Positions 1 through 64,000 of a DNA stretch of 64,000 nt are shown here, piece by piece. Source of the stretch: Copromyces sp. CBS 386.78 (lineage: Eukaryota > Ascomycota > Sordariomycetes > Sordariales > Sordariaceae). Made by a program: the position numbers and the translations under genes. The notes beneath the pieces were generated by a model that did no database searches, was not told where the DNA came from, and saw only the letters and a program-made list of their open reading frames with translations. Where the stretch lies: contig MU839182.1 of the NCBI GenBank assembly GCA_030685235.1, positions 62,001 through 126,000 of the forward strand. Reading direction: 5' to 3'. Within the stretch, counting starts at the first letter, position 1. Every line of letters starts with the position of its first letter.

Positions 1-736
1 GAATTAAATATAATTGAGCCTGCTTCATCTTCTTGGACGTCGGGCACATGGCTGACACGTATCTCCCCTACTAGGGACCGGTAACCGTAGTTATAGTCCA
101 GATTCAGCTGGAAGAAAAAAGATCGTATTGGGTTGTCGCAAAGTCCATCGCGTGGGAAGCTGCCAAGATAGTCAATTCTCCCATCCTTACGGGAAACCTT
201 CTACTATAGCCCAGCTGTACGTACTCTAAGCAATCATTCCGTGATGATCGCGGGTGGTGGCTGGAGACAAACAGTGTTACAGTGTCCTTGTCCTCGTTTA
301 TCAATGTGGACTCGTGATCCTCATCAGCTTCGAAATCATCGTCACTCTTGAGGGTCCAGAACCGGCAGAACCGCCTCATGTTGTCTAAACCCGGCTGGTA
401 AGGGTTAGAGGTAGTGTAGTCCGGGTAGAATGCAATCCCCACGCTCAACATGGGAAGTAAAAGCTGCCGGTATAGAGCGTCGATGCGCTGCCTCTGCTGA
501 TGATTCAGCTGGCGGAGAGTCTCCCAGGGATAAAACGGGTCGATGTAGATATTCCAGAGCCCCAAATGGATACTGACGAGCTCGTGGAGAACTTGGTGCA
601 CCAGTTCCAGAGGTAGGGACTGCCAGATTGGCGAGAGATGTGTGGTCGTCGGCGCCATTATCGGCGAGTATCGATCGCAGCGGAGGAGAAGGACACTGCC
701 TGTGCCATAGTGAGCAAAAGTATCACTAAATGACAA
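1..736 (-). CDS. F-box-like 'SPIW' family protein, partial at the left edge
   Basis: Function unknown. Near the N-terminus it has the motif LSPIWQSLPLELVHQVL, a short leucine-rich F-box-like helix shared with the genes at 3,581-4,690 and 18,553. Unspliced, the frame stops at position 104, but splicing a plausible 83-bp intron (GTAAGG at 190 to TTCCAG at 108) joins codons 736-191 in phase to 107-1. The new end, containing SHVPDVQEDEAG, aligns with the C-terminal block of the paralog at 53,366, which has VPGLQVLHDG. This suggests the gene continues off the window. Two starts are possible, 736 or 658. The second (MAPTTTHLSPIW) matches the start of the 18,553 gene better. The intron is my inference and no transcript is available. 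Confidence 0.65.
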
Positions 737-1362
737 ACTCGTAGGATTTTACCGGTACATGCAGTTCTCCTTGACGAGTTACCGACTCGATGTTTGATGT
801 TAAAGTCGAGGTTTAAGCCTAGACTATAGTGTGGGTAGATGATGTGACCTCAGGTACAGGGCGGGCGGGGATCATTGAATGCCCTAGGTTGTTACCTTAG
901 GTAATTGTCAATGCAGCCTCAAAACCCCACTGACAATCCGTAGTTACAGTGTGACTACCTCTATGGTACCCTGTTTCGGTGCAGGGGATATGCCCGCGCT
1001 AACAGCACCCCTGCTCCTATGAATTCCCCCGCAAGACGCCCGCCATTCCGATTGCGCAACATCATCACACTGACCATCAAGGTGCCTTCCCGTCCTTCCA
1101 TCTCCCTCCATCACCAAATATTTCCATCTCTGTCTCCGTTTCTCCTGCGTCTGTCTTTCGACACAGCCTACGCGCCCACCTCTCGCCGTGTCCGATCTGA
1201 TGCTCCTGCTGGTCAGCGAGTCGATATCCTCACAACTTGTCCGAATAAACATGCACTGACCGTCACCACAACCACGCCCGGCTCTTCCATTCTTCCATTC
1301 TTCCAGTCAAGCCGCGACGAAGACACGCACAGCCGAGTCACAGACCGATTGACCGAGTCACA
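737..1362. other. Intergenic region, divergent promoters
   Basis: The stretch lies between the minus-strand family gene and ATG17, so it should hold both promoters. Several short pyrimidine-rich tracts lie just upstream of ATG17 and fit its 5' leader. The open frames at 944-1,252 and 1,019-1,366 overlap each other and resemble no protein I know. I see no other feature. Confidence 0.5.
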
Positions 1363-3081
1363 ATGAGCCTCCATTCCCACTCTCCCAGTCCAGCCGCCCT
1401 CTCACCCGACGAAACCCCCCAACCGAGACGGCCTTCACCAACATGCCTTCACGATGCCGCCCCCGCTGCACCATCATCCAGATCACCAAGCTACGAGCCT
1501 GAGGACAAGGCAGACTCCCCCGAGCTCGACGCCGATGATGACGACGACAACGTGCCCGTTGAAGTCTTGGTTAAGCATCTCCTCGCCGCCAAGCAGTCCC
1601 TCTCCTCCATGACCCTCGTCCTGCGCGCCAACGACCTTGCCACCTCTGCTCGCCAAATGCACCAAGAATCCGTCATCCTCTCGGCCCAGACCGCCTTCCT
1701 ACGCCATGGCATCCTCGACGAGGTACGCATCCTCCAGCAAGTGCGTCGCGGCATGGCGCGCGCCTACGACAACGGTACGCGCGAGTTCAAGAAGATTATC
1801 CGCGACCTCGACACCGCCGACGGTCGACTCGGGAAAATCATGGACTTCTTACGCAAGACCACAGTCGAGAACGTCTTCCGCCAGCCGGGCGAGGAGCCAA
1901 AGTGCCTGCTGGATTTCGTCGACCCCAAGGTTGTCGAACAAGTGCGCGACGCCCTCAAGGAAAACATCCAGGAGCTTCAAGCAGCCAAGACCTCCTTCGA
2001 CGGCGACCTCCTCCGCTTCGATACCGACCTGCGCACCCTCACCGATGCCCTGGCCGCCGCCGCTTCTCTCTCCAACCCAACCAGAACCACAACCACCGAT
2101 GGCTATCCCCCCGACCAGCGATCTATACCCAACCTCCTCTCAGCCATGTCCGAGGGCTCCCACCTCATGGCCCAACACCTCTCCTCCTTGACTCGACACT
2201 TCGACATGTGCGTAACCGCCGTGCGCACCACCGAAGGCGGTGCCGCTCTGGCCCGTCGTCGCGCCGCAGAAGCTACCTCTTCAGACTCAGATCAAGTCCC
2301 AGTGTCTATATCAGGCGTCATCTCCGCCCAGGAATCCGAGTCAGGACCATCAGCTTTCGAACCCATGGACCCGCTCGAGCGCCAGGAGCTTTTGCACGTC
2401 GTGATGCGCGACGCCGCCGAGGTCGACGACGTAGTAGCCGACATCCACAACGTCCTGCAACAAATGGAAATGGACCACGAGACCCTCCATTCGCTCTTCT
2501 CCGCCGCTCGGGCCTCCCACGCCGCTACGCTTACCTGCTTCTCTTTGCTCCAAGAAATCGGTGCCCGCGCGTCGTCGTATGTAGCTGCCGAATCCGAGTT
2601 CGTGCAAAGATGGGAGGACGAGAAGGAAGCCATCGCCGATAATGCGACCAAGATGGAAGAACTCGAAAAGTTCTACGAAGGCTATCTAGACGCTTACGAC
2701 AGCTTGATGCTTGAAGTGGAGCGACGAAGAGCTGTCGAGGACAAGATCGACAGTATATGGCGGAAGGCGAGGGAGCAAGTCGATAAGCTGGTGGAGGCGG
2801 ATAGAAGGGATAGAGAGCATTTCCGACTGGAAGTGGGCGATTATGTCCCGGCGGACCTGTGGGGGGTGGTGGACAGGCCGCTGGGGAGGTGGGCGGTTGT
2901 TCCGCTGGAGGATACTGATGCCGAACAGCAACAAGGAGCACCGTTGAACGACATGGAGGGGAGGATTGAGCAGACTGCGTATGAGAGGGAGAGAGAAAGA
3001 GAGCCTAGCACGCCGACACCGAAAAAGGTACCGTTGTATGGACCTGGCGGGTCGGCGGGGGAACGACCGTTTAAATCATGA
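1363..3081 (+). CDS. atg17: Autophagy scaffold protein Atg17
   Basis: The 572-residue protein resembles Atg17, the scaffold that recruits Atg proteins to the phagophore assembly site together with Atg13, Atg29 and Atg31 on starvation. After an acidic, low-complexity N-terminus (about residues 1-65) comes the conserved start of the domain, with VEVLVKHLLAAKQSL, then long heptad-like helices including HGILDEVRILQQVRRGM and GRLGKIMDFLRKTTVE. A long coiled coil continues to about residue 500 and ends with the characteristic LWGVVDRPLGRW region. The tail is hydrophilic. The reading frame is uninterrupted and the length is usual for filamentous fungi. The start at 1,363 is the first ATG of the frame and directly precedes the Ser/Pro-rich leader. 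Identification rests on recognising the family. Confidence 0.9.
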   Translation: MSLHSHSPSPAALSPDETPQPRRPSPTCLHDAAPAAPSSRSPSYEPEDKADSPELDADDDDDNVPVEVLVKHLLAAKQSLSSMTLVLRANDLATSARQMHQESVILSAQTAFLRHGILDEVRILQQVRRGMARAYDNGTREFKKIIRDLDTADGRLGKIMDFLRKTTVENVFRQPGEEPKCLLDFVDPKVVEQVRDALKENIQELQAAKTSFDGDLLRFDTDLRTLTDALAAAASLSNPTRTTTTDGYPPDQRSIPNLLSAMSEGSHLMAQHLSSLTRHFDMCVTAVRTTEGGAALARRRAAEATSSDSDQVPVSISGVISAQESESGPSAFEPMDPLERQELLHVVMRDAAEVDDVVADIHNVLQQMEMDHETLHSLFSAARASHAATLTCFSLLQEIGARASSYVAAESEFVQRWEDEKEAIADNATKMEELEKFYEGYLDAYDSLMLEVERRRAVEDKIDSIWRKAREQVDKLVEADRRDREHFRLEVGDYVPADLWGVVDRPLGRWAVVPLEDTDAEQQQGAPLNDMEGRIEQTAYEREREREPSTPTPKKVPLYGPGGSAGERPFKS

Positions 3082-3580
3082 TACCGAGATGATTCAACTT
3101 GGGCTTGTTACAGGTGCTTGGGATGGCGTATGTTTGGAGTTCTTGGTTATTGAGCAGGCATGACGAGGCAACCGGGCTGATGTTACGACTGGCGACATTG
3201 AGTTTTGGAAGGCAATCATTCTTGGATACGGCAGTTACCTCCAAGTAGGTAATCATCAATTCAGATTGTAATGTAACAAGCTCTGACGTAAATTACCTTA
3301 GCATTTCTACTACCAAAGCTAGAACGACGGGCAGGCCTCCGACTACAACGGCTCAGGCTCCGGCTCCCCAGGGTTCGCCGCCGCCGTATGAAGCATGAAG
3401 GACATTTGTCACGGAAAGCAGAACGGCGGACTGGATTAAGCAGCGAGGACTCTGTACTCCGTTTGAGAACTCCCAGTGCTCGTTTTACTCTTTGAAGTCA
3501 GCGAAATCCTCAAATATAGAGGTTATACATCAGGTATCCATGGTACATGTAGCTGACAAATCAGACGCATACATATATCG
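3082..3580. other. Intergenic region between convergent genes
   Basis: The region holds the 3' ends of ATG17 and of the minus-strand gene at 3,581. Short open frames here look random. I see no repeat, RNA gene or other element. Confidence 0.5.
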
Positions 3581-4690
3581 TTACCATATATCGTCAAGCG
3601 GATTCCAACCTGCTGCACGCCTCGCTCTGTCCATCTTCTCCTCCCTTTCCATCTTCTCAATCCTCTCCTCCGCAAGCGCCCTCTCCTCATCGTCCATCCC
3701 CCGCTCCAGCCGCCTCAACACCACGGTCACGACTTCCCTCCACCTGAACCGAACGCACAACTCAGGAGCACCTTCTCTCTCACCTCCTCCTTCAGACGGC
3801 TCCAACACACCCAGCTCGAACCCCGGCAGCTCAAACCCTTCCGGTCTCACATACGCGTGGTTGATCCAGACAGAGACCTTATCTTTAGGCTGAACGGCAT
3901 TCCACAATATGACACCCACCCGCCTCATCTCCGGGGGTACCTTATGCCGGGGCATCTTGGCACCACAATTTGTCTCTCCACCACCCATGCGTATGTCCGA
4001 AAGGGACTGCAAAGCCGCGGCATAGCTCCACCAAAGCCCGGCAGCCGTGGTTCTCTCCTGCTCCTGCCTCCGCTCGTACTTCTCAACGTCCCATGTACCA
4101 TACGGACCCCAGCCCGGCCAGCGAAACAGGGCCAGTTTGTCGCCGCCGTGTTCGGCGCTGTCACACTCGGAAACAGGCTGCCAATCCATTTGTGCCCGTG
4201 ATGATGCCCATTTCTCTTCCTCGGACATGGGCGGCTCAACTTGGTTGTGCGTTCTGTATTGGAGGTACTCCATTTGTTGTGTTCGGACGCGATAGTGGCG
4301 CTCGAGCATCTCCGCTCTGGCGCTGTCGTCAAGCTCGCCGTCGGGACGCCACGTGTACAGCACGAGATGAAGGCTGGTCAGCACGTAGGTGCGGTAGTAG
4401 CCCTCGATGCGCCGCTTTGTGGCCGAGTTGAAGGAGTTGCGCAGCGTCAGCCAGGCGTAGAAGGTGTTGTTGGGCCATTCGGGGTGGTGGACGTGCGGTT
4501 CGGGGAGGTGGTTGGTGATGTGGCTGTCGAGGATCTTGTCGACGAGTTCGCGGGGAAGAGAAGCCCAGATTGGGGACATGGTTATGAAGCAGGAGGCATC
4601 TTTTTTGGCTTCATCGTCTTCTTCTTCATCTTCATGTTCGGGGCATTTTCTCTTGAAGTGATTGGTGTTGTAGGTTTTCATGTTTTCCAA
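3581..4690 (-). CDS. F-box-like 'SPIW' family protein
   Basis: A 369-residue protein of unknown function, in the same family as the genes at both ends of the giant transposon. The family motif MSPIWASLPRELVDKILD begins at residue 38. C-terminally, LCVRFRWREVVTVVLRRLERG matches the IQFRWKRLMTHFLRQ block of the disrupted gene at 52,940-53,302. A charged helix (ERALAEERIEKMEREEKMDR) follows and the protein ends in WNPLDDIW. The first ATG, at 4,690, adds a basic/acidic leader (EHEDEEEDDEAKKD). An ATG at 4,579 would start exactly at the family motif, as in the relatives, so either start may be used. I saw no intron. The N-terminal motif is F-box-like in style, but I cannot show binding to Skp1. 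Confidence 0.7.
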   Translation of the reverse strand: MENMKTYNTNHFKRKCPEHEDEEEDDEAKKDASCFITMSPIWASLPRELVDKILDSHITNHLPEPHVHHPEWPNNTFYAWLTLRNSFNSATKRRIEGYYRTYVLTSLHLVLYTWRPDGELDDSARAEMLERHYRVRTQQMEYLQYRTHNQVEPPMSEEEKWASSRAQMDWQPVSECDSAEHGGDKLALFRWPGWGPYGTWDVEKYERRQEQERTTAAGLWWSYAAALQSLSDIRMGGGETNCGAKMPRHKVPPEMRRVGVILWNAVQPKDKVSVWINHAYVRPEGFELPGFELGVLEPSEGGGEREGAPELCVRFRWREVVTVVLRRLERGMDDEERALAEERIEKMEREEKMDRARRAAGWNPLDDIW

Positions 4691-6101
4691 TTTGTCCTAT
4701 TGTTTGTTGGAGCCCTTTTTTTTTTTTTTTTTTGGGAAGGAGAGAGCAAGGGAAAGAAGTAGGAAAGATTCGAGAGCGTGACTGGTAGGGTCGCATGGGA
4801 CACTGGATCCGGGAAGTTAGGCGTGGCGTGAGGTATCGCCGATAGAGGTACTTATGTACACGGCACAAATGTGGACTTGTCTCCATTCTGGTGTGGCTTA
4901 TTTTTGATGCCTCGGAGTGAGCCTGGAGCTTCTCCTTGGAGTTTTGATGCTGTTGGGCGTCCAGTTGTGGCTGTGAGGTTTCATCGGACAGGGGGTTGAC
5001 GAACTGCATGATCCAAACAGCAGCTCTGCTGTCAAGGAAGAAGTTACAACCCAAGACAGAGTGACAACTGATTGGATTCAATGGGCAAAAATTGAAAGAC
5101 AGAAGATAATGTAGGTAGGTCATGAAAACTAGGGGGTTTGGCTGCGTCAATGACTTACAGCCACGTCGGAATCGTTGAGTGTCTTCGACGTGGTGGCTGA
5201 GGAAGGTGTTACCTTGGCATCCTCTCCAGTCCACCGTTCGGTGAAGCTTGTCCCAGACTATCAGACTAGCAGTTAGCCTAGCAGCAAACCCAGGATCCTT
5301 TGCAAGTGCCCACGAAGGTTCCAATGGTCCACTGGTTTAATCCACGCGCTTCAGATTGGAACATCTCATCCCTTTGTGTTGAGGTTCCTTCATCTTCCAT
5401 TCTTGTTTTGTTTCCTTTTGCCGAAAGAAAACGAGATGGTCTGCTGAGAGCGCGGTGAATTGAGTTTTAGAGACAAAGGTGAAATGTTCGATTCAAAGTT
5501 GGGCGGTTTTTGAACGGCATAAATGAAGCCCTTTCATAATGGGGATGCGCATCTTTTGACGTGAACGTGTCATCGTGAAGCGCTCTTGCACCAAGTGAAT
5601 AAGCTGCGTCAATGACAGAGGTAGATGTAAACAATAAGAGGAAGGATACGGTACCTGCCCGCATCCATTCGATCTAGAGAGCAAGGAATCGTCTGGAAAG
5701 TCGCGAGCCTCAACCCACTCAGGTTGTACAAACCGTGGTGCATGTGAAGGGAACACCTGGCCGATACATAAGAGAGGGAGTATGAATGAAGGGATCGAAC
5801 ATACCTGTAATCAACCTGTCACTTTGTTCTATGGAGGTCGATATATTCGATCCGGGATCGGGGGGTCTTTACGAGGTTAGGGAAACTTGAAACTCGGCTT
5901 ATAAAGGGGTTCAACGATGTTTACGATAAATACTAGGAGATGGTCCACACCCTATTGAAACCACCAGCAAGAAATCACCAGAGCACACAAACCAGTTGTA
6001 AGTACCTTAAGCACCGCAGAACCACACCCAAACCTACCTTATAGACCAAGAAACACTCCAGTCCCGAAACTGACACCCCATGGGCAGAACCTACCCACAC
6101 A
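4691..6101. other. Intergenic region, 1.4 kb
   Basis: This contains an 18-bp poly-T tract near 4,716, close upstream of the minus-strand family gene. Two minus frames (4,632-5,324 and 5,467-5,756) are open but have no recognisable domain, and I do not call them genes. Just before 6,102, GTAAGTACC...CCTTATAG (about 6,000-6,043) looks like a small intron in the 5' leader of the cysteine-rich gene. Confidence 0.4.
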
Positions 6102-6392
6102 ATGTGCTACTCCTACGTCGAATACCACTTCTGCCAGAACGGCGCCGACTGCACGGCAGGCTTTGGCTGGGTCAACGCAAACGGGGACCTTTATCAGCAA
6201 CATTTCTCCTCCAACAACGTGAGGGTCCGCTGCTATGCCGATACAAGACAGTGTCCTACCCGCAGGGTGGCCAAGATGAAGCGCGAGTGTAGCGAGAGAA
6301 GGATTGATAAGCTGTGCCCTCACTGCATGTGTGAGGCGGGAACAGAAGTGGAAGGGAAAGAACAAAAGTCGACCGACGGGTTGACCACGTGA
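6102..6392 (+). CDS. Small cysteine-rich protein, paralog 1
   Basis: A 96-residue protein of unknown function. It starts MCYSYVEYHFCQNGADC and continues with GFGWVNANG, then RCYADTRQC and a C-terminal CPHCMC. The cysteine spacing and the GFGWVN block recur almost exactly in the protein encoded at 7,875-8,165 on the other strand, and in shorter form at 7,010-7,210. There is no signal peptide, so it is probably not secreted. The paired Cys motifs could bind zinc, but this is speculation. An upstream ATG at 6,080 opens a different frame and is likely not used. Conservation between paralogs is the main evidence that the gene is real. Confidence 0.75.
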   Translation: MCYSYVEYHFCQNGADCTAGFGWVNANGDLYQQHFSSNNVRVRCYADTRQCPTRRVAKMKRECSERRIDKLCPHCMCEAGTEVEGKEQKSTDGLTT

Positions 6393-7009
6393 ATGGAAAA
6401 CCCGGGCACATATGAACGGAAGTATGAAGAGGGATGGAATATGAAGGCGGGAAACATGAAGAAAAGGACACCTGGCTACAAACAGGAAGCTTGAATGACG
6501 TGACCGAACAGGATACCTTAAACTTCCAGGTTGCTTGCTAGTGGTAACCTTGAAACCAATCAGTTCTATCCGGGTTTGAGTCATCTTCACCAGGTTAACT
6601 CGTGAATCACGAGACTCAAGAAGGTTCACGGTGATTGTAGGTAGGAACAAGCACCCTTCACGCCGTTGCCTATTTGCAAACGAAGCTTTCCGAGGCAATT
6701 ACAAAATTGCCAATAGATCCTTCTTACGAGAACATAAATATCCCCTTAATATTCAACCATCTCCACAAAAACAAACAAGCAGAAACCAAATCTAAATAGT
6801 CAAAGAGCAAAACAAGGCCTAGACTTCCATCACGAACACCATAACATACAAACCTGAACCCAGCAGAGTAGGGTAAGCCACTATCCCCACTCTACCATCA
6901 TTGACACTCTTATACCTTACAGCTGCCAAAGAAAAGGGGAAACTAACACCCTATTAACAGAACCGTCCGCATCTAAACCACCGCCACAGCGTGTGATTCC
7001 AGGTCCAAA
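6393..7009. other. Intergenic region with a possible 5'-leader intron
   Basis: The region is the 3' side of the first cysteine-rich gene and the promoter of the second. GTAAGCC...CCTTACAG at about 6,871-6,921 could be a leader intron in the second gene, at a similar distance from its ATG as in the first. I see nothing else. Confidence 0.35.
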
Positions 7010-7210
7010 ATGTGCAGATACGGCATCAAATACCGCTACTGCCGCAACGGCGTCCACTGCCGGGGCGCCTACGGCCTCTACGGCAGTCCTCGGCGGTACT
7101 ACATGCAACGGGACTACAAAAAAAGGTGCCACCGAAGCGAGTGTCGCAGTTCTGGTGATGACCTCAAATATGACCAGAGGTTGAACAGATGGGTGGAGGA
7201 GGGGGACTGA
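7010..7210 (+). CDS. Small cysteine-rich protein, paralog 2
   Basis: A 66-residue basic protein that begins MCRYGIKYRYCRNGVHC, which lines up with the MCYSY...YCxxxADC start of its neighbours, and has RCHRSEC near the middle. It lacks the GFGWVN block and the C-terminal CPxC pair, so it is shorter and more diverged than the other two. Function unknown, and no signal peptide is visible. Reality of the gene rests on the shared N-terminal cysteine pattern and its position between the other two paralogs. Confidence 0.65.
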   Translation: MCRYGIKYRYCRNGVHCRGAYGLYGSPRRYYMQRDYKKRCHRSECRSSGDDLKYDQRLNRWVEEGD

Positions 7211-7874
7211 GTGTCCCGCTTGTAATCAGGATGAGCATCGACAGGATCCTGTATAGAAGGACATGGAGGAAACGACTGGATTAGAGAGGGGAAGGGTTAG
7301 AATGAATGGAACCTTGGCTTGAGGGTTGAGGGCTCTGGTGGGAAGGGAACGGAAGGGACAAAGGGCACCTACCTACCTCTAGGGAAAGACGACGGATGTG
7401 GATTGAGCAGGAAGGAAACATGAGAAGGGAAAGTCAAGGACCTTGATAGAAAGAAGGAAAAGGTGGAGGAATCACTGGGAAGGAGCAGGAATGCAGGGAA
7501 CGAACGACATGGAAACTCGAGAGACCAAAATAGAATGACTTAAGGTGCATGTGCCGGATGCACTTCATGATGGGAACCATAGAGCAAACAAGTGGCTGTA
7601 AATTTGCTTCAAGGAAAATGGAAATGACAGTGTGCAAGAAAGGGAAAGGAACCTGAATTCCGAAATGCTAAAGAGGTGAATTCCATTACCAGCGCTTGCG
7701 GGTCTGAATGGGCTTGAGTTCTTGAGGTCACAACAGACTGGACGATACGTTGTGCTCAACACGAAAAGCAAAGGAGCAGAAGATACCCTTGATAAATTCC
7801 AGCAATGGAACAGAGTGCCCGCACGTGCAGTGATCCCTAGGTAATCATGACCCAAAAGGCCTATTCTAACAAGC
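7211..7874. other. Intergenic region between convergent small genes
   Basis: Purine-rich on the plus strand, with many GGAA/GAAGG runs. No open frame here has a recognisable product. The paralogs on either side converge on it. Confidence 0.4.
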
Positions 7875-8165
7875 TCATACCGCCACTCCTCCCTTGCAAT
7901 GTTGGCTAGGTAAGGTAGCTTGCTGCCTAGCTAGAATCTTACAGTAAGGACACAGCTCATAGATGTTTCTATATGTGGATCGGGGCCTTAATACCCGTAC
8001 CCTACCAGTAGGGCACTGCCTTGCATCGTGGTAGCAGTAGACCTTCTTTGTGCCGCTGTTGTAATATTGCGAGTACAGCACCCCTTGCTGGTTGACCCAG
8101 CCAAAGCCCCGCGGACAGTCGGCGGCTTTGCGGCAGTAGTAGTATACGGGGTAGGAATAGCACAT
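7875..8165 (-). CDS. Small cysteine-rich protein, paralog 3
   Basis: A 96-residue protein, opposite in strand to the other two. It starts MCYSYPVYYYCRKAADC and has GFGWVNQQGVLYSQYY, then YCYHDARQCPTGRVRVL, then ELCPYC. It is the closest relative of the protein at 6,102-6,392: same length, same Cys positions, same GFGWVN block. The tail is free of secretion signals. Function unknown. The inverted placement, about 1.8 kb from paralog 1, suggests local duplication with inversion. Confidence 0.75.
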   Translation of the reverse strand: MCYSYPVYYYCRKAADCPRGFGWVNQQGVLYSQYYNSGTKKVYCYHDARQCPTGRVRVLRPRSTYRNIYELCPYCKILARQQATLPSQHCKGGVAV

Positions 8166-9108
8166 TGTGAGTGGGTAGAGGTATGTGTTTGTTTAGACAA
8201 GTCGATATGGGCAAGGCTGGAATTGCGGTGGTCCCTGGAAAGAAGCTGCGTCGTGGGAACTGTTGCTGTTATATGCCCCGTACTAACAGCAACTGCGATC
8301 CAAATAGTAAAGTAAAAAACAGGTTCATTGCTGGACTTGAGTGATTAATGGCCCATTGAATCTGTTGTTGGACGTACAAGTTATCAACCACCATGAATCG
8401 AGTCTTCACAACGCTCAATGATGTTGCTCAGTTGGCTTTCGGGTGGTCGCCAGTTAGCACTACCAGCTGGGCTCGGTCCACGGGAAGGGTGCTGTTAGGG
8501 AGTGTCCATATCGGCATCAGTTGTAATCTGGAGTGAACGGGAGCACGAATGATTTGGAAGATTCAGCATTCCAACACTGGATCCTGGAATCTGAGTCACC
8601 GATAGAGTTGTTCAGCGGTGGATGTTGAGGAGTGGAAAATGGAAGAGGAATTCGGAATGAACCAGAATGATAACGTCTGCATCATCGCCTAGCGTAGGCG
8701 GCAGGCACCCTCGTCTGCACCGGACGAAGCTCGCAGTGAGCATCGGAAAGGCAAGAAAACAAAAATTAGTACAAATGCACTGATGGATACCAATCCAAAA
8801 GACTGTTTAAAGGAACTATCTTCTGAAGCACCAACATTCGATAACCTCTCCCAATCCATCTTCGAGTCGTTCTCGAGAACTCAGCACTCGACAACGACCC
8901 TAACCCTGAATCTCGAAAACAGCCCTAGAGGTACACCCCGCATTGCGATAAGATAAGGTAAGCTCGCCCCACCAAGAAATTTCCATTGCCAGTGGAAGTC
9001 CAAGTTCCATGACGCTTTCCGTCCTGTCTCCAGCGCCCATACAAGCCCAGGTTAAGCTTGCCCCCATCACACCTGCTAACAACCAACGGAAGCAGACCCG
9101 ACAACAAG
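8166..9108. other. Intergenic region, promoter and leader of the RIO1 gene
   Basis: The region separates the minus-strand cysteine-rich gene from the RIO1 kinase, so two promoters are expected. GGTAAGCTCG near 8,957 and a CTAAC...GGAAGCAG context ending near 9,094 could delimit an intron in the RIO1 5' leader. I see no repeats. Confidence 0.4.
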
Positions 9109-9364
9109 ATGGCTTCCCAACCGGAACTCACGTCGACCACACCGGCGACAACCGACAACCAGAACGTCGACCTCGGCAACACCACTGCCCAGCTCGACAA
9201 CCTCACGATCGAAGAAGAAGACGAGGACGACCTCCAAGATGTCTTTGAATCCGACGACGACCTCGACTACGAAGATGGCGGCGCCGACCTGACCAAGTCG
9301 TACAACCGCCAACAACACGGCGCCGGCGGTACCAACTCCCAGCAGTCCCAGCAGGCCCAGGCCC

Positions 9365-9402
<38 letters not shown>

Positions 9403-10773
9403 AAACCCACAGCCAACACGTCGGCCCGCGTCGACGACCAGATCGCCGCCCTCTCCAAGTTCGCCGGAAAGATCCGCATCGACGCCTTCGACAATGCCTC
9501 GGGTCCCGCCGAGCGCAACAAGGACAAGGCCGACCGCGCCACCTCGGAGCTCGTCCTCGACCAGCGCACGCGCATGATCCTGCTGCAGATGATCAACCAG
9601 GGCTTCGTCTCGGAGATCCACGGCGCCATCAGCACAGGCAAGGAAGCCAACGTCTACGGCGCCGTCCTCCACCCCGAAGATGGCTCGGCCCCCGTACACA
9701 AGGCCATCAAGGTCTACAAGACGGCCATCCTGGTGTTCAAGGATCGCGAGAAGTACATTGCCGGTGAACACCGCTTCAAGAGCGGCAGCGAAAAGGGAAA
9801 CAACAGGAAGATGGTCAAGCTCTGGGCCGAGAAGGAGTTCCGCAACCTGCGCCGTCTCTACACAGCCGGCATCCCCTGCCCGGAGCCCATCAAGCTCAAG
9901 CTGCACGTTTTGGTTATGAGCTTCCTGGGTGATCGCAAGGGCTGGGCCTATCCCCGTCTGCGCGACGCGCCCATCTCCGGCGACGACGCTGACGACCAAT
10001 GGCGCGACCTCTACATCCAGCTTTTGGGGCTGATGCGCAAGCTTTACCAAGTCTGCCGTTTAGTCCATGCCGATTTGTCGGAATACAACATCCTTTACAA
10101 CAACAAGAAGCTCTACATCATTGACGTTTCCCAATCCGTCGAGCACGACCACCCACACTCGCTCGAGTTCCTGCGCATGGATATCAAGAACGTCGGCGAT
10201 TTCTTCAGGAGGAAGGGCGTCGACACGCTGCCGGACCGCACGATTTTCGACTTTATTGTTAACCCCAACGGACCGGCGGAGGAGCCCGGCATGAAAGAGA
10301 CGATCGAGAACCTTTACCAGACGAGGGTGGAGATTGCGGACACGGAAGAGGCCAGAGCCGAGGAGGAGGTCGACAACGAGGTTTTCAGGAATCAGTACAT
10401 CCCCAAGACGCTGAACGAGGTTTACGATATCGAGAAGGACGTCGCCAAGGTCAACGAGGGTCAGGGAGAGGATCTGGTGTATAAGAACCTGCTGGCGAAT
10501 TCGGTGGTGCAAAAGACGGCGGAGGATCAGGAAGAGGAGGATTCCGATGAAGAGGAAGAGGGCAGTGGTGATGAGGAGGATGGCAGCGAAGACGAGGACG
10601 ACGAGAGCCGATTCGAAAAGGGAACACCAAGAGGCAAGAGGTTCATTGACAAGAACGAAAAGAAGGAGCATAAGCAGGCGGTCAAGGAGGCCAAGAGGGA
10701 GAAGAGGAAAGAGAAGATACCCAAGGCGGTCAAGAAGAAGTTGGTGAGCAGCTCGTCGAGGAGGAAGCACTAG
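9109..10773 (+). CDS. rio1: RIO-type atypical protein kinase Rio1
   Basis: A 554-residue atypical Ser/Thr kinase/ATPase of the Rio1 subfamily. In other eukaryotes Rio1 acts late in 40S ribosomal subunit maturation. The STGKEANVYGA nucleotide-binding loop is at residues 175-185. The catalytic HADLSEYNIL follows at 320-329 with Asp322, and the metal-binding IDVSQSVEHDHP at 338 with Asp339. The RIO1-type lysine segment AIKVYKTAILVFKDR is present. The N-terminus holds an acidic stretch and an uninterrupted run of glutamines coded by pure CAA repeats near 9,367-9,402. The C-terminus is acidic, then lysine-rich, which is usual for the family. I chose the ATG at 9,109 because the frame upstream opens only at a TTG. 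No intron interrupts the coding sequence. Confidence 0.93.
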
Positions 10774-11534
10774 ACTGAGCTGTCTGTGGTCGTCAGCGGG
10801 TTATCTGCTTTTTCTGGGTTTCTTTCTCTTGTCTTCTTGATCACGGATTCTGGTAGGGTATGGTTTCTATGGCGCTAGAGAATAAGTAACGGATCATCAT
10901 GTCATCTTCCAGCCTGCGTGTCGTGCTTTTTGATGCGTTTCATCCTTGTCTCCCTCCACTCCTCCAATACCTCTCTCTACCCATGCTTACTGCCTGACCC
11001 AATACGTATGGGAGGCACAAGCAAGCAATGCAACCGAATGACGAAAGCACTAAAAGCCTGCCCGAGATTGTTCGTCCCCTCATAGAACTTTGTAATGGTT
11101 TTGCCTTCTACCATGGAAGATGAAGCCTCTTGTTCCTGAGTAAGGTAGAGACGCTTTCTCGGTAGACAGGTCTGAGCCAATACTGGTGAGCTACACATTG
11201 AGTGGCGATGCCTTGCGGGCTGTGACGACCAAAGAGAGCACTGACGGTTTTGCTTCTTGCTTGCTTCTGATCCCTTGTCCCTTGTCTGCCGGTTCTCACA
11301 TTCGCTCACGAAGTGGATGATGGAAGGGTGGTCCAAGCTCCCGCCCCGGCCTGTCACCGACCCGAATGACCCAACCACTCTCTCGTCTCGTTTCAATCTG
11401 TTTCATCTGTGTTTCCGTTGCCAGCGACATGATATAAAGCTTCGTTCCTTTGGGTTTTTGTTCCCATCATCATCAACATGGTCCAGGCTGACCATCACTA
11501 GTGTATTGAGATACCCGATTCACCACGCATCACC
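10774..11534. other. Intergenic region
   Basis: Holds the RIO1 3' region and the promoter of the oxidoreductase gene. Minus frames near 10,977-11,396 have no recognisable product. Nothing else is seen. Confidence 0.45.
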
Positions 11535-12704
11535 ATGGCACCATCAAACGAGCTCCCAACCAGAATGACCGCCTGGACACTAACATGCTCGGGCCTAACC
11601 CTCTCCCCCTCGCATCTCTTTCCCGGCGCCGCCCCCTCCTCTTCACAGTCTTCAGCAACCGCCCAGCCAACCCTCACAGGCACCAACCTCCTCCTCCGCA
11701 TAACCCACGCAGCACTCAACCCCGTCGACCTCCACATCCTCCGTCTTTTCCCCCACTGGCTTCCCTTCCGTCGGAACCCAACGCCCGGATTCGATTTCTG
11801 CGGGCGCATCGTCGCTGCCGGACCTGCTGCTGTTGATAGCAACGCTGAATTTGCCGTGGGCGACATTGTCTGCGGCGCCCTCGGAGCGGGGGACGTCTTC
11901 TGGGGTGGTAAGGGCTCACTGGCTGAGTACCTCATTGTTGACAGCTCGCTGGTAGCCAAGAAGCCCAAGACGTGGGGGGGACCGGGACCAAATGGACAGG
12001 AAGGACAGGAAGGACAGGAAGTGACGGGGGAGGAAGCGGTGGGGTTATTTGGCATCGCTGGGCAAACGGCCGTTTTGATGGTGCGGACTGCTGGTGTGGC
12101 AGATGATGCGGAGTGGAAGGGGAAGAGATGTCTTGTCAACGGCGCAAGTGGAGGCGTTGGGTCGATTCTGGTGCAGATACTGAAGGGAAAGGGAGCGCAG
12201 GAGGTATGGGGGACTACTGGTTCTGAGGAGGGTGAGGAACTGGTGAGGAAGTGTGGAGGGGAGGTGATCAACTACAGGACTCATCACCCTATCACTGGGC
12301 ATTTGGGGCGGCTGTTTGGGGACATGGAGGACAACAACAAGAAGCTGGATTTCATCTTTGACTGCGCCGGCAGCCAGGAAATGTTTTCCCATTCGCCGGG
12401 GTACTTGAAGAGCGAGGGAAAGTTCATCAGCATCGTCGGGGGAGCGTCGCAGGGCGTTGTTCCTTATATCAGGAATAAGTTGAGGCCGGTGTGGCTGGGC
12501 GGGACGCCCAGGGAGTTTCACTTGTTGTTGTTGATCCCCGGAACGAAGACGGTGAGGGAGGTCGGGGAGTTGATCAAGGAGGGGGTTATTGAGAGGGGAG
12601 TGGTGGATGGGGTTTGGGAGATGGAGGAGTTGGTCAAAGCTTATGAGAGGTTGGGGAGTGGAAGGGCGAAGGGGAAGGTTGTTGTTCGGGTGTCGCGGGG
12701 GTGA
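11535..12704 (+). CDS. Medium-chain dehydrogenase/reductase, quinone oxidoreductase type
   Basis: A 389-residue NAD(P)H-dependent oxidoreductase of the MDR superfamily, in the zinc-free quinone oxidoreductase/RTN4IP1-Yim1 branch. The GroES-like N-terminal half includes LNPVDLHILRLFP and TPGFDFCGRIV. The Rossmann half holds the nucleotide-binding LVNGASGGVGSILVQI at about residue 200, then VWGTTGSEE and LDFIFDCAGS. I see no catalytic or structural zinc cysteine cluster. The stretch GQEGQEGQEV comes from a 9-bp tandem repeat near 11,996. The substrate cannot be told from sequence. It starts at the first ATG, next to a CACC context. No intron is evident. Confidence 0.85.
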   Translation: MAPSNELPTRMTAWTLTCSGLTLSPSHLFPGAAPSSSQSSATAQPTLTGTNLLLRITHAALNPVDLHILRLFPHWLPFRRNPTPGFDFCGRIVAAGPAAVDSNAEFAVGDIVCGALGAGDVFWGGKGSLAEYLIVDSSLVAKKPKTWGGPGPNGQEGQEGQEVTGEEAVGLFGIAGQTAVLMVRTAGVADDAEWKGKRCLVNGASGGVGSILVQILKGKGAQEVWGTTGSEEGEELVRKCGGEVINYRTHHPITGHLGRLFGDMEDNNKKLDFIFDCAGSQEMFSHSPGYLKSEGKFISIVGGASQGVVPYIRNKLRPVWLGGTPREFHLLLLIPGTKTVREVGELIKEGVIERGVVDGVWEMEELVKAYERLGSGRAKGKVVVRVSRG

Positions 12705-12927
12705 AATGGGAGATGGGCTCGAGGTACGGGTCAACAAAAGACAGCATTTGGCGAAATTCACGATGTGGCATTTTGGCCCAAAGAAGCTTGGAACTTGGGT
12801 GCCATTCTATTCATATCATCATATCATCATTCCCTCATTGTCCATATCATTCACCCGTACTATTCACGCCATCCACCATCTGCCTTCCCCAGACCGATGG
12901 CGAAGCGTCCCTTGGATGAGTTCAAGC

Positions 12928-13351
12928 TTACTGCATCCCCTCCAGCTTCTCCCTAACCCTCTCCTTGGCCTCCTCCGAGACACCAGGGTTGCTAATAGAA
13001 GCCTTTAGACCCCTCGCAACGTTGCCCGGATCCTTCTCGCCCTGGTCCGTGGTCTTCTTGTCCGAAGAGGACTGATCGTACGGCTCGCCGGCTTCCTCGA
13101 GGACTTGCTTGGAGTGCTCCTTTGCGGCGTCGGATATTTCTGTGGTATCTCGCGTTAGTTGCCCGTTGTGGGATTTGAGATGTGATGAAGACTCGAGGAG
13201 AGAAGAGGAGGATTAGGATAGGTAGGTACTTACGAGGGTTGTTCAGCGTCGCCTTGTGGCCGCGAAGGACGTTTTCGGGATCCTTGGCAGAGTCCTCACT
13301 GCGAGGAACCTCGGGAGGGATGTCAGAGGAGTTGATGGCGTCGTAGTCCAT
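12928..13351 (-). CDS. con-6: Conidiation protein 6 (Con-6) family protein
   Basis: A small hydrophilic protein of 109 residues, coded by two exons, 13,351-13,234 and 13,139-12,928. The 94-bp intron starts GTAAGTACC, has an AACTAAC branch site and ends ACAG. The spliced product has two Con-6 repeats: NVLRGHKATLNNPQISDAAK and, near the C-terminus, NVARGLKASISNPGVSEEAK, each followed by a short charged helix. The family was named from genes induced during asexual spore formation in Neurospora, where the protein is abundant in conidia and disappears on germination. The paralog question (con-6 itself or a relative) cannot be settled here, so the symbol is tentative. Splicing was chosen because it restores the second half of repeat 1. 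Confidence 0.85.
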
Positions 13352-14210
13352 TTTGGCTGTGGTTTTCTGCTACTTGGTTTGAAGATGTTCTTGTTGAGAG
13401 TTGCAGTCGGAGTTGATGGGCGGTTGAAATTCCAAGCTGGAGCTGGAGCACGTTGATATACCCTCTTCTCTCACAAGTTTTGCTACTCCACGCCTTGCAC
13501 CAACCGGAGTGTTTTCTCCCCGCACACTTTAATTTGATGGTTTTTGTTTGTACTTGCCTGTTGATGACGCTTCGCCAGCTTGACCTAGTCATGACGTTGT
13601 TTGGCGAGACTGTGCATCCAATCACCTTTCATCCCGCACGACACTCACTCGTCCCTTCCCTTTGGGATATCGGTCACAAAATATGAAACCACTGCAATCT
13701 GGTTGCGAATGTCAGTCACTTTGGCAGCAGCTGCACGAAGGGTTCCTGCCTTTGTTTGGCAATGGAAGTGCGTGTAAGTGGCAGAAGTGGGTCGGGTCGA
13801 TCCGATCAAAGGAAGGAGCAAACAATGAAACCATGGATTCCATATCGATCGCCAGTACGATGCGAATCCCCCGATATCAAAACAGATATATGGGAAAGAA
13901 TGCACGACGTCACGACTCGGAGTGGAGGAAAGAAGGGACGACAGCCGTTGCGGTTCTTACCGTTCGTTTGGTGATTGTTTGCTCATCCATAATTGGACAT
14001 TGTAATCGTTTCGTCATCCATGTTAGTGAGTCTTTGAGGCTAGGGGAGGAGGTATATAAACCCTCATCCCTGGAGGTCTTGTGCATCTCCGACAGAATCT
14101 CGATTCAACAACCTCAACTTCAAACACCACGCAAGACATCACCAAGCACATCCCAAACCCAGCACAAATCACAAACCAATCCAAGCTCACACCACCCACA
14201 AACCACCAAC
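13352..14210. other. Intergenic region between divergent small genes
   Basis: Shared upstream region of the Con-6 gene (minus) and the Chz1-like gene (plus). A TATATAA-like box lies at about 14,053, roughly 160 bp before the plus-strand ATG. The long plus frame 13,662-14,438 is open by chance across this leader; only the part from 14,211 is coding. Confidence 0.4.
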
Positions 14211-14600
14211 ATGTCCAAGGTAGCCCACGCCTACGCCGACGACAAGCCCGGCGCCGACCTCCCCAGCGAGGCCCCCATCGGCCAAGTCAACGACCCCTCG
14301 TACAAGACCAAGGGCACCGAAGCCGTTCCCGTCATCGACGACGATGCGCCCGTTGAGGACCCCATCAGACCAGAGGAGGCAGATAGTGATCGTCAGCTGG
14401 GTATGTTTTTTTTTGTTTTTCTTCGTTTTTCCTCATGACGTGGACGGATGCTGACGGTGATGATGACAAAAACAGCAAAGGACGAAGCCGAAGCCATCGA
14501 CACGTCCAACATCATCGAGGAAAAGACGAGACACGCCACCAAGCCCAAGGGAACGTATCGGGAGCCGAGCGATGAGGAGATGGGTTTGACTGAGGAGTAG
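14211..14600 (+). CDS. Small acidic protein with a Chz1-like tail
   Basis: 104 residues from two exons, 14,211-14,400 and 14,476-14,600, with a 75-bp intron starting GTATGT and ending AACAG. The N-terminal half (MSKVAHAYADDKPGADLPSE) is acidic and unstructured. The C-terminal half contains EAIDTSNIIEEKTRHATKPK, which resembles the CHZ motif of the histone H2A.Z chaperone Chz1 (IDxSNII followed by basic residues). It lacks the GGRRTRG stretch typical of Chz1, so the assignment is uncertain. It may instead be a fungal stress or conidia-related protein. The gene is divergent from the Con-6 gene. Confidence 0.7.
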
Positions 14601-14783
14601 ATCTACTCAAGACTCGGGTATGACATGATGTTACGATGATTGCATCAGGATGGACGAATTGGGTGATGGAAGAGTACCTAGGTTTATGGTCCAATACATC
14701 AACAACTTGTCTCGCGTATTTCTCCTGCATACATGCCATCTTTTTCAAACATGTGCACCTCTAATTCCCTACAGTCCAACCCA

Positions 14784-17700
14784 TCAACACCTAGGAATCC
14801 AATACCCTCCTGTCCCATAATACCGATCCCTCGCCTTCCCATCATCCTTTCTGATTCCCATTTTTTGCACCGGTATCCGATCCATCTGCTTGGCCATCTT
14901 CTCCTTGGCCTCGCTCATCTTCTCCTTCACTTCTTTTCCCTTTTCCACTACTTTGGTCTTCTTGAATCCTCCTATTAATCCCCTCTCCCCGTCAGCATTA
15001 TTTGTTTCAGCTGCTTCCATCCTCGCAAGGGTGGACTGGGCAGTCCAGTTTGGTCGGTTGAGGCTGGCTAGCGCGAGGACGACGTCTTGATGGGCCGTGT
15101 CGAGCCGGTATTGCGGGCTGGTCTCGCGATAGTCCAACACTGGATGCAAAAAGCCCATGACCAACACTTCGACCTTGCTCCCGAAGAAGGTCACGCCTGC
15201 GCCCAAGTCGGTGATCAAGTATACAGTGGTTTGCTGTTCCACAATGACTGCCGTTTTCTTGGCGTAGGGGACCGGCCCGCTGGAAATGATGGCTTCGTAC
15301 CACACCTCCTGCCTCGGGCCTGCGGGACCCATGGGGCCGCCTTTTTTGCCGGGAACGATGCGAGCATAGCCAAAGTAGACGCCTTTGAAGTAGTGCTTGA
15401 TCTCCTCGGGCAGGTCTTTGAGGTTCGCTGTTGGGATGCCCATTTCCGCTTTGCTTCTTCCTGTTCCCGGGACGACCTTGCCGCCGAACCGAATCGGTAA
15501 GGGAGATAACGGTCCTTCGTCGGGCCCAACTACACCTGGCACTCCGCTCCCTTGTTGACCCCCTCCTTCCGGTCCTCCCTTTGTCGCCATACCCGCCGCA
15601 GCACCAGCAGCACCAGCAAGACACATGGCACCAAACAACCCTCTCAACCGTTCCTGCTCCTCCTCTTCCGCCTCTTCCCTCGCCGCCTTAACTTCCTCCG
15701 TAGCCATGAGCGCCAACTCCTCAACGATAGGATTCGCGCGGTACGGATCGATGAGTTCAACAATCGGGTCCTTGATGGGCGAGATCTTGGAAGAGAGCAC
15801 CTCGGAGGCGATGAACGAAGTAAGAGAAATGCCCACTTCCAAGGGCATAGTCGAGAGAGAGGCGCCGCGGATGGCTGAGGGATCGGCGGATGTACTCGCC
15901 AACCTGAAGATGGGGCTGGAGCATAACACCTTCATTCTTTTGCGCTGCTCTTCCAGCAATTCCTGGGGACCCTTTGGTTCATCCTTCTCCTTCTCCTCCT
16001 TTTTCTTCTTTTTCTTTTCGTCGTCTTTCTCGGCAGCATCCCCATTAACGCAAAGATGCACCCGGAAATACCCATCCTCGCACCCCTCCGGCACCCTAAC
16101 CACAGCCGTCAATCTTGCCACATGTCCCTTCTTCTCACCAAACTCCTTTTTCAGCTTCTTTTCCGTCCGCTTGATATCCCTCTTCCACCCCCTCTCCTCC
16201 GTCGCTTCTCCCAGACCACTCCCACTTTCCAACTCCTCGGCCGTCACCCGACTAGCAGGCGTAACACAAACCCAGTCCTCCCTTCCCCCCAGCCAATTCT
16301 TGATCTTCATCCCGCTATCGCCCGAAAAGCCGCGCTGCTGGATCCAAAGTGACCACCCATTCTCGGTCACGTTCACATGATGGCTGCCTGCGACACCAGC
16401 AGCCGGCGGTAGCGAAGGCAGCGCAGGAAGCGGGTACTTGGGACTCGAAAAGATGGAGATGGTAACGGTTGTTTTCGGGCCGCGGTGCCAGATCACGCTG
16501 GGAGAATGGCGGAGGATGGTGTAGTGTTTTGTTGACTCGAAGGGGTGGGAGAGGAGGCCCGAGGCGAGGTAGGCCGTTTCGGAGAGCGCGGTGGACCAGA
16601 AGCCTTTTCCTTCGTCCTCCTTTTTGGGGGGTTGTTGTTGTTGTTGTTGTTGGAGTTGTGGGAGGGATTGGGAGTGGTGGAGTTGCGGGTGTTGCTGCGC
16701 CTGGGGTTGCTGGGGTTTGGCTAGGGCTGGGGGGAAGGTTGCCGCGTGGTGTACATGCCCCTGGGGGTGCGGACTTGGACGCTCGGGAGAACGTTGTGGT
16801 GGTGGAGGAGGAGGAGGAGGAGGAGGAGGGGGGGGAAATTGCTGGGTGAGTTGAGGGTGAGGATATTGGCCTGGAAGACCCAATGGTTGAGGAGGTGGCC
16901 CCGGCGGCGGAGGAGCAGGGGGAAAAGGAGTAGCTGCTGTCGTTGTCGCAGCGCGGGGTGGAGGACCCGGTGGAGGACCGGGGAGGGCCGTGCCGTTATA
17001 AGTGGGTCCGGCTCCGCCTGCTCCGTTGCAGGTGGGTCCTTGGCCCGATCCGAAAGTTCCGCGATGTCCGGACATTCCGGGACTGGGCGCGGCACTTCCT
17101 TTACGATGCGGGCTGCCAGCGGCGGGCGTGTTGTTGTTGTAAGGCGAGTGAGGCGTCAATGGGGTATGCGGATGTTGCCCAGGAGGAGGTCCAAATCTTC
17201 CACCATGGCCGGTAGTTGCTGCCCGTGGCGGAAGCGGAGGAATCGGGCTACTTGGGCTTGGGCCAGATGAATATGCCGACGGAGAAGGGGTTGGATATGG
17301 AGAGAGATGGTTTGAGGATTGGAGCGGAGGGCCACGTCGGAGGCCGGGCATACTGGTTTGCACTTTCAGGTTGTTGTAGTTGCGGGAGTGCTGCTGCTGT
17401 GTTTGGTGGTCGCGATGGTTCCCAGAGGGGATGTTCAGCATAGATGGCTGGTGGTGTCCTCCATGGCCATACATGACCCCTTGAAGCCGCTGATAATGCC
17501 CGTGGCCATGGTGCGCATCTTGCGCAGTTTGAGGTCGGCCATGAAAAGGCGACGATAACCCCCTCCCTCCTCCGGGCTGCAGAACACTCGGATGTTCATG
17601 CCTCGGCGTCTCACTTCCTCTAGCCCCGCTACTCGCTGGCCTTTCCAATGCTTGCTCTCCCAACTCCAACAATGAAGGGGGCTTTTCCGCCGACGGCCGG

Positions 17701-18101
17701 TACGCCTGGAATGTTTGTTTGGGTGTACCTGGCCTTTGCTGTCTTTCGGGGGCTTTCGGTGGAAGAAGAGGTGGCTTTTCATCGTTTACCGGTACCTCTT
17801 TTGTCGAGGTTTGCTCCTTGTTGAATAAAAGAGGCCGGGGAATAGCATCGTCAAAGTCGTCCAAATAATCGTCGATGAGGTCGATGAGTTCGAATGCTGA
17901 GCCGGGACTTTGACCTTGTGCTTGTGTCGGTCCTGAATAAGGAGGTGGAGGGTCCAGGTATGGATGTTGTTGTGGTGTAAATGGTGCATATGCGTGTGGT
18001 CGTTGGTGAGTTGGATGTGGTGTTGTGGGTGTTGCATCAAGTGCCGGTTTCCGTCTGATGGGCAGCGGGGGTGCGTTGTGATGGTGGCTGTGCGTTTGCA
18101 T
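14784..18101 (-). CDS. Large proline-rich protein with a degenerate riboflavin-kinase-like domain
   Basis: The frame codes for 1,105 residues. Residues 1 to about 510 are low complexity, rich in Pro, His, Gln and Gly, including polyproline runs and a polyglutamine tract. A region I do not recognise (FWSTALSETAYLASGLLSHP to about residue 720) follows, then lysine-rich and glutamate-rich helices. From about residue 865 the protein resembles flavokinase: PIRFGGKVVPGTGRSK, then MGIPTANL (the PTAN motif), then FKGVYFGYARI, and later VEVLVMGFLHPVLDYR. In flavokinases (Fmn1) the catalytic glutamate precedes a short hydrophobic strand (EVHII). Here the matching position reads TVYLI, so the glutamate appears replaced by threonine. 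I infer a non-catalytic or altered flavin/nucleotide-binding role. The whole frame is open and no intron is seen. Confidence 0.75.
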   Translation of the reverse strand: MQTHSHHHNAPPLPIRRKPALDATPTTPHPTHQRPHAYAPFTPQQHPYLDPPPPYSGPTQAQGQSPGSAFELIDLIDDYLDDFDDAIPRPLLFNKEQTSTKEVPVNDEKPPLLPPKAPERQQRPGTPKQTFQAYRPSAEKPPSLLELGEQALERPASSGARGSETPRHEHPSVLQPGGGRGLSSPFHGRPQTAQDAHHGHGHYQRLQGVMYGHGGHHQPSMLNIPSGNHRDHQTQQQHSRNYNNLKVQTSMPGLRRGPPLQSSNHLSPYPTPSPSAYSSGPSPSSPIPPLPPRAATTGHGGRFGPPPGQHPHTPLTPHSPYNNNTPAAGSPHRKGSAAPSPGMSGHRGTFGSGQGPTCNGAGGAGPTYNGTALPGPPPGPPPRAATTTAATPFPPAPPPPGPPPQPLGLPGQYPHPQLTQQFPPPPPPPPPPPPPQRSPERPSPHPQGHVHHAATFPPALAKPQQPQAQQHPQLHHSQSLPQLQQQQQQQPPKKEDEGKGFWSTALSETAYLASGLLSHPFESTKHYTILRHSPSVIWHRGPKTTVTISIFSSPKYPLPALPSLPPAAGVAGSHHVNVTENGWSLWIQQRGFSGDSGMKIKNWLGGREDWVCVTPASRVTAEELESGSGLGEATEERGWKRDIKRTEKKLKKEFGEKKGHVARLTAVVRVPEGCEDGYFRVHLCVNGDAAEKDDEKKKKKKEEKEKDEPKGPQELLEEQRKRMKVLCSSPIFRLASTSADPSAIRGASLSTMPLEVGISLTSFIASEVLSSKISPIKDPIVELIDPYRANPIVEELALMATEEVKAAREEAEEEEQERLRGLFGAMCLAGAAGAAAGMATKGGPEGGGQQGSGVPGVVGPDEGPLSPLPIRFGGKVVPGTGRSKAEMGIPTANLKDLPEEIKHYFKGVYFGYARIVPGKKGGPMGPAGPRQEVWYEAIISSGPVPYAKKTAVIVEQQTTVYLITDLGAGVTFFGSKVEVLVMGFLHPVLDYRETSPQYRLDTAHQDVVLALASLNRPNWTAQSTLARMEAAETNNADGERGLIGGFKKTKVVEKGKEVKEKMSEAKEKMAKQMDRIPVQKMGIRKDDGKARDRYYGTGGYWIPRC

Positions 18102-18552
18102 TGCGTATTATTATTATTATTGGTCGTGGTTGTTGATGTCGTTCCGATAGTGATATGTGGCTGACTTCCCAAAAGAGTGACTGGAGTGAGTGAGAGCAAT
18201 ATCGGACAGCAGACGAAAGACAACTGTGCACGAAAAGAGTTTAGAAGATTGATAAAGTTTCTAGAAGTTCTACGACTTTGGAGACAACCGATGGAAAGTC
18301 GGAAAAGGGTCAAATTGTTATACGAGAACGGACTAGTGCAGTGGGCTTATAAGGGGATGGGTAATCCCAGGTCGTCCATGGGCTTGCAGGGGAGTCATGT
18401 CTCGGCACGCTGACGACTTCCTGGAAGTTTCCCCGCAGTGACCACACCCGGACAACAAAGCTACCTACTATATAAAACCTGAGTGAGCTCATGAAAGTAT
18501 TCGACCGTTGATCTCCCTCGGACACGACAGCTGTTGACTTCATTATCCCGCA
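18102..18552. other. Intergenic region
   Basis: Divergent upstream region of the proline-rich gene and of the gene broken at 18,553. A TATATAAA box lies near 18,470, about 80 bp before the ATG at 18,553, and is a plausible promoter element. A short (ATT/ATA) microsatellite lies near 18,108. Nothing else is seen. Confidence 0.45.
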
Positions 18553-18984
18553 ATGGCAAGCACCGTGGAGCTTTCACCCATATGGCGCACCTTGCCGTTC
18601 GACCTCGTCCTGGAGATCCTCGACCACTTCACCGACAATGTCCTTGCCTCATGCAACATTTCCTACATCCGGGACTTCGACTCCGGCTTTCATGCCCAAG
18701 TGTATCGACATTGGCAAGTCTTCCGTCAAGACAGCCTCTTCAGATCCCAGAGGCCGCGCTTCGAACGACATTTCCGAGACCACTGGCTCACAAGCATGAT
18801 CGTCTATTTGCAATCGGATCTTCTAGTTCTGGAAGATATTGACGACGTGGTTCGGTACTATCTTCGATATCTTCCATTCTCCGATATGGACGTCCAAGAC
18901 ACCAATGACATGCTGCAAGATGCCTTTACAGCGGAGCAGGACGAGCACCACCACTCGGATTCCGAAACAGTCACCTTTTATCTA
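18553..18984 (+). pseudogene. 5' part of an 'SPIW' family gene split by the giant transposon
   Basis: The first 144 codons of a family gene, starting MASTVELSPIWRTLPFDLVL and reading up to SETVTFYL. The codon CTA at 18,982-18,984 is the last host codon; from 18,985 the frame runs into the transposon end and stops after nine foreign residues. The 3' part is at 52,940-53,302, in the same strand and frame. The intact gene would have coded for 264 residues. The part left here holds the F-box-like motif and middle region but lacks the conserved C-terminal FRW block. This sequence has not been RIP-mutated. Function unknown. A truncated protein could still be made. Confidence 0.88.
18977..18984. repeat. 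Target site duplication of the giant transposon, left copy
   Basis: TTTATCTA lies immediately before the terminal repeat, and the same eight bases stand at 52,932-52,939 immediately after the other end. Eight to nine bp is the usual duplication length for MULE elements. Confidence 0.9.
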
Positions 18985-19058
18985 GAGCTTAACTTCCCGC
19001 ACCGTCCCTTTTGACTTGATGCACCCTTTTTGACTTGGTGCACCGCCCTGACAGGTGA
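18985..19058 (+). repeat. Left terminal inverted repeat of the giant MULE
   Basis: The outer 24 bp match the right end with one mismatch at position 20. Further in, CACCCTTTTTGACTTGGTGCACCG corresponds to a similar block in the right repeat. It contains two copies of a TTTGACTTGRTGCACC motif that is the reverse complement of the subterminal 19-bp repeats. Confidence 0.88.
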
Positions 19059-19113
19059 CAAAGTTTTCAACCGTTTTTATATGTAAATTACAGTATTTTT
19101 ACTGTTTCGAAAA

Positions 19114-19320
19114 TGGCGGTGCGCCAAGTTAATTGTAGTGCGCTAAGTCAATAGCGGTGCGCTAAGTTAATTACGGTGCGCCAAGTCAATTACAGTATAC
19201 TAAATCAATTGCGGTGCGCTAAATCAACTACGGTATACTAAATTAAGTACAGTACGTTAAATCAATTACGGTATACCAAATCAATTGCGGTACGCCAAGT
19301 CAATTATAGTATATTAAAAT
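19114..19320 (+). repeat. Subterminal 19-bp tandem array, about 10 copies
   Basis: The unit is CGGTGCGCCAAGTCAATTA, with RIP-type changes (C to T, G to A) in many copies. It matches, in reverse orientation, the TTTGACTTGGTGCACCG motif inside the terminal repeat. Such subterminal clusters in plant and fungal DNA transposons often bind the transposase, which is my suggested role. The right terminal region has a related single copy (GCGGTGTATTAAGTC at 52,870). Confidence 0.85.
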
Positions 19321-20040
19321 AATAATATTTTTATATACGTATAGTATTTATTAAATTATATAAATTAATTAATGTAATATATTTTATACGAATAATATTT
19401 AAAAACTTATATTAAACAAATTATATTATAATAAAAATTATTTTACCTTCTTAGAATTTAATTTATTATTAACTTTCCTAACTATTTTTATATACTAATT
19501 ATTATAATTATATAATTGCCTTACTTATTTGGAATTTAAATTTATATTATTAATTTTCTTAATAATTTTTCTAAAAAATAATTATTTTACTTATTTTAAA
19601 AATATATTTATATTATTAACTCTCACAATACTTTTTATATACTAGCTACTTTAATTAATAAGATATTTTTTTCAAATTTTTTTATTTTTATTTTATTTTA
19701 TTTAATTCTATTTTATTTAATTTTTTAATTTTTATTTTTTTAAATTTTCTTTTTTTTTAATTTTTTTATTATTATTATTTTTATTGTTATTTTATTTTAA
19801 TTTTATTTTTATTTTTATTTTTATTTTTATTTTTATTTTTATTTTAATTTTTATTTTTATTTTTATTTTTATTTATCCCTTTAAATAATTTAATATACTA
19901 CCTACCTTAATTAAAAAGTAGTACTACCTACCTAGGAATTAAATTTATAAATTTATTTAATTTACTAATTATTTTAATTAAATTACCCGAGATTATTTCT
20001 TTAAATACTTTTATTTACTACCTATTTTAATTAAGAAGGA
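19321..20040. other. AT-rich left interior of the MULE, simple repeats
   Basis: Very AT-rich DNA without a supportable frame. Between about 19,680 and 19,875 it becomes a (TTTTTA)n-like simple repeat. No gene or second element recognised. Confidence 0.6.
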
Positions 20041-20810
20041 GTTTTACTTACCTTAGAATACTCCTTTAATTATTCTACTACTTATTTTAGCCGAAAAGTA
20101 CTACTTACCTTAACCGAGAAAGAGTCTTACCTACTTTAGAATACTCTTTTAATTATTTTACTACTTATTTTAATTAAAAAGTATAATTTACTTTAGCCGA
20201 GAAGTAGTTTTACCTACCCTAGAATACTCCTTTAACTATTCTACTACTTATTTTACTGAAAAGTACGACCTATTTTAGCCGAGAAGTAGTCTTACCTACC
20301 CTAGAATACTCCTTTAACTATTTTACTACTTATTTTAGTTAAAAAGTACGATTTACTTTGGCCGAAAAGTAGTTTTACTTACCTTAGAATACTCTTTTAA
20401 CTACTCTACTACTTATTTTACCGAAAAGTACGACTTACTTTGGCCGAAAAGTAGTTTTATTTACCCTAGAATACTCCTTTAACTATTCTACTATTTATTT
20501 TAGCTAAAAAGTATAACTTACCTTAGCCGAGAAGTAATTTTACTTATTTTAGAATATTCTTTTAACTATTCTATTACTTATTTTACTGAAAAGTATAATT
20601 TACTTTAGCCGAAAAGTAGTTTTACTTATTTTAGAATATTCTTTTAATTATTTTACTACTTATTTTAGCTAAAAAGTACGACTTACCTTAGCCAAAAAGT
20701 AGTTTTACTTACTTTAGAATATTCTTCTAATTATTTTATTATTTATTTTAGTTAAAAAATACTATTTACTTTAGGCGAGAAATAATTTTGCCTATTTAAG
20801 AATTAAATTT
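20041..20810 (+). repeat. Minisatellite, about 83-bp unit, 9 copies
   Basis: TAGAATACTC or its RIP variant recurs at about 20,052, 20,136, 20,221, 20,302, 20,385, 20,467, 20,550, 20,632 and 20,716, so the spacing is 81-85 bp. Each unit also carries CTACTTATTTTA followed by AAAAGTACGACTTAC and GCCGAGAAGTAG. The copies differ mainly by transitions, consistent with RIP after amplification. Confidence 0.85.
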
Positions 20811-21099
20811 ATTAATTTATTTTACGAACTAGCCCTTTTATACGCAAAAGAATAAATATATTTACTTACCCGGGATTTATTTTATAAAGGTACAATAGGA
20901 TTATTAAATTTAGTAGTTGTAAATCGATTTTTAAAATTTCTTATATTAATTAATTTCGTAGAAATCGAGGAATTGCGATTTAGTTCGTCGGTTCCAATTT
21001 TACGGAGACTAGCGGTCGTAAAGTATATAAGAGGGGATAGTAAGAGTAATTAATTAAAATAAATAAAATAAGGCAAATATAAGTATATATTAATTGTAT
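20811..21099. other. AT-rich spacer between minisatellites
   Basis: A short, less degraded stretch (about 20,930-21,040) retains several CpG dinucleotides. I cannot identify a frame or a family in it. Confidence 0.4.
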
Positions 21100-21870
21100 A
21101 CGTCGCTCAATTAATATAAATATTAGAAGGGTTTTATAGAGGGTAAGCTCTTTGTACAATAGGTATTAATTAATTAATAAATATATTAAAAGGGTTTTAT
21201 AAAGGGTAGGCTCCTTATACAATAGGTATTAATATATATCAAAAAGGTTTCCAAATAGTATACTCTTTATATAATAAATATTAATTAATTAATAAGTATA
21301 TTAAAAAGTTCTTCTAAAAGGTAGGCTCCTTATATAATAAGTATTAATTAATTAATAAATATATTAAAAGGGTTTTATAAAGGGGTAGGCTCCTTATACA
21401 ATAGGTATTAGTCAATCGACAAATATATTAAAAGGGTTTTATAGAGGGTAGGCTCTTTATATAATGGGTATTAATTAATTAATAAATATATTAAAAAGTT
21501 CTTTTAGAAGGTAGGCTCTTTATATAATAGGTATTAATTAACCGACAAATATATTAAAAGGGTTTTATAGAGGGGTGGGCTCTTTGTACAATAAGTATTA
21601 ATTAACCGATAAATATATTAAAAAGGTTTTATAGAAGGGTAAGCTCCCTATATAATAGGTATTAATTAACCGACAAATATATTAAAAGGGTTTTATAGAG
21701 GGGTAAGCTCCTTATATAATAGGTATTAATTAATTAATAAATATATTAAAAGGGTTTTATATAAGGGTAGGCTCCCTATACGATAGGTATTAATTAATTA
21801 ATAAATATATAAGAGTGGTTATATAAAGGGTAGGCGATTATATAATAAATATTAATTAAATTTAAAATTA
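21100..21870 (+). repeat. Minisatellite, about 63-bp unit, 12 copies
   Basis: The core GTAGGCTCCTTATACAATAGG recurs with starts near 21,143, 21,205, 21,258, 21,321, 21,385, 21,448, 21,511, 21,575, 21,640, 21,702, 21,767 and 21,830. The spacing is 62-65 bp except for one shortened copy. Between cores lie TATTAATTAATTAATAAATA and AAAAGGGTTTTATA. Copies differ mostly by transitions. Confidence 0.88.
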
Positions 21871-22974
21871 TTATAAAGGGTTTAAAAGAGGGCCTACGGG
21901 AAGGATGTATAAGTTCGCTTGTATACTTTTTTATAGAAGTAAATTTAAATAATAAATAACCTTTTTCTAATACGAAGGCTTTTATAAAATTCTTATACTT
22001 AAATATATAATTCTAATTAATTATTCTTCTATATTAATAGGCTATATTAATAAATTTAACCTTCTACAGAAGGGCTACCTTAGTTAATACTTTAGGCACC
22101 TTTCTATAGTAATTTATAAAGGAAATTAAATTCCAATTTTTAAAGCGTTATTCTTACGTAGCTCCTTACGGTCTGCCGGGGTATTAATATTAATAGCGCG
22201 AACTACTTTACTACTACTATTAATAAATATTATATAAAATAATTTTATAAGCGTTAAAGAGAACCTTATAAGCGTTATAGAATATAGGAATATTAAATAG
22301 TATAAAATTTAGGTTTAATTTAATTATTTAAACTATTTTGCCTTTTAAATAGTAGCCCTATAAATATTAGATCTTAGGGACGAAAAAATTAGGTTTAATA
22401 AGTTAAACTACTATTAATATCCAGATAGTATAATAAAAAACGTCCTTACAAACCGCGAAGCCTCTTTAATTTTCGAACTATATAAAGAATAACTTTATTA
22501 AAAATATTATTTAATAATAGAAAATTAGTTTAATAAGAGCGTTTTCGAAGAGGGTTCTAATTTTAATTGTAATTTAATTTAGAGGGAATTTAGCTTAGGA
22601 ACTAATCCGTTTTTAATTATATTTTAGGGATTTAAAAATATAATAGGAATATTTAAAGGTATTAATATTTAATAAATAGAAGTAATATTCTAATTTACTA
22701 GAAATTTACTATTGCGAAAATATTTATTAAAAATATTTTTATTAATTAAAAACGGATAAGATAGAAGAGTATAAGGTAGTTTAATTTCTTTAAGACGTAG
22801 TTCTTTACTACGTTAGCCCGATAGAATTCGCCCGATAGAAATTTAGTAACCTATAAAGGAAACTTTAGTCTTATTTTACTTAGTATTATAGCGCGTAATT
22901 ACCCTACGGTCTACCGGGGTATTAACGTTATAATATATATTTCTACTTAATATTAGAGAGTACTTTATATGTGT
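21871..22974. other. AT-rich MULE interior, unidentified
   Basis: RIP-degraded DNA with frames broken on both strands. Two similar blocks, around 22,160-22,190 and 22,900-22,940, read TACGGTCTGCCGGGGTATTAA and its variant, suggesting a dispersed direct repeat. I find no recognisable protein. Confidence 0.4.
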
Positions 22975-22975
22975 T

Positions 22976-23220
22976 GGTAGTCAGCCTATCTAATCTAGAA
23001 CGTAGTTAACAACTATATTGGCTTATCGAATATAGAGCGTAGCTAATAATTATACCGGCCTATCTAACCTAGAGTGTAGTTAATAATTATATTAATCTTA
23101 TTTAGAAATGAAAAGACTTAAAGGCCCGATGTTAGAAGACCCTTATTAGATTATTCGTCTTATTTAGAAATAAAAAGATTTAAAGGCCCGATATTGGAAG
23201 ACCTTTGTTAGATTAAATTA
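22976..23220 (+). repeat. Two short tandem arrays, 37-bp and about 62-bp units
   Basis: Units starting GTAGTTAACAACTATATTGG recur about three and a half times with a 37-bp period (22,976-23,100). Two copies of a unit containing CTTATTTAGAAATGAAAAGA and AAAGGCCCGATGTTAGAAGA follow. Both arrays show transition-type differences between copies. Confidence 0.75.
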
Positions 23221-23558
23221 TATAGTTTTACTAAGGAATCTAATATTAGTTCGGGCCCGGCTGAGAAAGTAGTATTTAGTTTAACTTAGGACCGTCTTTT
23301 TTAGTCTTAGCTTTATTAACGAATATATTCGGACTAAGAAAGTTAGGGATCCTATTAAATTAGCCTTTAAAAAGTAATATTAATTTAATTACTTTATTAC
23401 TTTAGAGTTAATAGTGCTTAGGTTATTTTGGTTAATATACTTTCTAGGATGAACTTTTAACCTTTAAATTTAATAATTTTATTATTCTAAGTATTACGCT
23501 ACTAGGGTTTTTTTTCGTAAGAATTTTACTTAGTTGAAAGTAGTTTTTTAAATATAAA

Positions 23559-23779
23559 TATCACGGGGATAATACCGTTGGGGGTATAGTTGGATATACG
23601 TAGTTGTACGAGGAAGGAAAGAAGGAGGAGGGAGGAGTGCGGTCTGGATATAGGGCAGGCTGTGCCGTGCCCTAGCTCCGGGACCGAGGTCCACTAGTAC
23701 GTATATACGGTCCTATTGGCCAATAGCTAATAGATTCGACTATATAATACCCAGTACTATTATAAGTAATCTTATAATA
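23559..23779 (-). repeat. Retrotransposon 1 LTR (3' LTR)
   Basis: 221 bp, matching the copy at 30,634-30,854 apart from many transitions. A polypurine tract, GGGAGGTAG on the minus strand, abuts it at 23,780. Confidence 0.9.
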
Positions 23780-26700
23780 CTACCTCCCTATAAAAGAAGC
23801 TTATAGAGCTTTAAACGATCTATCTAATATATACATATAAAATAATAGAATTTTACTTCAATTTCAATCCCCGTCTTCCAACTCCTTAATCCGTAATTTA
23901 ACGCCTATAATCCGTAATCAAATATCGTTATTACCCTACTAATAAGTTCTAATTTCCAATTATACTTTTATATTCCTTATTAAGGGCCGCTTTCCTTACT
24001 AAACCTCCGTTAACCTCCTAAATACTTTATAAAAGAATTCGTTTATTTTCTTTGAATCCTCTTCGGATAGGGGCTCGAATTCCCGGCTTACTAATTCGAC
24101 CGTAACTTCTCCCTCGTAACCTACTACAATATCCGCTATAGCGGTATTAATCTACTCCTTTAAATCGGTAATATATTTAGAATATTTCGGGGGCGGGGCT
24201 AAGGACGCTATATAATATATTTAAAGTACGGGCGATACTATATAGCGTATTTAAAGTACGAACGACGCCGTATAATATATTTAAGGTACTAAAGCCTTCT
24301 ACTTTAAGGTCCGCTCTTAAAGTATAGCTTTAATTTTTAGCTAATTCTAAACCGCTAGCGGGATAAGGGTATTTAAATAATTATAATAAAATATAATAAC
24401 AAAATACCTTACTCCTTTAACGTTATCGACGGGTTTATTAATAAAATTATAATACTTCTACTTTACCGTATAGAACTAATAACGGTTGCCTCTTCGTTAA
24501 AAATAGTTTAAAAGCTTATTAAACTCCTATTCTACTACTTCCTTATAATTATCTATTTTAACTATAATTCTACCTTCGTTAATTCGTACGTCGTTTTATA
24601 AATTAATTTAACTAAAGAAGCCTTCTTAATAAAGTTTTACTATAAAAATATAGAATATTAACGAATATTTTATATTAATAAGTAAAATTAATTTAACGTT
24701 ATAAAATTATATTTAATCTACTTTAAAGGGGCCTTCTTATCGTAAAGATAATTTATTATATAGTTTACTATTATTAAAATTAGTCGTATTAAATAAAACG
24801 AAATCCCTAATATAATATTTTAATATATTAGACCGATTTTCGTTAACGTTAACCTCGTATTAATCCTATACTTTCTTTATAAAAGTACGTATATAGTCCT
24901 AAATAGCCTCGAAACGAACGAATAGTTCGCTAGCCTTTATATATTCCTTCTACTATATTAGCGAGAAACTTTCTAACGGTACGACTACTACGGGTTCGAT
25001 ACCTATACGGGGGTAAAAACCGTAATTAATAAAGAAGGGGGTTACGCCCGTAATTAATAATATTATATTATTTCCTACGAACTCCGCTAATAGTAACTAT
25101 CGTACTTAATCCGTTTATATTTAATTAACGAAAATATATAAATATTATTCTATTTTTACGTTAATACATTCCGTTTAAACGTTAATCTATAAGTAGAAAG
25201 CGGAATTCAATAATTTCTTAATAGCTAAACGTTTATAAATTGTAAATTAGAATAAGGATATAAACTAAATACTACAATCGGAAACGATAGTATTAGATAA
25301 ATTATAAAGGGTATAAATATAATTAATAAAACAGTCCGCTAATTCTTCCGCTTTTATAATAATAATCGGGATATAATAGCGTATCTTTATTAAATAGTCT
25401 ACAACAACAATAATATATTTAAATTTCTAGCCTAAATAAAGGCTTTCTAGCAAAGGGGAAACGTAATCGACTAATATATTAATTTATAGTACGTAAACCG
25501 CTAATATAGGTTTAAAATAGCTTACCTTAGCCCATCGTAATACCTTCGTCTTAAAATATACTAAATAACCTTTATAATAAGCCTTAATAACCTCCGCTAT
25601 ACTTAACTAATACTAATACTCGTTTATCTATACTTATATTTTATCCTTACCTAGATAGCCGGCTATTAATAACGAGTAAACGTAATAAATTAATAGTAAA
25701 TAAATAGCGGTATTATTAAAATTAATAAGCACCCTTCCTCTATAATAAGCTTTACCTCCTATTGTAAAATATTCAGCGAAAGCGACTTTAAGGTTCTTCT
25801 TAATATAGGAGCGCTATTTAATATAATTTAAGTCCTTTAAACAATTAATAGCCTCCTATATTAAAATCGACTAATCGTAATTCTCATTAATAATATTATT
25901 AATTAACTTATCCAACTCCTTTAAAGTATTTAAGGATAGTAAAAATACTTCTTCATTAAAATCGAAATCGTTACTAATTATTATAGCCGATAAAGAGAAA
26001 TACTCCTCCTTAAAGCGGGCAGGGTCGATAAGCTTATAATTTCTTACTTTTAAACGGTAATCGTTTATATCTAAAAATATATCCTCTAGCTTCTTATTTA
26101 GTATATCGGGGCGGAAATTCTATAACTCTGGCATATAAAGGATTAAAAAATTGAATTATAATAGGAACTATAACTATTATATATAGCGGAATATAAACTA
26201 CTTATTTATCGTAAAGGTCTTTAAATTCTTATAATCTATAATAATATTAAAAGGTTATTAAATACCCTCCAATTCTAAGCGCCACTCCTCTAATACTTTA
26301 ACAATAGCGAAGAATTCCTTATTAAAAATATTATAATTATACTCCACTACTAAATACTATACTAAAAAGTACGCAATTAAGTAGAACTCGCTATTATTTC
26401 CGTACTAAGAAAGGGTACTTCTAAAAACTTAATTCGAAGTATCGGTCTCAACGACCGTCTTCTTAAACTAGTCGTAGATCCGTAAAGTTAGTCCGCTAGT
26501 AAATACAACTTTTAAAGTCTTAAAAGCAGACTATTATATTATAATCTATAACTATTCCGCGTCCTTTTTCGTAAAATCGTATAATAATACCGCTATTATC
26601 GAAAAACCTTTAATAAAACGACGATAAAAGTTAATAAACCCTAGGAAATTCTATAAAAGTTTTTTTAACATTAAAAATTACTAATTTATAATAACTTTAA

Positions 26701-29700
26701 CCTTCGCTAGATCTATTTCAATACTACTTAGTATAATAATTAATCCAAAATATTTAATTTTCTTAATATAAAATTCGTATTTATTAATATCGACCTATAG
26801 GCCAGCCTTCTCTAAGCGGGTAAGAATATCGTCTATATATTTCTAATAATCTTCCTTATTATCCGAAAAAATAAAAATATTATTTAAGTAAATAATTATA
26901 TAAATATCTAAAATATTGTATAAAATATCGTTAATATAGTTTTAGAATGCACTAAGTATTCTTCATAGGCCGAATAAATAAATAAATAATTTAAATAGGC
27001 TAAAACGGGTAATAAACGTTATTAATTATTCGTATCCTTCTATAACGTAAATATAATTAAAAGCGGCGATAATATTTAACTTAATAAAAATCTTTACTTT
27101 ACAAATAGCATTAAAGGTTTCCTTAATTAAGGAGAACAGGTAATAGCTTTTAAAAATAATATTATTAATCCCTTTATAATTTATATAAATTTTAATACCT
27201 CCGCCTAACTTCTATACTAATAGGATTTAGGAAGCGGCCTCTAATTACAAAGGACGGATAAACCTATTATAAAAATTCTCGTCGATCTACTTCTTAATTA
27301 TATTTAATTCGTCGGAATTAAATACCCTTAATCTTATATAGGGCGCCTATTCTCCTAAGCGGAATTCGATTTTAAAATTATAAAAGCGGTAGGGGAGTAA
27401 AACTATTATATTATAAGGTTTAAAAACGTCGAAATAATTCTAATATTATTTAGGAAGCTTCTCCTTAATCTAAACATTAGTTTTAAACAATTTATCGGCC
27501 TTCTCGTAAAACTTAGCCACATTTTCTTCTATAATACTAACGGCAAATTTAATAACTTCGCAACGTTCGAAATCTTCGTCTACATTACTACTAAAATAAA
27601 TATATTTAACGATTTTTATTATTCGAATAGCAACCTTAAATCCCTTACCAGCGTAAGCGTTAATCTACAAATAGTAATACTTACTTAGTAATTTCTTATA
27701 CTTAGCGCCGTTACTATCCTAGATTTCTTATTCCATTTCTAAAGTAAGGTTCGCCAAACTATTAAATATATTATAATTATATTCAATTCCTATCCCTACC
27801 CCTCTATTAACAACGCTTTTATCGTTTTTATACTCCTCAAACTCTAGGGCGCCCCCCTCTACCTCTTTAGCCCGGGCTTCCTCCTTCGCCCTAACCTCTT
27901 CCAAAATCTCACAAAATTCTACGTACAAAATATAAAACACTCGTAAATAATATTTTTCGTATAACCAATTAAAATTAACGGCCGTTATATCCTGAATATC
28001 TATAAAATTAATTAATTCGTTCGAAAAATACATCTTACGTACTATAATATAATAATAGGGGTCGGATTTTCGCCAGCCGGCTATAATATAGTAAATAGTA
28101 AACTTAGTCCACTTAGGAGTTTCAATAATAATATTTACAATTAGGGCGGGATTTAAGGTAATATCCGCAACCGGGGCGGGATCGGGAGTAATATCGTCTT
28201 CAACAATATCGGGAACAGAGTCCGCAATTAGGGTATTAGAATCAATTATTTCGGTTATATTTTATATAATTTTGTAATAACGTATATAAATATACTTCCA
28301 AACCTTAGGCGCATATTATAAAAAGGGTAACAAATCCGCAAGAAGGTAGCAGTTTATACAATAATTAATAAAAGTAACGGTACTATTTAATTATAATATT
28401 ATAAGGTTATAAAATTTAAATTACAATATATTTAAAATAACGGAATAATTGTTAATTAAGTCGTAGGCTAATATAACGATCGTTTCTATATAGTAACCAA
28501 TCCGCAATTAGACTTTATAATAATAAATAATAGAGTCCTTAAATATACCGTTTACTAAATATAAAACCTTTAATTTAAAGAGCTTTAATAGTAAGATAAT
28601 ATAGCGGGCAGTAAAACTACAATTAATAAAAGCGAAACTAAAATATCCGCTATTAATTAAAATAATATATTTACTATATTAATTACGCAATTTATAAATA
28701 ATTTAAATAGAAAAGAAAATAAAATTATTATTATAGTTATTTAAATTTAAATTCTTAAATTAAATTACTTTTAAATCTATTAAATTATTTACTTCCTCCT
28801 CTATTATTATAAATAATAGCCTCTCTAAGCGATTTAGTAGAGAAGCGGTACATTTCCCGTACTATATTCCGCAAATTAGGCGGGAATTAGAACGGAGGGT
28901 ATAATAAAAGCGGCGGGCTTACTAGTAGCGACGGCGTTAACGCAAACGCCGTTATTACCGTTATTACTATAGCCGGTCTAGCCTATAGCGAATTTACTAC
29001 AGTTATTATTACCTCCTCTAGCGTAACGGTTATAATATTTACACTCCCTTTATTCCTTAGGAATACTAGTATTAATATTATTATAATATTCGTAAATATA
29101 GTAATTAATTTAAGCGTAGCGCTTACGAAGTCCGTTCTTTATATAATAATTAATAACCGCTTTATTAATTATACGGGATAATTAAACGTTAACAGCGTTT
29201 ATAGCGTCGAAATCTATAATAGTATTATTTTAATTAATAATACGTTCGGGGGCAACGGTATTATTAATACTAATACCAGTTTTAAAGTAAATATTAATCT
29301 TATTATACTAATTATACTCCTCTAAATTAGTAGCGAATTTATAATAAAAGGTAAATTATCCGTCGAAATTATTATAAATCGGGGTATCTTACTAATAAAC
29401 AATAGTATTACGGATCTTATTTATAACCTTTATTTTTAAATAATATATTTTTATAGCGTTATTAAAATTATATTTATTAATAATAATAATAAATTTATCT
29501 TCGAAATCGAATTATTTATTACCCTTAAATATTTTAAAGGATTTAAAGTCCTAACGTACTTCGAAGGTGAAATCTATACAATTATATTTCGTATTAAAGT
29601 ATTTGAAGAAAGCTTCCGCACTTATTTATTTCTACTTTATTAAATCTACCTCTTTAATAATAGGTATTACATAGGAGGCTAAAATCTTAAAAATATTACC

Positions 29701-30633
29701 GCTGAAATATAAAAAAATTTAAACGAATTTATAACGCTTATTTTAATCGAATTACCAAACGTCCTAAAACTAATAGAACTAAATTTTATCTTTCTAATCC
29801 TAGAAAACTTCGGCTCTCTTAATAATAAAAGTATCCTCGCCAGTATAAATAGTAGGGTCCTCACTAGTACAAGACTTAAAGGTAATTATTTCTTCGTCGT
29901 TAAAATCGGGGGCGGGGACAAAAGCAGGTATAGCGACTTTATTGCGAACGGCTTTCTTAAAGGCCCTAATCTAGGTTTCGGCAGTCTTCTTAAATTTAAT
30001 ATTAATTTCGTTAATTATAATAAAATTATTATAGAATTATTAAGCCTCCTATTAAAGGTTAACGAATTCCTACTAAAAGTTAGTAATAATATTTTCTTAA
30101 TTAGCAATCTATTAATAAGCAATTTCGAAAGAATCTTGGACGGCGCTAGCGAACGTATTAATTTAAACTAAATCCGTATAGATTAATTAGGCGAAAATAA
30201 TGATAATATAAGGAAAAATAATATATTGGGCGAATTTAAAAGCGGTATTAAGGACTTCCTCTACAATTAAATTACTTAAATATTAAAGAACAATACCGTT
30301 AAGGGTTTCCGTAACGTTTTCGAACAATTATTTATACTCAGAGCCGACAATAGCGTTAATCGTAGAAATAGCAACGTCGAAATTAGTAATAGGGGCCGCC
30401 ATTTAAATAATTAATCAATACTTACTACCTTATAGCATAAATACTTACTACCTTGTAGCGTAAACAATATCCGTTAACTACCTTATAGTAACGAAAAAAA
30501 GGTCTATTGCGATACAACGAGAAAGGTGTATCGCGGTACGACGAAATCGCAGGCTCGTCGAAAATACTTACGATAGCGGCGATAAACTTATCTTAAAGTA
30601 TACACGCGCAGCGTAATAGTAAGTACAACTAAC

Positions 30634-30854
30634 TATCACGGGGATAACACCGTTAGGGGTATAGTTAGATATACGTAGTTGTACGAGGAAAGAAAGAATG
30701 AGAAGGGAGGAGTGCGGTCTAAATATAGGGCAAGCTATACCGTACCCTAAATCCGGAACCGAGGTCCACTGGTGCGTACATGCGGTCCTATTGGCCAATA
30801 GCCAATGGACTCGACTATGCAGTACCCAGTGCCATCATAGGTAATCCTGTGATA
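30634..30854 (-). repeat. Retrotransposon 1 LTR (5' LTR)
   Basis: 221 bp and the less mutated of the pair. The ORF shown at 30,568-30,798 lies across it and is not a gene. Confidence 0.9.
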
Positions 30855-30859
30855 ATAAA

Positions 30860-31059
30860 GTATATTCTAGTCCCCTTGTTTTAATATTGAGGAATTTCGA
30901 ACCCGAGGGAGTAGGGGGCTAATTCTTTTACGCTATTAAACTAGTAGTTTACGAATTACTATTTAAAGGCGTAAAGGTAATTAGCGCCCTATTAAAAATT
31001 TAATATTTAAAATTAAGTAAATTTATTTTATTTTATTTTATATTGTTTTATTTTTTATT
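30860..31059. other. MULE interior, right of retrotransposon 1
   Basis: Unidentified RIP-degraded sequence, continuous with the MULE sequence left of the retrotransposon. Confidence 0.4.
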
Positions 31060-31450
31060 GTTATTTTAGTCTAATATTAAGTATATATTATAATTTTATT
31101 TTTTTTAAAAAATTTTCCTTTTTAATATTATTTTAATTTAATATTAAATATATTTTAATATTATTTTATCTTTATATATTTATTTATTATTATTATTATT
31201 TATATCTAATATTAAATATATATGAATATTATTATATTTTTTTTATTTTTTTTATTTTTATTATTACTTTAGTCTAATATTGAATATATATTAATATTAT
31301 TTCTTTTTTTTATATTTTTCCCTTTTTATTATTGTTATAAATTAAAATTAAATACTAATTAATATTAATTAACGTTTTTATATTTTTTTTCTTCTATTTA
31401 TTAAATTAAATTAATATTAAATATATATTAATATTTGTTTTTACTTAGTT
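31060..31450 (+). repeat. AT-rich minisatellite, about 68-bp unit
   Basis: TCTAATATTAAATATATATTAA-like cores recur near 31,072, 31,138, 31,203, 31,276 and 31,409, separated by T-rich linkers. The low complexity makes the exact unit uncertain. Confidence 0.55.
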
Positions 31451-31503
31451 TATAATTTTAAATATGCTATTTAACTAATTAAGACCGGAGGATTAATATA
31501 TAA

Positions 31504-31713
31504 GGTAGTTTATAGTAGGGTTGGAGCCGGCTGGGTAGTATATAGTAGAATTGGAGCCGGCTAGGTAATTTGTAGTAGAATTGGAGCCGGCCGGGCAGTT
31601 TGTAGTGGAGTTGGAGCCGGCCGGGTAGTATATAGTAGAGCTGGAGCCGGTTGGGTAATATATAGTAGAATTAGAGCCGGCCGGGCAATTTATAATAAAG
31701 TTAGAGCCGGCCG
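31504..31713 (+). repeat. Minisatellite, exact 30-bp unit, 7 copies
   Basis: Seven head-to-tail copies of GGTAGTTTGTAGTAGAATTG followed by GAGCCGGCCG, with no length change. Differences are almost all G/A or C/T, fitting RIP. The GAGCCGGCCG half is unusually GC-rich for this block, which makes the array a clear island. Confidence 0.92.
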
Positions 31714-32199
31714 GGCAGTAGTAAGAGCGAAATATAAGTTATTTAATATAAATAAGTACGTTCTAACCTAAGAGACTACGATTTTTTATTTATTAAAATA
31801 TAAATAACCGTTAACCTTTCTTTTATAATATATTTTTAATATCTTTTTTTATTCTTTTATTATAATTAATAAAAATTTATTCTACAATTAATTCTTTTAT
31901 TTATTTTTCTCTTTTTACCGTATTATATTTTCTTATAATTATATTCGTTTAATAATTAAGCGTCTTTAACTTTTTTTTTTTAAAGTACGTTAAATCGACC
32001 CTTACTATATTTAAACCCTTTAATTCTTATTTTAAAATATTTTAAATTTACTATAATTTTATTATAATAGAGTAGTAGTAATTAACCGATATTTATTTCG
32101 AAATAGGCTCACTTAGTAAATACCTTTTATTAATAATATATAATTACTATATTTAAATTAAATATTATAAAGGACGCCTTAATATTAATTTATTTTTAG

Positions 32200-32790
32200 C
32201 GTTTTAATACCGAAACTTTACCTACGAAATTAGAAGCGGGCTTAAAGTTAAGAATTTAAATTTTAGGCAAAATTAAAGCTATTTTCTCAAACGCTAATAA
32301 TACCGTTCTAAATTAAAAGGACCTAATTCCGACTAGTAATATACGGGCGTATACCGCTATAATAATTAAAATTACCTATAATAAATTAAACTACGAATAA
32401 TAAATATATTAAAGTAAAGTCTAATTTATTATTAAAGAATAACGGGTTAGAGAACTATAGGTCTTAAATAACGATTTCGACGGATTTAGCGGAAATAATA
32501 ATAGAAATAATAATAATATTATAGTAAAGGAATAATAATTTAAAAGTAAATCTAATATTACTATTACCTTTAATACAATTCGTTATATTTACCCGGAAAT
32601 ACTTAAAAAAAATATTAAAACGCTTAAATCTTTTTCTTTTAATTCTTTTTCTAATTCGGATTCGAACTCTTCTAACGATTATTCTTTTAGCGATTCGTCG
32701 TCCGATTCTAATTTTTCGTCCGATTTTAAGGATGAAAAGAAGACTAATAATAAGAAGGCGGCTTCGACTAATTATTTAATATATTTAAAG
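32200..32790 (+). pseudogene. Unidentified coding remnant, Ser/Asp-rich end
   Basis: A plus-strand frame of about 195 codons in which the stops are TAA or TAG at places that fit former CAA/CAG. It includes NTETLPTKLEAGLKLR and AIFSNANNTVL, and ends in a stop-free 90-codon run rich in Ser and Asp (SNSDSNSSNDYSFSDSSSDS), then KDEKKTNNKKAAS. I do not recognise the family. It could be a second MULE gene, captured host sequence, or an older element. The low stop density is the evidence. Confidence 0.5.
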
Positions 32791-33429
32791 GCTAATAATA
32801 TTTCTATAATTAAAGTATTAATAAATATAATAATAGTAAAAATAGTAATAGTAGCCGTTATATTAACTTTATTCGCCGTTAGTTTAAGCCTTTTATTGAA
32901 TTATTAAACGTTTACGAAGAACCGGTTTTTTCTTAGTAAGAGTATTATTGGAGAGGATAATATTAGAATCGGCCTCTTTAGTATTACGTTTAATATTTAA
33001 GCCGATTTTCGAAGGTATTTTAGGAATTACGTTGCCGAGGTATATATTACCTAAAGTTATATTAGGAGCTAAAAAGGTAATATTATTATTATTATTATTA
33101 CCGGGGGTAAATATTATAATTTTCTCTAGGGGTTTATTAGGGATTTAAAGGACGTATTAGTAAATTAATAATTTAATTTCGGTATAGGTCCTATTAATAT
33201 TGCTTTATATTTATTAGAAATAGTTTTATATTTATTAGATAACGTTAATCTCTTTAATATTTAGTTTAAGGTAATTTTAATAGCGTTTAACTTTAATTAA
33301 TCGAGGAAATTAAAATAAGATTACGTTTCTATAAGTATTTAAGCGGATATATTAATTCTATAAGTAGTAAGTATTTAAGCGGATATACTAATTTTACAAG
33401 TAGTTTTAATTATTATAGTAAATTAATTA

Positions 33430-34120
33430 GTTACTTTATTACTAAGCCTAATTAATAATTAAGTAGCCGCGTTAGATTTTATTTTGAAAGTTAATACGAA
33501 TAATAAAGTAGCGGAGGTTCGAAGGAAGCCCGAGGCAATTAAAGTACTAGAAATTACCCGAAGCCTAGGAAATCGGAAGATATATATATTAATTAATAAT
33601 CATTTATATAATTAATTGTATTTCCTTAATATCTAGTAATTTAAATATTATTTACGGGTTTTTACTAACTTTACCGCGCCTCTCCAAACGGATGTAAATA
33701 GAGCCGCCGCTACTTCTAACTATATTATTAATTTTTTTAAGAAGATGTAGCCTAATTTAAAGAAGGTTAATATCGATAACGAGGGCGTAGTATTAACTTT
33801 ATTATTTCTATATATATTTATTTTCTCCGTTACTTATATTATATTTCCTATTTCTTTAATAATATTAGAGGGTAGTATAGTTTTACGACCTTTAAACTTC
33901 TCTATCTTACAACTTAATATTAACCGAATAATAATTAAAGTTAGACTTATCTTTAATATTATTAAATTTAGAACGGGGCTATTTAATATATATTATTATA
34001 ATTATTTTAGGGGATAGGGTATACGTAGAATAAATATATTAATTAGGATTATTAATAATATAGAAAATACTTTTCTAATTTCGAATTTGGATTACTTATT
34101 TCCGGTTCTATAATTTTACT
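33430..34120 (+). pseudogene. Unidentified coding remnant
   Basis: A plus-strand frame of about 230 codons with only about six TAA/TAG stops, far fewer than AT-rich sequence should give. Readable blocks include KVAEVRRKPEAIKVLEITRS, then FTNFTAPLQTDVNRAAATSN, then INFFKKM. The composition is less biased than simple AT-rich translation. I cannot name a family. It lies 0.6 kb after the previous remnant in the same direction and could belong to the same gene. Confidence 0.5.
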
Positions 34121-36519
34121 ATCAGCTTTCTAAATTTTACTTAGGCGGATTATAAATACTTTATTTTTAAAATTGTCTAGGCTATAACTACTATTTATTA
34201 TATTATTATTTTCTTTATTAGTATAGTTAAATAAGAGTAAAATACTATTAAAGTAGTCCGTAGCCGTCTTTTAGGCTTCGGGCCGTAAATAGAATATTAA
34301 ATTTAAAAAGAATAATAGTAAATTATTTCCCTATATTTGTAACTTAATTTTTATTTTTACCTTTAAGCGGATACAATTATACTATTCTACTCTTAAAGTC
34401 TCCTACTTACTATATTAAGGAAGTCCGTATATAAGTTTAATAAGTACTATATTTAGTAATTATATATTAGTAAAGGCCATATAATTCCTTTTTTTATTGT
34501 AACGTTTATATAGTACAGTTAATAAGGTAGAATATAAGCGAATCGGTTATTAAAGAAGTAATTAAATATAATAGTCGTATAGAAATATTAGGAATAAATA
34601 ATAGAATTTATTATTTAAGTAACTTTTAGGGAGGAGCAACCTTCTTCCTTTAAGTTTTGGGAAGAGTAATTTTCTTCCTTTAAATCCCCGGCCTTTTATA
34701 ATTATTATATAATTTTATACATGCCTTTATAAATTCTATTAGAGGTAGAATATTTATAAATAATAGTGTAGGGCTATCCGTACCCTTATTAATTTTATTT
34801 ATTAGCGCTATTACTATTTGCGTTAACTATTATATTTTTAAGGATAATTCGGCTATTCCTTTTAATAATCCTCCTATTTTATATTCTAAAAATCTATTTT
34901 TGTATTCGCCTATCCGATTTTCTAATTCGGTTATATTATTACGGACCCTACTTATATTATTTCAGAATTTAATATTACATTTCTTTACCGAATCTAGCCT
35001 ACAGTTTATTTAATATAAATATCCTTCTATAAAGAATAATATTTGTATAAATTAATTATTGAAATAATAATAGGTAAAATTTAAATTAGCGGCGAAGTAT
35101 TCGAGATAGGCGAGAATCTTATCAGTTAATTTAATAGAAGTAGAGGCGGTAGAGGCGGTAGAGGCGGTAGGTTAATTGAATATAGAATTAAGTAGGGAAC
35201 CCCTTTTAAATTATTTTAGGGTTTATTAGTAAATTAATTAAATAATATAGCGGAGGGGGTAAAGTAATTTATTTAATTATTCTTTTATTATAAAGTATAA
35301 TTGATATAGGCGTTCTCCCGGGTAGTAGTTCTTAATTAATTCCGGTATATTATCCGATATATAAGTAGGTATAAATATATTTAGGCAGCTTCTACCCGTA
35401 TTTATTAGGATTATTATTTTTAAACCGAATGGAGGTACGTATAATATTTAATTATTATATAGACGAAGGTCGGTTAGGGATTAAAGTATAGTAATTATTA
35501 GATAAATTTACTTTATTAATTTTAATATATTATTAAAGTCTTATATAGATTGCTACTATAGTTTTACTAAATTGCGAATTTTAATTTCCAAATATATAAC
35601 CCGCTATAGGAATTTTAGCGACGAATAAAAGGTTTAAACTAGAATTTAAATAATTTTATCAATTTTATTAAAGAATCTTTTCGATTTATATTCGGTAATT
35701 TACTTAACCTAATATTTTTTTAAAATAATTTAAATAATCGGTATTATAAGTTCGTCTTCTTATAAATATTAATAATCGTTAATTAATATATTAAAGGCGC
35801 GCGGGTTGAAGTGAAGTTATATAAGGGTTGCCTTATAATTATCTATAGATAAAATAGCCGATTAATAAAGGGGTGTAGAAGTCGATTCTATAATAGTAAA
35901 TATAAAAGGGTTTAGGATAATATTTTAAAATAATGCGTCTTCGAATAAAGGGAGGTTAGAAGTAAACTTAGCGGATATTTATACTTTTGTAATATGGATT
36001 TTAATTTTAAATAAAAGTTAATATTTAATAGATTCGGAAATTAAAGGTATAAAAAGGAGGTCGTTCGAATTTAATAGTAGGGGGTCTTTTTTTTATATAA
36101 ATAAATTAAATTAATATAAGTACGAAATTAGTTTAGGATAGTTAATAATATATATTAAAGGATATATATAATTATTGAACGGTTTATAAACTTTATATAA
36201 AGCTTTTTCCTCCTTATTCTACTTAATTTCTTCTATTTCAATTTCTGCCTCTTTATTATCCTTTTACCCTTTTAATTATTTTTCTATTTTATACTTCCTT
36301 TTATATTTTGTATTAGGCTTTATCTTTTTCGGTAATGGTTATTTTTCTTCTATTAATAGAATTGAATCCGGTAAAACTTATATTAGTTAATAGAATTTAA
36401 TATAAGGGATAAGGAGGGGAAAGTATTATATTTCGGACTACTTCCTTTTTTTAATAGCGCTATAAATATTAGGCCTAGTATTAGGTAAGGGTATAATTAT
36501 TATAATAGTAAATTATCCT

Positions 36520-36960
36520 TCTCTATATTAGTTTTCTTAGTAAATTTATTTACGAAACGAATTAAAATTAAAAATTAGGGTCCGTTCGAAATACGCTTTC
36601 GATATTGAATATTAAATTTATTTAATATATAAAGGCTAAAATTAATAAATTAGGGATTTAACGTTCGTAAATTGTAAACGAATGGTAGCCGTAGGTTATA
36701 TTTAAATATATAGTAGAAATAGGGTATAATAGTAGGTTTTTTTTTTTTATATTAGTATTATTAGTAAACCTATTTATAAAACGAATTAAAATTAATAATT
36801 AGGGTCCGTTCGAAATATATTTTTAATACCGAAGGTTAGATTTATTTAATATATAAAGATTAAAATTAATAAATTAGGGATTTAATGTTCGTAAGTTGCA
36901 AACGAACGGTAGTTATCGGTTGTATTTAAATATATAGTAGAAGTAGTATAATAAAGAGTG
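36520..36960 (+). repeat. Direct duplication of about 205-215 bp
   Basis: Two copies, about 36,535-36,735 and 36,765-36,960, share AATTAGGGTCCGTTCGAAAT, later AATAAATTAGGGATTTAA and AAATATATAGTAGAA. They differ mainly by transitions. The function is unknown. Confidence 0.75.
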
Positions 36961-37127
36961 GTAATAAATATTAAAGTAGGAAGGGTGAATAATATTTAGA
37001 AAAACCCGATATAATTAATATCAGGAATAAAATAGGAGAATAAAGGGGGTAAATTCTATTAATTGTTTAAATAGGTTAAGTTTTATTTTAAGGATATTTT
37101 AATCGAGGGTATTAGAAATGAAATAGG

Positions 37128-37372
37128 TGTCACAGGCATTGCCTGCTCCTTATAGATAGATAGATAGGGGTACTATACTACATTAGTGCAGCCAGCTGAG
37201 TACAGCTGTCTGAGTACAGCACAACTAGCACGTATAGTACCGCCTTGTAGACCTATGGCCACAGGGCTCTACACTATGCCCTATATAGTTCTCGTATATA
37301 TATAGGTTCTTCTTCTAATTCCTCGCACAATAATCAACATCTTACCTTAGTGCTTGCTCGCGTCCTATAATA
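37128..37372 (+). repeat. Retrotransposon 2 LTR (5' LTR)
   Basis: 245 bp starting TGTCACAGGC. It matches 45,059-45,303 at the same length, with mainly transition differences, and is the less mutated copy at its start. Confidence 0.92.
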
Positions 37373-40300
37373 CTTTATTATACCTAACCTCGCGTTAATG
37401 CGCAATAAATAATCTTAGTAAAAATTAAGCCTAGTAGAAGATTAGTAGTAGTTTAGTTCTTACGAACTTTATTTCGAGGCGAAATCGTACAATCGCCGAT
37501 ATAAAATTAAGAACCCCAACGATTAAAATATCGAACCCAAAAACAATAAACAAGTACTAGAGCTTTTAAAATAACGAAGGCGTAAATATCGTACCGTACA
37601 ATACGGTAGAAATATCTCTCTTTTAATAAGCGTTATCCAATTATTTAAAAAAGTATAATTAAAATAACTAGCAATCCAATGGGTAACAACGTACGTCGAA
37701 TTAATTTTATTACGGTTTTCCCCTCCCTTTTAAAAGGATATGATATATTGCTAAAAGTCTATAGTAGTAATCCTAACGGCCTTATAATCTTCCTAAATTT
37801 TATTAATAAAATTTGTAGTTATAAGGAAGTTATAAAGTTATTCTATTACTTTAATAGAAAGATTAATACTTTTAATAAGTAGGTAAAGGAGGAGTAGGTT
37901 TATTATATTAAATTTGAAAATAACGTTAAATCCTTCGTTAATAAAATATAAGGAAAGGAGAAATAGTAGAAGATGGCGGAAGAATAATTAAAGAATTAGA
38001 TTAATTAATTTAATAAAACTAAGAAGTAATTCGTATAGTAAATCCAATCCCTATAGCTATAATATAACTAAATTATCGCTAAGAATATATTTCTCTACTA
38101 AAAAGTATTAAACTTTATTTAAAAAAAGACTAATTTCTAAAAAAAGTTCGATAATACTATTTAAAATAATAAAGAGGATTATTAAAGCCTCTTTAAATTT
38201 AATAAGATAATTAATAATAATATTGAACTATATAGAATAGAATTAAAGAAGGTATTAGAAAATCTTAATACTTTATATATTATAAATAAAATCGTTAGCG
38301 AGGAATTTACTTAGGTATAAGAGGAGATTAAGAATTTTTAAATTCGCTTCCGTTTGGCGGAAGAAAATAAAATTATTATAGAGAATAATATTAGCAGCCT
38401 TAGAGGATTGGGTATAGGTATTGGTGGCGGCTCCGGTAGTATAAGCGGCGGCCTTAGCGGTAGCGGCCTTAGAGGATTGGGTATAGGAACCGGCTTTAGT
38501 TCCGGTAGTATAGGCGGCGGTCTTAGTAATAATAACTTTAGAGGATCGAGTAAGGGAAGCGGCTTTAGTTATGACGAAGCGGGCGGTAGTCCTGGAAGCG
38601 GAAGATTTAGTTATTATAACAGTCTTGGCGGCCCCCTTAGTAGCCCCGGCGGTTTTAGCGGTTTTAAAGGCCCCGGCGGTCCTAACGGTCCCGGCGGTCC
38701 TTACCCCCCCGCTACAATTCCTACCCCTATACTATATTATTATTATAAGGTACTCTATAAGGACTTAAAGCGGTTTAAGGGCGAGGAGATAAATACAATT
38801 AAACGCTATAATACCTATAATACTTAGAATTTAAAAATCCGTAATCGTTAGATTATTAATAATTATAAATTTTCTAACAAAATAGCGAAATTGCTCTATA
38901 CTATATCCTACCTAGGAGGCGAAGTAAAAATTAATATTATAGAGTATTAGAAGGCGATTCTTAATAACCCCAAGTACTCTATCCTCTAAAAATAGTAAAT
39001 AAGCGAGGAATTCTTAGTATACTTAGATAATTACTATATATAGGGCGATATTGTACAAATCGCCGAGAATTTACTATTATAATTTAAGTAAACCGGTAAG
39101 TAGTCTAACTATAAAAACTTTAAGGCCCAATTTATTATTTTAGCTAACTATTATAATTATAATATAGTTACTAAAATCCGTCTTCTTTATTAGAAGGTTT
39201 TTAAATCTTTAGCGGATTCGGTTTTATATTATTATATTTAACCCGTTTATAACGATTTTAAAGGATAGTACAAATTATTTAAAGGTATTTCTAAAGCTTA
39301 TACTAGAGTAGCCTTCTATAATAATACTATTTAAGGTACTTAAAATAGTAATAAAGGTAGTAGTAATAGTAATATTAGTATTAGCGGTAATAGTAAGGAC
39401 CCTAATACTATAGATTTAGACCGCGTTAAGTTTACCAAAATTTATAAGAACGTTCTATAAGAGTATTATAATAAGGATTTCTATATAAATTGTAGTAAGG
39501 GCAAATATTTGGCCTACGAGTATAAGAGCTAGACTAATTATAGTAATAAGGGAAAATAAACTAATTGTACTAGTTTGGGCATTATAATATATAAGTACGC
39601 TAGTACGGGTACCTTAATTATTAACTGCGCTATAACGGATACGGCTAACTTAGCGGCTCCGGCCGCTCTAGCCTAATAAGGAAATAGAGAACCCTAAGGC
39701 TAAATTATATTTAAGGGTATTCGGCAAAGATATAAAGGAGGATAAAGATAAAGGTAAACAAATTAGACGTTTATATAGTTAATTATTAGAGGATAGAACC
39801 GTTTAAATTAAATAGTTTAAAATTCTATAGGCAGAATATAATTTTACTATCTATATATCTTTAGTATCCCTAGTATAATAATAAGATAGAATATATATTA
39901 CTAATCGATTTTAGATATTTAGGCAAAACTTTTATAAATTGATTTTTCGTAGAGAAAGCTTATTTAAAATTTAAATCTTTAGAGAAGCCCTGGCCGTTAT
40001 ATTTAGCCGATAGTAATTTTAAAAAATAAGTAGATTAATACGTTAAAATAATAATACGGATTAGTAATTATAAAGAGATTATTAAATTCTTCGTAATTAA
40101 TTTAATAGTAAATTACCTAGTAATTTTAGGCTAATTATAGTTATAGTTCTATAATTTAAATATTAATTGGGTAACTAATAAGATTATTTGGAATATAGCT
40201 TATATAAGTATTTATATATTTTAACTTTTAGAAGTAGTAGTAATCCTAAATATTATTTTTAATAAAACTAGGAGCGAATCCGTTTTTAAAGAAATTAAAA

Positions 40301-43300
40301 GTAGATCTATCTTTAAAAAAACTAAAAGCGGATTTAATAACGATTTTAATTTTAATAAAAACGAATATTTCTTAATGTAAGTAATTAATATAACGGAAGT
40401 TCCTAAAGGTAGTTAGGTTATAATAATAGAGCCCTTAATTTCTCTAATATATATAAAAAGGTTTAAAGAACTTTTTAACCCTATAGGGAAATTAACGCTA
40501 GAGAAAATCAAAACAAAAATATAGATTATTAGTAGATAAAAGATCTAGATAATACAACGGTTAGAACGAGTAAAATGTACGTTTTTTTAATAATTCGAAT
40601 TAATAATTAATATAATAGCCTTAAATCTTTTAAATATTAAATTAATTAATATAAAAACCTTTATATTTAATATACGAATAAAGGGCGTTAAAGTTAATTC
40701 TATTATATAGGTAGAATTCTAAGAAGTGTAGAAAGAAAAGAAAATAATTATTTTAATGTTATTTCTATCCGAAAATGTATGGAAGGATATTATATAAGGA
40801 AGGGGAGAATTATATAAACCTTATTTTAAGAATTTTAAAGTATATGAATTTATTGACTTTTATAAAGTAGAAATTACGAGTAAGAGTAAGGGAAAGTAGG
40901 CCTTCCAGCTTGGCGAGTCCGCGAAGGAATACGTTAATTGTATATATACGTTGAAAATAATAGACGGTAAGCCCTAGAAACCGGCCGAAAGGTAGGAGTA
41001 GAAGTTAACCCCTTTGACTGAAATTAATAAAATCTACGGTATTATAAAGGAAGATGTTTAAAAATTTATAGATAAAGCTATTCGGCTAAAATATACCCTA
41101 AAAGAAGTAAAAGTATAGTTCTTAAACGAATATAAGGATTTTTTTTACGTTATTAACCTACGGGATACCGACGTAATACCCGAATACCGTTCTTATAATT
41201 ATAAGATCGAATTGAAATTAAAGGTAGAATTTCTACCCTATTTTAGAGTACGACCGATATTATTATAAGAGTTTAAGGTTATTAAATAATAGTTAGATAA
41301 TAATTTGGCGAAGGGATTTATTAAGCTATTTACCTCTAACGTCGCCTCGCTAGTTTTACTAGCCCGCAAATTAGGTAGTAGCGTACGGATTTATGTAGAT
41401 TATAGAAGTATTAATAAGATTTTATTAAAAAATAAATATCCGTTACCTTTAATTAAAGAAACCTTAGATGCTATTTACCGAGTTAAGTAGTTTACGAAAG
41501 TAAATATTATCGCTGCTTTTAATAGATTACGTATAATTAAAGGATATAAATAGTTAACCGTTTTTATTATAAAGTTTAGCCTTTACGAATTATTAGTTTA
41601 TCCGTTCGGTTTATTAAGGGCTTTAACCTTATTTTAGAACTTTATTAATAATATTTTATATAATATTCTAAATATTTATATAACAGTATACTTTAACGAC
41701 GTCCTAATTTTCTTAAAAATATACAAAGAATACGTTAAGTATATTAAGGAAGTTTTATAACGCCTAATTAACGTAAGTTTGTAAATTGATATTAATAAGT
41801 GCGAATTTTATATTTAACGGACTAAGTATCTAAGTTTTATTATTACCCCTAAGGGTATTAAAATAGATTTAGAAAAGGTAGAGGCTATTACTAAATAGGA
41901 AGTATTTATAATAAAAAAATAATTATAATGTTTTTTAAGTTTTACTGACTTCTATAGGAGGTTTATTGCTAATTTTTTACGTATAGGCAAGCTATTATAC
42001 GAGTTAATAAAGAAAATAATAGATTAGAAGTAGAATAAAGAGTATAATAACGCCTTTAAGGCTTTGAAAACGGCTTTTATAACTGTATTAATTTTAAAGA
42101 TTTATAATTAGGAGAAACCGACCGTTATTAAAGTTGACGCCTCTAATTGGTTAATAGGCGGTATACTATTATAGTTGTACGACGGTGAACTATACCTAAT
42201 CGCCTACTTTTCGGCTAAGTATTCTATAGTAGAATATAATTATAATATTTATAATAAGGAATTGCTAGCCGTTATTAAAGTGTTAGAAGAATAAAAACCC
42301 GAATTAGAAGGCGCCGTTTAACCTTTTAAAATTATTATAAATTATAAGAACCTTAAGACTTTTAATATTATAAAAAAGCTTATACTTAAGTATATAAGGT
42401 AGTCCGAATTTTTATCCAAATTTAATTTTATAATTAAATATCGGCCGGAATTAATTAACGTTAGGTTTAATATTCTTAACTATAAACTAAAGTATATATT
42501 AAGGGATATAGAGGACGATAGGTTAAAGGTAAAGTAGAAGCTGTTTATCGATCTATTATACTTTAATAAAAATTTATTCGAATTAATAGATATAAATAGT
42601 AAAAGTTTTATAATAAACGTTATATTAAATATAAGAGCGCTACTTATAGTCTATACCTTAGAAGATAGTTTTTAAAATAACGAGCATAGATTAGGTATTT
42701 ATACGGATAATTTAGTAGACCGGGCTTACGCCAATTCCCCTATAATAGCGGACATTAGGAAAATTATTAAATTAAGCGATTATTAGCCAAAATACTTGAA
42801 GAAAATACTAAAAATCCCTTTCGCCGAATATTATATAATTAACGATAGGGTAATATTTAGAGATAGGTTAGTAATACCCCCCGATAATAAAGCGGTCTAA
42901 TTAGAGTTAATCTATCGTATTTATACTTCGGTATAAGGTGGCTATCTTAAGAAGGATAAAACGGTAGTACTAATATACCGCTACTTTTAGTTAAGGATAG
43001 TAGTTGTAGTAAATATTTACTATAAAAGGTATATACTTTATAGTAAAATTAAAGCTATTAGGATATCACTAGTAAATTTCTTTAAACCTTTACTTATTCC
43101 TAATACCCTATAGCGCAATATTTCTATCGACTACGTAACTCTATTCCTTAAATTATAGTAGGTAAGTAGAAGGGCGGAGTACAAATACGTATTAATTATA
43201 GTAGATAGGCTAATTAAAATAAAGTATTTTATCCTAATAAAAGGGTTAATAACGGAAGAATTAGTAGAAAAGTTTATTAACCGCATTTATATTCTTTATA

Positions 43301-45058
43301 GTCTTCTAAATACCGTAATTTCGAATAGAGGTATCTAATTCGTTTCGGCCTTTTAAAAATAGTTATCCTTATAGCTAGGCATTAAATTAAAATATTCTAC
43401 ACTTTATTATAAAGAAATTAATAGATAAATAGAAAAGATTAATATAGAATTAGAATAATACTTATAAATTTTTATTAATTGGGCACAAGACGATTAGGTA
43501 AATTGGCTACCTTTGGCTAAATTCTAAGGCAATAACCTTAAATTGGTATTAATAGGAATAACCCCGTTCTTCGCTAATTATAGTTTTTACCCTCGTATAG
43601 GGATAGAACTATCTATACCGTTCCCCCTAAATATAATAAAAGTATAGAAGAAATAGATCTTTAATACTAATTAATTAGTATTATAGTTTAAAGAAATTTA
43701 GAACTTCGTTAAAACTTCTTCTTTGTAAGTATAAATAAAGTATAAGGTAGCGGCGAACGAAAACCGTACTAACGTATTTAAATATAAGGTTAAGGATAAA
43801 GTTATACTTAATATAGTTAATTATATAATTAGTAGGCTGTACGATAAATTGGCGCTACGTTTTGAAGGACTTTTTCGTATTATAAAAGTTAGCTTACATA
43901 CGGTAAAGTTAGCCTTGCTTAGCAATATAAAGGTTATTTATATTATTAATATATTTAAGGTTAAACTGTACGTTAAAAGTTTACCGGGCTAGAAAAATTT
44001 AATAATTAACGTTAAAGTTAACGAAGGTATAGTGGTTACTAGAACCGACGACTTCGAAGAGGATAAGCGTTAGGAGTTCGAAGAATTCTTAAATTATTAA
44101 AAGATTGAAGAACGTTAATATTATTTAGTAAAATAATTTTACCACCCCCTAAACTAGTAACCAACGGCCAATTTCGATAACTACTAGGAGGTAATCTAGG
44201 ACTTTTATAAAAGGCGGCTAGAATTAGGGCTACTATATATCAATTTTAGGAAGGGATTTAAAGCTTAGCTAAAGGTAAAGACTTTATTTAATAACGAAGG
44301 AACTAGAATTAAAGTATTACCTTTTCTAATCCCCGTTAAAGTACTACTTTTTCTAATCTCCGTTACAGCCGCCCTAGAAGTAAATAATTAGTAAGTTTAG
44401 CAAAATATAAGGTTAAATAATAAATAAAGTAAACGGATATAAAAAATAAGGAATTTAATAACGGCTTATTCTATATATCCTAACCGAATTACCTTATAAA
44501 TACCCTACTATAATAGTAAGGGCACCGTTAATAATAACCGGGAGATAATACGTCTTATAACGTACCTACGTCTCCTACCCCTAATACTTTACCCCCCTAG
44601 CCAACAGTTAAAGCCTATACAGTCAAAATTTTATATTGCAGTTAGTAGGGAAGGGGGAAATAATTATAAAATAGAGAAAAATAATTATAGTAATTATAAC
44701 GAAATTCGAATAGAAGGCTTCTATAATTTATAATACTAATAAGGATATAAGCGTCCCTATATATTACTATACTACGGGCGTCCTTATAGTACTCCCTATT
44801 GGGGGTTAGTAATAGTAAGGTATAGATAGGAAGCTTATAAGACGATTAGGAATATTTTAAACTTATTTAGGATTGTTTAGGGTAATAATCGAGTGATCTT
44901 TACGAAAGGGGTATATTTAGTAATATTTTAATTAATATTCAACCCTTTAATAGGAGGCTTGGCGCTAAGCGTTTACCCGCCTTGGTAGGCCCTACTTTAT
45001 AGATATTAATAGTTTTTAAACGGTTTTGAAGCCGGGAATTAATTTAGGAGGGGAGTAA

Positions 45059-45303
45059 TATTATAAGTATTGCCTGCTCCTTATAAATAGATAGATAGGG
45101 GTGCTATACTACATTAGTATAGTTAACTGAATGTAGCTATTTGAATATAGTACAGCTAGTACGTATAGTGCCGCCCTGTAGACCTATAGCCACAGGGCTC
45201 TATACTATACCCTATATAGTTCTCGTATACGCACAGGTTCCTCTTCTAGTTCCTCGTACAACAATTAACATCTTACCTTAGTGCTTGCTCGCGCTCCATA
45301 ATA
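45059..45303 (+). repeat. Retrotransposon 2 LTR (3' LTR)
   Basis: 245 bp. Its first bases, TATTATAAGT, are what RIP would make from TGTCACAGGC. It ends CCATAATA, directly before the ATAGG duplication. Confidence 0.92.
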
Positions 45304-45308
45304 ATAGG

Positions 45309-48300
45309 GTTATATTTGGGAAGGCGGTAAGTAATTTAAATAGGCGAATAGATTTTATAATATATAATAATATTTAAATTTATTTAGGATATTATAATAT
45401 CCTCGTTTAACCTTCTACTATATAAAATATTTATTTAATTACTAGTATAATATTTAATTACGCCCGCTATTTTAATAGTTTATTCGCAGGATATTGGATT
45501 GTAGAAGCGAACGAATATATAAAGTCGGTAAGTAGATTACGGCGGTGCAGTCTAGTAAAATTGGGTACGCTAAAGTATTTATTTACAGAATATTTATTTG
45601 CTGAACGGGGAAGTTAAATAATAATTAATTTCTATAATTAAGCGAATAAATAGTATAATTACTATAGTAATCTAGTTTATACGAGTTTGTACTTTTATGC
45701 GGTAATATATAAAGATTTTAAAAGAGTAATTTCCGGGTATTTAATAATATAGGGTTTAAAGAAGTAGTAAGTTAATAGTTTTTTAATAGCGTATTCGTAT
45801 TTAATATATTTTTTATTTTAATTATAATATTTTAAGTTATAGGCTTACTATAGTTAATAAATTCAGATATATAAATATAGTCCGCCCCTATTTTTAAAGA
45901 AAATAAATTGAAATTCCCGAAACCGTAGAGAAAAAAGCTAATATAACGTTAAATATCGATTAATAATACTAATAAAGCTATACCTTTCCTATTAAATATA
46001 GTAGTAAAATATTAAAAATTAGAATAATAGTCCTAATAAAAGTATTTCGCCGCCGAATTTAAAATAGTAAAATAATCCTTTAATTACACTTATAATTAGG
46101 TAGAAAATGTATAGAATAATACCCGTTCACCTTTAAATATTTAATTAAATAAATTATGTAATTTTATATTGAATATTCTAATATATATATTAAAAGCGGT
46201 AAAAATATTTTTAATAGTATTAAAGGACTTCGGATCGGCTCTTACGCCTTTTATCCACCTTAATTTTATAATATAATTATAATAATGGAAATAAGGATAA
46301 TAGTAGCCTATAGGCTAAGAAATTAATTTTCAACCCTATCCTAAGAATAGAGAGTATATTAAATTTTAATTAATATAATCCGGTTAATTCGTTTTATATA
46401 TATAACTTATATAGCTAAACTAATCTATTCTAGAAGTTTAGGGGGTATTCGGGTATTTTTATAAGCGGTTAATTTATATTCTTATAATTTAATAGAAAGA
46501 AGCCCTTCGAAATACCTATATTATACCCCTACCTTTCGGTTATTCGCCGTTTAAAATAGAAATAGAAGAAAATAAAGAACTAATAATTCAAACGGGACCT
46601 TTAGGAGCCGGTAAAGTTAGAAAGCTTTCGTCCTATAAATTAGGGATTTAATATTGTATCCGTATTAATTCTCGGGCTATATTTATATTTATACTGATAT
46701 ACCCGGCTTTCTTTTAATAATTACGTTTTAATAGGCCTAGCCAATTCTTACAAATTATTTATAATAATTTTATAGTAGCGTTAATATATAGTTTAATTCT
46801 CTTAAATTATTTGCCGATAAAGTCATTTAATTATAAGGAAATAAGGGTAACGCTATTAAGTACTTAAAACGTTCTAAGCCTTAATTTCTCTATTATAATA
46901 GAATTAATCGAGACTTTAAAATATTCTATACTTTATAGATCGTTAAAAATCGATTTTATAGGACTGGCGCTGATAATAAGGTTTTAATTATAGTATTATA
47001 TTTTACTATTTATTAATTTAATAAAATAATATAACCCTTTTTATTTATTATATTTAATAGACTTATCCGAACGTCTTTTATTTAGCCGATATAACCAATT
47101 ATTTTAAATATAATCCCTAACGTCTTTTTAAAGTATTTAATAATATTCTTTTATCTTATTTATCTATTATTATTACGTAAAAATAATATCGATGCGAATT
47201 ATTTAAAAAACGGTTTTATATATTAAGAGCGCTTTATAATCTTTAATAACAGTTAAGGCGGGAATAATAATATTCGTTAAAATTATTTTTAAATTTAAAT
47301 TTATATTATAGCCGCCTAAATTAATTAATAAAATATACGTATTAGGATTATAGTTTAGGGCGCGAATAGTAACGTTGCGAAATTTTTTAAGAGAAAATAA
47401 TAATTTCCCTTCCTTCTTTAAACTATCCTTAACGAACTTTAATATAGCATTAATTTTAAAATTCTTAGTTTCGGATTTAAATTCCTTTTTATCCTAGGAG
47501 CCAGTACGCTCTTTCGTAGGGTAGTTACCTAGGGGCAATAACGTACTTTAGAATAAATTTAATAAGGAAGTATTATAGGAATAATACGTAATACGGAATA
47601 TTATTACTAAATATTATATACTTTATATTTAATAACCCCGAACTTTATTAAGGGTAAAACGCATTTTTATTATCCGAATTAGAATTTATTATTATTATAG
47701 CTACGCCGTCTAAATTCTCTTCGCAATAAGATAGGGAAATTTTAATAATTTATATATTTTCTACTTTAAGGACTTTAAATATTTAATTAATATAATATCT
47801 ATTATATATTTTTAATATAAAAGAGTACTTTATTTACATTAGTACTATTAAATAAATATTCGGGGGGTGCGGTACGCGGGAATATTATTTACCCCTTTTA
47901 TAAATTACGCTCTTATATATTATACGCCCCGAATAAAATAATTAATTTAAGACGGCTAATATTATATTTACGAAGATTAAAATTAGTAGGGGATTAAAAA
48001 ATATTATAAGTAGAGAAAAATTAAATAGGTTATTCCTATTAATATAATTATTATTCTAGCGGTAATTTAATTGGTAAAATAAATTAATTAGCCCTCTTTT
48101 AAAAATACCCTAAAAATTACGGGAACCGGGGTAAAAGTAGGAGCCGAAGCGAATACCGAAATTAGTAATTATTAAATAGTAAGTTGAAGTATAATAATAC
48201 GTTACTAATTTAAATTTAATACGTATTTTTTTTTTTACTTTCTTTTTTTTACTTTTACTCTATATCTCTTAGAAATAATATCCTATCATTTATAAATAGT

Positions 48301-49300
48301 ATTCTATCCTTAAGAAATTATATTTTATTTTTTAGAAAGTTATTAAATAGAGAAGGATTATTTTAAAAGGGATCCTTTCGAATATTTTTCTTATTATTAA
48401 CCGAATTTTACGCTTTCCTTTATACTTTAACTTTCTAAAAACTTAAAAGTACAGAATAATTCTCTCTTTATAATTCGGCTAAATTAGGCTTTATATCTTC
48501 CGCATTATTATTAATATTAATACTTTTATAAATAGAATTACTAGTAGGACGGCTTATAATATTAATAATAAAAGTATTTCTAATACGAGGTAGAATAATA
48601 ATTAATTAATTAGTAAAGGACAATAAAATATAATAAGTCTTTAAAATATATATAGCGCCGATTCCGAATATTTAATTCCTATTAATCACTTACATTTAGG
48701 TCGTTATTAAAGTCTCCTTTTAAAATATTATAATATTAATAACAATTTAGAATTAATAATATTAAAAATTATTAAAGCCTTTACTAAGAGAAGTTTTACC
48801 TCGTAATTCGATAATTATTTAGGAAAATATTTTTAAATATAAGAATAATAATAGTAATACTTCGTAATTGTAATCCCCGTCCTAACTTCGTTTAATTTAT
48901 TTAATTTACCGCCGTTCGATTTCTTTAGGCTTTATTTAAAGTATTTTTAAAAATAATAATATAGACTTTTTTACTTAATCTATTTCTTTCCGTTTTTAAT
49001 TATTTTAAAGAATTAAATTAATTAACGAATTAATCGATAAGTATTTATCCTTTATCCCTAATAGATAGCGTACAATAATAATTAATATAGTGAAATAGTT
49101 TAACCCTAAGGATTAGGACTAATTAAATATTAGAATTCTAAAGAAGTTAGAAGTATATTGCCTAGTATTTATTAATTTAAAAGAAATTTTGCTAAATATT
49201 AAAATAGCGGTAGCGACTTTATAATTATAAATTACTAAGTTTAATATTATAGCTGCTAAATTTAAAGGATTTAATTATTAAAGAATTATATTAAAATTCT
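45309..49300. other. MULE interior between retrotransposon 2 and the transposase
   Basis: AT-rich, RIP-degraded DNA with no frame I can identify. A block near 46,640 (TAAATTAGGGATTTAATATT) resembles part of the 36.5-kb duplication. No LTR or further transposon end is seen. Some of this may be the 3' untranslated part of the transposase gene or further cargo. Confidence 0.4.
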
Positions 49301-49399
49301 TATTTATTCTCTTATTCGCTTTCGTTACTTTCTATAATTATAAAATTCTTTTAATTACCCGGCTAAATCCTATATAGATCTAAATCTTCGGGGCAATTT

Positions 49400-52300
49400 T
49401 CTTCTAAATATAATTATTTCTCCTCTTTATTTATAGCCCGCTTCTTTTACCGTTTAATAGTAGCCCGCTTCTTCTATTCTATAATTATAAAGTTTAAATT
49501 AATAATATATTCCTTTTTAATATTATTATTAGTAAATAAAGGGAGCGAATTTAGTAGTAAATTTAGTAGAGAGTTTAGTTCTACTACTTTTAGGGCTAGG
49601 CGTTTGCGAGTATTAATACGTACTAGGCGGCCGGAATTGGAGGCGGTAGTAGGAGTTAGAGCCTTCGCCTTACCTCCTTTACCTCCTTTACCTTTGTTTA
49701 ATCCCTTAAATCTCCCCCTCTTACGTAATATTAGCGCTTATTAAGATTGCTAAGTATTATTACTAATAATAATATAATCCTATAGATTAGCCTCTTCTTA
49801 TTTATTTTATTTATCCTCCTTATCCTCCGCCTCTTCCGCTTTTTCCGCCTCTTCCTCCTCCTCCGCCTCTTCCTCTTTATCTTCTTTATCTTCCGTATTA
49901 ATATTATTTAACGCTTCGAAGCCGGGTTTAGAAATTTCAAATTGAAAGTAGTTGCGTCTCCTACCGCTAAGGATATAGTTACCTCTTCCGATTCGAATTA
50001 TATTACGGGGACTTTGTACTAATTCTAATATAATTGGTTTATTATTAAACGGACTATATTTATTTTTAGGGCGCCCCTTAGCTACTATATTATTTATAGA
50101 TATAATACAAAAATATTTATTATACGTATTTAGAGATTTAATTAGACCTTAGAAGGGATAGTAGTTAATTTTATTAATTAGAGCCTTCTTAGGGTCTTCT
50201 TTATTATATTGCTTAAGTAGATTATAAGTATATAGTAAATTATCTTAGACTATAAACGTTCTAAAGTAAAGTTCGAAATTTTGAAGGTAAAGGTTTCAGT
50301 TAAATTATATAATATATAAAGTTTTATAATATTATTCTTATAATATATTTAAACTTTAGCTAGTTATTTATAATTTGTAATCCCCTAGTTAATTATTATT
50401 CTATAGGTAAATATAATGAATTCGGGCCTTAGAAGCGGTGATGCCTTTTTTATAGGAATTATACCGCTTATTGAAAACGGCCTTCGTTACGTAATATACT
50501 TTATTAAAGCCCGTACGCGCTAATAAGCCCTCTACTTTAATACTAGCGTTAATAAATTCGTTAAAGGACGTTATCCTATTATTAAAATTAGGGAAATATT
50601 TAATATAGTAGTTAGCTTATTCCCTTTTAATAAGTATAAATTCGTCGTTAATATATTTGAATAATTGCGGTTGGGTCTATTTGAAGGTAGTATTTATAAA
50701 GCGTTTTATTTAGTTAAATTTTTATAAATTGCTATTATATATTATATATTATTAGTAGGTAAAAAAGGTAATCTTTGTCTACGCTAATTGGGCGGGTAGG
50801 GAGCTTATATAAATTTTTATCTTTATAATTGTACGTACTTTCTAATATTTTCGTCGAAACGTTTGGAAATCCGTAGTATTTAAATTATTAAATATATTAT
50901 TATTATTTTAATGGGGCTAGGTAGATTAAAGTAGTTAAAAAGAGGATAGAATTGATTAATTTAATTATTAGAATTATATTGATTATAACCCGCTACGTTT
51001 TTATTGGGAGCCGCGCTTACCTTTCTAGCTACCCTTATTTATAATTCTTTTAACCTTCTTTATCTTCTTTTTACCCTTCTAATACGTTTTAATAATAATA
51101 ATAACGTTATTATTAAAATACTATATATACCGTTAGCGCTAATAATTAAGAAAGACTATTTCTAACGTAATAATAAGCTAAGGATCGTTATTAATAATAA
51201 ATATATTAGGTATAGGGATAGATGAGAGTAATAGGAATTTAAATAGCTATTCGAAATATTGTTTAAATCCCCCCTCCGCCTGCTCGTTATTAATTAGGTA
51301 TTGAAAAATTAGAATTATAATATAAATAAACGTAGTAATAACCCTTATAATTAATGGTTTATTAAACCGATTAGTTTTATAAATAATATTAATTATTAAA
51401 ACGTATAGAAATTGCTTTTAGAATTTATATTACTTCGCTAATATTTAAAATGCTATATAGAATATTTCCCTATTCTACCCTTTGAAATCGACCTTAGCGT
51501 GGAGAACCGTCCTTTATTTCGGGTATAAGAGGGTATCCTTTTTTAAAATGTAAGAGAAGTTTTAAATATCGGTATAACTAGTCTTTTAATTTTTATAGGT
51601 ATAGTAATATATATTAGAATAGTCTTTGGAAATAAGGAGTAGGCTTAGATATTTATATTTTATAAATTATTTGATTATACGGATTGATAATTTTTTTTAT
51701 ATGAAAAGGTTATAAATATATTTATTTTATTCGTCTATAAGAATTAAACGAAATTAGGGGAAGGTAGTTATAGAGGTAGCGGGAATATAGTTATAATATT
51801 CGAAATTTATAGAGTAAGCCTTATAGAGTAGTTCTTTATTCCTTAAAGCTATACAGTTAATATATTTAATTAATATACGAAATAAATAATCTAGTATAAT
51901 CTTTTTAAATTTATAACGAAAATGGGCTTATTCTTTAAATATAAAGTAAGCGCAATATTTAATATATTTATACTATATTTAATAATTTTTAAACTTTTTA
52001 TTTTTAAAGCGGGACCGTTATATATTTAAGCCTATATAATGCCGGGCCTTAAATTCGTAAATAATTATAAATATATTGTCTTCTAATTAAGGAATTATAG
52101 TAAAGAGTTTATCGTTTGGGTCTACAAACTAGTAGATTGATTTATTAAGGTTGGCGGCGGCGGCGCTGGCGGCGGCGGTAGCGGTAGCAATAGTAGTTTT
52201 AATAGAATCCTCGTCGTTGGATTCTATTAATAAAAGATTCGAAGCGCTATTTTTATTATTATCGCTAGAAAGAGGGTTAGGGGTACGGTCGCTATTATTA

Positions 52301-52548
52301 TTGCTATCGTTATCGCTATTACTATCGTTATCGTTATCGCTATCGCTAAATAGAGGATTGGGAGTACGGTTACGGTCGTTGTCGCTATTACTATTACTAG
52401 ATAGAGGATTGGGGGTATAGTTGCGGTCGCGGTCGCTATTATTGTCGTTATCGTTATTGCTAAATAGGGAATTAGGGGTACAGTCGCAGTCGCTAGCGAT
52501 AATTATATAATAGGAGTGTGGAGAAGAGGTTGGAAATAATTGCGACAA
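49400..52548 (-). pseudogene. MULE transposase, RIP-mutated
   Basis: Read on the minus strand, a single frame runs from ATG at 52,548 to about 49,400 without a frameshift, about 1,000 codons, broken only by TAA/TAG. The N-terminus has several TPNPLSS-type repeats separated by Asp/Asn/Ser runs. The MULE catalytic region follows near 51,410-51,120: IIYKTNRFNKPLI (first Asp position, now Asn), a QYLINNEQAEGGFKQYFE block, then SSIPIPNIFIINNDP (second acidic position). Next come FKYINDEFILIK and NFNNRITSFNEFINASIKVE. An acidic tail (EDKEEEAEEEEEAEKAEE) and basic patches end it. It would have cut and joined the element's terminal repeats. The catalytic losses are G-to-A changes typical of RIP. Confidence 0.88.
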
Positions 52549-52689
52549 TACTATAGAAATATAAGTAATTTAATATAATAAAGACGCGTAAGTAAGGGAA
52601 CCCTATTATTGAGTATTCGGTTGAGCGTAATCGGGTTGGGGGGGTAGTCGGGTTGGGGGGGAGTTGTATAATTAGGTTAGGATTTAGGA

Positions 52690-52748
52690 TTATATTGTGT
52701 TATATTATATTATATTATATTGTGTTGTGTTGTGTTGTGTTGTGTTGA
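52690..52748. repeat. Simple repeat at the right end of the MULE
   Basis: TATTA and TTGTG pentamers (TATATTATATT, then GTTGTGTTGTGTTG) form a pentanucleotide-like microsatellite between the transposase ATG and the right terminal repeat. Confidence 0.7.
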
Positions 52749-52851
52749 AATCGCCAAGTTTTTTCTTGCCAGTGGTCGAATAGTTGAAACGTTTTGGAAA
52801 TTAATTTTACCATACAAAACGGGGTACTTTACATATTAGCTGCCATTTAGC

Positions 52852-52931
52852 TGTCGGGTGGAGTAAATGCGGTGTATTAAGTCAAAAAAGGGTGCGCGAG
52901 GATATTAGGGATGGTGCGGGAAGTTAAGCTC
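52852..52931 (-). repeat. Right terminal inverted repeat of the giant MULE
   Basis: Reading inward on the minus strand it begins GAGCTTAACTTCCCGCACC, as the left end does. Further in it has CGCACCCTTTTTTGACTTAA and TACACCGC, matching the motif pair of the left repeat in the same order. Confidence 0.88.
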
Positions 52932-52939
52932 TTTATCTA
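52932..52939. repeat. Target site duplication of the giant transposon, right copy
   Basis: TTTATCTA, identical to 18,977-18,984. The host gene's reading frame resumes at 52,940. Confidence 0.9.
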
Positions 52940-53302
52940 TACGGGCTTGTCGTGGGATTTTATGAGAGCGAAAGCGGAAGGAATATACCGGTAGTGTGGG
53001 ACGACACGACCATTTCCACTCTTGTTTCTGCAGCTTGGGAAGCGGAATTCGCCTATGATCGAATACCAGGGCCGATGTCGTGTCGAGAGATAGGGATTTG
53101 CATGCCCGGTGATCGATCCGAGCTTCGGCAATTTTCATATACCTGTTACAAGTGGCTTGACGGCCTTAAACCGGCTGGGTTGCAAGTTTTTGAACAAGGA
53201 CGTCGGATCCAATTCAGGTGGAAACGCCTGATGACTCACTTTTTAAGGCAATCGCAAGCGGCATGGAGGGCAGATGTAAGGAGACTATGGTGCACATGTT
53301 GA
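52940..53302 (+). pseudogene. 3' part of the 'SPIW' family gene split by the giant transposon
   Basis: 120 codons starting with TAC GGG (YGLVVGFYESESGRN), in the frame left open at 18,984, and ending at TGA 53,300-53,302. It holds the conserved C-terminal block LQVFEQGRRIQFRWKRLMTH, shared with the paralog at 53,366-53,902 (LQVLHDGHRTRFKRKEAMTQ). The frame has no ATG of its own at the start (only a GTG at 52,952), so the piece is not a gene by itself. It is GC-normal and free of RIP, although it abuts the element. Confidence 0.88.
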
Positions 53303-53365
53303 TGTCATTGTCTAGCGAGGTCGTGGGTTTGGGTTGAAGAACTTGGAGCAGCCAAAGACTACACC

Positions 53366-53902
53366 ATGTGCGGTTTCTGCCTTTTGTGTCGGAATGACAA
53401 TGTCAACACGATGCCGCCCACTGTCCCCTCAAGCGCCCAAGACGGCAAGGACGACGGTGCTGTTGCCGATACCTCGTCTACCTCGGACTCTGACTGGGCA
53501 ACCTTCTACCTTTACGGACCAGTATACGAAACCGGCCCTCACCTCAACGAGCCATTTACCCCAAGGATAATGGGCTGGGATGCACCGGAGCTGCCCGACG
53601 CAGTGGTCGAGGCTTGGCAACGGGTCACCGATGGTAACTACGAGCTTCACAGAGTTGAGATAGGTCTTCGTCCAGGCTCCAGGTCTGACAAACAGTACAT
53701 GTACTGCACCCCCGACCGCGACGTGTTGGTTTTGAAGATGGAGGAAGCCGAGGTGCCTGGGTTGCAAGTGTTGCATGATGGGCATCGCACTCGGTTCAAA
53801 CGGAAGGAGGCAATGACACAGTTTCTAGAGAATCGGGCGAAGGGGAGAGAGAGGAGAATGGAGTTGGGAGGAAAAACAGTATACAGTAGAAACTCCTGTT
53901 AA
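53366..53902 (+). CDS. Tandem paralog of the C-terminal half, end replaced by a MITE
   Basis: 178 residues, or fewer if the later ATG (MPPTVPSSAQDGKDDG, at 53,411) is used. From SDSDWATFYLYGPVYETG on, it aligns with the junction region and 3' part of the disrupted gene, including the LQVLHDGHRTRFKRKEAMTQFL block. It lacks the N-terminal SPIW motif. The last five codons and the stop come from the terminal repeat of a TA-flanked MITE at 53,884. Without the MITE the frame would run on at 54,687 for eight more codons to TGA. Function unknown. Confidence 0.65.
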   Translation: MCGFCLLCRNDNVNTMPPTVPSSAQDGKDDGAVADTSSTSDSDWATFYLYGPVYETGPHLNEPFTPRIMGWDAPELPDAVVEAWQRVTDGNYELHRVEIGLRPGSRSDKQYMYCTPDRDVLVLKMEEAEVPGLQVLHDGHRTRFKRKEAMTQFLENRAKGRERRMELGGKTVYSRNSC

Positions 53903-54684
53903 TGCAAAGACTATCTTTTGCAAATCCCCCCCCTTTGCAAAGGATTTCGTCTGCCTGCATTCCCTCTGGTGGCTGGGACTGCAACGTGCAACTGCAACGG
54001 CTAGCGGACCGAAATTGCATTACTTGGGGGTTGTGGTGGTGGGACTTTTCTTAACCCCCTCTTCATTAAAGAGGGGGAAAAAAAATTATGGTACAAACTT
54101 TTATTATGGGACAAACAGAAAGACCAGCGAACCGCTTAGAAAACTGTTAGTAGGGGAGATGCAACAACGAGAATAATATCCATCCTTTTTTCTAAAAATC
54201 TAAGAAAATTTGAGAAGTAAGAAGAAGTTTCGAAAGGCCTTTTTTCAAAGTTGCATTAATTTTTATTACCATATTGGCGAAAAAAGTGGGAATAAGGATA
54301 TTATTTATATATATTTCGGGTATATTGGTTCGCAGCGGTTGGGCGAGTTTTCTAAGCGGTTCGCTAGTCTTTCTATTTGTCCCATAATAAAAGTTTGTCC
54401 TATAATTTTTTTTTCCCCTCTTTAATAAAGAGGGGGTTGAGAAAAGTCCCACCACCACAACCCCCAAGTAACAGGGGCCTAGTTTTGGTGAGAGAGGTAT
54501 ACTTATACCCCTCTACCGGGGGTCCGGTCGCTCTATAAGACCCACTTTTTGGGACCCGCGGCGATCCTTCAATGGCCAGAAGGCCGTGTCTGGTCTGTGC
54601 GCTGGAACCCTCTATTGCAAAACCCTCTCTTTCGCAAAAGATTTTAGTCGCCGGAATTAGTTGCATTAACAGGGGTTTCTACTG
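53884..54684. mobile_element. Pogo/Fot-like (Tc1-mariner) MITE, 801 bp
   Basis: Terminal inverted repeats read CAGTAGAAACTCCTGTTAAT at the left and, reversed, CAGTAGAAACCCCTGTTAAT at the right, followed by GCAA at both. TA flanks each end. The CAGTAGAAACxCC start is typical of pogo/Fot1-type Tc1-mariner elements. No transposase frame is present, so it is non-autonomous. It interrupts the 3' end of the gene at 53,366 and contains a second MITE (54,023-54,468). Confidence 0.85.
54023..54468. mobile_element. Nested fold-back MITE, 446 bp, with about 125-bp inverted repeats
   Basis: Both ends start CTTGGGGGTTGTGGTGGTGG and are flanked by TA (54,021-54,022 and 54,469-54,470). The arms match over roughly 125 bp, including an internal CCCCCTC...GAGGGGG hairpin. 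Removing it and one TA joins TTGCAT to TAACAGGGG, which resembles the end sequence of the outer MITE. No frame is present. Confidence 0.85.
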
Positions 54685-55077
54685 TACGGGGAAAGGACAG
54701 GACGTGCATGGTGAGGAATCTTGCTGGGTGTGAGAGGAATCATTGTGACCGGTGCAGAAAGCCATTTTTGACAAGTTCTCCATTCCTTTCTTATTTGCAG
54801 AAAACGTTGCGGTACCATGGATAAGCTTCAGTCAATATAGGAGGGATAAAGTCTCCACGGTTTTCATTCAGGATATGTACCGCCTCAGCCAAGGCTACCA
54901 AGAGAGGCCAAGACTAGTAGGACCCAGATAAAGTAACTTCCATATGTACAGCGAGTTCTTTTGTGTGGTTGCAAAGGCGGGTTGGGTGAACCTTCAACAT
55001 TTCTTCCCTTTCTCGCTCTTCCTCTTCTGAGGGACTCCGATCCTATCATGTCGGTAACAGCCTGCCAAGTTGAGTGT
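54685..55077. other. Intergenic region
   Basis: Holds the original 3' end of the gene at 53,366 (TGA at about 54,715) and the 3' side of the LPMO gene. Nothing else is seen. Confidence 0.45.
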
Positions 55078-56221
55078 TTAGACACACTGGTAGTAGTAAG
55101 GAGGAGAGACAGCGCTGCAGGTAGAGCCGGACTAGATAGATATCACCACACGTTAGCAAGTACACTCGTACATGTATCCCACTTGGACAAGTTAGAGAGG
55201 TATTGGAAAACTTACAGCGCAAGTCGTGCATCCAGTGAAACCAGTTCCACCACACTGCTGATACTTGGCAACGCTGCACCCGCCGCTTCCACCACCACCA
55301 CCAGCAGCAGCCGACGTGCTCGCAACAGGGACGGCAGAAGCAGTCCCAGTCGGGCCGGAGCCAACCGTGCAAGTAGACTCACAGCCAACACAGCCACTGC
55401 CGGCCTTCTTGGAGCTGCCGCCCGAGTACACAGCCGGTCCGGGGGCGATGTAGGTGCTCATAGCACTGTGGATGTTGACGAGGATACCGGCGTCGGAGCT
55501 CTTGTAGGCACCAGGGAAGCTGACAGTTGCCGGGCTAGCGGAACCACCGCCCGAGACGGTGATCTGGTAACAAGTCATGTACAGCTGGGCGCCACCCGCG
55601 CTGCCGGCCGTGTGAAGAGCGATAACTTCGGCGCGGAGGAGATAGTCGCCCGCGGGGATGTCGGACGGGATCTTGACCTGCATCTTGCCGCAGCACTTGT
55701 TAAGGTCCTTGACGCCCCAGAAGTCGTCGTCGCCCGAGCCACCGGACGGGTTCTTGGCCCAGGTATCCTCGAAGATCTTGAACCAGCCGGAGGAACCGTC
55801 GGCGGAGGCGGCGTCGGATACCTTGGACATGTAGACGAGGACGGGGCCGTAGTGGGCGCCGCCGATGGCTTCAGAGGCGCAGGAGCGGTCGTTGGGTTGC
55901 TGGCTATGTGTTAGCGTGGGCACAGGAGGGAAGATACGGTTGATGAGTGAGAGAAGGACAAGGACAACAAACCTGATGCATCTCAACAGTGACGGTGCTT
56001 CCCGCCTTGACAGGGCACTTCTTCGCAACTGGCGAAGTACCAGCGTTACACCTTACAGCAGTGCTGGTCACATCGGTGACGGGAGAGTTGGAAGGAGGAA
56101 CACGAGCGCATTGCGAGGCATAATCAGTGCCGTCGACCCAGAGGGCTTGGAAGATGGCGTGGGCAGCGGCTTGCTGAGAGAGCAGGCCGGCGATGAGGCC
56201 GGTAAGGAGAGTAGACCGCAT
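55078..56221 (-). CDS. AA9 lytic polysaccharide monooxygenase with CBM1
   Basis: A secreted copper enzyme that oxidatively cleaves cellulose. Three exons: 56,221-55,973, 55,899-55,216, 55,131-55,078, giving 328 residues. The introns (73 and 84 bp) start GTTTGT and GTAAGT and end CCAG and CTAG. A signal peptide (residues 1-20) ends AAA before His21, which becomes the N-terminal histidine of the copper brace. His99 (GGAHYGPV) and Tyr190 (QLYMTCYQI) complete it, with Gln188 nearby. A Gly/Ser/Thr linker leads to a C-terminal CBM1: CSVAKYQQCGGTGFTG, then CASGSTCSAVSPPYYYQCV. The last intron interrupts the CBM1. It is probably the ortholog of N. crassa LPMO9E (gh61-5), which I recall as near erg-3. 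Confidence 0.92.
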
Positions 56222-57615
56222 GTTGGGCTGATGTGTGGTTGAGACGTGAGGAGTGTCTTGAGGGACCAGAAAGAAGGGAATAGGATGGGCTGTGGGTGTG
56301 GTTGTGCTTTATATCCTGACTGTGGTTGTTGGGGATTTGACATTGACCATGGACTGGAGCGGCGATACGACACTGTCACTCCCCCACACCGGGTTCCAAC
56401 CCCGGAGCATAAACCCAACTCCCATCCGGATCGAGCGCTCGTCCTGTCATTTCCATGATCTTGCTTCGGGTATCCATCCTCAACCTCTTCGGGGCGGCAA
56501 GCAGGGGGACCTCGTGACGTCTGAAGCCTATTGTAGGTGCCGTAACCCCACACAAATGGAACGCAAAGAGGCTTGACCGGGAACGCGGTGCGGTGCTGTT
56601 TCAGTTTTTGCTGACGAAGTTTCGGGAGGACGACTGCTGGATTGGTGGACTTGGATGAACGTGACTGAAGATGAATGGAGCGGTTAATCTACTTGGCATC
56701 TTGAATTCGGCAAGACGGAGTGACAGTGCCGTGGGGGAATGTCTGGGGATGGTAAGCCACGGTCCCGGAAACCGGGAAGCGGTGGATGGTGTGCCGTTGA
56801 CAATTTGGGAGTAGTCGGTGGGTGGCTGCCAAGGATTGAAGGGTGGCATTTAACCGTGATTTTTGATACTGACATGGCGGCAGTAGAGGAGGTGGGATGT
56901 GGTAATTTGAGACATGGAAAACTGAGATGTCGAACCGGGTTATCGAAATCCACCGAATCCTCGAACATCTTGCCTATAGGATGTATGGTTGTCAGTCGAT
57001 GTTGAATCGAGAGTCGTCTTGTGGTAGAGTGTTGAGTTCTGGGGTAGGCTTCAATACTACTTCGCCCCCTGACTATCGTCCTGTCAACGCAACTTGAAAC
57101 AGAAACAGGACTCCCCTTCCCAGAACCACCTTTCGAGCGGGATTTCAGGCTTGCGATCCGAGATCTTCAATGCGCCTAGCAGCAGGGGTGTATGGGTAGC
57201 TGGATGCGTCCAGATGGGTAGTGCTGGGTAACGGCAAGAAGGCTAGGGCCAAGATGGCGATTATGGGTACAAGTGGCTGGATCACAGGGCATGGAACCCT
57301 GCAACGAGGGATGGTTCATCATGACAGAGCAGCAGAATGGATGGCACGCTGGGATGGAAAAGATATTCAAAAGTCTATAACCAATAACTGCCCGCTGTGC
57401 CTCAAGCACCGAGGGTTGCTGGGTTTACCCAACACCACCAGACGCCGGACGCCGGCCCGATGACGTTGTGGATAAATACAACAGACAGGCCAAAGAAGGA
57501 TTTGTCTCGGGAAGAAGAGAAGCTTAAGAAGAACAAAACCCCCAAAAGGCAAGAAAAGAAGAAATGAAGCCCAAGCATACCTATCCCACCTCAACGACAA
57601 GGACTGGGTTTGAGA
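56222..57615. other. Intergenic region, LPMO promoter
   Basis: 1.4 kb between the LPMO start and the ATG27 end (both minus). It should hold the LPMO promoter. The open frames here are on both strands and look random. I see no element ends. Confidence 0.45.
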
Positions 57616-58885
57616 TCAGTCGTCCCACTCCTCATCCAGCTGATCGATCAACCGGTTCTCGTCGTCGTTGTTTCCATATCGGCCGCGAGATGTCGAGCTC
57701 AACGATCGGTATCCCCGACGAATAGGCAGGAAACGCGCGCAGGACGAAGTGAGGACGATAAAGGTGTCCTATGCAACAGACAGTTAGCAACGTCGCCCCG
57801 TAAAAGATATCGACCAAAGCCGGCTTCTGCTCCCTCACCGCTTCACACCTTGGAACTTGATCATACTAAACCATGCCCATCGCTTTCCGATCCCTCATCG
57901 GCCTAAACCAAAAGCAAATGACAGTCCATACCTTGAGAAAGCTCCAGATACCGGCCCAGAGAGTGTAGTTGGGCAACTGCCTCCATCCCCTCTGCTTGAC
58001 CACGGTGCGTTGGTAGAAGATACCACCAATGACGTACACGGCCAGGGCGATAAAGAAGATGATGGCAAAGACTCCTCCGGGTCCAACAGAGCCGGGTTTG
58101 TGAGGCTCTGCGCCGGCACAAGCGTGTTGGGAGCGGACCTCGAAAAAGTAGGAGCATTCGTCTGGGTCGGTACCAACGAAAGAGACGGCGGTCGGGCTGT
58201 CGGGGGACCGGTCGCAGAGAAACGAGATGGTTGCAGACTTGCGGCGGGTTTTCTCTTTGGATGCGTTGGTGTTTTGCTTGTCGGAGTCGGAGTGGGAATC
58301 GGAATCGGTCTGGTCATCGTCACGATCCTCGTCTTGGTCGTCGGAATATTTGCTGTACGCAGCGCCTTGGTGAATACCACGGCTTCGTTTTCGTTTGTCG
58401 TCCTTGTCCTCTGGTGGTTCACACGGTGACCCTTCGCTGTACTGCAACACCAGCTTCCTCCCTCTGGGCGTCAAGGCACCCGATTCTTGACCGAGACTGT
58501 AGACCTTGCCGCCTTTCTCATACCAGGCGCCCACCTTGCCCCATCGCTCACTTGTCAGACCCACGACATCCTCGACACCCTTTACCACCGGGGCACATAT
58601 GTTCAGGGTGATGTTGTATCCGTAGTCGTATCCGCGGGCAAGGTAGTCTTTTGTGTGTGTGCCTCGGGCAAGCTTGACGTCCTTTTCGGGGATGACGGCG
58701 GTGTCGGGACGGAGATCGTAGAAGGCGCCGTTGGTGGAGGTGGCAACGCAGGGTGTTACGGTGGAGGTAGTGGTTGTTAATGACGGCGACGGGGAGGAGG
58801 ATTCGTCATGGGAGGCATGGACAGCACCGGTTAGACTTAGGGCGCAGATGGCAACTATGAGCCGACTGGGACTTGGAGGATGCAT
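57616..58885 (-). CDS. atg27: Autophagy-related protein 27 (MRH/cation-dependent receptor type)
   Basis: A type I membrane protein of 368 residues, from exons 58,885-57,932 and 57,768-57,616 with a 163-bp intron (GTATGG to CATAG). The signal peptide follows MHPPSPSRLIVAICALSL. A luminal Atg27/MRH region holds paired cysteines (TPCVATSTNGAFYDLRP, NITLNICAPV, SFLCDRSPDS, DECSYFFEV). A transmembrane helix (FAIIFFIALAVYVIGGIFY) comes next, then a short cytosolic tail with RRGYRSLSSTSRGRYG and an acidic end, ENRLIDQLDEEWDD. In yeast, Atg27 helps traffic Atg9 vesicles. I chose the ATG at 58,885 because it begins at the signal peptide. An ATG further upstream in the frame (58,933) seems superfluous. 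Confidence 0.85.
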
Positions 58886-60315
58886 TTTGGCGAATTGGTG
58901 ATGCAACGAGATGGGAGGTATGGATATCGACAAGGAGCTCGGTGGCGTCGCGCGTAGGTATGGCTGTGGTTCGTCAAGACGGAGGGGTTATTGCATGGTC
59001 GTGAAAGTTGGATCGGGGATTGGATTTGACGCGGATTGCTGATGCTGATCAAGTCGCGGGGTCGGATATGTCGTGAGCAGCTGTTGATATCGCAAAGTGT
59101 AGATCAATCCGTGGTAAGAAATGGCAATGATGACGGACTCTCGTCGTGTGTCCTGATGGAATTGTTAGTTGGTTGCCAGAGTTGCCTGGCTTCAGCAGTC
59201 ACGGTGTCGTCAGTGGATTTGGAAATCTGTCACTGACGGACCTTTTCACGAATCCGTCAAACCGGAGGCTTCCCTGTCTTTGACTGGCCAGCAAGGCCCA
59301 CGGTCTCGTGTGATTGGTCCATCTTGGACCAGGCAGATCAGGGGTACATCCACTTCAAGATGGAATTCGCCAAGGTACATTGCTTGTCAAACAAGGGCGA
59401 GAATCGGAGAAGAAGAGCTATCAAGATGTCGGCTCAACCTAGGGTAATCGTATCATTTCTCATCTCTCGGATACTAAGCAGGCCGATCAGAGTGTTCAGT
59501 TACAAAGGGGACTTGCAATACGAAAATACGGTCGTCGGGGACAAAGTACCATTGCGAAGACATGGGCGAACAGGTACTTCAAGCACAGACCAGTCGACGC
59601 CAAGCAGCCAAGGCTTGAGTTAGTGGTCCATCCTCGTTTCCTGACTAGCGGTAATTACCATAATTACCCATAATTATGTGAAATTTATTTTCATTTTTTC
59701 CAGTCATGTGACTGAACCCTATAAATTTCGATTTCCGCAGCCTGCAATAGATGTACGTCGCGACCTTACGTCGCGACCTGGGCGGCGCGCCCTACTTCTT
59801 CAGCGAGGGTAAACTCCCTGAGGGTAGCTTCGGTTCGTCCGGTACGTATAGCAGGCATCGCGATGGTGTTGATAGTGGTATTGAAGCTGGTGATGAGGGG
59901 ATTCCAGAGCTCTCGTCGGTATCTCGAAAGGTGCAAAGATGGCCCAGTTGTGTGCCCAGTATGGGAGTGGGAAGGGGGGGCGCACGGACGGTGGCACGGA
60001 CCACTGAATTAGCGGTAATTATGGAAATTTATAATTATACGAAATAATGGATAAATTTCAGTATGGATGGATCACTACTTGAGAGTCCACCCGGAAAGCA
60101 GCGACCCGTCTGGCACGATTCGCTCCACTTGCCGGCACTTGGCCCAAGCTCCTTTCCTTTCGTCACCGTCACTGGTCCAGCGCGGTGGTTTCTATTTTGT
60201 ATGGCTGCCAGTTGTCCCAGAGCTGAACCCCGGCCTTTAAAAAGGCAGCTTTATCCTCTCTCTCCCCGCTTTCGTGTTGTTGTTGTTATCTACAGCAACA
60301 CAAGCCATCATCACC
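58886..60315. other. Divergent promoter region of ATG27 and erg-3
   Basis: 1.4 kb between the two starts. It contains a candidate MITE-like insertion (59,621-60,077, listed separately) and a CT/GT-rich leader before the erg-3 ATG. No further gene is supported. Confidence 0.45.
59621..60077. repeat. Possible MITE upstream of erg-3
   Basis: Imperfect inverted ends: TAGTGGTCCATCC at the left and, reversed, TAGTGATCCATCC at the right. CTTGAG stands just outside both ends, one base off at the left. The flanks carry AT-rich GCGGTAATTA repeats, while the centre is GC-normal. The ends are short and the duplication inexact, so this is a candidate only. Confidence 0.4.
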
Positions 60316-61853
60316 ATGGCCGGGAAACAGAAGCAAGTCGCCGCACAGAAGGCGGTTGCGCCGCGCCAGCAGCACTACGAGTTCGGCGGCCCGTAAGTTA
60401 CCCCTATCACCGACATGGCGACTACAAGATCCGCCCAGCTAACAAGTTGGACAACAGCATCGGCGCCTTCGCCATCACCTTTGGCCTCCCCATCCTCGTC
60501 CACGTCTTCAACCTGTTCTGCAACGACATCTCGGGCTGCCCGGCGCCCTCGCTCCTCCACCCCAAGTCTCTCGACCTCGACCAGCTCAAGCGCGAAATCG
60601 GCTGGCCTGAGAATGGCGTCTTCGGCCTCTTCTCGTGGTCAGCCACGCTCTGGACATTGGCCTACCATGCCCTCTCGCTCGTTCAATACCGCATTCTCCC
60701 CGGCCACCATGTCGAGGGAACCGAGCTCAGCACCGGCGGCCGTCTCAAGTACAAGCTGAACGCTTTCAACTCGGCCATGTGCACCTTGGCCATCCTGGCG
60801 GCCGGCACTATCGCCCAGGGCGCCGAGTTCCCGGTCTGGACTTTCATCTCCGACAACTTTGCGCAGATCATCAGCGCAAACATCCTTTTCGCCTCGGCGC
60901 TCGCCATCTTTGTCTACGTCCGCAGTTTTGACGTCAAGCCCGGCAACAAGGACATGCGCGAGCTAGCAGCTGGCGGTGTCACCGGCTCCCTCATCTACGA
61001 CTTCTACATCGGCCGCGAACTTAACCCCCGCATTACGCTCCCCTTGATTGGCGAGGTCGACATCAAGGAATTCATGGAAATGCGCCCCGGCCTTCTGGGG
61101 TGGATCATTCTCAACTGCGCCTTCATCGCCAAACAATACCGCCAGTTCGGCTACGTGACGGACTCGATTCTCTTCATCACCGCCATCCAGGCTTTCTACG
61201 TCTTCGACGGAATCTACATGGAGCCTGCTGTTCTGACGACAATGGACATTACTACCGACGGCTTCGGATTTATGCTGAGCTTCGGAGACGTGGTTTGGGT
61301 GCCCTTCATGTACTCGACTCAGACCCGCTACTTGGCCACTCATCCCCAACAGCTTGGCGCTTTCGGCTTGATCGCCGTCGGTACTGTTTTGGCTGCTGGT
61401 TACAGCATCTTCCGCCTGTCCAACAGCCAGAAGAACAACTTCCGCAGGAACCCCGAGGACCCCAGCGTCAAGCACCTTAAATACCTCCAGACCAAGACGG
61501 GTTCTCGCCTCATCACTTCGGGATGGTGGGGCATCGCTCGCCATATCAACTACCTGGGCGATTGGCTGCAGAGCTGGCCTTACTCGCTCCCCACCGGCAT
61601 TGCTGGTTACCAGATTCTCTCGGCGGGCAGCGGCGCTCCCGGTGCCATTACCATGCTTGACGGGCGCGAGGTCGTTCAGGGCGAGGCGAGGGGATGGGGT
61701 ATCGTTTTCACCTACTTTTACATTTTGTACTTTGCCATTCTCTTGATCCATCGCGATCTCAGAGATGATGAGAAGTGCTCCAACAAGTATGGTGAGGATT
61801 GGGAAAAGTACAAGAAGCTTGTCAGATGGAGAATCGTGCCTGGTATCTACTAG
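60316..61853 (+). CDS. erg-3: Sterol C-14 reductase (ERG24/ERG-3)
   Basis: Reduces the C-14 double bond of sterol intermediates with NADPH in ergosterol synthesis, in the ER membrane. Exons 60,316-60,392 and 60,458-61,853 (65-bp intron, GTAAGT to AACAG with a GCTAAC branch site) give 490 residues, the length I recall for N. crassa ERG-3. The product begins MAGKQKQVAAQKA and has eight or so hydrophobic segments. Conserved blocks include YDFYIGRELNPRI, FGFMLSFGDVVWVPF, and near the end WWGIARHINYLGDW and the family ending KYGEDWEKYKKLVRWRIVPGIY, cut here to the C-terminal KYGEDWEKY plus VRWRIVPGIY. In Neurospora erg-3 is a classic RIP test target, yet here it is undamaged. Confidence 0.95.
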
Positions 61854-62829
61854 GCCGGAAAGGAGGATATGACTGTTGTGTTGTGGTTTGGATAGCTAGG
61901 CATGGGAGGCTGCTTCGCCAGTTGCGGCTGGTGCGTGTGACTTGTGTATCATGTTAATAGTAGTGTAAAATGTTATTCATGGCTTCAGCCCGCCCGTCAC
62001 GTCGCCAAGTTTGGTTGTGGACGGAAGTGACCTGTTACTCACTCTTGTTCTTTCTGATGTTTGTGGGTCCGGACAGGGCAGTGAACAGCTGTGTACTGCT
62101 GTGCCACTGACGGCAGTGACGGAGGCTGGTCGTTACACTTGTCAGTTGTCAATCTGTTTCGGCGTTACGGGGCGTGCCCAATGAGCGGCGCACAAGTCGT
62201 TGATCAGGGAGGCTTGGAGGGTGGGATAAGGGTCCAGATTCCCCCAGGGTCTCCAGTGAGTCTCCATCCACATTCCCCTCTGCTTATCACACTCATGCGT
62301 AATTCCTACAAAGTCCCCAACACCTCCTCCTTTGCTTTTCTTTTCCTAGAAACATCCATCTAACAGCATCTTCATCAAGGCGAAACAGATTGAGCAATCA
62401 AAAACCTTGACGTGGCCGTTGTCATTCCAACCCAATCCGTTGCTGGCCAGGGGTAACACAACACAAACACAAAAGGGGTGACATCATTGTCCGACCAACA
62501 CGCCGTCCAAGCATATATCCACTCTGAGGACCCTGACGACCCTCAATATCTGCTATTTCTCGACAACATCATCAACTCCAGATTGTTTCGAAACACCAAA
62601 TTCCCTAGCATCGAGTCGCTCTGGGTAAACGTCACGGCGACATTCCTCCTACTACGACAGTCTGCATCCGTATCTGCACCATCATCAGACAACTGCTCCA
62701 CCCGATCCAGATTGTCTACAACAACAACGTCGACGACATCTCCAATACCACGTCCCGACTCCTTCACCCACCACCTACACCACAACCGCATCTCTGTTCA
62801 CCACCAACCCAACAAACTATCGAGTCGCA
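61854..62829. other. Intergenic region
   Basis: Contains the erg-3 3' region and a long leader for the gene at 62,830. The open frame at 62,478-63,098 starts at GTG and overlaps that gene in another frame, so it is likely non-coding. Nothing else is seen. Confidence 0.45.
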
Positions 62830-63744
62830 ATGGGCCGCTGGAAAGACCTCGACACAGACGCCGAGCGTCTCCCCGAGAACATGACCCGCATAGGCTACGA
62901 CGCCGACAGCCAAGTCTACACCTACCGCGACAACACCGACGGCACAATCTGGGAGGGCGCACCCGGCGCCACCTACGGCAAGCTCCTCCCCGTCAAGCCC
63001 CCAACACCATTACCCAGCGTCGAGGTTCCAGAGATCGTCGACGGCACCGAACCAGGCTACGTCCTCGAAGAAGGGCCCGATCACGATCCTTTCAGTGACC
63101 ATAACGCGGTACCAGAGGGGGATGAGGAAAAGCCCAAACGAGGATACAGCACGAGAAAGAGGGTCGACTCGGTCATGGATCGAATTGCTAGTGTCAGGGA
63201 GAAGCCGGATAGGAGACCAAGTCGCAGGGAAAGCAGGAGGGAAAACAGAGACGCCGGATACGGCGACGAGAAGCAGGGCTTGGAGAGGGACACCACCGAG
63301 AAAGATCGTCATGGACATGGCTACTCGGAAAAGGAAACTCTCTCCCGCTCCAGTACCACTCGCACAAGCCGCACCGGCTCCTCCGTCCCCAGTTGGGACC
63401 CCCGGCCACCACCACCACCACAGCAACAAGACGGAAGCTCAAAACTGAAGCGGGCAGGAACCCTCTCCCGCCTTTCTCGCTTCCTAACACGCAAGACGCG
63501 CAAGGAAGACGATCCAGACTACGACGTGACTCCGGGTACTGCAAGTGGAAGCGGTGGTGCTTTCAATGCGAACGGGTCTAGAGTCCATCGTTCAGCGACG
63601 GTTAGTGCGCGACCCCGGACTCAGCCGCAGACTCAACCGCAGCCGGATTGGACTCGGACTCCCCAGCCGGGCACAGGGACGGGGAGGAGGCACAGAGCTA
63701 CGACTTTTGATGACATTTTGGCGGGAATTCCGGGGCAACATTGA
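62830..63744 (+). CDS. Conserved fungal protein with a short N-terminal YTYRD motif
   Basis: 304 residues, function unknown. The N-terminus (ERLPENMTRIGYDADSQVYT, then RDNTDGTIWEG and PGATYGKLLPV) is a short conserved block found in many filamentous-fungal proteins, some annotated as CBM50/LysM-like. I see no LysM repeat here. The rest is hydrophilic and charged, with Arg/Glu-rich segments (RRPSRRESRRENRD), a run of five prolines and Ser/Thr-rich stretches. The C-terminal TTFDDILAGIPGQH is distinctive. No signal peptide or transmembrane helix is present. The ATG at 62,830 begins directly at the conserved block. Confidence 0.7.
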   Translation: MGRWKDLDTDAERLPENMTRIGYDADSQVYTYRDNTDGTIWEGAPGATYGKLLPVKPPTPLPSVEVPEIVDGTEPGYVLEEGPDHDPFSDHNAVPEGDEEKPKRGYSTRKRVDSVMDRIASVREKPDRRPSRRESRRENRDAGYGDEKQGLERDTTEKDRHGHGYSEKETLSRSSTTRTSRTGSSVPSWDPRPPPPPQQQDGSSKLKRAGTLSRLSRFLTRKTRKEDDPDYDVTPGTASGSGGAFNANGSRVHRSATVSARPRTQPQTQPQPDWTRTPQPGTGTGRRHRATTFDDILAGIPGQH

Positions 63745-64000
63745 GTAGAGGTATCGACTTGAACACCAATGCCAGACGGCAGTGATGGGAGCTGGGCGTT
63801 TTGGGTCATGATTGCACGTCGGTCATGTTTCCGGCGGCCCAGTCCAGGTTCAGTGGCGGCCTTGCTTTGCTCGATACATAAGGTAGCATCTCATCTACAT
63901 TAGAGAATTGAATCCATTACAGTTACGTTGCCATTTATCGCGTCCGTTTATTCTCCTTCCATTCCACTTCGCTTTTACCTTGGATTAGGTGCTCATTCTT

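Follow-up and report, generated by a model that had tools for sequence, protein, structure and literature searches.

The AT-rich block at positions 18985-52931 of the window, the whole 64,000-nucleotide stretch of Copromyces sp. CBS 386.78 DNA analysed here, is probably not a giant transposon. It is better read as an ordinary Mutator-like element (MULE), about 4.1-4.6 kb in size, that was enlarged later, because most of the length of the block consists of repeats that are found elsewhere without its ends. The initial annotation had described a single giant MULE of 34 kb, or of 18.5 kb without nested retrotransposons. Its assignment to the Mutator-like elements stood up to analysis: the ends are intact and cognate, and an 8-bp duplication marks the insertion in a host gene. 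The single giant element was not supported.

Terminal repeats and the family of end pairs

MULEs are recognized by terminal inverted repeats, target duplications of about 8-11 bp, a PF10551 transposase, and intact DDE residues. Duplications of 8 bp are also made by hAT elements, and Starships carry a captain tyrosine recombinase (DUF3435). Six-frame scans of 21900-23554, 31720-37137, and 45304-52931, which RIP weakens, found neither a hAT dimerisation domain nor a Starship captain. The inverted repeat that had been noticed at both edges of the block was recovered at exactly the same coordinates, with 23 of 24 bp matching between the ends at 18985 and 52931. The 19-mer GAGCTTAACTTCCCGCACC occurs in the window once at 18985 and once inverted at 52913-52931, and nowhere else there. 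The flanking duplication was likewise found to be perfect. The features at the two ends are as follows.

18977-18984, no strand: left target-site duplication TTTATCTA, 8/8 identical to 52932-52939
18985-19008, + strand: left terminal inverted repeat, 23/24 identical to the right end
18985-19162, + strand: left-type end common to the short copies, the best left-type match in 29 of 30 of them
52720-52931, - strand: right-type end common to the short copies, from short-copy matches, including the terminal inverted repeat at 52908-52931
52932-52939, no strand: right target-site duplication TTTATCTA, 8/8 identical to the left one

We searched the whole genome for the 19-mer, allowing up to 3 mismatches, and obtained 81 matches, compared with 3 for a reversed control; ends with more than 3 mismatches would escape this search. 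These matches arrange as 32 facing pairs (64 of the 81). The 8-bp flanks were identical in 23 pairs, as in the window, and matched at 7/8 in four, 6/8 in one, 4/8 in one, and 2/8 in three, so that 27 of the 32 pairs have flanks at least 7/8 identical. Among 192 control flank pairs the maximum was 6/8, reached once. Spacing is 420-1230 bp in 30 pairs, 14.7 kb in a pair on contig C61, and 33.9 kb in the window. The 26 short copies of 420-515 bp have a median pairwise identity of 0.80, with transitions twice as frequent as transversions.

Beyond the inverted repeat, the short copies show two distinct end types. Twenty-nine of the 30 have one end of the window-left type, matching from 18985 to between 19110 and 19162, and one of the window-right type, with matches that start at 52533-52806 and end at 52895-52931. 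The sole exception, L017, matched neither type at the threshold used. The window itself has one left-type and one right-type end, correctly facing. By this comparison the two window ends belong together as a true pair.

L017 (C29:247600-249200) is 887 bp long, with family ends of only about 30 bp around GC-rich (54% overall) non-family DNA, and is possibly a gene-capture derivative. We did not retain it as a Pack-MULE, given that its matches to other contigs are few and only about 50 bp long.

The 17 matches outside the pairs comprise 11 three-mismatch matches and six unpaired ends (C29, C158, C27, C181, C1, and C53). The surroundings are GC-rich at C29 and C158, and also at C27, which has an AT-rich stretch about 14 kb away. 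At C181 (L065, C181:1-7016), a right-type end closes a 7-kb AT-rich block that is cut by the contig start, and this block is a possible third large case.

The interrupted host gene

The target of the MULE was a host gene, in which it left its 8-bp duplication.

18553-18984, + strand: 5' part of the host gene, including one copy of TTTATCTA, from the joined open frame and the homolog P0002
52940-53302, + strand: 3' part of the host gene, on the same evidence

When the flanks are joined (18553-18984 with 52940 onward), one phase stays open for 264 aa; stops appear at 151 and 161 aa in the remaining two. The joined protein is 51% identical over 265 positions to P0002, found in a large protein collection, and this homolog runs uninterrupted across the insertion site, through the junction motif TFYL. 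The joined protein also matches the neighboring frame at 53366 with 31% identity over 174 positions spanning the junction. By eye, the host gene looks F-box-like. The insertion site lies amid a local family of related frames (104-736, 3581-4690, 18553-18984, and 53366-53902), and BLASTP of the joined protein against the other three frames gave E values of 2e-10 to 2e-6.

With about 30 short copies in the family, two unrelated ones could conceivably flank an AT-rich block by chance. We consider this extremely unlikely, since the duplication is exact, a left-type end faces a right-type end, and the host frame is restored on joining.

Transposase relic and the MULE arms

The initial annotation had also placed a MULE transposase relic inside the block. 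Profile searches support this weakly: PF10551 matches at 51142-51393 with 20.4 bits (E 0.024), below the cut-off of 27.6, and hmmscan of one frame of the relic gave E 0.067, again below the curated cut-off. The 359-aa read-through of the relic, with stops written as X, contains 23 stops in 359 codons and matches five other genomic places, with identities of 32-33%. The best of these, on C71, has an E value of 3.7e-13 and is itself a relic that scores 55.8 bits against PF10551. Because of this match we accept the window relic as a real MULE transposase relic, though a weak one in its score against Pfam. No homologs of the relic were found at E 0.001 in the protein collection (7995 candidates scored).

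19112-19323, + strand: subterminal array of about 10 units of 19 bp in the MULE left arm, from a tandem repeat call, with the end at 19323 set by eye
19324-19855, no strand: AT-rich stretch including most of a TTTTTA tract (19679-19874), possibly, but not certainly, a part of the composite repeat described below
49213-52931, - strand: MULE right arm, with no other long copy in the genome and not found on C10 112000-119000
50521-52569, - strand: MULE transposase relic, reading inward from the right end, from PF10551 at 51142-51393 and the C71 match; its parts are a Ser/Asp-rich N-terminal region (52132-52569), a core (51061-52137), and a likely C-terminal region to 50521 assigned by eye
52278-52560, - strand: repeats that encode the Ser/Asp-rich beginning of the transposase, matched in 13 of 30 short copies, repetitive and weak

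The N-terminal region is an open stretch of 146 codons, and repeats like its Ser/Asp-rich start occur, as DNA matches, mid-element in 13 of the 30 short copies. As these Ser/Asp-type repeats lie in their middle, the short copies may descend from a transposase-bearing element, although such repeats match easily. Genome searches with 49200-52800 found no close or long copy; the matches elsewhere are fragments of about 60-120 bp, several of which sit at short copies of the family. The case also links a family of some 30 short elements, with their 8-bp duplications, to a relic of a MULE transposase that the genome itself contains.

We estimate the MULE proper at about 4.1-4.6 kb, running from 18985 to between 19323 and 19855 and again over 49213-52931. 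This native size is only inferred, because no un-nested full-length (about 4-kb) copy was found in this genome. A genome profile search listed 139 PF10551 matches, 132 of them with internal stops. The other seven listed have none, although a contig start truncates one of these, so intact members of other MULE families may still exist.

Nested retrotransposons

Two nested retrotransposons had been proposed, leaving a remainder of about 18.5 kb. Both were recovered, and the block measures 18,465 bp once the two elements are removed, each with one 5-bp duplication.

23559-30854, - strand: LTR-B, nested Ty3/gypsy element, with ATAAA at 23554-23558 and 30855-30859
37128-45303, + strand: LTR-A, nested Ty3/gypsy element, with ATAGG at 37123-37127 and 45304-45308

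The paired LTRs are 85.5% identical in LTR-A and 85% identical in LTR-B, and both elements have reverse transcriptase and RNase H domains above Pfam cut-offs (RVT_1 in LTR-A, E 6.8e-15). Empty sites were found on C10 and C1 for LTR-A and on C10 for LTR-B. Those on C10 show the target duplications, ATAGG for LTR-A and ATAAA for LTR-B, with exact ends set by eye. As judged from these empty sites, both gypsy insertions are nested.

The composite repeat

Most of the 18.5-kb remainder probably does not belong to the MULE. It is a composite repeat, X carrying Y, that extends over 19856-49212 and measures about 13.9 kb once LTR-A and LTR-B are left out.

19856-34016, no strand: composite X, left part, interrupted by LTR-B, collinear with C10 (except about 830 bp) and partly present on C3, C14 (in two copies), C262, and C108
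34017-46075, no strand: nested repeat Y, measuring about 3.9 kb when LTR-A is left out; present on C10 and a minimum of 13 further contigs, its edges sharp in the comparison with C1
34605-36988, no strand: 2.4-kb segment of Y unlike C10 and C1
46076-49212, no strand: composite X, right part, matching C10 with few transversions to about 49212 and at chance level beyond

The composite is collinear with about 118.8-131.9 kb of C10, on the minus strand, and about 10.7 kb is common to both. We read the C10 locus from 112000 to 136999; it lies itself in AT-rich repeats. Two parts are not collinear: about 830 bp at 32052-32882, and 34605-36988 (2.4 kb), where the window stands apart from C10 and C1, which agree with each other. 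This 2.4-kb segment replaces about an equal length of Y, and its flanks match C10 almost only by transitions. Around the Y edges, the window and C10 differ by one transversion in about 1,200 sites, all other differences being transitions. Counts of transitions and transversions were 198 and 15 over 21900-23553, 128 and 25 over 30870-32040, 545 and 592 over 32900-37120 (which includes the non-corresponding 2.4 kb), and 633 and 16 over 45310-49210 (3,851 sites). X also contains two minisatellites, one of about 9 copies of an 83-bp unit (20016-20803) and one of about 12 copies of a 64-bp unit (21109-21884). Past the right edge, C10 has further pieces like 47074-47255 and 48302-48786 of the window.

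The match to C10 ends sharply near 49212, and its left limit lies within the T-rich tract near 19856. The stretch 19324-19855 may or may not be composite, because its pieces score somewhat above shuffles on C10 but transversions are near chance level. Pieces of 19320-19880 beat their shuffles (130.5 against 116.5, 214 against 194, 132 against 100, and 188.5 against 145.5), so the start of the composite may lie as far left as about 19350. Neither the first 340 bp of the left arm nor the right arm rose above shuffles on C10, apart from the exceptions among the following scores. The left end, 18985-19120, scored 59.5, equal to the best of 20 shuffles (59.5), and 53.5 against 48 on the reverse strand (5 shuffles); the 19-bp array, 19105-19325, scored 69 against 85 for shuffles. 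Among ten 400-bp pieces of the right arm from 49200, eight fell below their shuffles (8 shuffles each), one tied, and one, 49600-49999, exceeded them (128.5 against 96.5), which we take as probable compositional similarity. A transition-blind word comparison of C10 with both MULE arms gave no match.

The left part of X was found on C10, C3, C14 (two copies), C262, and C108. C3 and C14 share an X left terminus, with 88% identity from the same point and different flanks. This terminus aligns between C10 and C3 (score 154, without shuffle comparison) and is absent from the window, where the score against C3 is 62 and shuffles reach 52-75. Truncation of the window unit is therefore not enough to explain C10, because the left terminus of C3, C14, and C10 is absent in the window; a truncated giant MULE on C10 was rejected on this terminus together with the missing arms. 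Pieces of X or Y lie on at least 17 further contigs, with either no MULE end (up to 3 mismatches) there or none within 100 kb. C3, C10, C14, C82, C108, and C262 had zero matches in the end search at the same threshold. These repeat-match counts are lower bounds because only the best candidates were scored in the genome searches. Matches of the 30 short copies to the window are confined to 18985-19199 and 52200-52931, plus one in 19300-19499, and none lies inside X.

These data bear on whether the block is one giant MULE of about 18.5 kb, with X and Y as its own interior and two later gypsy hits. The whole block does lie inside a perfect 8-bp duplication, and the mostly collinear X/Y of the window and C10, with few transversions, suggests copying of the composite as one unit. 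Several results speak against the giant element: C10 shows no MULE end or transposase and yet has the X left terminus missing from the window, the at least 17 further contigs have pieces of X/Y with no MULE ends (up to 3 mismatches) near, and the short derivatives contain nothing of X. The earlier proposal that 18.5 kb form one MULE far above ordinary size is not supported, given the about 13.9 kb of repeat, mostly collinear on C10, where no MULE end or transposase was found, and we consider a giant element unlikely. The copies elsewhere support the view that X and Y are foreign to the MULE.

No Pfam domains were found in the scanned X and Y frames, including no reverse transcriptase in X. We searched the window edges of X for a target duplication or terminal structure, and the best flank match was equalled by 936 of 2000 shuffles. 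A LINE-like nature of X (T-rich tail, long target duplications) was rejected, as 936 of 2000 shuffles for the window and 563 of 2000 for C10 reach the observed value and the X frames scanned gave no reverse transcriptase domain.

The second large pair

As a check, the initial annotation had suggested looking for paired ends at a distance of 15-35 kb. The 14.7-kb pair on C61 seemed to fit, with matching ends and a perfect 8-bp duplication; only its ends are common with the window. It consists of a short copy, whose two sides (264 bp and 197 bp) can be aligned with other short copies, and an unrelated interior of 14,258 bp with inverted ends of its own, CCCTGCTGGG... and CCCTAGGGGG.... This interior begins exactly where a copy on C82 begins, the left end being common to both and the flanks different. 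We therefore dropped C61 as a second giant MULE, because both arms align with short copies and the interior has its own ends.

The foreign element, Z, is RIPed and 14.26 kb long (C61:48000-62718, L009 and L010; C82:131661 onward, L081). It may be of the CACTA type, with a putative 2-bp duplication, CG. Pfam scans of C61 in five or six frames found only PF22807 (E 0.067, 11.9 bits against a cut-off of 30.9), which we take as a chance match.

Discussion

The interior X/Y recurs without MULE ends, and the sole other large pair holds a different insert. Under the reading that we prefer, a MULE of about 4.1-4.6 kb, with a transposase gene read inward from its right arm, entered the host gene and duplicated 8 bp. 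The composite X carrying Y would have entered the MULE later, followed by the two gypsy elements whose insertions the empty sites show, one into Y and the other into X; the entry of the composite and this order are our reconstruction. The AT content, dinucleotide indices, and excess of transitions point to RIP, which would have mutated the long interior and left the short ends readable. The short copies would be internal-deletion derivatives moved in trans by the family transposase. X may have entered by insertion, with a duplication hidden by RIP, or by copying in gap repair.

Gap repair would also allow the MULE to have captured about 14 kb of repeat DNA as cargo, in Pack-MULE style, giving a complete element of about 18.5 kb. 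X lacks its own left terminus and a detectable target duplication in the window, like copied filler, and L017 offers a parallel in its ends of about 30 bp around non-family DNA with few matches of about 50 bp elsewhere. We found no second copy of MULE ends with X, and so no sign of movement as cargo; insertion followed by RIP could equally hide a duplication. We regard cargo capture as very unlikely. If true, a Pack-MULE-like element with heterochromatic repeat cargo, about four times as large as the MULE proper, would have existed, and it might have spread repeat DNA into gene-rich regions.

In plants, Pack-MULEs and MITEs are short non-autonomous derivatives that keep the ends of autonomous MULEs. 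The short copies here resemble them as non-autonomous derivatives with MULE ends, and gene capture is only putative here.

The inferred size of the MULE proper would fall within that of fungal MULEs. VdMULE1-3 of Verticillium dahliae are 3.4-3.6 kb long, with a PF10551 transposase and terminal inverted repeats of 73-86 bp in the table and 86, 82, and 53 bp in the text, and an 8-bp duplication is given for VdMULE1 (PMC3441728). The window MULE is like them in PF10551, terminal inverted repeats, size range, and, for VdMULE1, the 8-bp duplication; unlike them (73-86-bp repeats), it has 24-bp repeats plus a subterminal array, an inferred size of 4.1-4.6 kb, and only a transposase relic (PMC3441728). 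Two other fungal Mutator-like elements have 9-bp duplications rather than the 8 bp seen here: Hop of Fusarium oxysporum, with perfect 99-bp inverted repeats, and the 7.4-kb Mutyl of Yarrowia lipolytica, which has a second gene and, like the window MULE, short inverted repeats (imperfect, 22 bp) (PMC5014426). Sly1-1 of Neurospora crassa is an 11.5-kb DNA transposon and thus also a large one in a RIP fungus, but it belongs to the CMC superfamily, not Mutator, and is not RIPed (PMC4592977). Element Z might be closer to Sly1-1. Titles and abstract openings in the open-licence literature gave no Neurospora MULE family with these features, which is not proof that the family is undescribed.

This case shows that nesting and RIP together can make an ordinary transposon look gigantic, and that intact outer ends and their target duplication remain recognizable even when the DNA between them is mutated.
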